The translations under genes and the position numbers were made by a program. This document shows positions 1 to 64,000 of a stretch of DNA of 64,000 nucleotides, piece after piece. The notes beneath the pieces were generated by a model. That model saw only the letters and a program-made list of their open reading frames with translations, had not been told where the DNA came from and did not search any database. The stretch comes from Sipunculus nudus (taxonomy: Eukaryota; Annelida; Sipuncula; Golfingiida; Sipunculidae), in contig CM049306.1 in the NCBI GenBank assembly GCA_026874595.1, positions 96,773,642 through 96,837,641 of the forward strand. The letters are read 5' to 3'. Every line of letters starts with the position of its first letter. Position 1 is the first letter of the stretch.

Positions 1-1077
1 CTGAATGACAGACCCAGTAAGTGATTTCGATAAAGGCTCAGATGTGCCACAAGAAAATACTCCGAGGAAAGGTAATTATGGTCAAGTGGTCATTAGACAA
101 GTATCTTCTAAGTAGAAGCCGGAGGAACGATCTAGGGATGACCGCGCCCTCATTAGCAATTTATAGTGGGAATGAAAATTCCTGGAAAACAGGTTATTAG
201 TTATGTGTCTGTATCATATTAAAAACAAAGTTAGGTCAAAGTATTTGTAATCAACAAATTTGTATATAACAGTACAAAGTATGGATGGAGCCTTTTGCGA
301 AACACCATTCACCTCCAAACCTGTCAAGACTGCAACACTTATTTGTTATTTCAAGCTATTTTTTGTGCCTCTAGTAAGATTTGCATTAGGGTTACCTGTA
401 AATTTTCGAAAAGACAAGGTTTTTATTGGTGGATTTCTGATGGCTTCCAACATATTATATTAGTTGTCCCCTTAACGACCTTGAAGATATTATGTAATAT
501 GCAACAATAACAACCATTAAAATACATAATTCACTTTCTCTAATGTTTCAAGAAGTGACCATGATAATTTTTCAAACATTAGATCTAAAATATTTTTAAA
601 AGTCTACACACAAAAATGCCAGAAAGGGTGCTTGTGTATATGTCAATTTGTGAATTATGATGGCAAAGGTTGTAAGCTGTGAGGAACCGATAATATCATC
701 TGTAATTTTTCGAATACCCTAGGACCGACCTGGATATCTATGTTCCAGTGACAATTATGGTGGTATATATTAGCGTAGTTATGTTTCAAAGTTGTTCGAG
801 TCGGTGATTATGTCGAAATATAGCAGCTGCCTTCAAACAAGTATCTCCTCATTCTGTATATCAGAAATTTTGTTTTCAAACATCGAAGATTAATTAATGA
901 AGCCTTTGAAGTAAATATGCAGCAATGAGCCAGACAACCGCTGGACAACCAGATGATAAATGATGACAATTAAAGGGACATAAAGCTACATGAAGCTGAC
1001 TCGTAAGGAAACAATAGTTGATCCTCTTCTCAAAAATATGGTTTGGATTCTGAGAGAGACTTACCCAAAGACGCACT

Positions 1078-1245
1078 TGTTTGTGGGTGAGTAACGGTTT
1101 GGGGGAACAACCTTCCTATTAAGCCTGCAGAGCGCTCACCTTTGGTAGGGACCCAACGTACAAAAGCTCACCGCTTGGATCTGAACTGACGACCTTCCGG
1201 TTTTGAGTCATATGCTCTACCCCAATACCACATTGGCGGTCATAT
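1078..1245 (-). mobile_element. tRNA-derived SINE fragment
   Basis: Read on the minus strand, 1194-1177 resembles a pol III B box (GGTCGTCAGTTCAGATCC) in a tRNA-like context. It is followed by GGTGAGCGCTCTGCAGGCTT and a block that also occurs in the full-length SINE at 50483-50877. The 3' part and tail are missing, so it is an old truncated copy. Confidence 0.6.
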
Positions 1246-1749
1246 CCTCATGCTGGTCCAGCTAAAATGGTCGTCGAAGGTAAAACTTAACATATCCAGC
1301 AACAACATCTAGCTTTTTTTTCAGACGAACTAGAGTTTTATAAATGACAGATGATGGCGTTGTTTCACATGAAACTTCGAAAAACAACCAATAACCTTTC
1401 AAAATTCGCATTCAGCTTTAATCAACCACCGCCGGTCACAAGCGTTCACCTGGTCAACATTGGCACGTCTTGTTTACGTCAGGGTACGTCAGGTTTGTGT
1501 ATCGCGTGACTACAAGATGGCAGCACTCCATGGACGACGTCAGTGGTGACCATTGACTTGAACCTTGTTATAAAAATACATGTATTGAAATCCATTAAAA
1601 AACTGGTCTGGTCTGCAAATCTGAGTTTTTGTCATTTTACTTAGCTCACTCCCTGTAGAGGCCTCTGATGAGATTGCTTCATTCTGGTGTTAAACCAAAA
1701 TATAAATAAATATATAGACCTAGGAACTGCATGTTAAAATGCACAAGAA

Positions 1750-2097
1750 GACAAAGCCGGGAGATTGTGAGTTCGAATCACAACCGAGGTGATGAGATTT
1801 TTCACATAAGGCCCCCATCCATGGTGTGCGTTCTCCATCCTTAATGGGAAGGCCGTGCCCCACGGCCGTGTTTCGGTCACAAGGGAGTGCGCCGGGTTCC
1901 TCGATGTTATGACCCAGCAAAGGGCCGATTACACACCCTGGGCCCGCAGGTGCATCAAACACCATTATACAGTCTGAGAGGTAGCGTGTGCTACTGCCCT
2001 GTCACGTTGTCCGAAACCGGAATGGAATTCTGCAGATGTACATTCTAAGTTAAGTAAGCATTAAAAAAGATGAAGGCGTTTACCTCAAACGAAATAT
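1750..2097 (+). mobile_element. tRNA-derived SINE, diverged copy
   Basis: This shares long blocks with the SINE at 50483: GCCGGGAGATTGTGAGTTCG (B box region), AATGGGAAGGCCGTGCCC, GGGCCCGCAGGTGCA, ACTGCCCTGTCACGT, GTCCGAAACCGGAATGGAA and the tail AGCATTAAAAA followed by GGCGTTTACCTC. The A-box end is lost and no clear target duplication is visible, so the copy is older than the one at 50483. Confidence 0.8.
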
Positions 2098-3154
2098 TTT
2101 AACATGCTAATATCTATAGAGTCATTATCTTCCAAAGCAACTAAACCATTAGAGGTGTAAGCAAAAGAAAACACCAGATGAGGAATGTGCTGCAAAATCC
2201 TTTATTGCCAAGTGCAAAATATTAGCAATTGATGAAAGCAGGAATTCGTTTTCTTTTTATGCAAACATCACTATGCCTTGAAAGTAGGATTTTAGCTTGA
2301 TTTAGAAGATAATAAGGTGAATTTGAATAAACAATGAAAATATTATCTCTAAAAACATGCGTAATACGTTAAGTATGATAAAACCTGCTGCACTAACCTG
2401 TATTCCTTCTGCCCTACGCAATAAAGCCTAATTCTGCCCGATACATATTGATTGGACAAGTGATATTTCCATGATTCTTTTTGTTTATAAATAATGACTG
2501 TTTTTGAAATATTATCCGAGACAACATATTCCCTAGTTGTTTATTCTTTTCCGTCTGATCAATTCTCTTTTCAAAAATCTGTTAGCTGTCTATGGTATTA
2601 TTGCTTTGTTGCGTTTTCGTGTTTATATCAAGGGGCGGCATCTGTCACTGTAAGATTTATGTCACGGCAAGTCCAGAGTCAATATAATTAGTATGCTATT
2701 TGGAATAAAAATTGGATATATTACTTTGCATACGAAACAATACAATATATTTAAAGTGCCTGAATAGTCTCTGATTGTATCCTTAATGGTACTGTTTCCA
2801 AGAATGATGTCAGTCCACAGGTCCAACCCATGGAGGTTTCATCATCCATGGAAGTTAGCGTAGGTCTGCGTCGAGCTGACGTACTCTTCTGCTGCTTGGT
2901 GGAGCCACTTGTACTGTGCCTGATATGTTATAAACAGTGGCAGATTTAAAAAAAAGTACTGTAAAGCTGTTTATGTATTTATATGATACTTTGAATATTT
3001 ATAAGGAACGCATTTAAGAGCCCTGATAACCTTGTTTATTACGAATCCCCGACACGACAGCGTACATGAATGTATCTACATAGTTAAATCAGACATACAC
3101 GTTTGAAAATTAAAATTTATATGTGCGTTATCGGTATTTTATAATAGCAATAAT

Positions 3155-3165
3155 TAATATATATA

Positions 3166-3211
<46 letters not shown>
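3155..3211. repeat. (TA)n microsatellite
   Basis: Nearly pure alternating TA with one TTT interruption at its 5' side. Confidence 0.95.
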
Positions 3212-3214
<3 letters not shown>

Positions 3215-3639
3215 TCTCATGAAATGCGTTTAAAGTTCTCGAGCATCTGTACTAATATTTATCCACTATTATCTCAGAATCTCGCAAAATAAATCCCGGT
3301 GACAATGCGTCTTTTAGAAAAAAAACTGAAACGTAAATTATCCAAAATACACAGATTTATTGTTTAAATAAATATGAGACAAAATGATGTGCCATTAATA
3401 GGGGAAAGTACTTAATTATATGATTACAGGAGCGTATACAAATTTTCCCATATTACAAAAATTCTTTGTGATATACCCCCGATAAACTTAGCCTGGACTT
3501 ATCAAGAATGAATATTCAAGGTTTTAGGTTATATCAAAATGTATGTACCATTGTCCCGATGAACTGTGGGCGGCTTCTCCTAATCTGTCTAACAGCATGG
3601 AATATGTCCACTTCCTGTTCCTGATTAATCTTACTGCAC

Positions 3640-6600
3640 ACGATCAATAAAGCGCAGAACAGACCCGACAGCTCTACACCATACCTATTGATAAACAGTA
3701 CACGATCAAAAAGCACAGAATAGTCCAGAGAGCTCCACACCATACCTAATGATAAAACATGAAATGATAAAACATCACTCGATCAGTAAAGCACAGAATA
3801 TTCAAGCCAGTTCCACACCATACCTAATGATAAAACATCACATGATCAGCAAAGCACAGAATAGTCCAGAGAGCTCCACACCATACTTAATGATAAAACA
3901 TCACATGATCAGCAAAGCACAGAATAGTCCAGAGAGCTCCACACCATACCTAATGATAAAACATCACATGATCAGCAAAGCACAGAATAGTCCAGAGAGC
4001 TCCACACCATACCTAATGATAAAACATCACATGATCAGCAAAGCACAGAATAGTCCAGAGAGCTCCATACCATACCTAATGATAAAACATCACTCGATCA
4101 GCAAAGCACAGAATAGTCCAGAGAGCTCCACACCATACCTAATGATAAAACATCACATGATCAGCAAAGCACAGAATAGTCCAGAGAGCTCCACACCATA
4201 CCTAATGATAAAACATCACATGATCAGCAAAGCACAGAATAGTCCAGAGAGCTCCATACCATACCTAATGATAAAACATCACTCGATCAGTAAAGCACAG
4301 AATATTCAAGCCAGTTCCACACCATACCTAATGATAAAACATCACATGATCAGCAAAGCACAGAATAGTCCAGAGAGCTCCACACCATACCTAATGATAA
4401 AACATCACATGATCAGCAAAGCACAGAATAGTCCAGAGAGCTCCACACCATACCTAATGATAAAACATCACATGATCAGCAAAGCACAGAATAGTCCAGA
4501 GAGCTCCACACCATACCTAATGATAAAACATCACATGATCAGCAAAGCACAGAATAGTCCAGAGAGCTCCACACCATACCTAATGATAAAACATCACATG
4601 ATCAGCAAAGCCCAGAATAGTACAGAGAGCTCCACACCATACCTAATGATAAAACATCACATGATCAGCAAAGCACAGAATAGTCCAGAGAGCTCCACAC
4701 CATACCTAATGATAAAACATCACATGATCAGCAAAGCACAGAATAGTCCAGAGAGCTCCACACCATACCTAATGATAAAACATCACATGATCAGTGAAGC
4801 ACAGAATAGTCCAGGGAGCTCCACACCATACCTAATGATAAAACATCACTCGATCAGTAAAGCACAGAATATTCCAGCCAGTTCGACACCATACCTAATG
4901 ATAAAACATCACATGATCAGCAAAGCACAGAATAGTCCAGAGAGCTCCACACCATACCTAATGATAAAACATCACATGATCAGCAAAGCACAGAATAGTC
5001 CAGAGAGCTCAAGACCATACCTTATGATAAAACATCACATGATCAGTAAAACACACAGAATATTCCAGCCAGTTCCACACCATACCTAATGATAAAACAT
5101 CACTCGATCAGCAAAGCACAGAATAGTCCAGAGAGCTCCACAACATACCTTATGATAAAACATCACACGATCAGCAAAGCACAGAATAGTCCAGCCAGTT
5201 CCACACCATACCTAATGATAAAACATCACATGATCAGCAAAGCACAGAATAGTCCAGAGAGCTCCACACCATACCTAATGATAAAACATCATTCGGTCAG
5301 TAAAGCACAGAATATTCAAGCCAGTTCCACACCATACCTAATGATAAAACATCACATGATCAGCAAAGCACAGAATAGTCCAGAGAGCTCCACACCATAC
5401 CTAATGATAAAACATCACATGATCAGCAAAGCACAGAATAGTCCAGAGAGCTCCACACCATACCTAATGATAAAACATCACATGATCAGCAAAGCACAGA
5501 ATAGTCCAGAGAGCTCCACACCATACCTAATGATAAAACATCACATGATCAGCAAAGCACAGAATAGTCCAGAGAGCTCCACACCATACCTAATGATAAA
5601 ACATCACATGATCAGCAAAGCACAGAATAGTCCAGAGAGCTCCACACCATACCTAATGATAAAACATCACATGATCAGTGAAGCACAGAATAGTCCAGGG
5701 AGCTCCACACCATACCTAATGATAAAACATCACTCGATCAGTAAAGCACAGAATATTCCAGCCAGTTCGACACCATACCTAATGATAAAACATCACATGA
5801 TCAGCAAAGCACAGAATAGTCCAGAGAGCTCCACACCATACCTAATGATAAAACATCACATGATCAGCAAAGCACAGAATAGTCCAGAGAGCTCCACACC
5901 ATACCTAATGATAAAACATCACATGATCAACAAAGCACAGAATAGTCCAGAGAGCTCCACACAATACCTTATGATAAAACATCACATGATCAGTAAAGCA
6001 CAGAATATTCAAGCCAGTTCCACACCATAACTAATGATAAAACATCACTCGATCAGCAAAGCACAGAATAGTCCAGAGAGCTCCACACCATAACTAATGA
6101 TAAAACATCACATGATCAGCAAAGCACAGAATAGTCCAGAGAGCTCCACACCATACCTAATGATAAAACATCACATGATCAGCAAAGCACAGAATAGTCC
6201 AGAGAGCTCCACACCATACCTAATGATAAAACATCACTCGATCAGTAAAGCACAGAATATTCAAGCCAGTTCCACACCATACCTAATGATAAAACATCAC
6301 ATGATCAGCAAAGCACAGAATAGTCCAGAGAGCTCCACACCATACCTAATGATAAAACATCACATGATCAGCAAAGCACAGAATAGTCCAGAGAGCTCCA
6401 CACCATTCCTAATGATAAAACATCACATGATCAGCAAAGCACAGAATATTCAAGCCAGTTCCACACCATAACAAATGATAAAACATCACATGATCAGCAA
6501 AGCACAGAATAGTCCAGAGAGCTCCACACCATACCTAATGATAAAATATCTCATGATCAGTAAAGCACAGAATATTCAAGCCAGTTCCACACCATAACTA

Positions 6601-7790
6601 ATGATAAAACATCACTCGATCAGCAAAGCACAGAATAGTCCAGAGAGCTCCACACCATACCTAATGATAAAACATCACTCGATCAGCAAAGCACAGAATA
6701 GTCCAGAGAACTCCACACCATACCTAATGATTACCCATCACACGATCAGCAAAGCACAGAATAGTCCAGAGAGCTCCACACCATACCTTATGATAAAACA
6801 TCACATGATCAGTAAAACACACAGAATATTCCAGCCAGTTCCACACCATACCTAATGATAAAACATCACTCGATCAGCAAAGCACAGAATAGTCCAGAGA
6901 GCTCCACACCATACCTTATGATAAAACATCACACGATCAGCAAAGCACAGAATAGTCCAGCCAGTTCCACACCATACCTAATGATAAAACATCACATGAT
7001 CAGCAAAGCACAGAATAGTCCAGAGAGCTCCACACCATACCTAATGATAAAACATCACTCGGTCAGTAAAGCACAGAATATTCAAGCCAGTTCCACACCA
7101 TACCTAATGATAAAACATCACATGATCAGCAAAGCACAGAATAGTCCAGAGAGCTCCACACCATACCTAATGATAAAACATCACATGATCAGCAAAGCAC
7201 AGAATAGTCCAGAGAGCTCCACACCATACCTAATGATAAAACATCACATGATCAGCAAAGCACAGAATAGTCCAGAGAGCTCCACACCATACCTAATGAT
7301 AAAACATCACATGATCAGCAAAGCACAGAATAGTCCAGAGAGCTCCACACCATACCTAATGATAAAACATCACATGATCAGCAAAGCACAGAATATTCAA
7401 GCCAGTTCCACACCATACGTAATGATAAAATATCACTCGATCAGCAAAGCACAGAATAGTCCAGAGAGCTCCACACCATACCTTATGATAAAACATCACA
7501 TGATCAGTAAAACACACAGAATATTCCAGCCAGTTCCACACCATACCTAATGATAAAACATCACTCGATCAGCAAAGCACAGAATAGTCCAGAGAGTTCC
7601 ACACCATACCAAATGATAAAACATCACACGATCAGTAAAACACAGAATAGTCCAGAGAGCTCCACACCATACCTAATGATAAAACATCACATGATCAGTA
7701 AAGCACAGAATATTCCAGCCAGTTCCACAGCATACCTAATGATAAAACATCACACGATCTGTAAAACACAGAATTGTCCCGAGAGCATAT
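3640..7790. repeat. 63-bp minisatellite array, about 65 copies
   Basis: A 63-base unit is repeated head to tail for about 4.1 kb. Two main unit types occur: one with CACATGATCAGCAAAG...AGTCCAGAGAGCTCC and one with CACTCGATCAGTAAAG...ATTCAAGCCAGTTCC. Degenerate units mark both edges. Because 63 is divisible by three, the plus strand stays open for up to 446 codons of a 21-residue repeat beginning MIKHH and ending STPYL. There is no composition or context to suggest a real protein: frames break at TAA variants (near 6030, 6092, 6471) and at two-base insertions in units near 5050, 6815 and 7512. I treat it as a satellite, not a gene. Confidence 0.97.
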
Positions 7791-10039
7791 TCCATAAAAT
7801 ATACCATAAAATATAATAATCACAATAACAAACACTTGGTGAGCTGGGCAAAAAAATGCGCCACAATATACCCATCACTCTCGTGATAAAATTAAATAAT
7901 CACCTTTGCAAAAAAACAGCCCCGCAAGCTTTTAATTGTGTGACTACTGTTAATATACTATATGGTAAAATTGTTTAAAATATATCAAGATAGCTATATG
8001 CAATTTTGGATCATAAGGATTGCCCCAGAAGCTTTTGTTGCATTGATATTGCTTCTTCTGGTTCGACAACAGTAGGCAACCTAATAGACATAAACACATT
8101 TATCCGTTGTACACTGACTGACATGTAAGGGAATTCGAGATCAAGAGAGTAATCATTGGCTCATCAGACTTCCTGATTCTGAACAAGCCATATGGCTCTC
8201 CCATGAACGGACTGTATTATAATCTGAGAGTTAAAGGGACTGAGTTTTCTTAGAATAAATGATATTTTGCAATTGGTGAACATTCGTTGGCCCTTCACAA
8301 AACACATCATACTACACATTAACTGAAACTGAACAACCTGTATAATCCGTTTGCAAAAATGATATCAATACGTGCTCAAAAACAGCTTGCTCATGGACAG
8401 AGGTCAGCTCACACTTGCATGGAAGAAACATTAGCTCTATCATGAGCAAATAGTTTGGACACTCACTGACACTGAACGACCAAAGCGCCTTCTGGTGATT
8501 CTCTTTTTAACTTCTGAACTTCTTCCACCAAAGCCAGCATGGTGGTGACGTCAGGTAAACCCTGGAAACTCTGGCGCGGTGACACATGGTGGAGAACCAG
8601 GGTATCTTTCTAAAAATATCATTGATCGTTTCTGTTAACTGTAATAACTGATTACTCATTAAAGTAAGAAACATTTGAGAAATACCATTATTTCTATCAG
8701 AAAACTGTCACCCGACTTTGGATTATTAAATGAAAATCACATCTTTAAACCTTCATGGGATTATGCCGGGAAGAGAAAACTGTGCTACCACTCACGATGT
8801 TATTTTATCATCTATTATAGGTATGAACTCTCTATGTTGTTCATAGTTGAAATAACGGTGCAAGGGGATGTGCATAATCAGTTATTACCGACATCTCTGT
8901 ATGAAACCACATAACTGACAAGGCGACAAAAATACAGAAAACAAAAACACAAAACGTTCACGTTCAAGAGCCTGGTGTCGTTAACGTAATACATGTTTTA
9001 GGCTTACATAAACGTCGTATATTTACATTACTACTTCACCTATTTCAGAATCACAGGTATATCGCTGTATTTCTTTACTGTTAATAATTTACCTATAATT
9101 TACACCAATTGTATTACTGCATGGGAGAAAATTTGACGTTTCCTAAAGTCTGTTACTTGGTTCTGTTATTATTACTATTAATGTCCTAAAATTTAATAAA
9201 ATATCAGAGCTCACAAACTCGGTTTCGAATTTAATTTTCTCATCCGTTTTTATGACTTTTATTTCCATTAAAGTATCCTGCAATGCTGTATTAATCTGTT
9301 TCTATTTCTCATTACATTTATTTGTCACGTCCTACTGGAAATAGAGCATACCCCTCAACATGGAGCCCACATGCCCTCATTTCCATCAAACAAGCATCCA
9401 CTGTTTTATTTTTTTATCAAAATAGTCAACAGGCCTATGAACAGTCAGCACTACTTGCCTGTAAAGTCAAAAGCATTTTTCTCTTGATCAAGTCACTCTC
9501 ACAAACCGCAAGTGTTTTCACGGTAAAGCAGTCGAATGTAGTCTCTGTTTCTGGCACATACGTGGGGAATTCCTGAAAAATTGTATATCTTTCAGCATGT
9601 CGGTTGATCTTTAAATTTTGTGTATATTTTGTATGTCAATTTGATATCAAATGGATGGCCTTTTTAACATAATAATGGTGACAAACTTTTTTTTGAAAAA
9701 TGAATGCTATATATCAAAATAAGGTATCACATTTACATTAGCCTTTTGGCAAAATTCTCGATTGTACGAGTCTGGTTATAAATTTAGTGATGGACCACAA
9801 GTCCTTCATAACTATGCTACTGCTCAGAGATTCAATTACAAACGGCACAGAAACTACAAGTATCTAGTGCAGACCGGTTATAAGAACTAAATTTCCTTAA
9901 TGAAAACAGTACTTAACTAGAATACGGGTAGTCGACAAGCGACTACGTGTATCCGCCGAAATCAGAGTGGGATGGTTGAAGTGAGGAATGGATTGAGTGG
10001 AATGGGGATATAGAGTGGGGTGTGTTGCATATTAGCATG

Positions 10040-10870
10040 GATGTCTGCAGCCGAAATGTGTATGTAGGTTGCGCCACCTACCGAAAAATCCAGAAAGCTG
10101 TCCAGGTTGTATACATATGCAAAATTTTAGGAAGATAAGTCAAACCACTACTTGTATATGAGTGATTTTATCAGACAGCAGACAAACAGAAGGATGCTGT
10201 GCAAAAATGGTGGCAGGTGAGCTATGTGAGATCTAAACACATGCAAAATTTCAGGAGGATACAGCAAACCAGTCCTAAATATATGCCTGGATATCTGAAG
10301 CGTAAACATAAATGTAGGTGGCGCCACCTGCCACAAAATCCAGAAAGCCATCCAAGATGTATAAACCTGCAAAATTTTAGGCAGATATGTCAAACCACTG
10401 CTGAGATATATTAGTAATTTTATCCCACGGCAGACAAACAGACGGGCACTGTGCAAAATTAGTTGCAGTTTTGCGTATGATGAAGAGTTATGTGAGATAT
10501 ATACACATGCAAAATTTTGGCCCAATTGGTCAGACTGTTCGTGAAATATGAGCTTGGATGTCTGCAGCGTTGACGTGAATGTAAGTGGCGCCACCTGTCA
10601 TAATTTCCAGAAAGCTATCCAGGGTGTATACACATGCAAAATTTCTTGTGGATAAGTCCAACCAATGCAGAGATATGAGTGATTTTATCCCGAGGGAGAT
10701 GAACAGATGAATGCTGTGCAAAAATTGTTGCAGGTGGCGCCACCATTTTTAGTGTATATTATAAAGCGTTATATGGGCGACATTTGTGCAAAATTTTTAG
10801 CCTGATCGATCAAACGGTTCCTGAGATATGTGCATTTATGTGTGGAGACATGTCAGACGCACAAATGGAC
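10040..10870. repeat. Tandem repeat of about 260 bp with GGTGGCGCCACC palindrome
   Basis: Blocks recur in the same order: GCGCCACC, CCAGAAAGC, TATACACATGCAAAATTT, a stretch ending GAGATATGAGTGATTTTATC, AGACAAACAGA and CTGTGCAAAA. The GCGCCACC core occurs at about 10071, 10321, 10588 and 10738. The open frames inside it are a by-product of the repeat. Confidence 0.8.
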
Positions 10871-12117
10871 GCTGGGCAGAGAGAAAAGGTCAGAGGTCTA
10901 CCAAAAATGAGGGCGTAGCAGTTCACATGTGACCCGATCATAATCCGAAATTTAAAAAAATTCCGCCCAGCGGTTACAGAAGAGTTCTCCGGAAACCTAA
11001 GCGGCGGCGGCGGCGTCCAACTGAAAACATAGTATCCTCAAAACTCTGTTTTGGCGGATACAATAATTAAAAGTAGCCCATTAGTAGCCCCTCTCCGCCG
11101 AAGAGGGTATTTCGACAAACAAATCAAAAGTGGGACATCAAGGCAGTAGTGGATCCAGAGTGTGGACAAGGGTCTTTATCCACCCCTTTTTCTACCGCCC
11201 AAACCTTTTTAACCCCATTTTTTTGTAATCTTGACCCCCTTCCAGAACTCAGGAATTTAATTTTCTCGTTTGTTTTCCTGGGTTGTACCCTCCCCATCTG
11301 TCAAAAGTTCTGCATCAGCCCCTGCCGGATGTGATCGCTCTGCACAGTAAGCACACCACCTTCTGATTTAAGTATATTTTCATATCTTCGGTGAAAATAT
11401 TGAAGCATGAAATGGTCTGTTCAATAGACCTTATCCGGAACTCCCTGTAAGCTGACCACTGGCCTGCAGGTGGTACAAACAGTGTCTGGTGGCCAGAGGC
11501 TGTGACTCACAGCAGTAGGCTGGACATAGGGAAGTGTGTATAATCTAGGGTCCCTATCACTTACATATAGGTAAATGACCATAAATAATCAGAATTAAAT
11601 GCTGCCAGATGGATAACATAGGCAGCTACTGAAGCTACACATAGAAGCCGTGAGATTTATTAATATCCCAAATTGAGATCACAGGAGAAATCAGACTGGA
11701 TACACGGGCCAATAACCTCTTGAATGTAAATAAGACAGCAACAGTGTTTATATCATGCCTCATTTTTAACTAATTTTTGTATCTATCGATAAAGGTGTTA
11801 TTAGCATTAATGACAGTTTTTGGGAAAATGTCAATTATATCTTTAAAAAATAATGACTTCTAAGGATTAATAGTCCAACACATGTAGGGCTTTTAACACT
11901 GGATACTGAACCACTAGTTGTAAAAGTATTGCAAACAATCAACTGATTGTTTGATTCCTTATTTCCTCTAATAATGATGAGTACATAATCATATTATATC
12001 ATAATACAGAACTTGAATATAAACAAACAGAATTAGAATACAGATATAATACTTCAAGTTTGAATGCTCTGTTCCTGTTATGTATGTCTTCAGTTATCAT
12101 ATAGTTGCATTGTTGAG

Positions 12118-12180
12118 TGGGGGTGTGTGGGGGGGGGGGGGAGGGGGTTGACTCGCAAGGGGGAGGGGGTGGGGGATGAC
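12118..12180 (+). repeat. G-rich low-complexity tract
   Basis: Several runs of four or more G are separated by short spacers on the plus strand, compatible with G-quadruplex folding. It is followed by a TA-rich stretch at 12217-12272. Confidence 0.7.
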
Positions 12181-14324
12181 AGGCGTGGGAAGGTAATCAG
12201 AGTTGGGACAAAACAGATATATATATTTATATATATAATTATATATAATTATATATGAATATATATATATACCTTTTATTGTCTGTGTGACACATTTCAA
12301 ATATTTTTCAATTAAGTATAAGATTAAAAAAATAAAGTTTATGTTAATTCTAAACCATTTTAAATATAAAATATTCCATAATTAACTCATAAATGAAACC
12401 AAAGTCTATATTATATTTATTCATATATTTCATTTGTAATTTATATAAATATAATTATCTGGATAGTGGGGATGATTACATTGACATCCCACCCTTCCCA
12501 AAAAGTGGAGGGGATATATACTCCACATCCCCACCCACCCCTATATTGACACCCTGGCATAAGCATAAATTAAGATAAAAAAATAATAGTCCACAAAATG
12601 AAGTTAAAATTAATAAATTGTAGCACTAAGTCATAGTGAAAAATAACTTTAACAATTACTTAAGATTTCAGTATCAATCAAAAACAGCTTAGCTCCATTT
12701 CCTACTGATTTCCATTGACCAAAAAATTAATATGGATTATACACCAGTGATTACTGAGGGTCACATGATGGAACCAAATGGATGGACCACAGATATTTCA
12801 AATGTAATATATATTTCATTAAAATATACAAATGTAACTCGATCTCTGATGGGGTGGTTCCTAATGTGTAGGCTCCTCACACTCTGAGATTGAAGACCTC
12901 ACCCTGAGGTTAAAGAAATACCTGGTTTTAATCAACCTGATTGACAGATTTTAAATATAAATTGTAATTCAACATGGTTTAGACAAGTTTTTGTATTACA
13001 CCAGCCATGAAACATTACTCACAGGCCTTTTTTTTAAGTAACAGGCTGTTTTTTCCAACAAAGAGGCAATCCATCTGCTTACAGATAATCCAGGAATTCC
13101 TTCACTCCTTCTGTTGAAAAAAATAGTGTAAAAGGGGCGATTACACAGTGTAGCTGACTTTTATAAACAGGGTTAATACTATATAACATGACCAGTGAGT
13201 GCTGGAGCAGGCACTGTTTGTACCACCAGCAGGCTTGAGCTGCCAGATGGCCCTCATTAGTGGACAGTTCCGGAGTAGATCTATTTGCATGTTATTTGCT
13301 CATATATGCTCTATTTCTTATATTTCGAAGAATTAATCAGTTCAATTTTCTTTATGGAAAAATATATGACTTAAATCTTGGGGTTTTTTGGTTAAAACAT
13401 ATAATACATGAACACAGGACTAAACATCTAATGTGAAAGCAAAAATTTTAGTATCATATGCAGAACACTTTATGACACTGATATTATAACTGTAAATACA
13501 GTGTAGGAGGTGGCTGTATATTTGTCTGCAGATAACATTGAGGATGGAATAAGAAACTTCCATGTTTTTAGCAAACTATCCTGGTGTTTCGGGACAGTCA
13601 TTACAGTTAATGTTTGGACACAGTTTATATTCGTATCAAGGATCCTCATGATTTTCGTGACAATTACAAAACCAGACAAACGACACATAAAATATTAATG
13701 AAATAATTTATAAAAATTCGCAAAGTGACATTCTGTATTAATTCAAAGTGATATTCTGTGTCACAGTAGTTAGGGATATAATTACAATAACAATAAGTGG
13801 TTATTTGGAATTTGATGATGTTAATCTCCAATAATCATCAACAACGGGTTGATTTGAGATGAGATTTAAGATAAAATAAGACAGTCCTCCTCGGTTTTAA
13901 ATTGGCCCCTTGGATATATGGTCAGATAATAATTATATAACCAATGTACATAATAGCTAGTGAAGTTATTTTGAACAATTATATCCAGTCTTAATTGTTA
14001 GAGGATAAGCTTAATAATGATAAGCTTATGTATAACAATTACCATAATATATAGCTTATCGTAACATCGAGGCAACATTGATTCTTGTTAAATCGGAAGA
14101 ATGATTATTTGTTAAATCCTAAAACTTCCTACCCGGCCACCAAGAAAGACCTATGAGAATATGTATTCAATTATATCTGTTTGTAGGTCTGTCTGTCTGT
14201 ATGCCTGTCTACAAGATATTTGTATATTTATAAAATAAATTATGTCCAGGTGGGTCTATATAAATACCATGATTAGATGATTGCTGCGCAAGTTATTTGT
14301 TCTTATAAACATATTGTTTATTAC

Positions 14325-14480
14325 CTCCGCCAAGCCTACGGGTTATGTTTTGGGCAGCGTATGTTTGTCTGTTTATCTGTTTGTACAATAAGACAAAAAT
14401 TCCTAAACGGAACAGCTCGGCAATGAAACGAGGATTGATTGATTAAATTTTGGGGGCGATCCAAACCCCGGAATGAGCTC
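14325..14480 (+). repeat. Dispersed repeat copy (TTATTACCTCCGC type)
   Basis: TTATTACCTCCGCCAAG, GGTTATGTTTTGGGC and a TTTGTCTGTTT run match the block at 14868 in order. The arrangement is typical of an interspersed repeat; the family is not identified. Confidence 0.55.
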
Positions 14481-14867
14481 TAGTGTTTTAGGGGGGGGGG
14501 GGGTCTATTGCATATTTGTTTACACTGGGACGTAGCAGGTGACGATATGGCCATATTTGGAGTGAGTCGTGACGTCATAGAGGATATGACGTCACTCCAC
14601 GTGTACGTGCCGTTTCCCTTAAAGGTGTCAGTAAATCAATGTACAGCATGAGGGCCATGATTGTTGTTTTTATTCGTTGTTTTTATAGTCCTGGGTCCTG
14701 TTTTAATATGAAATAAGGTGACTTAAGCTCTCCCAAACCCCAACCCCTGCGGGAGATTGGCCCAAAAACCGACTTTGGCAAGTTTCTAGGGCTAGTTTCT
14801 TCAGTAGTAACGTGTAAGATTCCGTATGTACGGAATATATTGTGTAAAGAGATTTTACCTGTTTATT

Positions 14868-15030
14868 ACCTCCGCTAAGCGGCAGGGGTTATGTTATTGC
14901 GGGCGTTGGTTTGTTTGTTTGACTGTTAGAAACATTAGTTAAAAAGATATTGACGGATTGAGGGAAAATGCTGCTTTTCTCTCAGTTCCATATGAGGGTA
15001 ATGAGCTGCCTTGGTTGAGGTCTGCGCTCT
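14868..15030 (+). repeat. Dispersed repeat copy (TTATTACCTCCGC type)
   Basis: TTATTACCTCCGCTAAG, GGGTTATGTTATTGCGGGCG and a TTTGTTTGTTT run are followed by ATTGACGGATTGAGG. This is a second copy of the element at 14325. Confidence 0.55.
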
Positions 15031-16256
15031 CTGAGTGCTTTTCTAGTTCCAATTAATTTACAGAGAAATAAAGTGACACGGTACATTAATTTTTTTAACG
15101 AATTGCACTAATCCTATATACTGCACGGAAATGTAATAAATGGAATCATTTACATATGAAGTAATTTTCTTGACTATAGGTACACAAAATCACTCCTTTA
15201 TAATGTAAGCCGACTGACCTACGGCTTTGTTGCACATTATGTCATTATGAAGCCATGGTCAGTGACGGCATGACTCGAATCGCTTTATATTGTTGGATTA
15301 TGATTATGTCTTATAACACGAGTCCCTGGCATACGTGCACAGACATGCACAATCTCTCAAAGTCGATTGAAAACTATCTACATTCGCTTTGCGCAGGGTT
15401 ATAATGAGGACAAATGATAAACGTGTGCCTGAGCACATATGATTGTTTAAGAATACATGAAGGATGGGACTGGTATCTGATAAACTGGCCAAAGATATGA
15501 AAACTTGAAAGAAGTTAACGAAAAGATTAAGATATATTTACTTCAGTTCCAGTTTTGTTGAGGGAAACGATGACTGGACATTTGTAGTCATACACCAAGC
15601 GCCAGAGGTCAACCATTATATCTGCCGTTGGTGACTGAGTCACGTATATATGATCTTTCTTGGTGAAACCCTGAATATTCAGGAACATATAACATATATG
15701 CAAAACCCATGGCCATTTACATTCATTAGTATGAATGTATGATAATAATGAATGATATCTTAAGGTTCTTTTACAACAAATGTTTGAATTAAATATCTAA
15801 AGTGGTCATTGGAATAGTTCAATGTAAACTTCAAAATACTGAAACAATTTAAATTCTGGAAAAGCTCCAGACATTTAACTTTATATTCAGATTTAATAAA
15901 AAATTTTGTTTTCATGATTATACTCTGCTCATGGCAAGAAAACATTTCCGTCGCAAATGTGTAAACACCGTACAGTGTGACTGTGCTTCCTGTATTTAGT
16001 TAATTATATATCACGCTGTCAACCCAGCATGCTAACACTCATGATTAGTGAGCGCACTGTAGTCACATCTCAGACAAATAATATCAGTCAATATAAGCAA
16101 ACTAATCCATATTAGCATCATTATAAGTACTGACAAACCTCGACAAAGACAGCGTTGATATATGTATTGCGCCAGTAGACATGGGTTATCAGCCACTGGC
16201 GCCATTTGTCATCAGGTACAGGGGCATTGTTCCGATTTTTTGCTTTGTTTTCGTCC

Positions 16257-16262
16257 TTTATT
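16257..16262 (-). terminator. Possible AATAAA polyadenylation signal of gene A
   Basis: AATAAA on the minus strand lies about 187 bases below the in-frame stop at 16449. It is a common hexamer in AT-rich DNA, so support is positional only. Confidence 0.35.
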
Positions 16263-16448
16263 CCCTCCTGTGGCGATTTCTCGTTGCCTTGGATCACCAG
16301 TATATCTAATATCTGAGGGGTGAAACAGAACTTTTAAGATATGTTGACATGGGTTACTCCAAGGATGGGAGTGTTGTAGAATGAACTTTTCTGAAAGGGC
16401 ACGTTGTTTTTTCATCACACCATATTGTAAATATGAACAGTGAAAGAA

Positions 16449-16649
16449 CTATACAATTATAGATAGGAAATATAATATCGTGATAAGTTTAACTGATCCT
16501 GTATCGATCAGAATACCAGACTGCACCTGGAACTGCTGGTGAAGGTCTGGGGAGGACATAATTGTTTGGTCATACTCTTCCACCCCATAGACCGTGGTTC
16601 CACAGTGATGTGCTTCCAGCAAACACTCGTGGATGAAGATGTATTGACT
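16449..16649 (-). CDS. Gene A last exon: PTP C-terminal part and stop
   Basis: The acceptor is TTTTAG|AGTCAATAC. It encodes SQYIFIHECLLEAHHCG, the conserved Q[Y]IFIH..LLE block that follows the PTP signature. The frame then runs to a TAG at 16451-16449. A GT lies after FQ (exon end would be 16527), so splicing to a further exon is possible, but no D2 exon is visible below. Read-through gives a 24-residue hydrophobic C-terminal tail. Confidence 0.8.
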   Translation of the reverse strand, partial: SQYIFIHECLLEAHHCGTTVYGVEEYDQTIMSSPDLHQQFQVQSGILIDTGSVKLITILYFLSIIV

Positions 16650-19196
16650 CTAAAACATTTCAGATTTCTACATGCGTCACACAGTTATACTCGCAATTAA
16701 GATAATTGTGAAGTAGATTGTAATTTTTAATATAAACTTGTTAAGAAATTCAAAGTAGACATTTCTACAGTAACTTATTTATTTACCGGGATTTTACATA
16801 TCGGTTGCTAACGTGCATGTTATAGCAAGACCGTAATGTTTCGTATATGTCACGTCAGCCATTCAATGATAGCTCTTTATACATATCATAAAAATTGTAT
16901 GGTTAAACTGACAAGGCTCTGGACCATGTTGACTCGTTGCTGTCTCATGACGTGCACACTTTGTGGAACATAAATTCTACCCTCTTCTTTGGCTTGCTTC
17001 AACAGGCAATCAATGACAAGAAACGTACCTGTGCAACCGACCCCGGCGCTTCAAATAACACATGTAACCATTGACATAAAAGCCCCTATTCTGAGGAAAG
17101 TGCCTTTTTCAAGAATAAGTGTATATGAATCTGCTCGGAGGAATCAGGGCCTGATTTTTCTACAAAAAAATTTTAGAGAGTTCCAGCAGCAGATAAATGA
17201 AATGGTTGTAGAAAATTTACATTGCAAACTGATTTGAAACACCTTCCTGAGAATATGTAAACGCTCTTTTTGCATTTATAACAGTTGCTTGCAAAATACT
17301 TTTTTCTTTGCACTGACGATTTAATAGTAAATTCCAGCACATTCTAGTTCACCTGCAGTCCACGACAGTTGGTCCAATCCTTGGGTGATGGTGCTGCATG
17401 GTCTGTCTGTAGAATGACAGGAAGGATGCCGGGTTTGTGGGGATGCCGTGGTCAGGCCAGGACACGAAGTGAAGCTGTGTCACTTGGTGTTCATCTCCAC
17501 CCTATTGTCATATAACAATAATTGGTATTTAATAATTGTTTGTAGGTGATAAAAGAAAAAAAAACAAATTCGTCCCCACAGGTTTGTTATATGGTTTGAG
17601 TTACTATTCGTTTCCACAGTAAAATATTTTTTTTCAAATTAATAAAATGTTCATAATATAATCTTCCAAAAAAAAAAATCAAGCCAACTTAAAAATTTCC
17701 CAAAAGTATATTTTCCTTGTCTCTCCCTTTAAGTATGTATACATGCGTTTGTGTGCGTGTGGGGAGGGATTGTGTGTGTTGGGGGGGGGGGGTCTTTCAA
17801 AAAATCCTGTAATTTATCGATAAGGATATTTTTCTACCTGTTTGAAGACCATCTGTCTCGTAGTGTAATGAGGCATTTGAGTCTCTGAAGTGGTCGTGGT
17901 GGTGATCCGTCCAAACTTCTTAGACATGCCAAGATCAGGCCAGTATTTCGTGCATTTCTCCTGGTAACGATTGACATACTAATTACAAAAAATCATTACA
18001 GAGATTTGCATAAACTTAATTTAACTATCATTCTCTTGGACATATTAATCTATCCATCTGCAATATAACTGACAACATGACAGGAAACCAACACGCGCCA
18101 GATATATGTAAATTCATACTGGTGTGATTGTGTATATTTTCCAAGTTAGAAATTGTAAGTAATATTTAGCAACGGTACAAATAACCACACATTTACCTGT
18201 CCGCCCTCTTCAAGACTGGTTACCATAACAACCAATGGAACCTTTTGCTCCCAAAGCATCAAAAGAAAACCATTCAAGGACTCGTTGTTTGGACCTGGAA
18301 AGGAGATACATGCTTCTAGAATAGCCATAAAAACTTTATCTATCTCGAGTATAGGTTAATGTAACAGAAGCTTTAAGATTGAAACCTGTATATACAAATA
18401 TCTGGCCAAAATACGTGAAATATTAAAAAATGACCTCTGTTAACAGTTCAGGTGATTCATTTTAGAAAAAGTATTTCAATTGAAAACTGACCTTGTCCTG
18501 CTATATATGTTTTCCTTTCGTCATAGGCCTGAAAAAAGATATCAGATGTAACAACCATTCCCTTAAAAATAATAGTATGAGCGATAATTTAAGTAATTTC
18601 GTCAAAACTGATGTGGTTTATTTTAAACACTCACGTCAATATGGCTTGCATTGATGTAATCACCTGTACATCCGGAGGACAAGATAACTCTGTTTCGATC
18701 ATCTGACAGACAAAATATTCAAATCAAGAAATATGAAGTTTTTAATTGATAAAGCATTACCCAGCCGAAGATGCACTATGTGTTATATGCAAGGAATTGT
18801 AGTCCAAGCTTTATTGATCATTTACCTTCCTTCAGACGTTAACGTTACATTTTAAAAGACATTCTACCTTGAAAAACACATCAAATAATGTCAAACGCAT
18901 GCATGAACCTATTTAAAATAGAATAAAAATAAAATACAGAAATAAACAAAAGATATTATGATATGATTAACATTAATGAATTTCTAGGTATTTACACTTA
19001 ACTAACGATCGGTGTCACACACAACTAGAATGAATATGGTTTCTGGTGATTTTGTTTGAATAAAAACTTGCATGGTATTATGTTTTTAAACCGATTCTGT
19101 TTCCGATGCTGAAGTTCCATGCCAACAGCCTGAGAAGCAACTGGTTCTGAGCCAATCCCCTGGAATATTATTGATCATGATATTTTATTATAACAA

Positions 19197-19271
<75 letters not shown>

Positions 19272-22200
19272 AGTACATACATAAGGCCTGGTAAAGTTTT
19301 TTTGACAACAATGCAGTGAAATTTATATTGTAGTAGCTTGGAAAATGTGTTGATTTAGTTAGCTCATACGTTAATTAGGGTATTTTGTTAAAAAGGGAAA
19401 ATTATCCAGTATAAGGATTATCGGACACGGACCTTGAATTCTTCGTCAACTATTTGTTCATTTCCGAGAAGATGAACCATGTATTGAGGGAAATCGGTCA
19501 CTTTCACTGAAGCCTGCAAGTTCTCATACAATACCTCTTCTTCTCGCTGGCAATGTCTGCTGTTTTGAAACATTTCTTATTCTCGACCTACAGTTTATAC
19601 AAATAAAGGTAGTATAACCAACGGAAACTTTTATTTAATATTCGCTGTCAACTTTTATATTGCACATTGTGGAGAATATCATGGTCATATTATATTTTCA
19701 AGTCTCTATACGTTCTACATAAGGTGCTTTATTTATTTATATATGGAACTGTTTTACACAGGAACCTATCTAAAACAATATAATAAAAATGTAATATAAA
19801 CTGCAATGCGGAATGAATGATTAGTTGGTTTTCGTAGTATTTTGCTTACGTATTTCGATTTTATGAAATAGAACGTCCTGATACGTTTGTTTTAAATTAC
19901 ACTCCATTCTGTAATGTAACTTTCAAGGATGATCAGGATTAACACTTACTGTTTGAAGAGTCCTTCCGTAACTTCCTCCAGAACCGTGGGTTTCTTTTTT
20001 TTATTTGAATCCGCCAATTTGAACAACAGAAATAATATTGACATTATGAAATTGCTCAACTTGAATTTGTTGCTTCTTTTTATTTGAAAAATAAACATTT
20101 AAATAATAACTATATGCGTTTGTTAATAACATTTATTAATTAATGTTAATTATTATGAATTTTTATCGTTCTTTTCGTTTATTATCGTAAAAAGCATGAA
20201 GTGTTAAAAATCTAATCACATTATTTCACAGTTTGGAGGACCACTTCATTCGATTTCTTTTTTAATTAATCTAAATGGCAGAAACACTGACACCCATTTA
20301 AACTAAACACCATGTGGTCAATCACATGTTTGTTATATCATAAAGTTTACCGGATACATGCCACCAGCAGCAGAAGACCAACCAAGAGGCAGACACAAAG
20401 GACAACAGGAACCGGTATTGAGGCTGACTTATGAAAAGGTTTGAGCCCACTTTTTACTTGAAACAGTATAAAAACATTATATATTATATATACTGTATAT
20501 TTATATCCATGCCAACCATTTATTATTTACAAACACAGATTTTTAGCAAATTGAATGCGAAAGCTGAATTTGCATGGAAATATTTATACATGGTCATGTT
20601 TCAGATTAGTTATCTATCTATCAAATGTGGCTATGCATGATAACATCAGTGATATGTTATACAATGCTACGTTATATGTCAAATTAGGGTTCCATTGATA
20701 CCAAAGTATCCATCCTTGTATCGACATTGTCCTTATGTTCGTTTACATTTTAAGTGACACTTTTCTGAGCATAAGTTCTCGCAGAATTCTCCATCGCGAT
20801 CATTGTTACATGCTGTATGAGAGTAGGCAAAATGGAAACATTAGAGAATGTAATACATTTATTTAAGACGGAAATCATGTTGTTCAAATCCGATGTTTGG
20901 TCTATTTAAGGTAAAGGTGAGTGATGAAAACGGATAACGACAAACCTTCACATCTGCTTCCTTTAAATTCTTCTCTGCACTGACATCCCGTATAATTCTT
21001 GGTACACGTAGAGTTGTCACAGCCAGACCAGCAGGTCTTCTCACATCAGTCACCATATCTACCGGGTGAATAGCCCACACATATTCCACTCACTTGATCA
21101 CAGTTAATCTTGCATACTAACGGACAACCCAGTGTGCAGTTTGATCCATATTTCCCGGCTTTGCAGTCTGTATAATGTGTACCTTTATCAAAAGGCTCAT
21201 TAAAATTACTCATCTGATTTATCATAAGAATAAACAAATCATAAGAATAATGTTTTAAAATTTACCGTGAACAGTAAACATACGTCAAACTTTATAAGTT
21301 ATTATGTGCCTGTTATTCTATTCTCCCAGTATATTAGAATTATAATAAGCATGGAAAGCTTTGACCAATAAAAACCGTGATATATTATTTAAAGCTCGAG
21401 GCTAAAATAACTTATATTTACTGAATTTTTTAATCCATAATAAACATACGAGGTTTGAGACTGAATAACTGTAGTGTTCATCCCATGACAATATAATGAA
21501 CCTCGAACTCACAGCGTATCTCCTCATTTGTCCCCCCTGTATTCTTCCTTACACAGGCATTTTCCGGTTGTTTGCTTACAGAAAGCGTTACCCTGACAAC
21601 CCTTTCCACAACTTTGATTACACCGGAGGCCATAGTACAGAGGTTTGCATTATGGACATCTACCAGTCTGTTTATTGCAGATTGCAGATCCCGGAACAAT
21701 GGTCAGGACAAGTCCTCTTTCAGTCGGGTCCGTGTCTCCCATCACTACATTCTGTACATGGAAACTAGTCATACGATTGAAATGATCGTGAAATTGTTCA
21801 CAATCAAACGAAATTCTTTTAATATCAATTCATTCTCTCATTGAATGGACAAACCTTTGCATTCCTTCCCATCGTATCAATCCTTACACTTGCATGCTCC
21901 ACTTAATTGGTTACAGCTTCTGTCAGTATGGCATCCCTTCTCACAACGTTTTTTCACACTTGACACCATAGTGACGCGGGCTACATGCAGGGCATCGACC
22001 CGCCTGCTTGTCACAGGCCCCTACTGGATAGGACAGGTCATCGTGCAGTTGGTCCCCTACGTTCCATCAGGGCAAACTAGTTAGAACCAATGAACGTAGA
22101 TGAAAAAGTAAGGTCGACTTTATATTTCTCATAGCGACAGACTTTGTATAAAGAAGTATACACGAGGATTATAGGCATACAAGTATAGCTATAAATAAAC

Positions 22201-25200
22201 GACAGCTAATTTATAATGTCATCAATATTTAACCCTCTTCTCTTAGAAAATAAAGAGTTGTTTTCATGTCATCTTTATACAATGTCAGATGCAAACCTTA
22301 CCTTCATGACAAGTGTCCGGCTTGTATCCATCCTTACACCGGCATTTGCCAGTCGTTTGCTCACAGGTACCGTTACCCTCACAACCCTCACCACAGTGTT
22401 TTTCACACGTAAGGCCATAGAAATGAGGCCTGCATGTCGTACATCGACCGGTCTTCTTATCACAGTATCCAGACCACGTGTTGGAATAAGTTCCGTTGCA
22501 GGTTGGGCCGTACCGGCCATTACGACAATCTAAACACATCTAAAAAGAACATGCGTCAAGCTATTTCTAGAACTGTGCCTTTGTAGTTCAATCTCAGATT
22601 CAATTTTCTTGGTGTTGCAATGTGTGCTTCTCTTCCATACGATACCTTTAAGTTAACTAATACTTCATTCAAGCGAGAGACGTAATGCTCACCTTTGCAT
22701 AGCGGGCCCTGGTAGCCATCTTTACAGGTGCAATTTCCTCCACTTTTGGAGCAAGTTCCTTGACGACAACCGTTACCACATTTATGAACGCATCGGGTAC
22801 CAAAGAAACCATAACTACAGGACAGGCAGTTTCCACGTTGTCTGTCACATGATGCAGCACAATTTAAAGGACATTTACGCTTAAATCGTCTACCACACAA
22901 TCCTTCATTGTTTCCTAAAATACAAGTAAAACCGTTTAGGTCCAAAGACTACCTTTGTAATTCTCAAAATGCAGTTGGCCTCGTTTATACGGGGGTACAG
23001 GTGTACACGTTTTATTTGTACACGAATTATGAATAGTTAACATTTGATAATATAAAAGTATAGCTTTGTTCTAATCATGTCACACGCCTTTTTTTATTGT
23101 AACCTTCTTATAACTATACAGGATATAATACATTTAAATTATAATAGTATACTTTTTCCGACAATATATCTGACCAAACAATAGATTTTTTACACAAGTA
23201 CTAATTCAAACAATATCAAGTTGTTAACATACTAAGCATAACGTTGTCTGTCTGACTGTCAATTTAAAACTTTGACCGTAACGTAGTGCAAACCTTTACA
23301 GTTTCCTGTATTCCTATCACATTGCCCGAAAAGATAGCTCGAGCAGGTCGTCTTGCACATGTCTCCAAATTTTCCTGACGAGCATCCTGTAATATCTATT
23401 AAAAAATGTAATAGAATTAAAAAGAATCTCCGTAAATGAAAGTGCATGCTCTGTTTCTGTTCCATCTGAATGCATCCCTTACTGAATAGAATTGTGCGAC
23501 GCACAGATCAAATTACTTGTTAAAGAGGCTCAGTATATGTTGCATGAGATCAGTGTTAATCATAATGGCTCACACCTGGATATGAGACTTTGAGGCCTTC
23601 AGCTTAAATCTGAACGGATAACTTAATATCACAGCTATATCATAAAAAGCAGATCACCGTCTTCAATGCGTGCTTAATTATATGCTGCAGTTCAGCACCA
23701 TTGTGCCTTCGACGCCCAACATCCTGTTGTAGGCCATACTTTGATTTTAATGGTTGCTGAGCCTCTCTTATATCCGTTAGTCACCCAAACAGGTTGTTTG
23801 TATATTGCAGTTCATCCTGACCTTTTTATTTGCAAATAATTATTTATTCACTGCATACATGACCTGTATAGAAGGTCAGATTTCCTGAAATGATGATTAT
23901 GAAGGCGGGTTGTTTTCACGTTGACTAACATTTCTCTCATGTTAGATCCATATACACACTTCCCAACAAAACGGGGATCTCCCCTGATCCGTGTCCCACC
24001 CTCCACAGAGATACTTGAAAATTGGTTTGCAGGTTTGACGTAATTTAATAAATAAAAATATTTTCCTTTATCATATCATCGGTCACCTTATGCCCCATCC
24101 AGGCAGTCTGAATGTAATAAAATCAACTTTTAAAAGAAATGACATGTCCGTACTCTTTTCAATAAAATTTAAAACAATTGACAACGATTTAACCGCTAGG
24201 CTGCATCCAACACCTGCCCCTTACAATTAAGGCATTATGTCTGACATATAAAAACTTATACTAGTCCAGTTCATAAAAGATCCGATGACCTCACCATAAC
24301 ACATATGCCGGTAGTTCTCTGGCAGTACCTGTGTGTTTGTTCGCAAGGGTTTCAAATTTGCGAAATTCACGAAGGAAAATCATCGCAAAAAAACATCATA
24401 AATAGGAGGCCAATCGTCGAAGACAAATCAAAAGACAAACAATTGAATGATATCCATAATCAACCTTTGCCTTTTAAATTATATAAGACCTAAGTATTTA
24501 CAAGGCAAATCAAAAGGGAAACGATTGAATTTTACCCGTATCGACAATAATTCTACCTCGATGTTCCCTTGATAATCCATCCGACTGTCACAGTTTTCGT
24601 ATATATTTATAATTAATTATATTAAAATGGATATCTACTTTATGTAGATATTTTGTGATTGTTTCCCTGTGTAAACAGCCCTGTGTAACAATGGAAAAGA
24701 GGAAACCATGAAAATTTAAACTCATGAATATAAAGCCAGCCACAATATCTCTTTACGATTTTTTTATCTGTATGTGGCTGTTATAAAACTCTAAAGTATA
24801 AGTATTTATTCAGCAATGTAACAATCTTTTGTGTATAATCACGTTTTCTTCTATCATCAAAATTTCATTCTACTTCACATCCAGTTGTAGTGCTTACCTT
24901 TACATGTGTCCGACTCGAATCCATCCTTACACATGCATCCTCCATTTTCTTGATGACAGGCGCTATTACTACGACAACCCTTCCCAAAATGTTTCCCACA
25001 CCTCGATCCATAGTAACGAGGTTTGCACACTTTGCAATGACCTGTCGTCTTATTGCAGGCCCCGGAACACTGGCTAGGACAAGTTCCTTTGCAGCTGGAT
25101 CCGAAATTTACGTTCAGACAATCTAATCGCACCAGAAGAATGACAATAGAAAAGAAGTATACTTTTGCATATTATAAAAGGAATACATATGCATCGTTAC

Positions 25201-28200
25201 AAAGTAAACATCGTGATATTAAAAGTAAAGTGAAGAGGGATATAAATGTCCAGTAAAGACATACCTCTGACATCAACAGAAAGTTTTTTCAGTGTTTACT
25301 TATTAATAAAGAAAAGGATAGAGTACATGTTTCTATGATTAATAATGCTTTCATAAATCGTTATCCTCATTCAGTCTAAAATCGTGCGTCTCAAAATTGT
25401 GTTTCGTACCTGCACTTTTTCCTTACATACACATTCTTACACGTGCAAGTTCCATATGTTTGCCTACAGGCGCCGTCATCTTGAAAAACCTTGCTTGCCG
25501 CAATATTTCTCACACCTGGATCCATAGTAACGAGGTTTGCATGCATTGTATTGACCATTCGTTTTATTACAGGCCCCAGAACACTTGTTTGGACAGTTTT
25601 GTTGCAGCTGGATCAAAATCCTCCATCATGACAATCTGATGGCATCAATAAAATAACTTACGTTTTTTGAATATTTAATCAAATATCATCCATTTCTATA
25701 AAGCTTAAAATAATAATGGTCATTTTCACGACCCCTGTTCATCTAGATTTTTTTTGCTATTATTATTGGGCAAGTCAAACTCTCAAAAAACACTTGTCCC
25801 AAGCACAGATAGGTGAATAGCAAATAAATAATCAGGAAAAATAACGTATGCAGGGGCAGTGGAGAGGGCTATAATATGTAAAGAGGGAAACAATCAGCTG
25901 AGATATACCCACTAAGTAGAATTTTCCATACTGACACAATGTGTTTTACTATGCATGGGTTCCAGTGAAAATGATGCTCAAACAAAGAAAGCAATCAGTT
26001 TGCCTCAGGTGATGTTGTCTGTAATTATATCGTTCACCTTTGCATAGCGGGCTCAGGAAGCCGTCTTAACAGTCACAGGTGCCGTCGTTTTTGTCACAAG
26101 TTCTAGTACCACAACCTTCACCACATTTTAGTGTACAATTTATACCGAAAAAAAAACACGTTGGCAAAACCAGAAGTTCCGTTTCTGTGACAAAATCCAT
26201 CGCAATATACTGGACAACTATGTTGACAGCGTCCACCTTACCAGCCTGTCTTGCACTCTGAAATAAGTATTTTTTAGGAAAAGCAACCCCTTTAATTCCC
26301 CTACATTTATACCACCGCTCTGTTGCGTAGGCCCATACAGGTCAGTCTGGTTTGGAGGTAAAATAGATAAATCAGCTTAAATACAGCTCAACATGTGAGG
26401 AAAGTCCAATTTTTTTTTTTTTTGATTAATGAAAGGATAAGCAGAAAATACTTTTTTCCCACCTAACAGAGGGAAAGCCACAACAGGTGGAGCCATTTCC
26501 AGGCAAAAAGCAGTCAAATAAACAATATATCTGACAAATTTGATAATGATTGGTGCAGCGGTACATGGGATAAATGGTAACAGGCTTTGAAGCATTGACG
26601 CGAAGATGTGAAAAAATAAGAGTTCCGTGGAATCATCAATTTCAAATTAATTCTATTCAATAAAATCTTCATTTTATTCTTTGTCTAATATATATATGCA
26701 TATAAATATTGTTAAATTTCCGTGCTTAAGAGTATTTAACACGCATTCTGGTAATTTTACAATATAGGTTGACTAACCATGCGTGCAATGTCCAGAGTAC
26801 CTGTAACAGGATTTGTCTGTTTATTGCACCCTGATGGACATATCCTGTCGCATGTTTCCCCGTATTTCCCAACGACACAGCCTAAAACATAAACCCAGTA
26901 ATGTAATGTAGGAACTTTAAACAATCATGATACCCTAACTTTGAAGTGTAGCCCCACGAAACATTGAAAATGTCCAAATCTGCCGTCACGACAGGCTCAT
27001 CGCATCAGTAGAATGACTTTGCATTTAATTAGACATCGAGATTAATGTTACGCAATAAGGAAGCACATTTGCCTGGTTACTCTATCTTTAACCTCTCATA
27101 ATAGTAAATAAATTGCTATTTTGACACACCTGACCATCATACAGGTACTTATAAGCCATTCACTACATCAGCTATCAAGGCACTAGGTGTTAAGGCCTGT
27201 TTAAAGAATAGATGACGTTTTTAAACTTAAGAATAATGACATATTTCTTTCTTTTTTTTGCGAGGCCTTTAGGGAGCTTTTGCAATATAAATATTAATAT
27301 ATTGTTAAATTTTCATGCTTAGAGTATCTAACACCTTCTGAATCTGAGCACAAGATAATTTTACGCTTTACGTTTGACTTACCATGGGTGCAATGTCCGG
27401 TGTTCTTGTCATAACATTTTTTTTTTTTGCCCAATGCACCGTAATGGACACATCTTGCTGCATGTATCTCCGTATTTCCCATCGACACGTCCTAAAATAT
27501 AAACTCAGCAATGTAATGTAGGGACTATAAAAACAATCGTGACAAACCTCGACGAAATCCCATATATTATCCTGAACAATATGATTTCTCTGTTCAATTA
27601 TACTAGTGTAACTTTCAGACTTGCATATTACACTTTAGTTTGTAATTGTATCACGAATCACGGGATATTGATTTATGGGAATATATTTCAGTTGTGAATA
27701 GGTTTCAATTTTTATTGTGATTTCGGTTTTTAATAATGAGTCTAAGACTCTTGTTTTTAATGATTCTAACGATGTTTTAGTTGCTCAGAATGAGCCATAA
27801 AATGAATAGCATGGTCAAGAGGTGGCTTTTAACTAAATCTTTTTTTTCCCATTATATCATTTGCATTTTTAACTGTGATCTCTAGTCCCACGAAACATTT
27901 TAAATGGCCGATTCATGTTGCTTTATTTGATTTCAATCTAGATGCATATACAGGATCATATTTTCCTGAAGTTGATCGGTCTACAACGTTGTCTTTGATT
28001 CAAACGTCTGCATCCACGGTCGAAGAGTCATGAATCATCTTTAGGGTTTAATCTCAGCTGACTGTAAATCATCTGAGCTATACAGATCACCCTTTGTCCG
28101 GTCAAATTCATCCATATTTTATAACTATAGGGGGAAAATGATTTGTGTACCCTAAATGTAGGAAGGGCACAAATTTTGTCCATTATTCCTAGAATCTGCT

Positions 28201-29406
28201 AACGCAACATCCAGGGGGATTTTTAGCAATTCTTCTTCGAACTGAAACTAATCAAAATTCTGCGAGCTACGGGCTAAAGACATGATTTCGAGCACCCAGG
28301 CAGTCAGACAGGGCACAAATTGTATCTGGTAGCTCTAAAATCCTCATATATAAATTCAAGGCATTCCTTAATAAATCTCCTAAAAGCCTATATTCTTCAT
28401 GCTACGCGTCATAAATATAACTTGAGCACCACGAACGTTAAATGATATGAGCACAAATTGTATGCCTTAAGCCCAGAATCTTCTAACATCAATATCCAGA
28501 GAGAACCTGGGAAAATCCCCTTGAAAATCTAATATAATGTTATGGGAACCTATATTTTGCGGGCTACTGACAAAAACCATGATTTCGAGCAGTCAGGTAG
28601 CTGTAACCAATTTGCTAAAGATTAAGGGAAAAGAGCACATTAATAATTAATAAATCCACCACTTGTACCTTTAACTTAGCTGTGCGACCCATGGACCACT
28701 TGTTTTTTATCTATACGGTAAAGCAAAGGGGAGCCTACATGAATAACTGTAACAAATAAACCTTCAGAAAACCCTTAAGGATTAAAATATTTTTCATATG
28801 AGAAAAAAAATTAGGGATAATTGTGTGTTCACGTTTTGTATGTTGATATTTATAAAAAAAACCTTGTAAATACACTACAGGAAGTAAATTCTAACTTCGA
28901 TGTATTAGAGGATAACCAGATTATGTCAAGAAATTGTAAGCAATATAACCGACAAGTAAAATAATGTGAGATTATATCAGCTGCTCGGTTGAGTTCATGA
29001 GTGTGAAGAAACTATCTTTAACAAATACAGATTCAATTCTTCTTTATAATAATAAAAGGCTATTTCTTGAAAGGGAGTTGAGGGTAATGTCATTGTTAAA
29101 AACTTTATGATTTGTGAGAAAGGACTCGAAATTTATGCCGCCATGTTGCAAATGCACCTATAACAATAGACTTTTGACAAATAATTAAATAATCATACAC
29201 ATATCAATCCAGTATATAAACAGAATGCAATAATAGGCAGATCTATTTACCCTCCGTGCAGTGACCAGAATGATTGTTGCATTGTTTCACCCTTGCTCCA
29301 CACCCTGCTGGACAGGAAAGGTCACATTTGTCCCCATACGTCCCATCAACACAACCTTACATAATAAGTAAGGTTACATTTTCCTGTCCTGTATTTTTCA
29401 AATACA

Positions 29407-29491
<85 letters not shown>

Positions 29492-29644
29492 TGTAAAAAT
29501 CTGAATACGGATGAAACCAGGCAGTAAAGATGACATTTTAGGTTTACAAATTGTACATCTGCCATTGTGACAACAGAGTCCGTCAATGTAGGTAGCTGAA
29601 CAATTTTTTTTGGCACTAGTTTCCATATGTGCCTTTTGTACAAC
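16449..29644 (-). CDS. Gene A: EGF-repeat receptor with one PTP-like domain, partly broken ectodomain
   Basis: This is a type I receptor gene of about 13 kb. The ectodomain is built from MEGF/SREC-type EGF exons (C-x-x-G-x-Y-G-x-x-C...C-x-x-x-C). It is followed by a TM exon (20351-20423), a basic juxtamembrane exon (19950-20072) and a single PTP domain in eight exons. Phases agree from the TM exon to the stop. The PTP signature reads DCSAGVGCTG, so this is a predicted pseudophosphatase. Five EGF exons remain open (29251, 24898, 23294, 22693, 22302) and nine are broken, including the four nearest the membrane. All are phase 1-1, so skipping broken ones keeps frame. No signal peptide exon was found. 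It could be an expressed gene with skipped dead exons, a decaying pseudogene, or an alternative 3' end of gene B. Confidence 0.75.
16913..17048 (-). CDS. Gene A PTP exon with altered signature (AGVGCTG)
   Basis: This phase-2 exon completes the serine after the active-site Cys. It reads AGVGCTGTFLVID and ends MVQSL before SQYIFIH, the same spacing as MVQTEEQYIFIH in known PTPs. The codon at 17035-17033 is TGC (Cys) where the family has the invariant phosphate-binding Arg of C(X)5R. The donor is CTT|GTCAGT. Confidence 0.92.
17353..17501 (-). CDS. Gene A PTP exon with WPD loop and active-site Cys
   Basis: It reads VTQLHFVSWPDHGIP and ends PTVVDC before a split serine codon. The WPD general-acid loop and the nucleophile Cys (17357-17355) are present. 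The residue before the Cys is Asp (GAC, 17360-17358) instead of the conserved His. Acceptor CAATAG, donor CAG|GTGAAC. Confidence 0.92.
17838..17960 (-). CDS. Gene A PTP exon (KCTKYWPD)
   Basis: This 41-codon phase 0-0 exon starts EKCTKYWPDLG, matching the KCxxYWP motif of receptor PTPs. Acceptor TTACCAG, donor CAG|GTAGAA. Confidence 0.92.
18197..18294 (-). CDS. Gene A PTP exon (WEQ...VMVTSLEE)
   Basis: It encodes GPNNESLNGFLLMLWEQ then VVMVTSLEEGGQ, corresponding to the GPLxxTxxDFWxMxWEQ...IVMLTxLxE block. The FW pair of the family is FL here. Acceptor TTTCCAG, donor CAG|GTAAAT. Confidence 0.92.
18492..18528 (-). CDS. Gene A PTP mini-exon (YIAGQG)
   Basis: This 37-bp exon encodes AYDERKTYIAGQ and the first base of Gly, matching the YIA[T/A]QGP motif with Gly in place of Thr/Ala. 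Acceptor TTTTTTCAG, donor AAG|GTCAG. Confidence 0.9.
18635..18702 (-). CDS. Gene A PTP exon (DYINASHID)
   Basis: It encodes DDRNRVILSS...GDYINASHID, the conserved DDHSRVxL...DYINAxYI block. Acceptor CTGTCAG, donor GAC|GTGAGT. The first two bases complete a Tyr codon begun in the exon at 19072, joined across a GC-AG intron. Confidence 0.92.
19066..19071 (-). promoter_or_regulatory. Non-canonical GC splice donor (GCAAGT)
   Basis: The exon 19072-19159 must end ...CCA T| for the protein to read IIPYDDRNRV across the junction. The intron then begins GCAAGT, a known GC-AG donor form. Using the nearby GT would break the frame and the conserved PYDD motif. Confidence 0.85.
19072..19159 (-). CDS. Gene A PTP exon (NRFKNIIP)
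   Basis: It encodes GIGSEPVASQAVG...KQNRFKNIIP and the first base of Tyr, matching the KNR[Y/F]xNI[L/I]PY substrate-recognition motif. Acceptor TTCCAG; the donor is the GC site described separately. Confidence 0.92.
19202..19269. repeat. (TA)n microsatellite in gene A intron
   Basis: Alternating TA with one CA interruption. Confidence 0.95.
19433..19559 (-). CDS. Gene A PTP N-terminal exon (DFPQYM)
   Basis: It encodes RHCQREEEVLYENLQASVKV then TDFPQYMVHLLGNEQ and EEFK, the start of the PTP fold. Acceptor AAACAG in phase 2, donor AAG|GTCCGT in phase 0. Confidence 0.9.
19950..20072 (-). CDS. Gene A juxtamembrane exon
   Basis: The exon reads NKFKLSNFIMSILFLLFKLA, then DSNKKKKPTVLEEVTEGLFK. 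The acceptor AAGAAG|C is the one that restores phase after the TM exon; a nearer AAAG|AAACCC is out of phase. A second hydrophobic stretch precedes the lysine run, which is unusual for a juxtamembrane segment. The donor CA|GTAAGT is strong. The 5' boundary is the least certain of the gene A cytoplasmic exons. Confidence 0.65.
20351..20423 (-). CDS. Gene A transmembrane exon
   Basis: It encodes ASIPVPVVLCVCLLVGLLLL then VACIR, a clear single-pass TM helix with a basic stop-transfer residue. The acceptor AAGTCAG gives phase 1, matching the phase-1 ends of all EGF exons; the donor G|GTAAAC leaves phase 2. Confidence 0.88.
20702..20812 (-). pseudogene. Gene A membrane-proximal EGF exon with stop
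   Basis: This is homologous in layout to the gene C exon 59173-59301 (C...G.FC...C..KC...C......G.C). It has an in-frame TAA at 20735-20733, and the last Cys is missing before the likely donor TTG|GTATCA. If included in mRNA it truncates the protein before the membrane. Confidence 0.75.
20946..21167 (-). pseudogene. Gene A EGF exon with TGA stop
   Basis: This 222-bp double-EGF exon has the same length as its closest relative in gene B (36132-36353, which reads YGDRCERTC). Here the matching site reads YGD-stop-CEKTC, with TGA at 21048-21046, most simply a CGA to TGA change. The rest of the frame and the splice sites are intact. Confidence 0.85.
21520..21751 (-). pseudogene. Gene A decayed EGF exon
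   Basis: The acceptor and the beginning CSDGRHGPD are recognisable, then an immediate stop, at least one frameshift and further stops follow. Later fragments in other frames still read CGKGCQGNAFCKQTTGKCLC. The normal donor is not visible. Confidence 0.85.
21855..22076 (-). pseudogene. Gene A decayed EGF exon
   Basis: It starts CPDGT then a stop and frameshifts; downstream pieces read CEKGCHTDRSCNQLSGACKC then D and a stop. Total length is still 222 bp and both splice sites remain. Confidence 0.85.
22302..22529 (-). CDS. Gene A double-EGF exon, open but two Cys lost
   Basis: It reads CRNGRYGPTCNGTYSNTWSG then YCDKKTGRC...CEKHCGEGC...CKDGYKPDTC. The family pattern NGTCPxxC has Tyr and Trp in place of two Cys, so the first EGF module probably cannot form its usual disulfides. 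Acceptor GTTTAG, donor AAG|GTAAGG, phase 1-1. Confidence 0.82.
22693..22914 (-). CDS. Gene A double-EGF exon, open, altered first module
   Basis: It begins NNEGLCGRRFKRKCPLNC, where the family has C-x-x-G-x-Y-G-x-x-C, so the first two Cys are replaced and an extra one appears. The second half is regular (GFFGTRCVHKCGNGC...CTCKDGYQGPLCKG). Donor AAG|GTGAGC. Confidence 0.82.
23294..23386 (-). CDS. Gene A single-EGF exon
   Basis: It reads CSSGKFGDMCKTTCSSY then LFGQCDRNTGNCK, a 30-codon module with one Cys replaced (SSYL). Acceptor ATTACAG, donor AAG|GTTTGC, phase 1-1. Confidence 0.78.
24898..25122 (-). CDS. Gene A double-EGF exon
   Basis: It reads CLNVNFGSSCKGTCPSQCSG...CKPRYYGSRCGKHFGKGC...CMCKDGFESDTCKG in one open frame. 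One Cys is Phe (KHFGKGC). Its nearest neighbour at 25410-25633 looks like a broken tandem duplicate. Acceptor GATTAG, donor AAG|GTAAGC. Confidence 0.82.
25410..25633 (-). pseudogene. Gene A decayed duplicate of exon 24898
   Basis: The start CHDGGF is followed by a stop. Nucleotide similarity to 24898-25122 continues (CCTCGTTACTATGGATC) but the frame shifts more than once. The end reads CRQTYGTCTCKN. Length is 224 bp rather than 225. Confidence 0.85.
26038..26257 (-). pseudogene. Gene A decayed double-EGF exon
   Basis: It reads CKTGW then a stop, with frameshifts in the middle. The second half is KCGEGCGTRTCDKNDGTCDC, then a stop where Lys is expected, then DGFLSPLC. Length is 220 rather than 222 bp. 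Confidence 0.85.
26778..26881 (-). pseudogene. Gene A single-EGF exon with one-base deletion
   Basis: It reads CVVGKYGETCDRICPSGCNK, then QTNP, and shifts: restoring one base after CCT would give a Cys and the expected SGHCTH ending. Length is 104 bp; the intact equivalents are 105. Confidence 0.8.
27383..27491 (-). pseudogene. Gene A single-EGF exon with frameshift in A12 run
   Basis: The first half reads RVDGKYGDTCSKMCPLRC (first Cys is Arg), and the second half, in another frame, reads CYDKNTGHCTHG. The break lies in a run of twelve A, so a sequencing or assembly error is a real alternative. Confidence 0.7.
29251..29355 (-). CDS. Gene A single-EGF exon, intact
   Basis: It reads CVDGTYGDKCDLSCPAGCGA then CNNHSGHCTE, with all six Cys. 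Closest to gene B exon 43126-43230. Acceptor TGTAAG, donor G|GTAAAT, phase 1-1. Confidence 0.85.
29413..29489. repeat. (TA)n microsatellite
   Basis: Long alternating TA with one CA interruption, between two gene A EGF exons. Confidence 0.95.
29548..29644 (-). pseudogene. Gene A decayed single-EGF exon
   Basis: It starts CTKGTYGN then a stop; in another frame it continues NCSATYIDGLCCHNGRCT, matching gene B exon 43610-43705 (NCSANCTDGLC...GRC). Length is 97 rather than 96 bp. Confidence 0.85.
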
Positions 29645-30762
29645 CTAGGAATTATACATGTATATGGTTCAGATTAATGATCACAGAGTGTTTTGTTTAA
29701 ATTTGACATACCCCTTCCCCCACACTGTAACCCCATTACAGGATCAACTGCATTTGTCTCCGGTCCTCTAGCTAATGCTCTATTAAGATGTTATTTAGGG
29801 TATTAGTGCGTTTTTCTTTAAAGTTTGTCCTAATTAAGTAAGTTCTATTAAAATATACATTATACAAACAGTAACTTGTGCTGATTTGTCCCTGATAGCT
29901 GATACGGGTATCATATTATTTTTATTTGGTTATTTATTTATTAACTTGATTGTTTAGTTTGTGCGTTCGAAACTGTACTCAGAATCTTAAACATATTATC
30001 ATAAACTGTTATGCATGGCCAGGATTACACCAAAGGAAGAGACATACCAATTCGGAGCCAGTACTAACTTTTCAATTGTGAGATTGTAATCCCGCTTGAG
30101 GGCCAAAACTTCTCCTTGGTATTAGGGGTCGACTTTGTTCTAGAGATGACCTAGCTATAATCAGATTACGGAGTTGAACGTGACAAACATAAGACACATG
30201 GAAATTAGATCAGATGTTAGTAGTATCCTTGTAAACTCATCCGTTTTAAATGTTTAAAATGTGTATTTTCGAGGTTAGCCCAACAACCTTCTTCGAAAGT
30301 AATATATATCTAATCTGAAAACAACTAAGTATCATCGTAAAAATTGTTTCTGCATGTTTGGTGGTAGCATGTGACTTATTACCATTGTCCGTCTCCCCCG
30401 AATCCTGGTCCCTGGAACATCCCATTGTTTAGTAAGTAGGTTCTATTACCCGTTATGTACAAAATAAATATTATGCATTTTCTGAAACAAATATATAATA
30501 TTGCCGAGATGGATAAGGATTATATGTAATCGTATAATATGGCCTAGTGCCTAATATATGCTACAAACTAATAAGTTTTCCAAATGACCTTAAAACCTGT
30601 ATCTGTTAGCAAACAGATTTAATTAGCTGATTCACCTATCACGGGTAAAATGGAGAAAGCGATGCACTTGCACCCTTGCCTAAAACTGGGTCATATAGCC
30701 GAAGGCACAATGCAACTATTAATATCACAATAATTATGAAATGAGTGTTTGGTGATTGAAAC

Positions 30763-31594
30763 ACCTAATCTATATAATAAATACGGAGTTGGGTTTTTTC
30801 TAGACCACGGTTTACCTGCTTCCGTTCTGATTTGACTCTCCTAATTCGGCAGACGTATCGGTAGTGTGCTTTTCTAGGACAAGTTTGCTTTATCTTGCGG
30901 GATTATGCCCTTTTAAGCTGAATAATTAATAATTTTAAAATTTCCCCATTAGGTGCCCCTATTTCTTTTGTGCTGAAAGGTCCTCCACGCCTGTGACGCT
31001 TTTTCAGGAGGTGCCTCGGGGATTTTCACAGGCCAATCAAGACCTTGGCAAGAGCGCATGTCCTGCCCAAAAGACCTTTCCGTGCAATACGCGGTCACGC
31101 GGGTCCACTATCATCCCCGTTGATCCCCATATCCATTGAAATGCATCTAAAGGAATTTTCTCTCTCAAATGGAAGTAAAGGTTTTTAATCCATCTACCAC
31201 ATGACTCCACTTTCAATGCGAGGGCTTTTCAGGTTCACATTTATTTGTTCACCTTGCTAATGGCAGAACAAATAAAAACGAATGGATGGCTTCCACACGA
31301 GGAAAATGAATGGTCCTTTGTCATAATGGTTTATAAGAAAATATATATTGTGGTGAGTCGTATTACCTCCAAAAGGAATTGGACTATTGATATGTCTTTA
31401 CCCTAACCCTCTACAAATGTTCAGCAAAACATTTTTCGCCAGTCACGCTTTTTCAGGAGGCGACCCATTGAACCCCATTTCCATTATATCGCTGTTAAGA
31501 AATTTTACTCTGTCAAAGGGAGTAAAGATTTTCAAATTCAGCTCATTACAAAAATAGGCATCAGATAGAGCCGTGGATTTTCCACGGGTGCAGC
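30763..31594 (+). mobile_element. Non-autonomous repeat element, short copy
   Basis: This is the inverted, shorter counterpart of 44587-47137. Both copies run from CCTAAT(T)CTATATAAT...TACGGAGTTG through shared blocks (CTGCTTCCGTTCTGATT, CACGCCTGTGACG) to a hairpin CCGTGGATTTTCCACGG followed by GTGCAGC, where similarity stops. It has no coding capacity. The terminal hairpin recalls Helitron-like ends but no CTRR is present, so the class is left open. Confidence 0.75.
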
Positions 31595-32061
31595 AAGTGA
31601 CTATTAAATGACCAGAGGAATGACATATAATGCATTAAAGGAAAGTGGTAAATGGTGAAGCCATTATTATAATATTTTAATATGTTAAACCTTTTATACA
31701 AAAAAGCAAAACTACAAAACAAATAACAAGATCACGACTTTGTAATTGAGATAAGATTTTACATAACACAAGGCAATCCTCAATCCTCAAAATTATGCAA
31801 TTGCAGGGTCAGTTGAGATACAATTTTACCTACAGGCAATAATAGCTTATGATATAAGATTGCTACAATTTTGAGAGATTTAATTGTTATTAGATAAGCT
31901 GAATCACGATAAGATATCGTATAACCATTACCATATCTTTTACCTACCGAAACATATTGAAAACAAATAGGAAAATTATCTTTATATATTTCATCACCAA
32001 TTAAAGAATGCAATGAAAGAATATGTATTCAGTTTAGTCTTTTCCCCCTGCTAGCCTTACT

Positions 32062-32316
32062 CAGGGGCGTATCCAAGGGGTTGCTTCAGGGGCCAAATCC
32101 CCCCCCCCCCCCCCCACGTCCGACTTTTCATGTAATATTGATTAAAAATGTTCCAGACAGTAGTACCTACTAGAAAATTAAAGCAAAAAAGTAGATATAA
32201 AAATATGAAAATATCAGTCATCAGTCTTGTTTCATCACTGTACACTTTCTTATGCAGGTAACAAACATTTCCACTTGTTTTCAGTCCCCCTCCCCTAAAT
32301 TCTGGCTCCGCCCCTG
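32062..32316 (+). mobile_element. MITE with CAGGGGCG inverted repeats and TTACT duplication
   Basis: The 255-bp element starts CAGGGGCGTATCC and ends GGCTCCGCCCCTG. It is flanked on both sides by TTACT (32057-32061 and 32317-32321). TIR sequence and 5-bp duplication fit the hAT-like MITE class. It contains a poly-C run near 32100. Confidence 0.75.
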
Positions 32317-32787
32317 TTACTCTCTGCTCACAGGAAATAAAGAGAGTATGTCTGGTGCGATTAGAATTGTTCTGTATGCTTACAAATATAACTTATACGC
32401 GTCGGTAATCTGAGCCCACATGTATGCTTTTATGTTAATAATTTTTTTAGTTCAATACAATTAAAAAGAACACCACCATATAAAAACAGAAATAAATGCA
32501 ACCTACTTTCTCATGGCGCCATTATGGCGACAATACTAGGTTTTATGTTTTACAGGATTTTTTTAAAGAGATTATGAGGTTAAATGTCAGAACTAAGCAC
32601 AAGAATATTCACGAGTCCTTTGCAATACGTGACAATACATGTTTTTGCGTGAGACGGATAAGATATATATATTTAGTTCATTTCCAGTCTTGTTGAGTGA
32701 TACGATGTTCGGACGCTTGCACACATACACCAAGCACAAGAAACTGTGACCTTCAATGTTTTTGTTCATTTAAATCATCATTTGATT

Positions 32788-32793
32788 TTTATT
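32788..32793 (-). terminator. Possible AATAAA polyadenylation signal of gene B
   Basis: AATAAA on the minus strand lies about 222 bases below the gene B stop. Positional support only. Confidence 0.35.
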
Positions 32794-33014
32794 GTATTAC
32801 TTTTTATAATGTATACTATTGATGGGTGGAGTATTTACGCAGCGGTATTAATGTTTGCATATTTACAATAAAATGTGTTTAAACTTACTCAGCGCAGTAA
32901 ATATAAATAGGAGTGCGAAAGTTTTAATTGGGTTTATGCAGTACACATTGGTTACCCTAAAAAAATTACATGGTAGTTAGTCTCAACGCGGCTTGGTACA
33001 ATGCAGATAATAAA

Positions 33015-33241
33015 TTATATTCTTTTGATTTCTTCATATTCATCAATTACATCCTCTTGGTAAGCGGATGAGTCCTCGCCGTATTTGATCGCCGTGTGTA
33101 CCAAAGACGTATAGACAGGAATGGCGTCTACTCTGATGTCCTCATTTATGTAGGTGACGTCAGGGGGAATCGTGTGATAAATGACCTCATCATTTTGCCT
33201 GCTAAGTTCTTGGTAGTTCATGGTCATCTCACGAGACTCTT
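33015..33241 (-). CDS. Gene B last exon: cytoplasmic tail with ITAM-like motif
   Basis: It reads EESREMTMNYQEL, then SRQNDEVIYHTIPPDV, and ends DEYEEIKRI-stop (TAA at 33017-33015). Seven Tyr lie in 75 residues. YQEL and YHTI are eight residues apart, matching YxxL/I-x(6-12)-YxxL/I. Acceptor TATGTAG lies directly against a (TA)n array, with almost no normal pyrimidine tract. Confidence 0.85.
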
Positions 33242-33242
33242 C

Positions 33243-33286
<44 letters not shown>

Positions 33287-35559
33287 TTTACAGTTTCAGC
33301 ATTACTTGGTTTACTGTAAAATATGCCTTCCAAACCGCCCATGCTGTATGAAATTTAATGGTTAAACAGAAACAAACATCATCTGATAATATCAGTGTGC
33401 CTATGTCTAATATTCTGTTTGGATTAAAAGTTCGATTCAATTAAAATGTTATATAAAAGTAGTGTTTTGTCGATAGACTTTCTTACCGGTAGGAACATTA
33501 GCTTGTTCTGTTTCTGATTGTCTCTCTTTTCTGTAAATGTAAAATATATCGTTATCCATAAATCAGACAAAATGATTTGATAAGTTAGAGTTAGATAAGT
33601 GAGATAAGAAGATAAGTTGAAACGATATCATTTTAAAGCAGAGTGAAAACGAAGACTTTGATTCTATTCAAAGAAAAGAGAAATATATAACGTTAGACTT
33701 TAGCCCTACCTAAAGCACTTAATATTTTAGGCCGGTGTTGGTGAATGAAGAAATAACCCTTAAATATAGTACCATGATTCAGATAGAAGAAGAGCTCTGT
33801 AAAATGTAAATATAGGCTAATAGTGATTAAACGTTGAAATCATGTATGCACTCTTTGTAATTCCTCCGACAACAATGAGTGTTTATATGATCAATCTTGT
33901 ACGTTAATCAATTCAATCACAACAAAATGTAGAAATCGTTTAAAATTGTGCATTAGGAAGAACAAATGTAACATTTTAAAATTAGAATGTTCTATCAGTT
34001 TAGCTATACATTAGCTTGGTGGTATTGCTCACTTATATGGCCACTTATGACGGATGGAGGAAATCGTAGCAAGGTATCTTTTAAACTGTCTGTGAAAAAT
34101 TACACAGTCATAGCCGAACAAAATACAAATACCATGAGTTACATTTTTTTGCCCGACACCATCAGTGGGTGAAGAGGAACGGAATGGTGTCAATAATCAC
34201 CTTAACTAACACAATTTCTCTACAAATTGAACACATCCTGCAGTTCTTACACTGGACCACACACATTCCACCTTCCAATTCATATTACCTTTTGAATAAG
34301 TATAAAGCTACGGCCGATCCAAGTAGAACTGCAACAGCTAAGATAACTCCGGCTCCAATGAGACCACCTGTCATCCTATCGCTAATCGAGCTTTCTACTG
34401 AAACGCATACAAATAAAATTTGTCAAATAAATGAAACTGCATCAAAACTGATCTTAACAAATTAGCCCGTAAAGGTCATTCTCTGTAACTATCATATATA
34501 CCTTGTAGCCATCGTATGGATGAGCCTGGCACGATCAGTGACCCGATCAATGCCAGGAAAGTCTTTTAACAAACTACATAGCTTATTTACAGAATATCCT
34601 TTGGTCTCGGAACCAAAATATAAATATAAGGAGACAAGTCTTCAGTAAAATCAAACATATATGGGTTAAACTGATTTTTTTGTTGTTTTTAAATAGAGCA
34701 CATAAAATTGAGATTAAGCTATTTCTCTATTTCCCTGAAACAAAAGTTGAGAGAATTAGTCGTTTCCTCAGCTCCCTGAAATCTTGCAACCTTTCGCTAA
34801 AGCCCGATTACACAGATTGCATGTAACATGTATTGATTCACAGGTTTTGTGCATAAATAAATAATCTGAAATGTAGTTTAAAATTAACTAACTTTGTAAA
34901 ATTATAACTTAAATTTGTTTCAATCGTCAATGTCTCTACATTTACAAAATGACAGAAACCTATATCATTTTTTTTGGACAAGGTTCAATGACGCTTGATA
35001 AAAGCTCGTGTCTGATAACCAAAGATCAACTCCACAGCTAAACGCGATCTTATTCAATTCTAATTATGCCACTTATTCTTTTTTGATAATGCAAATTAGA
35101 AATGAGAAATTTATTACCCGTACACAGACGGCCCTGGAAGCCGTCTCTACATAGACAGTATCCGTTGTATTTATTACAGGTCCCCTTCAGACAACCTTTG
35201 CTGCATTTCTGCTCACATCGATCACCAAAGAAACCAGGAATACAGGTGAGACAGTCCTCACTCAGTTTATTGCATGTTTTGCATTTTTCTGGACACATCA
35301 CTTTGTCACAATTCATTCCGGAATACCCTTTCTTACACCCTAGAGAGCAAAATACTTAACACTGATTTTGATTAAACCTATTCACATTTTGTTACTCTTA
35401 AACGCTGCAAAATACCTGTTTAAAATTTTAATTTTAAATTGTGTTAATCATGAGCTACAACATTATGATTAGCTACAAATTTTATCTCGAAGATTCATTT
35501 CAATGACCTCATAACCAGTATTATGAATAATTGCCGTTTCTTCTTGTTAGCTTAAGTCC

Positions 35560-35635
<76 letters not shown>

Positions 35636-38600
35636 CCCTTTACTGTTTACAAGCCACTTAAGAGCACTCAAAATGGACAACTAGAATGCAATGATATGTA
35701 TGGATTAATTCAGGACAAAAATATTGCATATATTTTTTAAAGTTTCAATGACTTTTAGTAATCTTCAGCAAACCCTCTTAGTGGGAACTGTTAAAAATTT
35801 GATAAAGATACAAAAAAGCTTGAAAAGAGATTCCTGTTAATGTAAATTTAAATAGTGTCGGAATTTGTCGGAAATCTATTATAAATGTAAACAGGAAAGG
35901 GTTATATATATACATTTGCTCTGTAACATGGTAAAATACACTTTTCTGAGTAGGCAAACTCGCAAGATTTTTCGCGGCGACGACTGCTGCATTCTGAGTA
36001 ATAGAATATTGGATAATAAAGACATAGTTAATCATTATTAGGTTATCGTTTTCCAAAACGTTGACTGAACGTGCTCTAACTGCTTCCTTTTTCTGGTTTA
36101 TGCTTATATTAACACATCATTGAAGACCAACCTTCACATCTGAGGCCCTGAAATCCCTCCCGGCACTCACATTGGATATAGTTCTTGTTACATGTGTGGT
36201 TGTAACAGCCAGGGAAGCACGTTCTTTCACATCGGTCTCCATATTTTCCATTCGGACATGCATCACAGGCTCCACTTGTCTTATCACATTTACCAGGACA
36301 GGCTTCTGGACATCGCAGTGTGCAGTTTTCTCCGTATTTACCATCATTGCAATCTTTGAAATAAGTAGCCTTTATCGTTATCGACAAGATGAGTATCTAG
36401 ATGTCGGGTCTCAAATACCATTGGTGAAAACATTTTTTTCATATTACTTGGCACCGTGTAAAGCCATGTTTAAACGGCAGACAAACGTGTCACATATTTA
36501 ATATAAATCATCACTGATCAGTTTTATCTAGCTATGGTTTTGCAGATGGATTTCCTACACAACCTTGTTCACGGCCGTGTCGCAATAGCCAGGACAGTTG
36601 CCTCAAACTTGATATTTCTTAACGCTATTAAGGCATATTTTGTAAGTTTACATGCTGCGCATTTATTAGTGTGCTTATTACCAAAAACGCATCATATGTA
36701 GAGCCATACTTAAGATGTTGGTACAATGAACAATGGCTGGTCTTTAATAAGACATACCTTACCTGCTGCTGTCATGTTAGTATCTTTAGTATTTTTAAGA
36801 AAGCTGCTCATGCCGTCAAGTAATAATGAGTCTGTACCATAGTACTTACCTTTACATTGCGGTCCTTTGTATCCATTTCTGCAATGACAGCTTCCTTCAA
36901 TATGATTACAAATCCCTGCTAGACATCCTTCACCACATTTTTCGGTACAACGTTTCCCAAAGAAACCTGGGCGACATGTGGAGCAGCTGCCGTTGTATCT
37001 CCCACATGACCCATTACAATTTAATGGACATGTGGCTTTACAGTGTGGACCATACAGGCCTGGTTTGCAACCTGAAATATTGATCTCTTTCACCAGAAAT
37101 GACTGCTTAGACTCAATGCTTCGCAATATAATTGATGTTTTACACAGCTGAAAGTTATTGATTTGTATCATTTCTTCGGCAGGCACCATATATAATAATA
37201 CATATAACCATAATATATTCAGCATCTTACTATGCATATATTATTATACTCACTTGTGTACTTTCCCTAGCTAGTATTTTATTTTAAACAAATGAGAGGC
37301 AAAACATTTGAAAAATACGTACCATTTGTGCATTCTCCATTCTTTCTGTCACATTTTCCATGCAGACAGCCAGGGCAAGTCTTGTTACAGTTTTCTCCAT
37401 ATTTTCCATGTGTACATCCTTATATAGGGTAGTGTAAAATAACATTATTTGCACTTCGTGGTTGGAATGATAGGTTTTTATAAATCCTTTCTCTGAAACA
37501 CCGCACCAGTTCTATCAAAATTCTAGAAAAAAAATCCAATTTAATAATAATTTACAGATTTATCTAGGTTTGTGTCCTTTTAGGTCTGTTCACTTATTCT
37601 TACCATGAGAGACTCATCATAGTGTAATCAGCCCACTTACCTTTAATGCAGTGCCCGTTTGTAATATTGCATTCTTTCAAATGACAGCCCAAGGGACATA
37701 TCTTATTGCATTTTTCTCCATATGCCCCGGCCTGGCAGCCTGAATAAAATAAAGAATTTATCAAGGATTAGGACAAACACTTGATCTTATTTAAGAAAAT
37801 GAAAGTACAGGAGGCATTGAGCAATAGTTGTCTGGTTCATCAAACATAAAACCGTTATCTTACCACTGGAACATTTGCCAGTTGTCCTTCTGCAGGAACC
37901 AAGTTCACAGTAGGAAGAACACTTATCCTTGCACGTGGAACCGTATCTTCCACGAATACAGCCTAAATATCCATGAGAAGAATGCAGTGAATATTAGTGT
38001 TTGTTAGAACATAATGGTTTGTAATCGTTCCCCATAAAGTAAGACTATCATTTCTCTTTGTAAAGCTTATATTGAGTCAGATTAAGTCTTCTCTACATGT
38101 TTATTGCTAGGCAGTGATTCTGCTTTCTCTCTTTGTAATGCTGGTTGGATTGGCGCAACATTGCCGGAATGATATGATTATCGTTTTGCAAGTTAACTTG
38201 TATGCCCTACTGCCTTTTATTTCATTTCAAACTTTGTGTGTGTGCATTGCTTAATAGTGCTTATTTCTTAATACTCTGAAAATGATGTCTTAAAATATAC
38301 TGAACGAAAGTCAAATTTTTAAACATTAAACAACATTCATCGATATGCTGCGGCTTGTTTCATTTATTATAGCAAATGTTAGATATATTTAAAAATTGTC
38401 TGGCATCGTACATTTGGTAGTCTGTGAACTTTATTTACGTAGTTTATCCTTACAATAAAAAAAACATAAAAGTGCGTTCCTGCCTTCCTTTAGTGCAGTG
38501 GCCAGATGTTCTGTTACACTCAGTTAAGTGGCAACCTGAGGAACATGTCATGTTACCCTTTTCTCCATATGTCCCATTACTACAACCTAAGTGTATTTTC

Positions 38601-41600
38601 CATGTTAATTTTATTTGTGAATTAGGTCAAGGCCGAGATTTTTAAAAACATTTAATGAATTCTATGAATTTATTTTATTAAGTGTTTAATCTTACCAGAT
38701 CATGTTGTCACAAACTATATTGTTTAATTAAACCTATATTGATAATGATATTTTATTTACTGTATGTTTTTTTTTATTTATATTAAATGTAGCAGTGAGT
38801 CATTCAACAATCACTTCAATACAGTCACTTTTGTATTTATTATAATTATATATTACTTTTATATATTTTGTATTTAATCACCGTATCTTCCTCTGATACA
38901 ACCTGGAATATTTTGGTGATGAACATGTTTATTTCTTCTTTCAGAAATTGGCCTCTACATAAAGCCAGAGGATAAAGCCTGTATGTGTTATATTAGTTCC
39001 AGTTCGATAGATGGTTCAGGGTAACATAAAGAGGAAGTGGGTTAGCTTTTCCGACTGATGATAATTGTATCCGGTGTGGCAATAAATGACAACAAACTGG
39101 TATTTATTTGATCCTGTGCTCTAAATTTAACAAACTCTATATATGTACCGCGTTGAGCTTTCGTACAATTTTCCGCAGTTTATCCACTACTGTATGATGG
39201 ACAAAGTCTATCCTCTTCTATAGACACAGTTCTTAGCGCAATGCTGGTAACAGTCAGCCCTGTATCTACATTTATGTATTAAAATGCTGTTTCTTCGAGA
39301 GATGAATAATTTCGTAAAATGAAATTGTAGGCTTTCCTTATATGCCGTTCATAATAACACTAATGACAACTTATATGTATGCATGCTCTAGAAGGAATTT
39401 TGGCCTCTTGGACTGATATACATTGTATGCTGCATCATGCAGGTGTAATCCATACCTTTGCAATGCGGGATCCGGTAGCCGTCTTTACATATGCACGTTC
39501 CTCCACTTTTATCACAAGCTTTTCTGCTACAGCCTTCTCCACATTTCTGGCTACAATTGTTACCAAAGAAACCGGGACGGCAAGCGCTGCACTCCCCGTT
39601 GTATCTCCCACACGTTCCATTACACTTTGCCGGACATGAATTTTTACAATGTTCACCATACATGCCAGTCTCACACCCTAAACAGAAGATTTTTTGTCTA
39701 TTTTTAAATAGTTTTAGACTAGAAAATAGTCCTGTCAAGTTTTATTGTAAAATACCCTTATAAATACAATCTAAAGTATGATGTTCGTCATTTCAGAAAT
39801 GCCTATTTGATAGGAATTATGAAAATGACTGAAAAATGTAGATCACACATGGACATCACGTGTCAGATTATTATAATTTACTGTTGTTTTAATTTAAATT
39901 AATCAAATACATGCGCAGTATTGACTATAAATGTATAAAAAAATCTTTTTTATTGGAATTTTCTAAGCAAATATACGTGATATTGACAACAGTGTCCGCT
40001 TATGTGATAATGAGATTTTTTAAGGGAAAGCTTGTTTCTGTTCTGGAAACAAGATATTAAATATTGTGCTCTTACTTGTACAATCTCCAGCTCTCTGTGT
40101 GCATGTGTCACATCCCCGTCCACAAGGCAATTTACATTTGTAGCCGTAGTAGCCATTTTCACATGCTAGACAGTGGCCATTTGTCTTGTCGCAGATGCCT
40201 AAACACTTCCCAGAACAATGTTGTTTGCAGTCAGTTCCGTACCTACCCTCAAGACATTCTGATTGGATAGAGTCAAATGTACATTATATTATCAAAGTGT
40301 ATTGTCTTATGCTTCTTCATACGCAAAACGTCAATGAAAACGTGAATGCCAGTATTGAATAGATTTTAATCTGACATTTGATCCATCACGTGAATTTACA
40401 GTCAACAATAGATTCTGTCACTGTACAAATGAAATTGGAAGTATTTACACTGTGTCCTTCGTATATAATAATTGCCTTTGGTGCATGGTGTAGGTTTCTT
40501 GCTTTTGTACTATTCGTAATAGGAGTTGACGCTCTGATTGCAACGGACCGACAACCTTATATCATTGATAGGGCTGCACGACTAGATAAAAAGCACAACG
40601 ACACTAACTTCACGATCCTTGGAAGGCTTCTCAATATAAGTCACAAAAGGAAAAAAATTATACTTCAAGGACTGCAGTATTATTATTTCTTAACAGAAGT
40701 TTAATAAAGAGAGAATTAACTTTTGTTTTATTTCATTTCTACCTTTACATGTTTGCCCCTTGTAACCGTTTTTACATTTACAATTCCCTCTCTTTTGGGT
40801 ACAGTTTCCATAACGACAGCCTTCACCACAACACTAAATTTTGAAAAAAAAATAAAGCGTGTTAAAGTGTGTCAAGCAGTCATAATGATAATAGGATTTT
40901 CTGGAATTAGGAAAATATAAAGGTATAAATCATAGAGAGTGGATTGAAGTATTGAATGCTGCCCTTTAGAATATACCTACCTTGTGTGCAGACTCCATAT
41001 GTCTGATTACATTGCTCGCGAAGACAGTTCAGACAGGTAAATTGGCATATCTCTCCATACTTACCCGGTCTACACCCTGTAAATTCAGAAAATATTTGAA
41101 TTTTTTTTCAGGACCAGTGTCCAGGTATGATCTTATAATAAAGTAGTCTTATAAATATATTCTTACATAAATTTACTGAAAGAACAGACTAACGGAATAA
41201 CCACATTTATTTTATCTTTGGCTTACACCTCGTTACGTGAAACAAAACCCGGAGAATATGTCATTACAAATAAGATGATCTGACAATTTATGTTGTAACT
41301 GATTTTTTTTTTTTCAAATTGGAATTCAGTTCTTAAGAGTCTTTTAACAAACATTTGATTGTGAGCTTTTATCCCCCTTATCAAATTCGCTTGCGAGTTT
41401 CATTAGTAAATACTTTGTGAAACTACGTGAATATAAAAACCATGTTAAACATGCGAAGTGCTCAGCGACAAGAGCACCTGATATATAATTATAAAAGACC
41501 CAGCTTTCTACAAAAATAAAATTACAGTTTGTCATTTCCTACCATGCACACAATGCCCTGATTTCTTGTCGCAAGATTTATTTTGTTTGCAACCTGATGA

Positions 41601-43299
41601 ACACGACATGTTACATTCATCTCCGTATTTCCCAACGATACACTCTGAAACCAAACGGTTTTTAAAATTAAATAAAATTCTGGCATTTATTCACTGACAG
41701 TGTGATTTCTTATTTAGAGGGGGGAGTGTAAGTTACATATATTCTTCAAGATAACCGTGATACATTTGTTCAATTTGAAACAAACACACATTACATGCTC
41801 ATGGACATTTATAGTTACCGCGGCCATGTGTCTGCTGAAGGAATCTTGTCGGCGGTAGTTGAAAGATCATTGCAACATGAGAAACTTGTCAAAATTAAAG
41901 TTGATTTAAATCTAGATGTGATCTTCAAGCAGATCGCACCTTTTGACACAGAAGCTAATGGCCAATTATTATTATATACGAATATATTGGTAGCTTAATC
42001 AAGCCTTCTAAAGTTTGCTTTTATTTTAAACAATTGGTCCAAATTAATCCTCTATTTTTTAGAGCCTGCAAATTCGGAATTTGTGATAATATTGGCAGCA
42101 ACTCTCTTATTTAAAAGCCTATTTGGAAATTGGGAAATGTGTACTTGACCTTTTACTGAAACCTAAAATTTGACTAAAGTACCTAATGTAGAAATAAAGA
42201 AAAAGAATGCATCTAAACTTAAAAGCATGAGGAGAAACATGAGATACGACTGTATTTTTAAATGGTATAGTAGGTATGAGTAACGGTTTTGATATATCTT
42301 ATCGCATATGAAATTTTTCATTTTTGAATGAAAAAAAATCGATAAAAAATTAAACCGTCCAAAAATTGTAATCAAACCTTAACAGGCAAGGAGACCAATA
42401 ACCGACCTCCTTAATATGAAGTTGATAAAAGTAATAATTTTGAGATAAGAATGGTTTACGGAAGGACACAGACGACGGACATACAGACGGACGAAACTGA
42501 TCAATATATCTCCCGCTCCGCTTAGGCTGGTTCCACAGGTAAGAATAATGCATATGTGAATGCAAACATGTGATGAGGTGGTCAGGTATAGTTAAATAAA
42601 GAACGCCAAATACATAATGGAAAGGCACGGATAAAATAGGTTGATCAGGGGTGTGATGTCATACCTTTCAAACAATGTCCCGAGATTCTGTCACAGGGTT
42701 TGTTTTGTCCACTGCACCCACTTGAACAAGTCATGTTACATACATATCCGTATTTCCCTGGGATGCAGTCTGAAATAACCAAACAACTCTATACAGACTG
42801 AACTATGAGCAATAGTGAGGGCAGAAAGACAGAAACTAGCATAGAATCAAAAGCATCTTGCCTTGCCATTGAGCAGTGAATAAAACCACTTGAAAAAGCA
42901 CAAGCGATGGTTAAAGCAAGTCATGAATCAAAATATCTTATATAATATCCTAACTAAAATATTTCACAAAACGCTCATTTATTACAAATGCAAAGTGCCA
43001 GTTGCATTGCACCATTATTCAAATATTTCTTTATTTTTTGTTAATTATACGAACCTTATAAGTTTGGTTCATAACTTGATGAAAAAAAGTCATGCACCAT
43101 ACAATCATGAAAGATATCAACTTACCGTGTGCACAATGACCAGTTTCCCTGTTGCACTGTTTCTTACTGCCACCACATCCAGCTGGACACGATTTGTTAC
43201 AGGTGTCTCCATATGTCCCATCTATACAGCCTTTATCATTATAAATCATAATTAACCTATCTTTTCTTCCGTTTTGATTATTTAAAGTTACATATATAT

Positions 43300-43341
<42 letters not shown>

Positions 43342-44399
43342 CTCTGAAGAAAAACAACACTATTAATTCACAACAGACTGTTTCACGGGATGCGACCCGA
43401 TCATCAGGTGAATGTGGTTAGAATATATATATATATATATATAAATCATTAATCTTGGTAAGCCACAATATATTTCGAAAATACGAAAGTAACTCACGAA
43501 AAATGAAAATACACGGATTTGTATGCGTGAAGAATCGTGCCGATTAATTAAAAAAATATATATTTTTTGGCCAAAAATCACGTCTTTATATGTTAAACGC
43601 TCAGCCTACCAATATGGCATCTGCCACTCTGCCGACATAATCCGTCAGTGCAGTTAGCTGAACAATTGTGCTCGCATCTATCTCCATATTTGCCTTCAAC
43701 ACAACCTGAAAATGATACATGTATATATGCACACGTAAATGTATATTTATCCGTGCCATCACAATTTAGACCATGGAACAGAGTACAAAAGATCAAGCTG
43801 GGGAAAATTTTAAATATTTTAATTACAAAATATAGACTGTTGATGAAAAAAATAACTTGTCTTTAGATGTCAAACGCTCAGCCTACAAAGTTGTCATCTG
43901 CCACTTCGTAGACCATGGAATATAGTGCAAAAAGATTAAGCCGAAAGAATAATTTTTTTTAAGAAAATAGGACTAAGCCTGAGTTCGCAAACGTCCATCG
44001 TCTCTATCAAACTGCTTTGTCTCCAAACGTTTCCATGCATTAAATTTAACAAGAAAGAGAAAATGGGGTTCCTGTAAGATAGATGTTACAATCAGGTGCA
44101 CGTGAGTATTATCTGGTACATCTGGTGTATTATCCGACATACCTTAAAAGTGATCACACACATATATAAACACACTTATATAATTTAGAATAGTTCAAAT
44201 TGTACACATCAGGTTTATTTGTATTTATATAACTTTCATTTAATTTTTCAATCATTCTCTATTTCTCAAATGAAACAAAATAAAGATTTGAACTCACCCT
44301 GCATACAACGACCTGTTTGTCTGTGGCAACTTTTTGTTCCAAAACAAGTCTGAGGACACACTTGATTGCAGTTGTCTCCATACTTCCCGTCAGGGCACT
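33015..44399 (-). CDS. Gene B: MEGF10/Draper-like EGF-repeat receptor with ITAM-like tail
   Basis: Fourteen open EGF exons, a TM exon, a linker exon and a final tail exon join in consistent phases into about 780 residues, with the N-terminus missing. The ectodomain mixes single modules of 31-34 residues with 60-73-residue double modules, as in MEGF10/11, Draper/CED-1 and SREC. The tail of about 90 residues has seven Tyr: YQEL-x8-YHTI (ITAM consensus), VIYHTI (ITIM-like), YINE (pYxN type) and a terminal YEEI. Family members act in phagocytosis and pattern recognition; that role is inferred here. Two extra EGF exons are dead (38488, 40743) and one is a remnant (38881). No signal peptide exon was recognised. 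Confidence 0.85.
33244..33282. repeat. (TA)n array abutting gene B tail-exon acceptor
   Basis: About 19 TA units end two bases from the acceptor AG on the minus strand. Confidence 0.95.
33487..33530 (-). CDS. Gene B juxtamembrane linker exon
   Basis: It encodes KERQSETEQANVPT with one split base at each end. It joins LYLFKR from the TM exon to EESRE of the tail. Acceptor TTTACAG, donor CCG|GTAAGA. Confidence 0.82.
34289..34397 (-). CDS. Gene B transmembrane exon
   Basis: It encodes VESSISDRMTGGLIGAGVIL then AVAVLLGSAVALYLFK, a single TM helix followed by basic residues. Acceptor TTTCAG in phase 1, donor AG|GTAATA in phase 2. Its length (109 bp) and phases equal those of the gene C TM exon, supporting common ancestry. 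Confidence 0.9.
35118..35339 (-). CDS. Gene B double-EGF exon, membrane-proximal
   Basis: It reads CKKGYSGMNCDKVMCPEKC...CIPGFFGDRCEQKCSKGC...CLCRDGFQGRLCTG. All expected Cys are present; phase 1-1, 222 bp. Confidence 0.9.
35561..35629. repeat. (TA)n microsatellite in gene B intron
   Basis: Pure alternating TA of nearly 70 bases. Confidence 0.95.
36132..36353 (-). CDS. Gene B double-EGF exon
   Basis: It reads CNDGKYGENCTLRCPEAC...CPNGKYGDRCERTCFPGC...CECREGFQGLRCEG. It is the intact relative of the nonsense-bearing gene A exon 20946-21167. 222 bp, phase 1-1. Confidence 0.9.
36850..37071 (-). CDS. Gene B double-EGF exon
   Basis: It reads CKPGLYGPHCKATCPLNC...CRPGFFGKRCTEKCGEGC...CHCRNGYKGPQCKG. 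Acceptor ATTTCAG. The frame happens to be open upstream of the acceptor to an ATG with a hydrophobic start; see findings. Confidence 0.9.
37323..37418 (-). CDS. Gene B single-EGF exon
   Basis: CTHGKYGENCNKTCPGC then CDRKNGECTN. Six Cys, 96 bp, phase 1-1, donor G|GTACGT. Confidence 0.88.
37641..37739 (-). CDS. Gene B single-EGF exon
   Basis: CQAGAYGEKCNKICPLGC then CNITNGHCIK. Six Cys, 99 bp, donor G|GTAAGT. Confidence 0.88.
37864..37962 (-). CDS. Gene B single-EGF exon
   Basis: CIRGRYGSTCKDKCSSYC then CRRTTGKCSS. Six Cys, 99 bp, donor G|GTAAGA. Confidence 0.88.
38488..38586 (-). pseudogene. Gene B single-EGF exon with lost donor
   Basis: CSNGTYGEKGNMTCSSGC then CNRTSGHCTK. The frame is open, but the second Cys is Gly and the donor after AAAG reads GAAGGC instead of GT. 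Probably not spliced in. Confidence 0.75.
38881..38905 (-). pseudogene. Truncated remnant of an EGF exon
   Basis: After a normal acceptor (TTCCAG) the sequence reads CIRGRYG, identical to the start of exon 37864-37962, then similarity ends at once. Confidence 0.7.
39456..39677 (-). CDS. Gene B double-EGF exon
   Basis: CETGMYGEHCKNSCPAKC...CRPGFFGNNCSQKCGEGC...CICKDGYRIPHCKG. 222 bp, all Cys present, donor G|GTATGG. Confidence 0.9.
40076..40258 (-). CDS. Gene B EGF exon of 60 residues
   Basis: CLEGRYGTDCKQHCSGKC...CLACENGYYGYKCKLPCGRGC...CTQRAGDCT. It is shorter than the other double modules. Acceptor AATCAG, donor A|GTAAGA, still phase 1-1. Confidence 0.85.
40743..40833 (-). pseudogene. 5'-truncated EGF exon
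   Basis: CCGEGCRYGNCTQKRGNCKC then KNGYKGQTCK matches the second half of the 222-bp exons and has a good donor. The first half is replaced by intron-like sequence, and the only nearby AG gives the wrong phase. Confidence 0.75.
40981..41076 (-). CDS. Gene B single-EGF exon
   Basis: CRPGKYGEICQFTCLNC then CNQTYGVCTQ. Six Cys, 96 bp, donor G|GTAGGT. Confidence 0.87.
41543..41644 (-). CDS. Gene B single-EGF exon
   Basis: CIVGKYGDECNMSCSSGC then CDKKSGHCVH. 102 bp; close relative of exon 42665. Confidence 0.88.
42665..42769 (-). CDS. Gene B single-EGF exon
   Basis: CIPGKYGYVCNMTCSSGC then CDRISGHCLK. 105 bp; probably a tandem duplicate of exon 41543. Confidence 0.88.
43126..43230 (-). CDS. Gene B single-EGF exon
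   Basis: CIDGTYGDTCNKSCPAGC then CNRETGHCAH. 105 bp; resembles gene A exon 29251. Confidence 0.88.
43290..43443 (-). repeat. (TA)n arrays with a retroelement-tail-like segment
   Basis: Two TA arrays (43290-43341 and about 43422-43443) flank a segment that reads on the minus strand CACCTGATGATCGGGTCGC...GTGAAACAGTCTGTTGTG. The CACCTGATGAT motif before a TA array recurs as CACCTGACGATG near 58085. This is an interspersed repeat end, class not assigned. Confidence 0.6.
43610..43705 (-). CDS. Gene B single-EGF exon
   Basis: CVEGKYGDRCEHNCSANC then TDGLCRQSGRCHI. 96 bp; intact relative of broken gene A exon 29548-29644. Confidence 0.88.
44298..44399 (-). CDS. Gene B most upstream EGF exon found
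   Basis: CPDGKYGDNCNQVCPQTC then CHRQTGRCMQ. 102 bp, phase 1-1. It needs at least one more upstream exon for the start codon and signal peptide, not recognised between here and gene C. Confidence 0.87.
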
Positions 44400-44586
44400 C
44401 TAAGTATGCAGTATAAGGTATTGTGAATTCAGTGTGCATTGCCGGGTATTTATAAACTATGAATACATTAATTCACCAGTTTCACTAACCATGAGGCGCC
44501 ACCGATACACACATATGGTATGTATGCGTCGGCAACTGCTTTCATATCTCGATTTATATTATTACTGTTAAATAAAAATAATACAA

Positions 44587-47137
44587 GCTGCACCCGTGGA
44601 AAATCCACGGCTCTATCTGATGCATATTTTTGTAATTAGCTGATAGGAACTACACGACACATATTTTAATCCTAAGGTTTTTGCAGGAACTTTTGCCATG
44701 TGTTTCACTTATAAGATATAAAGATTACTTCTGCTAGAATTCTCCAGGAACACCCTCCTCCAAAATATCAACAAAGAAAGAAAAATTATTCTTTTCCAGA
44801 AATCACACAAAAAAATAAATTTTTGAAAAAGAGGTGAGGCATATGCAGGGTGTACGAATTTTTAAGTGAGAATTTTCCCCCGATGAACAACATAGGTCCG
44901 TCAGCTTAATTGCTTCGGAAATATTGTAGATATAACGATTGTATAAAGAAGCATTCTACCATGAAATTATATGAAAGATGCTTTATATTAGTTGAATCTC
45001 AGGCGACATCGTAAAACACGACGTTTATTCAGTGTAGTCAGTTGAGGGTAGTGTCTAAGGCATGTTAACAGACACATGCGTTATTTGTATACACATGCAT
45101 ATGTCGTTGAAGTCTCTTGTACGCGAAACGGATAGCTGCAAATGTAAAAAGATAGGCCAAAAAAATATATTCAAGCAGTATTTATATGGTTCAAGTACTG
45201 TAAATTGTCATGGAATAAGCAGGTCTGATACAAAACTGACATAACTCCCAGATAAAATGAAAGCAGGTTGACATATTTCGATTAAAGGAATTAGCAAAGA
45301 AACCACTTCATTCTCGGTTCGTTGCATTGTCTTTCAGAAAATCAACGCAAGTGTAATATACAGATTTTGCTTAAGGGTAGAGTAAAACTGCATCCTTAAT
45401 CCATTACATTTTTGGAGGTAATCGGAATCACCATAATAAATTCTTTTTCTTAAGTGCCATAATCACAATTCTATAAAGGAATACTGAAAAAGGGGTTATT
45501 CCTCTGTCCCCGTATATAAGCCGCCCATTCGTATACAGTTGTTCTGCCATTCGCCTAGTGAACCCTTGTTTCTGAACCATGACAATGTTTTACATGAAAC
45601 GTGCATGTATGAACGAAGGTCTGATAAGTTGATTCTGGCGGGGGTTTCAAAGTCCCCAAGAGACTGAGGACCCTTAGAAGTGTGTGCAATCCCCTCCCGG
45701 GGGGGGGGGGGGGGGGGCTTCCTTTTGAAAAATAGTTTTTCAAACAAACTATATATCGGCCGAACTATTTAAACCATGGTTATCATGGAAATGTACTTCT
45801 GAATGTACAAAACCAACATACCTGTAAACCTATGAAACGGTGATCGTGTAAAGAGTCTCAGCACTTTGTGTCCACTCAACGGAAAAGTGCTCCCTATTAA
45901 AAGATTCAGGGAGACGTGTGCCGCACTTAAATTTAAAATTTTTACTTCCTTTTGACAGAGTAAAAATCCTTAACAGGCGATATAATGGAAATAGGATTAA
46001 GTGGGGATTAAAGGTCGCCTCCTGAAAAAGCGTGACAGGCGAAAAATGTTTTGCTGAACATTTGTAGAGGGTTAGGGTTAAGACATATCATTAGTCCATT
46101 TCATTTTTGCGGTAATAAGAATCACCCCAATATATATTGTCTTATAAATCATTATGACAAAGGAACATGCCTTTGCCCCCGTGTGGAAGCCACCCATTCG
46201 TATTTATTTGTTCTGTCACTCGCAAGGTGAACTCGTGTTACTGAAGCATGACAGTGTTTGCACATGAAACGCATACACGTGAACACATGGCTGATATTAA
46301 AGGAGAATCTGGTGGAGGTCTGTACGCCCTGACTACAGATTCTAGTTTGTTATCAATTAAAAGATGTACTGGTGATATTTTTTCATGTTTCACCGTTCCT
46401 ACAGAAAACGGATCTTAACAAATATAAATGATCCCCTCCCCCCCCCCCCCCAAACCCAGACCCCACCCCCACCAAACCCAAATGATAATTAAGTTGTGGG
46501 GCTTCTTTTTAAAAAAAAAACTTCCTAAAACACATTTCTAGGCCAAACTTTTTGAAACCATGGTTATCATGGAAAGATATTTTAAATGTATAAAAATCAA
46601 CATACCTGTTACCCAAAACAATTCTCAAACGGTGGTCACATCACCGGACTCAGTGCCCAGTGATCACCAAACTGAAAAGCCCTCACATTGAAAACGGAGT
46701 CATGTGGTCTTTGGATTAAAACCCTTTACTTCCTTTTGAGAGAGAAAATTACTTTAGAGGCATTACAATGGATATTGGAGATCAATGGGGATTATAGTGG
46801 ATCCGCGTGACCGGATTTTGCACGGATATGCCTTTTTGGCAGGACATGGGCTCTGGCCACGGACTTAACAGGCCAGTGAAAATCCCAAAGGCTCCTGAAA
46901 AAACGTCACAGGCGTGGAGGACCTTGCAGCACAAAAGAAATAGGGGCACCTAATAGGGAAATCTTAAAATTATTAATTATTCAGCTTAATAGGGCATAAT
47001 CCCGCAAAATAAAACAAACTTGGCCTAGAAGAACACACCACCGATACGTCTGCCGAATATGGAGACTCAAATCAGAACGGAAGCAGGTAAACCATGGTCT
47101 AGAAAAAACTCAACTCCGTATTAATTATATAGAATTA
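44587..47137 (-). mobile_element. Non-autonomous repeat element, long copy
   Basis: This is the reverse-oriented long version of 30763-31594, with the same two ends (hairpin CCGTGGAAAATCCACGG next to GCTGCAC at 44587, and CAACTCCGTATTAATTATAT at 47137). It carries an internal direct duplication: 45410-45600 resembles 46100-46270 (GCCCATTCGTAT, ACATGAAACG). No coding frame was found. Confidence 0.7.
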
Positions 47138-47480
47138 GGCCAAAATAAAAAAAAAGGTATGGTTCTCAGGCACTTTTTTTCAGAAATCAGAAATCGGGCG
47201 GTCGCTCTTTTTATTTTAAATTTTTTGGTATGTTTCGATAAAAATGTCAAATGATAAGGGAAAAGCATGAAAATAGCAGTTTTATTTTGCTAAATAAGTA
47301 AAAGCACTACAAAACAAAGGAAATTGTATGGTTTAACTTCTTGAAAGAAATTTCGGAGCGGCAGCAGCTCAAAATTGGAAATTTTTTATTGAAAATCAAA
47401 ATAAAAATTTTTGATGCGGGGGTTTAAAATTGATGCGGGCGGTGCCTGAGAACCATACCTTTAATTTTTTTTTTTGGCCT
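47138..47480 (+). mobile_element. Harbinger-like MITE
   Basis: The 343-bp element has inverted repeats GGCCAAAA...GGTATGGTTCTCAGGCAC and GTGCCTGAGAACCATACC...TTTTGGCC, flanked by TTA on both sides (47135-47137, 47481-47483). TTA duplications and GGCC ends fit PIF/Harbinger MITEs. It lies exactly at the end of the element above. Confidence 0.8.
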
Positions 47481-48382
47481 TATTATACACATCTTCCTGC
47501 CCTCTCATTTTAAATGTAATACGTGTAACACATGATTAATGCCAAAATGGTTTTCTTGTCTGTATTTAATTTTTTCAGTATCTAAAAAAAGTAAAATAAT
47601 AAACACCCAATACCATTTTTTGTAGCATTTCCATTTCCCTCTGGGATTTGGAACGTCGGCTTGCCGTTAGGTCCATTGCGCCGATTAGCAAAAATATAAA
47701 TGTACGGGATTGTGACAATTGGATACAACTATACATAATCTGACGTTTTCGGTGGAGGAACCATGTTGAAGGGAATTCCATTTAAACAAGATAAATTTAG
47801 ATTTTACTCGATGCAAAAAGTGGCCCCACAATTTTCATCTTAATCAGATATTAAAATGTTACACACCAAAATAAAAAAAATTCTTGCACCATAAAATCGA
47901 ATAAATTTTTTAAACAAAAGGAGCCAACGACACACATGTTGCAAATAAGAGGTGACTTAATAGGTATTTAAACTCAAAGTAACTGGTTAATCAGACAAAC
48001 TGTTACTTCTTTTATATAATAAGAAGTTACTTTCACCATTGCATAAAACAGAGCCATATATCCCAAGGATAAACACCATTATCAATACTGCACTCATTGT
48101 GTAATGAGTCTAACATAGCTAATGAGTAAAACCGCCGTCCGTCAGAGGTAGTTTATAAGCTGTGTTTACGTAGACACGTATTCTTGACTGCATCAGCCTC
48201 TTCCCATCTATATCTCTGTCTTAGCCGATAACTGTTCCAACACAACCAGGAACATGAACAAGGTTATATCTATATAATCAGCGAGAGATTAGATAATTTT
48301 ATTTTAATATTGTGGCATGGTGGTTATTCGTCACAAGTGGTCTCACTGATATGTTACACAGCACCTACAACCTCTGATATAA

Positions 48383-48387
<5 letters not shown>

Positions 48388-48423
<36 letters not shown>
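48388..48423. repeat. (TA)n microsatellite
   Basis: Alternating TA, about 36 bases. Confidence 0.95.
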
Positions 48424-48428
<5 letters not shown>

Positions 48429-48889
48429 GCCCTGCGCGGACCTAAACCCTCCGTACCCCCGCGGGCTGAATTTTTCATGATTTTGTGGGGTGGGACGGAC
48501 CAAAAATAATTACCTGCGAGGCGAGTGCGGGCTAAAAGCTGGGATGTACAGGGCGAGTCAGTCTACATTTTATTTTAGTGCGGGTTTGTTCGGGTCTAAA
48601 AACAAGGTAATAATGAGGAATGAGGAAATTACATTCGCTAAAATGTAATTCACAGGTCTATTCATGTTCCTTTGCTTTTACCATTTTCTGAAATATTGTT
48701 AACCCCCCCCCCCCCATAACACATTTTAAGCACTGAGTAGAACCCTTGTACCATCGCCATAGCCGTAGTGGCCCGTGGGGACCCCTTAGTTCCACCTTGC
48801 GCGAAACGGGACACTTCTAAACTAGACGACCATAGGTCGAGCGCTTGCCGGAAAATTGAAATGAAAGACAGACGGACAGACAGAAAAAA

Positions 48890-49870
48890 ACTGTCGGGTT
48901 TTTGTCAATTGAGTGACTTTCAGAGTGATTGCTGAAAAGTTGGGCCTGTTGAACGACATATATCACACAAAAGAACATGAAAGCAGACATACCTGACAAC
49001 AAACAGACAGACATTCTGACAAAGTGACACAAGATTGAGACCAGATGACTTAACCAAATTATGGAGAAGAACCATAGTAAAAAATAAGCTATGGTTTATG
49101 TAATAAAGGTTAATAGTTTCAGAGGTCTGGTCCCAGTGCAGCGCCGCCTAGCACCCATATCAGGAAAATGAAAAATCACTTTCGAGATATTAGTGTATGA
49201 CATAAGATGTCCGAGTTTCAAAAGGATTCCTACAAAACTGTAGCCTATAGAATGCTATATGTGAGACGCAACAACCAGCAAGCTGGCGAATTTGAGGACA
49301 ACTAACAAATAGACAGACATACTGACAAAGTGACACAAGATTGATACCAGATGACTTACTCAGGTTATGAGAAGTCCCAGAGGAAGAAAATAAGCTATAG
49401 TTTCTGTAATTGTGGGTTATAGATATGGAGTTATGGCCAAAAAATGATATGTTGGATAGGGTCGAGTGCAGAGCCTTCTGACGGCTATATCTTGAAGATG
49501 AAAATATAATTTCGAAATGTTAATGTTAGACATAAGATGTACCAGTTTCAAAAGGATTACTCTAAAACTGTGGCCTGTAGAATGCTACATGTGAAGACAA
49601 CTGACAAAAAGACAGACACACTGACAAAGAGACAAAAGATTAAACCAGAAGACTTATTCAGATGATGGAGAAGATCCAGAGGAAGAAAATAAGCTATAGT
49701 TTCTGTAATTAAGGTTTATTATTTTGGAGATATGGCAAAAAAAGATATGTTAGAGAGGTTCAAGTGCAGCGCCCCCTAGTGGCCATATCTGGAAAATGAA
49801 AAATATTTTTCGAGATATGTGTAAGACATAAGATCTGTAAGTTTCAAAATTATTCCTGCATACTTGTAAA
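48890..49870. repeat. Tandem repeat of about 300 bp, three copies
   Basis: The anchor TGACAAAGTGACACAAGATT occurs near 49018 and 49322, with a variant near 49622. Each is followed by AGAAAATAAGCTATAG, GGTTTAT-like sequence, a CAGxGCC core, GAAAATGAAAAAT, GACATAAGAT and AGTTTCAAAAGGATT in the same order. Confidence 0.8.
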
Positions 49871-50482
49871 CTCTAGGTTATCACAAAGCGATATCTTGAA
49901 ATATCTCGCTTGACGAGATATTTTACGAGATATTGCGAGACTTGTACTATAATCTAATAATAATACTTGTATGCTACCTGATGCAAAAAAAGTAGACCTC
50001 TGTAGCTTTAAAACTGAGAAGACAAAGTTAGAAAAAAATGACTTTTTCATGACTTTTACCCAAAATGCGTTACCATGGTAACAGCAGATTTCAGCTCCAA
50101 ACAAATCAGAAAAGAGAGCTTTGAATAACGATTGAAATGAGCTATTGCTTAAGTAGCTATGAATAAAAATCCACGATGTTTTGATGACCTTGACCTTTAA
50201 CAAAAACAATAGGCTCCTGTCATTTTTTATTTTCCATCAACTGTGTAAGTTTGAAAGCGATTGCTGCAAAATTGCGACCTTAGAGAGGAAACAGGCAGAC
50301 AGACAAACAGACATCCGTGACTGACCAACCAACTTGCCGAAATCGGAGATTTCCAGCAAGAATTAACCTTCCGGGTATGGTTCGCGAACGGCTCACCAGA
50401 GCAGCACTTCGAGGTTTCGCGGTTTTTGTTCGGCCCAATAGGGTTTAAAAAGGGTTTGGCCATGGTTGAACTACGATCGACT

Positions 50483-50877
50483 GCTTCTGTGGCTCATTGG
50501 TAGAACGCAGGACTCAAAGCCGGGAGATCGTGAGTTCGAACCTCAGCCGAGGCAGTGAGGTTTTTCACGGTCGGCCCCCACCCAGGGTGAGCGCTCTGCA
50601 GGCTTAATGGGAAGGTCGTGCCCAACGACCGTGTTTCACATACTAACGAGTGCGCCTTTCGGGGGTCCTCGGTGGTATGATTACCAACCCAGGGCCCGCA
50701 GGTGCAGTAGTCACCGCGCCTGGTTAACGCCAGGATATCAAATGAGAGGAAGCGTGTGATACTGCCCTGTCACGTAGTCCGAAACCGGAATGGAAAGCTG
50801 CAGATGTACATATAATTAGTTAAGCCAGCATTAAAAATGGAGGCGGTTACCTCCAACAAAAAAATTAAAAAAAAAAA
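50483..50877 (+). mobile_element. Full-length tRNA-derived SINE with target-site duplication
   Basis: The head GCTTCTGTGGCTCATTGGTA (A-box like) and GAGTTCGAACCTC (B box) form a tRNA-like start. A body shared with 1078-1245 and 1750-2097 follows, then AGCATTAAAAATGG and an A-rich tail. ACTACGATCGACT flanks it on both sides (50470-50482 and 50879-50891). The perfect duplication marks this as the youngest copy here. The promoter boxes face plus. Confidence 0.92.
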
Positions 50878-51689
50878 AACTACGATCGACTAAGTTCAGT
50901 AACGTCTGCCTCACGGCCCCACCAGGGCTTACTATGATTACGTCCCGGGTGAACTAGGGTTAGGCACGTTTTACGACGTTTTACAAGGGTTCAAGAGGAT
51001 TTTAGTAGGATGTCGTGAGGGTCTGCGACTTTCAAACAAAGTCTGGTGATGGGGAAATATTGACAAAAAAATACTCGAAATTATATAAATACCAGCCTGA
51101 GCATCCTTCTCTTCAATTTATGATTAACAAATATTATGAATTAACCTTGCTGATGAGGTCATGAGGCCCTATTTTAATTTTGTCTCTTTTTCCAGATTAT
51201 ATTTCAACGCGCAGTTGAACTCCTCTGTGGAGTTCTAAAAGGAAAATGGGCAAATGTAATTTTGAATTTGTGCCGTTCAAAAACTTGCCGTTTTAATTTT
51301 TTCTTCTTGTCACAGAATGGAAACCCCATCCATGTCCATGAGCGATTAATTTTCGGCATCCATTTAAATCAAGGCCACGTTAATTTTCTACATTTACTTT
51401 CATAATCCATTTAAAATATTCCTATTCTTTATGAATAAGCAATATATTCAACCCCTATTTCAGCTGGTAATAGTTCAAACTTAAAATATTAAAAAGCGGT
51501 TTCTGAATATCCTGGTCCCTTGGCCTTCAATTGCTTTAAAATTGGCCCCTTTAGGCCTCATTTTCTTGCCTTCACCATCTTTAGGTTCTTTTAAAAGAAA
51601 TCTGAAAACTTCCTATAAATATTAGAGTTTGGTAGTTCTTAGAAATTAGGGTTTTCTTTATAGGAATCTTTGCTTTAGTAGGAATCTAC

Positions 51690-51785
51690 ATTTTATGTTT
51701 TAGTAAAACTGTGCTTTGTGTCTTGTAAAGCACTTTTGATAACTATTTTGTTGCATAAGCGCTATATAAATTAAATATATTATTA

Positions 51786-51816
<31 letters not shown>
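51690..51816 (+). mobile_element. Retroposon 3' tail with (TTA)n
   Basis: GTGTCTTGTAAAGCACTTTT...AAGCGCTATATAAATTA is followed by a TTA microsatellite. This arrangement is typical of the 3' ends of many animal LINE/SINE families; the family is not identified. Confidence 0.55.
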
Positions 51817-52695
51817 TTATGCTGATGAAGAACTTTTCTTAGAAATTTGTTGATTTGTAACATTGCCTTAATATATTTGCTGTTTTGTCTTTGAGTCACA
51901 TATAGTATTCCTCCTCTTTGTTTCAAACTTATGGGTAGAGCTTGGACACCTCATTAGACTGATTTCCTGCCTGGGACTGATCCTGACTACATTTCTGGTT
52001 TTCCTTTACAGTATTGTGAATATCTAATTAAGTAATTTACACTGCTCAAACGTCGAAACTGTTTAGAAATGACAAATGAGTGTGTTCTCATAGCCGTGCG
52101 GGGCTCGGGGTAAGCCGTGCGGGCGCCGGTAAGCACCGTAGTGGACCCTAGTAAACCGCAGCTGAACCCAAATCATTCCGCACTGGTACCCTGCCAGAGT
52201 CGGGATGACTTGCGACCTATTGGCGCCTTATCGGGGCCGTAGTTAAACGTGGTTTATCGGCATAAAAGTACTATAACCCTACTGGAACCGTAAACAGCCC
52301 GTAGGAGAACCCTACTGAAACGTTAGGACAGTCACTACAGAATTCATCCCGGTTTTAGGGTCAAAACCGTGGTCAACGGTAGCAGAGGGGCGCCGGGAAG
52401 CGCATGGGCAAAACGGGACCCAAAACCGGGAATGTGTGACCGGGGCTTTATTGACATTTCCACGTGTTTTGTAGTAAATAACTACATTTGGTAAGTGGTA
52501 ATTTTTTGACATTCCATCCTTACAAGCAAAAACTGGAAAAGTCATAATATCAGTAATTACTATCTACTCAAAAGAGACGGTCATTTTTTATAAATATAAA
52601 TTATTGTTTTCCCTGCATTTGATTCCCTGTGTTTGTTTGCGGGTTGAATGCGGCTGAAATTTTTGTAAAAAAAGTATGGGGGGGGGGGTGCGGGG

Positions 52696-52697
<2 letters not shown>

Positions 52698-52741
<44 letters not shown>

Positions 52742-52850
52742 AGAGAGAGAGAGAGAGAGAGAAGGGGGGGTAATGAAAAGCCACACTGGTTCATTGTATC
52801 TAGAGATGAAACTAGTATACACAGAAAAGTCGACCAATCGGTATTGAACC
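52698..52850 (+). repeat. (TA)n and (GA)n tract with flanking repeat
   Basis: TA (52698-52737) and GA (52739-52762) runs are followed by CTGGTTCATTGTATCTAGAG and AGTATACACAGAAAAGTCG. The same flank follows the TA array at 57810, so array and flank move together. Confidence 0.75.
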
Positions 52851-55800
52851 GACTTTTTCTCTCTTTCGCTCTCTCTCCAAATACATAAAACCATTTTTGC
52901 CACACCTAATTTGACATAACACACCATGACACTGACCATCCAAGAAGAAACATGGTGTCAATTACTAGAATGTATACAATTTTTCTTTAGAGACATCGGA
53001 GCGCCCACTTCTTAATTAAAACATTTAAATTACTTAAAGTCCCTTCCTGGATCTACCTACGAGAACAATGATTTGGTCAATACAGGTGTTGGTACAACTT
53101 GGTAACTGTAATCGAGTTCCAATATTTTCACTTTGATTTCATAATGAAAGTTAACTTAAGCTTTCCACAAATACTAATTTATTAGTTGTTGTTTGTCGTT
53201 CATTGTTCCTGGTACCCTACATCCCAATAAAATAAAATGCATACGGTTGCCTTTATTTGAAATACTCAGGATCCAGAGCAATTTTATCCCTGTATATTAA
53301 AAGAAAACAAACCTGTCCTTGAGAAATTTAATGCTGGTATAGCTGCTGTTGCAAGAAAACAACTGAAGGCCGATCTGTAATCCGTTCATATTGACGAAGA
53401 TAATCCATGTGCAAAATACAGCATTTATTACAGTCGTAAATGCATGTCTAGTAAATGTCACTTATTTGTCTTCACTATAGGCAACCGTAAGATTTACTTT
53501 ACGCTTTCGTAGTTTCCAGATACCATCATCTTATTTTGATCAGGATATATAGCTGAAAGGGCGTATAGTGTGAATCCACTCGGGATATAATTGCTATTAG
53601 TAACATAAGGGTTCAACCACTCGATTAATAAAATGCAAAATGGGTTTAGTAATAACGAGTACACTGTGTTTTAGGATAGGATGACTCAATGTGACAAGTA
53701 GGCTTAAGTTATCCTAAAAACTTCCTCGCAAATGTTTCATACCAGATATACTATTTAGATACTGTTATTATTACAGCTAATAACCGCCAACAACCAGCTA
53801 TGATACTTCCCTGTCTTTATCTTTAATCACGAGCAAGCACAGTCAGAAGGCTTGACAGATATATATTGCTTAATAACATCAGATGGACCGGGAAGTATTT
53901 TCTTTAAATACTGGACACATCATAGGACTCCAATACACACACGTTTGTGTGTGGGTAATATATGTTTAACTACATGTAAAGATTAATAGGAAGAGAATCA
54001 GAAAGAAACAGAAGTATTTACACATTTAAGCAGTAATAATGTAACAGTTAAACTCATTCCATGGGGATATTTACAAAGGCTTGACCGAAAAGTTTAATTA
54101 TAAATTACTATTCACCCTTAATAGTTTGTTAAGATTGCATTGATCTATATGTATAATCCCGATGATTTTTTTATAATATCCGAATCTTTATACTATAATT
54201 TTATTTAAATTCGAGTCATATTGGTGATTTTTATTGGTAAATTTCCAATATCTTAATTCCTCTACATTTCTTACAGAATTTCACCGACCGCTGTTTTACT
54301 GATTACCAGGAATTTGGGTAAATCTGTTACATTTTAAGAAAAAATCTCTTCCAAATCACGATGTGTAATATTTTAGAACACAGGGGGCCCCATAGAGTGG
54401 CAGAGTGAATAAATGAAGATTAAGTTTACTGACAGTGACCATGTTTTTTTACCTGCGCATTATTATACAATTTAAGCAGACGAAAATTATGCGTGTTCCC
54501 CTAACAGACACCTATGAGCCTATTCCTTGGTATACATCAACAAATGGATAGCCGGAAAACAGACAGGTTTTGTATACAGATGGATTTGTTTACATGCAAC
54601 TCCGAGTGAATTAAGCACAAATTGTCACCTCATGACTAATTCATAAATGAAACTAGAATTAACTTAAATTAGCACGACTGTGGTAATAAAGTAACATTCC
54701 TACTTGACAGATCACTTTTTTACATTTAACTCATTTAAGGTGAGAGGACTCACAATAAGGCTTCGACTTATACGAGGTTCGACACAAGTGGGATTTATTT
54801 TGAAATAATATAATGATAATTAGATTTGACTGTGTTTGTCACTCGGTGTCTGTGTCCATCTATCTGTATGTCTGTCCGAAAATCTTCATTAAAAATGGTG
54901 TAACAAGATATTCGTAAAATTGGTAATGCCTATATATTCGTTTCCATTCTGCTATTCGCCTTTATACATGAATACAGATCACATATCGGTGTCTTACACC
55001 ATGAACTAGGATTAACCACGAGAAGGACTCACATGGCGCCACCACTCCCACGAGGTGGTGACAACGACAATTAATGAAAACGTTTCACGTGTGTCTCCAA
55101 ACAAATTTCCAATAGAATATTTTCCACAAGGTAGGTTGTCCAAACAATTTCTGGGGTGAAAATACAAGTATATAAAAATTTTGTTCTCTTTGCTAGAAGC
55201 ACAAGCTAGAACGGGGATCCCTGTTGACGGGCGAGGTTAATGAAGCGATGGTCTTTATAACACGGATTTATGAAGAATTATAACCCTTACTTTAACTTTA
55301 GGTATCACGTTTTATTATCGGCAGCTATCCAAAATTGTAAATGTCGTTTTGGAATTCCCTCATGCGGAAAGTTAGGTTGTTCCGCACTTTTTAGTTAAGT
55401 TGGGTTTCCACACATACCATTTGACATAGAAAATGTGCCATTTACAATATAGGAGTTCAGTGCAAGGCCCTTGTTTGCTGAGAAAAATAAGGGGAGGGGG
55501 ATATTCAAAGAAGAACCCCCGTCCCGGACACTCGCTCAACCTATCTTAGCAAGCAGCTCCAGGCCCCTACCCCATCTCCCCATATGACAAACAGGAGAAA
55601 ATCCCTCTCCCAAAATATCATAACCTAACATTTATTACAATCAGTGTGAAAATTTGCCTATCCATTGACTCTATGTGACCTTAATCGCATATTCATTCTT
55701 TGAATAAACATAAGCATTGGAGTAAGGAGCAACCAATCAGATGACCGTAAGCATTGTAAACCGACAGTCACAGTTATGTTCCCACTTTACATACTACCGA

Positions 55801-56528
55801 TCCAGTGTCCGTATTTGTCAGGTTGATTTACCATGAAAACACTTGCTGGAACCAGCATCAGCTTTCCGTAATCCGCATTAGACAGGTATCCGCCCCAGAG
55901 AGGTTTAACTTGTACATAAAATCTAGGGGAAATTGAAGGGACTTATATATTGTGTACGTAATAGCCCTGGTCCGCCTTCCAGAGGTGTCCGCAAGACCAG
56001 GTTGAACTGTATAAACAGTTTTAATTAGGATCAGTGCCTTCTACGATAGATAGCTTCTGGTCATATCCGATTAGCAAGCATCTTGTCTTCGGCTGCAACA
56101 CTCCAACCTTTACACCTCTAGGAAAAGACGTCTTTTACAACGTAAAAGAGTAGTGTAAACTTTGATATCTTTATTATATTTTTTAATAATGTGCAACTTA
56201 CGAAAATTATAGACACGGGTAAAAAGTTTAAATTTTTCTCCCAATGAATGATCCACACGCGAAAAATCTTAATATTTCTGTTATTTTTTTTTCGGTGCGC
56301 CCTCTGTGGTGTGACGATTATATATGCCATATACTGATATGGAGTTAATTACCATTAAGATACCAATCGATGTGTAAGAGCCGTATATTATCCTGTGTCA
56401 GTCCTTCCTCGTAAGCACAACAACACTAACTTTCAGATTTGGTACTTTCTTTATGAACGTAATAGTGTCTGCTCAGGTCCTGTTCAAAACGTTATCGATC
56501 CCACCCGCCTGGTCAATTTGCCACGGGT

Positions 56529-56534
56529 TTTATT
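56529..56534 (-). terminator. Possible AATAAA polyadenylation signal of gene C
   Basis: AATAAA on the minus strand lies about 50 bases below the gene C stop. Confidence 0.45.
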
Positions 56535-56583
56535 ATATGTAAAAAGAATAAGGGCCTGACTATAATTCGACGAATATCAGAAA

Positions 56584-56828
56584 TCAGATGGAGAGAGGTC
56601 TTGGCTTCTTCTTTATATCTTTGAGGCCACTCTCTCCTTTTACCTTGCTGACAGGTTTTGCTGCCGCGATGGTTTGCTCTACCATTTCTGCAGCTCCAAT
56701 TTTGTTCATGTGCACTTCGTCATAAGGGTGGGGGACGTCAAAGGAAATAGTGTGATACAGGACTTCATCGTAATGCCGGATTGGTGTTAAGTATTCATCA
56801 ATCAGTTCGGGCGGGTCAAGTGGAGACA
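56584..56828 (-). CDS. Gene C last exon: cytoplasmic tail
   Basis: It reads VSPLDPPELIDEYLTPIRHY, then DEVLYHTISFDVPHPYDEVH, and ends KKKPRPLSI-stop (TGA). VLYHTI fits the ITIM consensus [I/V/L/S]xYxx[I/V/L]. The Tyr aligned with the first ITAM Tyr of gene B is kept (EYLTP), but Pro replaces the +3 Leu. Acceptor TTTTGCAG in phase 1. Confidence 0.85.
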
Positions 56829-57810
56829 CTGCAAAAAAAGATCTTTATCTTTAAATAATGATAAGTAGACATGAATGACTGGTTGTCGTATTTATTTTTA
56901 AATTTCAGCCAACACTCGCATATTCACACGAATTTAATTTATTTCATATACCTTAGTCGTACAAAATATTAATATATTTTACCCCATATCGTTGCACATT
57001 TTAATGTTTCATGTTATTAAAAGTGTTGATTTAGGCTTAATTCTGATTACTACGGAAATAAGTATGTATTAAAAATATACGAGATGTAAATATTATCCCG
57101 TCTTATCGGGGCAATTTCGTTTTGCACTCTTGATTGTACAACAGCATATAAATGTTTGACCTAAAATATTTAAGGCAGCAAGGTCCGATGAGAACAATCC
57201 CCTTGGATGAACTATTCAATTCGTGCTTAAATTGGTTCCATACTGTCATGGAAACGAGGGAATCATGTCACATGATTAATCATCATTTAAGGTTCAGGTA
57301 ATTCTTAAAGACTGTACTTCGTTAACAGCTGGGCAACTGTCACACTTTTTTTGTGAAAAACTATTTTACGGATTGAAATTAAAGCCTATTTTTATGGCAT
57401 AATGCCAATATGAGATAGGGAAGTAATATGGTATGTCCACTGTGGTACACCAACCATATTACTTTTTTTGTCTCATTCTTGTTCTTACATAATCAAAACT
57501 GTGTCCTAACAGTAAGCATATTCTATTATGTTATAATAGTATGCTTTTCAATCACATAATTTTGGATACCCCTCACCAGTCTGTGTATTTTAGTCTTAGG
57601 ACCTGATAAGTATTTTTATAAACAACAGAGAAAGAAGAAACAGGCATAACGTTTAATCAAAAGTAGCTAGTTATACTATATGGCAATGCCTGTATAACAA
57701 TGAGACACGAAAGACTTTCATATCTTTCAGTCAGTCTATCAAATAAAAGGTCTGAAAAGTTCTTTCATTTTATAAAATGCCTTAATGGATCAGGCAGTTT
57801 GTAAATTGAA

Positions 57811-57855
<45 letters not shown>

Positions 57856-58129
57856 TGTATGAATACCCATGCTGGTTCATTGTTTTTTTTATAGATGGAA
57901 AGGGTATACACAGAAAAGTGGTTCACTGCCAGTGAAATCCCACTGCCATTGAAATCCCACTGGCATATATATAAATATATATTTATATATGTGTGTATGT
58001 AAAGATAAAGAGTGACACCTTTTAGATAGACTAACTTGTTTATTAAGACACGAGCTTTCGAACCGCACAGTCTGCATCGTCAGGTGGTATGTGGGAACGT
58101 GTTACCACTTATTATTCATATTATTATTA

Positions 58130-58179
<50 letters not shown>

Positions 58180-59866
58180 ATAAAAGAATCGAAACAAAAT
58201 AAAAAGGATATATATTCACTGTTCTGCTAGAATAACTGTCTACTAAATTTGGTCTAAAGGGAACCGAGATGCATGTATCCGTTTCCAAAATTGCATTTTC
58301 ACTTTAATCACAACATACCATGCAGCCGTGTGCGTTGAACCTTCCTTTTCCTGCAAGCAAATGTTCGATATTTTAGGTACATGGTAATGAAATACTGATA
58401 TGTGCTTAAAGGGATCCTCTAAACTTTTATTAGTCGAGCTGAATATTTTAAAGTGGGTCACGATTTAAGTTCTTTAATATGTAACAAATATTTAAAACGG
58501 GTAGATAGATATTAGGGTTTTTCAACATGACGATTACATACTTTTTGTGAAGTAAGAATGTGGCGACAATCATCCCGACACACACGGCTCCTGCCAGAGT
58601 CGCCCCGAAGTCGATCATCCCACCCTTTATTCTATATGTAAACTCAGTTTCTGGAAGATTTGTATTGTCACACTTTTCACGGCTAATATTTTTGGACAAA
58701 GCAACGTAGATTTCAAATATGTGACCAAGTGTTTCAAAATCATGTTCATATATTGGACAATGTAATACTCTATCACGTGAGATCAATCTAATTATACTGA
58801 TACGTGCACAGACATATATAATGAAGCCCTGTTATATATGGCTAACTATTGTATTATTGTCCTAAACATTATGTTATAACCCAAACACAAAACAAGTCTT
58901 ATTTTAACATAAGAAAACTGAAAAACATTAAATGAAGGGAGAGTCCGAGACGATGTTTTAAATAAAAAATACAGAAGTTGTAACAATGCAGCAGCTGTTA
59001 CTTGTACTAATTAAGACATGAAATTACTGTTTATTAGAGATCTTCTTATTTACTTTAAAATTATTGTACTACATGAATTTGATTGGCATTTGAACAGATA
59101 CTCCAGTAAAATATCAAATCCTGAATGTATAGAACTTCTGTCATGACACTGATTAAGCCTATGAATTACTACCTTGGATACAGGGGAATCCGGTGTGACC
59201 ATCCTTGCAATAACAACGTCCGTCTAGTCTGTCGCATGGCAAATAACACTTCTTAGGACATCTGCTTTCACAAAGCTTCCCAAAGAAACCGTTCCTGCAT
59301 TCTGTGGGGGTCATTATATAGAAGGTAGAGGCAAGATGTCATTTCATACCAACTGAACTAATCATGGCAATGGTTCCGACAATTTGGATAATACCTGAAT
59401 ATCCAGATATACAAATATGAAAAAATTATTATTCAGTTTTTATGTTTTATAAATATATTATGATCCTAACACTTTTTTTCTGATACTTTCAGGTTAATAT
59501 TATGTATAACATTCAACCATACTGACCTTCACATTTGTCCGGGTTGAATCCGTCTGTACAGTTACATTTCCCGGTAGCTTGGTTACAGGAAACGTTACCT
59601 TGGCAACCCTCTCCGCATCTTCTCTCACACCTTTTGCCATAGAACCCATGTCTACATGCTTGACAGTGGCCTGTCCGCTTGTCACAAGGACCACTGCACA
59701 TATCAGGACAGTGTTTCCTGCAGCTCGGTCCATATCTGCCATCACTGCATTCTAGTGGTGTTTTGAAAGCTCAACATTGTAGTGGTGTTTTCAAAGGTCA
59801 ACATTATAACTTAAGAATCATATCTAAATCACTTTATATTACTATTCACCTCGAAACTTTATTAAG

Positions 59867-59920
<54 letters not shown>

Positions 59921-62411
59921 ATAAGAACAATGGTTCTCCAATTATCAACAACAAGAACAATGGTTTAGCCAATGACATGCGTACATCAAATGGAGGAACG
60001 TGCCTGTGGCGCAGACTCGGACTCACAAGAGTACGACTCTGCTATTTAGGGTTTATGACCCCCACAATGCACCGCGGCTTCTAAGTGAAGTGGGTAATGA
60101 TGTCCGTTCAAAGATGTTAGACTGATATTTTTTCCAAGGCGAAGTACATATTACAATAAGTTATATTTTGTAAGCATACGCATGTGAAATATAAAAAGAT
60201 GTTCCCTTGAAAAGAAAAAAATATTGATCTTTAGGTTTGGCAGCTGAGACAAGTATATATAGTCCTGGAGGTCCCACAGTGCCTACCATGAAGAGATCTG
60301 TTTCAAGCAAATACGACCTCTGGGGAAGGGTGGGTACGTACGTTGTTGTGCCATTGCTGCATATAGGACTATGCAACGGACCAGATTGCCTGTCTATCCC
60401 AAATAGGTTTTATAGGATGACAAATGAGCAAGTAGTTTAAACGGTGTCACGTCCATGCCAGGTAAGTATTATCATCACGAAGTAACCCAGAGACAAATAA
60501 AATCGAAATTTTCACCAATAGGAATTCGAGTGTATATGCTCGATAACGCTTACAGCAGATTACATTTATTAAACATTCATTGTTTCCACTATCGTGTGTA
60601 CCTAACTCTTGTGAGAGCTAGCCACATTAATTGTGCCTTGTATACAGTAAGCCACCTCTCGACAAAGTCTAAAGTGACCGCCTTTACTTTAGTCTTAGTA
60701 TGCGTTCCGCAAAATCGATTTGCGCTACATTAGTTTTCGATGTAAACATAACATCAGGTATAAATAATACATTTTTTCCTTTCTACTGATATCTCCAACC
60801 ATATACGATCAGAAGTGATAATTAAAAGGCTGTCTTAAATGAAATATATTCCTTTTTTACAATACAGAAATGGAACGTCAGATCTCGACCCTTTGCTTCA
60901 CATTCTCCCGACAAGGCGTTTTACTATTATCCATTGCCTCACAACACACCGCCTTAATGACTCGTGGTTTCAGCAACTCTAAGGATGCATGACAGGGTCA
61001 GTTCATTGCCTTTCTTCGCGATTAAAGCTATATAACTGGTCACTTCTTGTTATAAATCATAAAGAGTTTCATTAAACATAACATATCACAAGGAAAAGTC
61101 AAAATATATGTGAAAAACACGCACTATCATGTGGCAGCGACTTTGGGGCTATGTGCCCGCCTCCTTGTGTGAAAAGTATGTACCGCTCACTTATGCATAG
61201 TTTGAAGGCTACACTGTCGATTAATACATGATTCATACAGTGAGTATATGAGAAATCAAGTCTAATAAATAAGAGTTCACGTCACAAACTAATAAAATAA
61301 ACAGCCTTAAATCATTTACGATAATCATCAATATACAGAGCAGTTATCTAGCGTGTTTTACTGTCACATCGTGCCATGAAGATTCCTCCCTTCATAATGC
61401 AACAAGTTTCCATGATTTTTTTTTTTTTTTTTTGTATTTCTGCGTCAGGTCCCAAGCCTAGTCTACCACACTGTTCAGGTACACTTCGCGCTGATCCAAC
61501 GATGCACAGACTATCCGTTTTGTTTATATCCACGTGTTTGTCACATAGAAGCAACTGAACCCTGCTTGCCTTAACAATAGACACATTCCAGGTAATCACT
61601 TGACAAGAACTGAGTATGTTCAGCATTTTCTGCTGATATGCTTCGTGAGCAAGTAAGTCACAGGAAATAATAGAAAATAATATGTATCACGCTGTTACTT
61701 TGCCTTGTTTCCACGACTAATGCTAGTAAAACCTTTGGGTCTATTGCAATTACTATTAATATCACATATTAAAGGCTATAATAGTCTATTACTATTATTT
61801 ATTAATTACTATTACCCCATGTTTGAAGGTGGGCCGCTTAAATGGCCGATGTTCGTAACCCAAACTGATCCATCCACGGCAGGAAATCTGACAGCAAATT
61901 AGACGAACCAGAGGTTTGATAAAGACAATATATATTGCGTATAGCTTCACGTGCTTGCACCAGCAAGAACTAGAGGCCATTCAACTACGGACATTTATTA
62001 TGTTTGTCAACAGGGACACGTTTTCATTGTTTACTTAAAGATAAACTCTCTCATGTATATGTGCGGTTTAAGATATTTCCTTTCATTAATTACCTACAGG
62101 TCATTAATGCGTTTTCAATTCAGAAATCCCATAATTCTACAAGTAAGTCAGGTGGATAACTGGCTCTAAGTGTGAGCTGGTAAACTTACCATTACAAAGC
62201 TGTTTGAGGTATCCGTTCTTACACAGACATTGTCCATTTGTCTGATTACAAAATTCCTCACGGCAACCGTCGCCACATCTCCGGGTACACTAGTGTCGAA
62301 AGAAACCCAGGTTGCAGCTCGAACAAATCCCCCTTCTTTTGTCACATGATCCGTTGCAATGAATTGGACACGCTTTGTCACACATTTGACCATACCATCC
62401 CAGGATGCAGT
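56584..62411 (-). CDS. Gene C: EGF-repeat receptor with ITIM-like tail (5' part outside window)
   Basis: A paralogue of gene B. Three EGF exons (62190, 59527, 59173), a 109-bp TM exon (58542), a 32-bp basic exon (58319) and a tail exon (56584) join in consistent phases. The tail of about 90 residues contains HYDEVLYHTI, aligned without gap to NDEVIYHTI of gene B, and ends in a basic segment. The most upstream EGF exon has an in-frame TAG, so it is either skipped (phase 1-1) or the gene is failing. The rest of the ectodomain and the start lie above 62411, probably outside the window. Confidence 0.8.
57810..57940 (+). repeat. (TA)n array with flanking repeat
   Basis: The TA array 57810-57853 is followed by CTGGTTCATTGT and GTATACACAGAAAAGTGG, the same flank as at 52785. 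It lies in the large gene C intron before the tail exon. Confidence 0.75.
57985..58177 (-). repeat. Retroelement-tail-like segment and (TA)n array
   Basis: On the minus strand CACCTGACGATGCAGACTGT, TTCGAAAGCTCGTGTCTTAA and TAAACAAGTT follow a TA array (58138-58177). It has the same design as 43290-43443. Confidence 0.55.
58319..58350 (-). CDS. Gene C juxtamembrane basic mini-exon
   Basis: It encodes KRKVQRTRLH with split codons on both sides, in the position of the gene B linker exon. Acceptor CTTGCAG, donor G|GTATGT. Being only 32 bp, it rests on phase and splice-site agreement. Confidence 0.72.
58542..58650 (-). CDS. Gene C transmembrane exon
   Basis: It encodes ETEFTYRIKGGMIDFGATLA then GAVCVGMIVATFLLHK, a TM helix. 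Acceptor TTCCAG in phase 1, donor AA|GTATGT in phase 2; 109 bp like the gene B TM exon. Confidence 0.87.
59173..59301 (-). CDS. Gene C membrane-proximal EGF exon
   Basis: CRNGFFGKLCESRCPKKC then CDRLDGRCYCKDGHTGFPC. 129 bp, phase 1-1. It is the intact counterpart of broken gene A exon 20702-20812. Confidence 0.87.
59527..59751 (-). CDS. Gene C double-EGF exon
   Basis: CSDGRYGPSCRKHCPDMC...CRHGFYGKRCERRCGEGC...CNCTDGFNPDKCEG. 225 bp, all Cys present. It is the closest intact relative of gene A exons 22302 and 21520. Donor G|GTCAGT. Confidence 0.9.
59752..62189. other. Gene C intron, about 2.4 kb
   Basis: It holds a (CT)n run at 59871-59918. No further EGF exon was found, so the spacing is much wider than in genes A and B. 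Confidence 0.5.
59871..59918. repeat. (CT)n microsatellite
   Basis: Pure TC repeat of 24 units. Confidence 0.97.
62190..62411 (-). pseudogene. Gene C double-EGF exon with TAG stop
   Basis: CILGWYGQMCDKACPIHC...CNLGFFRH then TAG (62292-62290), then CTRRCGDGC...CLCKNGYLKQLCN. It is otherwise open over 222 bp with good splice sites. One base separates it from a normal exon, so a sequencing error or a polymorphism is possible. Confidence 0.8.
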
Positions 62412-64000
62412 CTGCAGACGAAGGTTACATGGCCTGTAATACTGATTCATCAATTCATCGCTTAACACGGGTTTGTCAATCTTAAATAATAAATGTACAC
62501 CTGTTCCGATGGTCAAAGTTTCAGTGTTCAAAGTAAAGCATGGACAGCTTGGGCTTATGCAACCATATATAATGTTATATATGCGTTAACGGGAGATAAA
62601 GAGAATGGTTATGCTCCAACAAATGTTTTAAAAGCGCTTCTTCCTCGAACTATCTATAAACACTCATTTGTTTTTGTGAAATTTTGAAATATATGAAAAG
62701 TCGTATTCTTATTTATCAGAGCAGTAAGATACGATAGTTCATGTAGCATCACTGTATATCAGAATCTATTAGATTGCCATTCCAGCATTAAAACGCAGTC
62801 TTTTTTGGACTATTTCAACGATGCAAGAGCCTCTCATAATCAAAATTTTCTAGAAGTATCATTATTTGAGCTATATTACAGTAATATGTGCATAAAATAA
62901 CCATGGAAATGTATGAATCCCTGTCAATGATAGAACAAGGAAGAAAGTGGAGTTTAGCTGAAGTATAATGAGACACTTTTAATTTATTTACTGAAATAAA
63001 ATGCTGTAAAAAATTTAAAAAATTCCATTTTCAAATGAGCATACACTAAATCTGATAAGAATATATTGTAATGTCTAAAATATGAACATTGGGGCCTGAT
63101 GCCATTTAATAATGCAATTAGGAAAAAAAGGTGATGTGCCAAAGAGTTGTTTGAAAGGATATTTTTGACCAACAATTAAATGTGTTAATATTATTACTAA
63201 TTCAGAAAACAAGTTACAAATATTTCAATATACAGTCACAAAGGCCTCCAGTCAGGTCGTAAAGCCGAATGGTGACCCTTAATAATTAGTTTTCGGCCGA
63301 TGTTGTCGCCGGGGCAAAGGTGTGATAGCTGCAGCTAGTGGCGCAACGCCAGGCTCCGTATACCCCTTGTAAGCGGCTGAGCAGTTTGTCCAAGAACACT
63401 TATGTATTATCAACCAATTGTGTCATTTACTTAAAATTGCCGTTATTCAGCTTATTTATCATTTCAATGTTACCCTCAAGAAGAACACCAATCGATCACG
63501 ATAGTCTTGCTGTCACCTGCCAGAGATATGGAGTCAAAGAAAAGAAAACGGACTGTGTTATGCGTGTGCGCACTGGCGCCGCATGCGGGCTGTTAAAGAA
63601 ACTAACCCAAAACGATGTCATTTGATCTTTCCTCCCGTGAATTTGTTGGAAAAAATGGCAAACAAGTATCCTAAAAACAGGTTAAAATAGGTTTTACCTA
63701 TCAAATTCTGCAATTAATCCAATATTTTTAGTACATTAAGTGGGTCGAAAAGAAACATCGTGTTCAATCAGTATTATAGCGTTAAGTAAATCATTAACTG
63801 TCGTAAGAAATTGGCCTTAGACCTCGGACCGAATTTCCGAAAATTCGTTTTACCGAAAGAAAAGCTCTTCCCCCGACGCTTTCGGAAAAACGGCGCTCTA
63901 CTGTACAAATTCCAAACAATTTAATCATGGATAAAAATACCTCCTATAATAGCTTTAATATATCATTGAATGATATAAGCTATATACTTAAGATATAGAT
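62412..64000. other. Upstream of gene C exons; no feature recognised
   Basis: No EGF exon, signal peptide exon or repeat could be supported here. A plus-strand open frame at 63338-63625 has no recognisable content. Confidence 0.45.

Follow-up and report, generated by a model that had tools for sequence, protein, structure and literature searches.

The 64,000-nucleotide stretch of Sipunculus nudus DNA analysed here (the window) carries, with a probability of about 0.7, a portion of a tandem array formed by a single gene family of EGF-repeat receptors, in which unit B is nearly intact and units A and C are decaying. As the initial annotation had described, all three units lie on one strand, which an EGF-exon scan showed to be the minus strand, and a phase-restricted scan, which also returned further scattered matches, located phase-1 transmembrane (TM) exons in C (58650-58542), B (34397-34289) and A (20456-20351), as well as in a further unit, A' (91260-91155). 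The limits first given for the cluster, 16449 to 62411, were too narrow: the exons of A reach 3546, and a phosphatase (PTP) unit ending at 16449 was rejected because its second domain (D2) extends that far, whilst upstream of the window the array continues with A' (approximately 109.9-81.3 kb in window coordinates) and C' (approximately 126.8-120.6 kb). The order of transcription is C'-A'-C-B-A, and the stretch at 109.0-126.8 kb aligns with that at 47.5-62.8 kb in segments of 79-97% identity. As two of the three units in the window are broken, they are not to be counted as receptors.

Exon joins of all units were inferred from the genomic sequence. In the five units read for phase (A', the receptor tyrosine phosphatase (RPTP) at 51.68 Mb, B, C and the short receptor at 51.65 Mb), the TM exon runs from phase 1 to 2, the mini-exon from 2 to 1, and the following exon is entered in phase 1. 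The exon phases of the RPTP TM-juxtamembrane region are, therefore, also those of B and C, which argues for one gene family.

Unit B (48097-33015) is nearly intact, and has a signal peptide, EGF exons, a TM exon and a short tyrosine-rich tail:

48031..48097, minus strand: B exon 1, signal peptide MSAVLIMVFILGIYGSVLCN, phase-1 donor; matched by a homologous exon of A' at 109931
35118..44399, minus strand: B ectodomain, 16 EGF exons of phase 1-1, 14 with an open frame and both splice sites
34289..34397, minus strand: B TM exon, phase 1 to 2
33487..33530, minus strand: B juxtamembrane mini-exon, phase 2 to 1
33015..33241, minus strand: B tail exon, with YQEL, YHTI, YINE, PVYTSL, EYEEI and the stop

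Two EGF exons of B are damaged, one lacking its 5' part (40833-40741) and the other its donor and one Cys (38586-38492); both can be skipped in frame. The ectodomain exons were matched with those of A', and the signal-peptide exons of the two units are homologous. The joined B reading of 646 residues, which includes 10 of the 14 complete EGF exons, had no Pfam match to an EMI domain. Ten stretches between the signal peptide and the first EGF exon (eight from B, two from A') gave no match to an EMI domain and no Pfam match to a galactose-binding domain, although small exons may escape such scans. A conserved GKPTFQ stretch is a possible lead to a galactose-binding domain.

Unit A (29355-3546) derives from an RPTP with tandem phosphatase domains (D1 and D2) and is now a relic:

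20690..29355, minus strand: A ectodomain, 13 EGF exons, eight broken on our own reading of the scans
20351..20456, minus strand: A TM exon, phase 1 to 2
16913..19507, minus strand: A PTP D1, eight exons, open frame (Pfam Y_phosphatase, E 3.6e-63)
3546..16249, minus strand: A PTP D2, seen as four open profile matches of exon size, with a degenerate P-loop (CRYGVELSG)

In-frame stops interrupt the EGF exons of A at 21652-21650 and 21048-21046, and another lies in the last exon near 20.8 kb. The D1 catalytic loop reads DCSAGVGCTG, with His changed to Asp (codon 17360-17358) and the P-loop Arg to Cys (codon 17035-17033). The donor of D1 exon 2 is GC, the mini-exon acceptor has changed from AG to AA relative to A', and, if a canonical acceptor is used, a TAA at 19579-19577 falls just inside the exon after the mini-exon. 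The PTP-like domain annotated in A is present, but with an altered catalytic loop and behind a largely broken ectodomain. As D1 is nevertheless open over eight exons (792 bases), with a dN/dS of 0.30 against the D1 of A', the decay of A is perhaps recent, or A may still be in use.

The phosphatase sister outside the window, A', is better preserved. Both splice sites are present in 20 of its 22 EGF exons; the exon at 93.23 kb is frameshifted, and the donor of that at 99.43 kb lies beyond the scanned range. Its D1 comprises eight open exons with the intact loop HCSAGVGRTG (Pfam E 2.2e-72), and the profile search found tandem PTP domains, which, together with the EGF ectodomain and the single TM exon, joined to the EGF exons by inference, make A' an RPTP of the MEGF type. 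The best solved relatives of this D1 are PTPRA (6uzt, E 3.7e-102) and PTPRS (3sr9, E 9.4e-102). For B and C, the same kind of profile search gave no PTP match, and genome-wide there are 57 exact-pattern P-loop matches, many of them clustered.

Unit C is a 5'-truncated copy:

62185..62411, minus strand: first EGF exon of C, interrupted by a TAG stop at 62292-62290 where C' has CAG
59173..59751, minus strand: C EGF exons 2 and 3
58542..58650, minus strand: C TM exon, phase 1 to 2
58319..58350, minus strand: C juxtamembrane mini-exon KRKVQRTRLH, phase 2 to 1
56584..56828, minus strand: C tail exon, with VLYHTI

No signal-peptide exon for C passed the scan in 62.4-80 kb. C' is a tandem copy of C, 64 kb away, and bears two frameshifts. 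The two differ by 4 synonymous and 17 non-synonymous changes in 234 codons, a dN/dS of 1.09, and are without constraint. The C tail has a single other copy, 91% identical.

The tail of B has relatives within EGF/TM genes at C1:51.538 and 51.652 Mb. Compared with the 51.538 Mb tail, dS is 1.84 and dN 0.47 (ratio 0.25), and the tyrosines of YxN, PVYTSL and EYEE[IV] are invariant in the three tails. A stop-bearing copy at 79.12 Mb keeps only the YxN and PVYTSL motifs; amongst B-type tails genome-wide, YxN and PVYxxL are conserved and EYEE[IV] is found in three of four, giving a core of the form YxN-x(8)-PVYxxL-...-EYEE[IV]. YQEL and YHTI are not conserved among the relatives of B, and the B and C tails as read contain no NPxY motif. 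The B tail falls below the cut-off of every Pfam family, and searches of solved structures with it returned nothing meaningful; matches to gp41 structures (best E 2.3e-6) trace to the Gln/Glu-rich residues that follow YTSL and were put down to chance.

In the window, again at C1:51.64-51.70 Mb, and perhaps at C1:79.12-79.18 Mb, a short-tail sister is located upstream of a same-strand RPTP. The earlier view of a single EGF scaffold that, in tandem copies, bears a short tyrosine tail in some and a PTP domain in others is supported. We considered whether the B tail is a truncated D1-start exon; homology was not established, despite the shared exon slot. Shuffle alignment of the B tail with three RPTP exons gave z values of -0.3, 1.6 and -0.1 (-0.3 to 2.0 for the B and C tails together), and profile-profile comparison of tail and RPTP exon gave P 0.084 and a probability of 0.7%. 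Of the tails compared, only the stop-bearing one at 79 Mb gave a score above chance, and this with two RPTP exons and not the third (1, 2 and 108 of 500 shuffles).

Three other readings of the array have to be weighed. B and A may be one gene with alternative 3' ends, so that one isoform would bear the tyrosine tail and the other a phosphatase without catalytic activity, the signal peptide and EGF exons of B leading either to the short tail or past the broken EGF exons of A to its TM and PTP exons. The phase 1-1 EGF exons would allow such skipping in frame, a scan between the stop of B and the first EGF exon of A yielded no convincing signal peptide, and the open, constrained D1 and the four open D2 matches are in keeping with continued use, even with 8 of the 13 EGF exons broken. 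We nevertheless find a shared gene unlikely: the path to the phosphatase is damaged at its acceptor, by the TAA, at the GC donor and at the P-loop Arg, and at 51.66 Mb a candidate signal-peptide exon belongs to the RPTP itself, apart from its short-tail neighbour. That the whole in-window array is dying, with B a non-functional relic, is suggested by the damage to 2 of the 16 EGF exons of B and to its neighbours A, C and C'. This too seems improbable, given that the signal peptide, 14 EGF exons, TM exon, mini-exon and tail of B all have open frames and correctly phased splice sites, the damaged exons are dispensable to the frame, and the tail is constrained.

The initial annotation proposed three functional immune receptors with different outputs: an ITAM-type activating B, an ITIM-type inhibitory C and a phosphatase, A. 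In its favour, the B tail has an ITAM-like pair, YxxL-x8-YxxI (YQEL-x8-YHTI), which arises in only 3.9% of shuffles, and Draper is described as using an ITAM, with an ITIM in Draper-II that binds the phosphatase Corkscrew (PMC8092387). The B and C tails do align, as had been claimed (score 68, reached by 0 of 500 shuffles), but the ITAM-versus-ITIM division is rejected: the ITIM-like hexamer, VIYHTI in B and VLYHTI in C (VxYHTI in common), does not separate the units, and such a hexamer occurs in 31% of the composition-preserving shuffles of B and in 25% of those of C. YQEL and YHTI are, moreover, the unconserved part of the tail. C has the motif [SIVL]xYxx[ILV] in its tail, though not in a functional gene, being truncated and stop-bearing with no 5' end found and a dN/dS near 1; A is decayed and has lost its P-loop Arg. 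Three working outputs within the window are, therefore, highly improbable.

For the favoured array of one family, the ancestor would have been an EGF-repeat single-pass receptor with symmetric phase 1-1 exons, its cytoplasmic part probably a tandem-domain RPTP (MEGF-RPTP). Segmental duplication would have produced the present order of five units, in which A' kept its phosphatase, the active-site loop of D1 still intact, the phosphatase exons of B were lost or replaced, their slot being now taken by a short tail, and A and C entered decay. For B, we infer a ligand and a role in blood cells: engagement or clustering of its EGF ectodomain would lead a Src-family kinase to phosphorylate YINE, PVYTSL and EYEEI, the phosphorylated tyrosines would recruit SH2 proteins, and a co-expressed A'-like RPTP sister with a related ectodomain would strip the phosphates. 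We tentatively propose that expanded MEGF-RPTPs may be accompanied by short-tail sisters on the same gene frame, phosphotyrosine-bearing and phosphotyrosine-erasing receptors forming a self-contained pair in which the phosphatase domain replaces ITIM docking. The earlier idea of paired receptors would survive only in this altered form, a short-tail receptor plus an RPTP sister as at C1:51.64-51.70 Mb, and not as an activating/inhibitory split.

Vertebrate RPTPs have Ig/FnIII or short glycosylated ectodomains. A' resembles them (PTPRA, PTPRS, LAR) in the receptor-type PTP domain of its D1, and the array units differ in their EGF ectodomain. Vertebrate paired activating/inhibitory receptors have related ectodomains, tandem genes and differing tails; here, in contrast, there is no intact ITIM member, and the output of the sister is a built-in phosphatase rather than a docking motif. 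B is like Draper/MEGF10/CED-1 in being an EGF-repeat single-pass receptor with tyrosine motifs in a short tail (PMC8092387). In flies, as described there, Draper signals through an ITAM (Src42a, Shark), and its ITIM isoform is opposed by a phosphatase. Draper has the EMI domain that was not found in B, whose tail reaches no Pfam cut-off and whose exon frame is that of the local RPTPs.

The closest parallel is the SudRes1 region of Biomphalaria sudanica, with MEGF/GBD-containing RPTPs in clusters of duplicated genes (PMC12297450); MEGF-ectodomain RPTP clusters are, thus, already known in Biomphalaria. According to that report, SudRes1 shares with the present array the gene clusters, EGF-repeat ectodomain, single TM and tandem PTP domains, along with copy-number variation, EGF-domain loss and other MEGF genes adjoining the RPTPs; its three RPTPs each have a galactose-binding domain, for which the 10 stretches scanned here gave no match. 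Its main text has no mention of ITAM, ITIM or SH2, and in the titles, abstract openings and passages of the literature on mollusc RPTP, MEGF, Draper and ITAM/ITIM, short-tail MEGF sisters are not named. Schistosome resistance in the snail vector is associated with this duplicated MEGF-RPTP region (PMC12297450), and oyster agranulocytes are described as expressing >40 receptor phosphatases beside Draper-like genes (PMC13070813). What appears new here, judging from the DNA, is the presence of putative short-tail sisters adjoining RPTPs, with a conserved phosphotyrosine-like core. If short-tail sisters truly adjoin RPTPs, the natural substrate of the expanded phosphatases may be the neighbouring receptors, a prediction that is directly testable.

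The initial annotation proposed three working receptors here: B, activating through an ITAM-like tail; C, inhibitory through an ITIM-like tail; and A, with a PTP-like domain. Our analysis covered the window (C1:96773642-96837641, in a 153-contig genome of 1.43 Gb) together with flanks of 40 kb and 100 kb on its two sides. The exons and their homology proved real, but the array is decaying, with most of the EGF exons of A broken and a stop codon in C, which argues against three working receptors. EGF exons were located with a profile built from eight clear examples, keeping matches to E 0.05; window coordinates are used throughout, and values above 64000 lie outside the window.

EGF exons of the array, from the EGF profile
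62.4-59.2 kb, minus strand: C, 5′-truncated short-tail copy, in the window
44.4-35.1 kb, minus strand: B, short-tail receptor, in the window
29.4-20.9 kb, minus strand: A, tandem-domain receptor tyrosine phosphatase (RPTP), in the window
108-91.7 kb, minus strand: A′, sister RPTP, outside the window
126.4-123.1 kb, minus strand: C′, second copy of C, outside the window
145.7-138.0 kb, minus strand: a further unit or 5′ exons of C′, outside the window

A scan for phase 1-to-2 transmembrane (TM) exons recovered A′, C, B and A along with matches scattered elsewhere, of which many are simple repeats; at a stricter setting B was the sole unit returned. Mutually homologous signal-peptide exons were found in B (48097-48031) and A′ (109931-109865), and a candidate lies at 139890, upstream of C′; none convincing turned up for A or C.

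B is the most likely working product within the window, its function being inferred. Its signal peptide, ten automatically joined EGF exons, TM exon, mini-exon and tail form a single open frame of 646 residues, and four further complete EGF exons lie outside that join. Fourteen of its 16 EGF exons are open with both splice sites. The other two, one lacking its 5′ part relative to A′ (40.83 kb) and one with no donor and one cysteine lost (38.58 kb), would need to be skipped, which is possible in frame because the EGF exons are phase 1-1. The nearest phosphatase sister of B is A′. Synonymous divergence between them is a mosaic: dS is 0.04-0.07 in three of the eight exons compared (B 40.26, 37.07 and 36.35 kb; A′ 95.37, 92.90 and 92.18 kb) and 0.24-0.58 in the other five, with a dN/dS of 0.57 over all eight. 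This patchiness suggests gene conversion between the two units. In the interval that separates the signal peptide from the first EGF exon, both carry a conserved open stretch (B 47728-47585, GKPTFQ; A′ 109190-109033, GRPTFQ) that recalls the start of a galactose-binding-like domain but has no Pfam match; Pfam scans, which may miss short exons, found neither EMI nor galactose-binding domains in B or in ten signal-peptide-to-EGF stretches.

A PTP profile derived from eight of the genome's own PTP domains matched both phosphatase domains in A (D1 18709-16907, D2 16249-3546) and likewise in A′ (89819-81278). The eight joined D1 exons are open in both. The D1 P-loop reads HCSAGVGRTG in A′ and DCSAGVGCTG in A, which retains the nucleophilic cysteine and has lost the preceding histidine and the phosphate-binding arginine. 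Judging from its substitutions, D1 of A was constrained over much of the period after it parted from A′. Between the two, dS is 0.58, dN 0.17 and their ratio 0.30; with the 51.68-Mb RPTP as outgroup to assign the changes, A has 23 synonymous and 38 non-synonymous ones and A′ 20 and 25 (215 of 258 codons, the outgroup D1 ending early at an internal GT). Set against this constraint, eight of 13 EGF exons in A carry stops or frameshifts in our own reading of the sequence, a total that includes a last exon at ~20.8 kb unreported by the profile and counts once several broken exons matched twice. Of the 22 EGF exons in A′, 20 have both splice sites, one has a frameshift and one has its donor beyond the scanned range.

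Two repeats were also seen. A 63-bp minisatellite adjoins the last D2 exon in A (3763-7786, ~64 copies) and A′ (81369-83272); on the minus strand its unit encodes RYGVELSGLF..., with which that exon begins, so that the edge of the exon has itself seemingly been multiplied. At 102.7-105.9 kb in A′, a ~614-bp unit with one short EGF exon stands in about five tandem copies (93% identity between neighbours), the ectodomain growing exon by exon.

In C, the first EGF exon has a TAG at 62292-62290 where C′ has CAG; C′ is itself frameshifted twice, by one inserted base in EGF exon 2 and by a net loss of 8 bases from its TM exon. Across 234 codons, TM and mini-exon left out, dN/dS between the copies is 1.09, with four synonymous differences and 17 non-synonymous ones; in the 80-codon tail the counts are one and eight. 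Because the duplication stops near 62.8/126.8 kb, C lacks the C′ sequence 5′ of that point.

The shared gene frame supports a single family for short receptors and RPTPs. A′, the 51.68-Mb RPTP, B, C and the 51.65-Mb short receptor have one set of exon phases, as read from their sequences: 1-to-2 for the TM exon, 2-to-1 for the mini-exon that follows, and entry in phase 1 for the exon after that. This last exon leads into D1 in the RPTPs and ends at a stop in the short receptors. Alignment and profile comparison did not establish direct homology of this exon between the two classes. Relatives of the B tail lie at C1:51.538 and 51.652 Mb (E 8.7e-4 and 0.04; reverse search E 0.0015), both with EGF exons and a TM upstream, and a stop-bearing relative at 79.12 Mb (E 0.6); further weak matches have E 0.04 at C1:51.4865 Mb and 0.45 at C7:29.54 Mb. 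YxN, PVYTSL and EYEE are invariant in B and the first two, and Y31, N33, P42, V43, Y44 and L47, among others, in all four. dN/dS is 0.25 between the B and 51.538-Mb tails, at a dS of 1.84 that is near saturation, and 0.53 between the 51.538- and 51.652-Mb tails. The C tail aligns with that of B, but pairwise comparison gave no alignment with the 51.538-Mb or 79-Mb tails.

The genome holds at least 153 PF00102 matches, with 150 of the 496 candidates scored. An exact DNA pattern for the P-loop has 57 matches, many clustered on C2, C6, C13 and C15, receptor and non-receptor PTPs together. The order of B and A recurs at C1:51.64-51.70 Mb, where an RPTP with EGF exons comes after a short-tail receptor, both on one strand; at 79 Mb the tail and a PTP match share a strand, 53 kb apart. 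Upstream of the array, 148974-148855 encodes VHCLQGINRSG (E 0.013 against the PTP profile), which we read as dual-specificity-phosphatase-like.

Related systems are known. Short-tail sisters on an RPTP frame did not turn up in the literature searched on mollusc RPTP, MEGF, Draper and ITAM/ITIM. Work on SudRes1 of Biomphalaria sudanica describes duplicated clusters of MEGF ectodomains with tandem PTP domains and EGF-domain loss, MEGF domains encoded by 10 of 23 genes, and variants associated with schistosome resistance; ITAM, ITIM and SH2 are not mentioned in its main text (PMC12297450). Oyster agranulocytes express over 40 RPTPs along with dozens of receptors of the Draper family (PMC13070813). 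In flies, Draper carries an ITAM and also exists as an ITIM isoform, which Corkscrew opposes (PMC8092387). Given SudRes1 and Draper, there is nothing new as such in the MEGF-PTP combination, nor in activating and inhibitory outputs built on an EGF scaffold.
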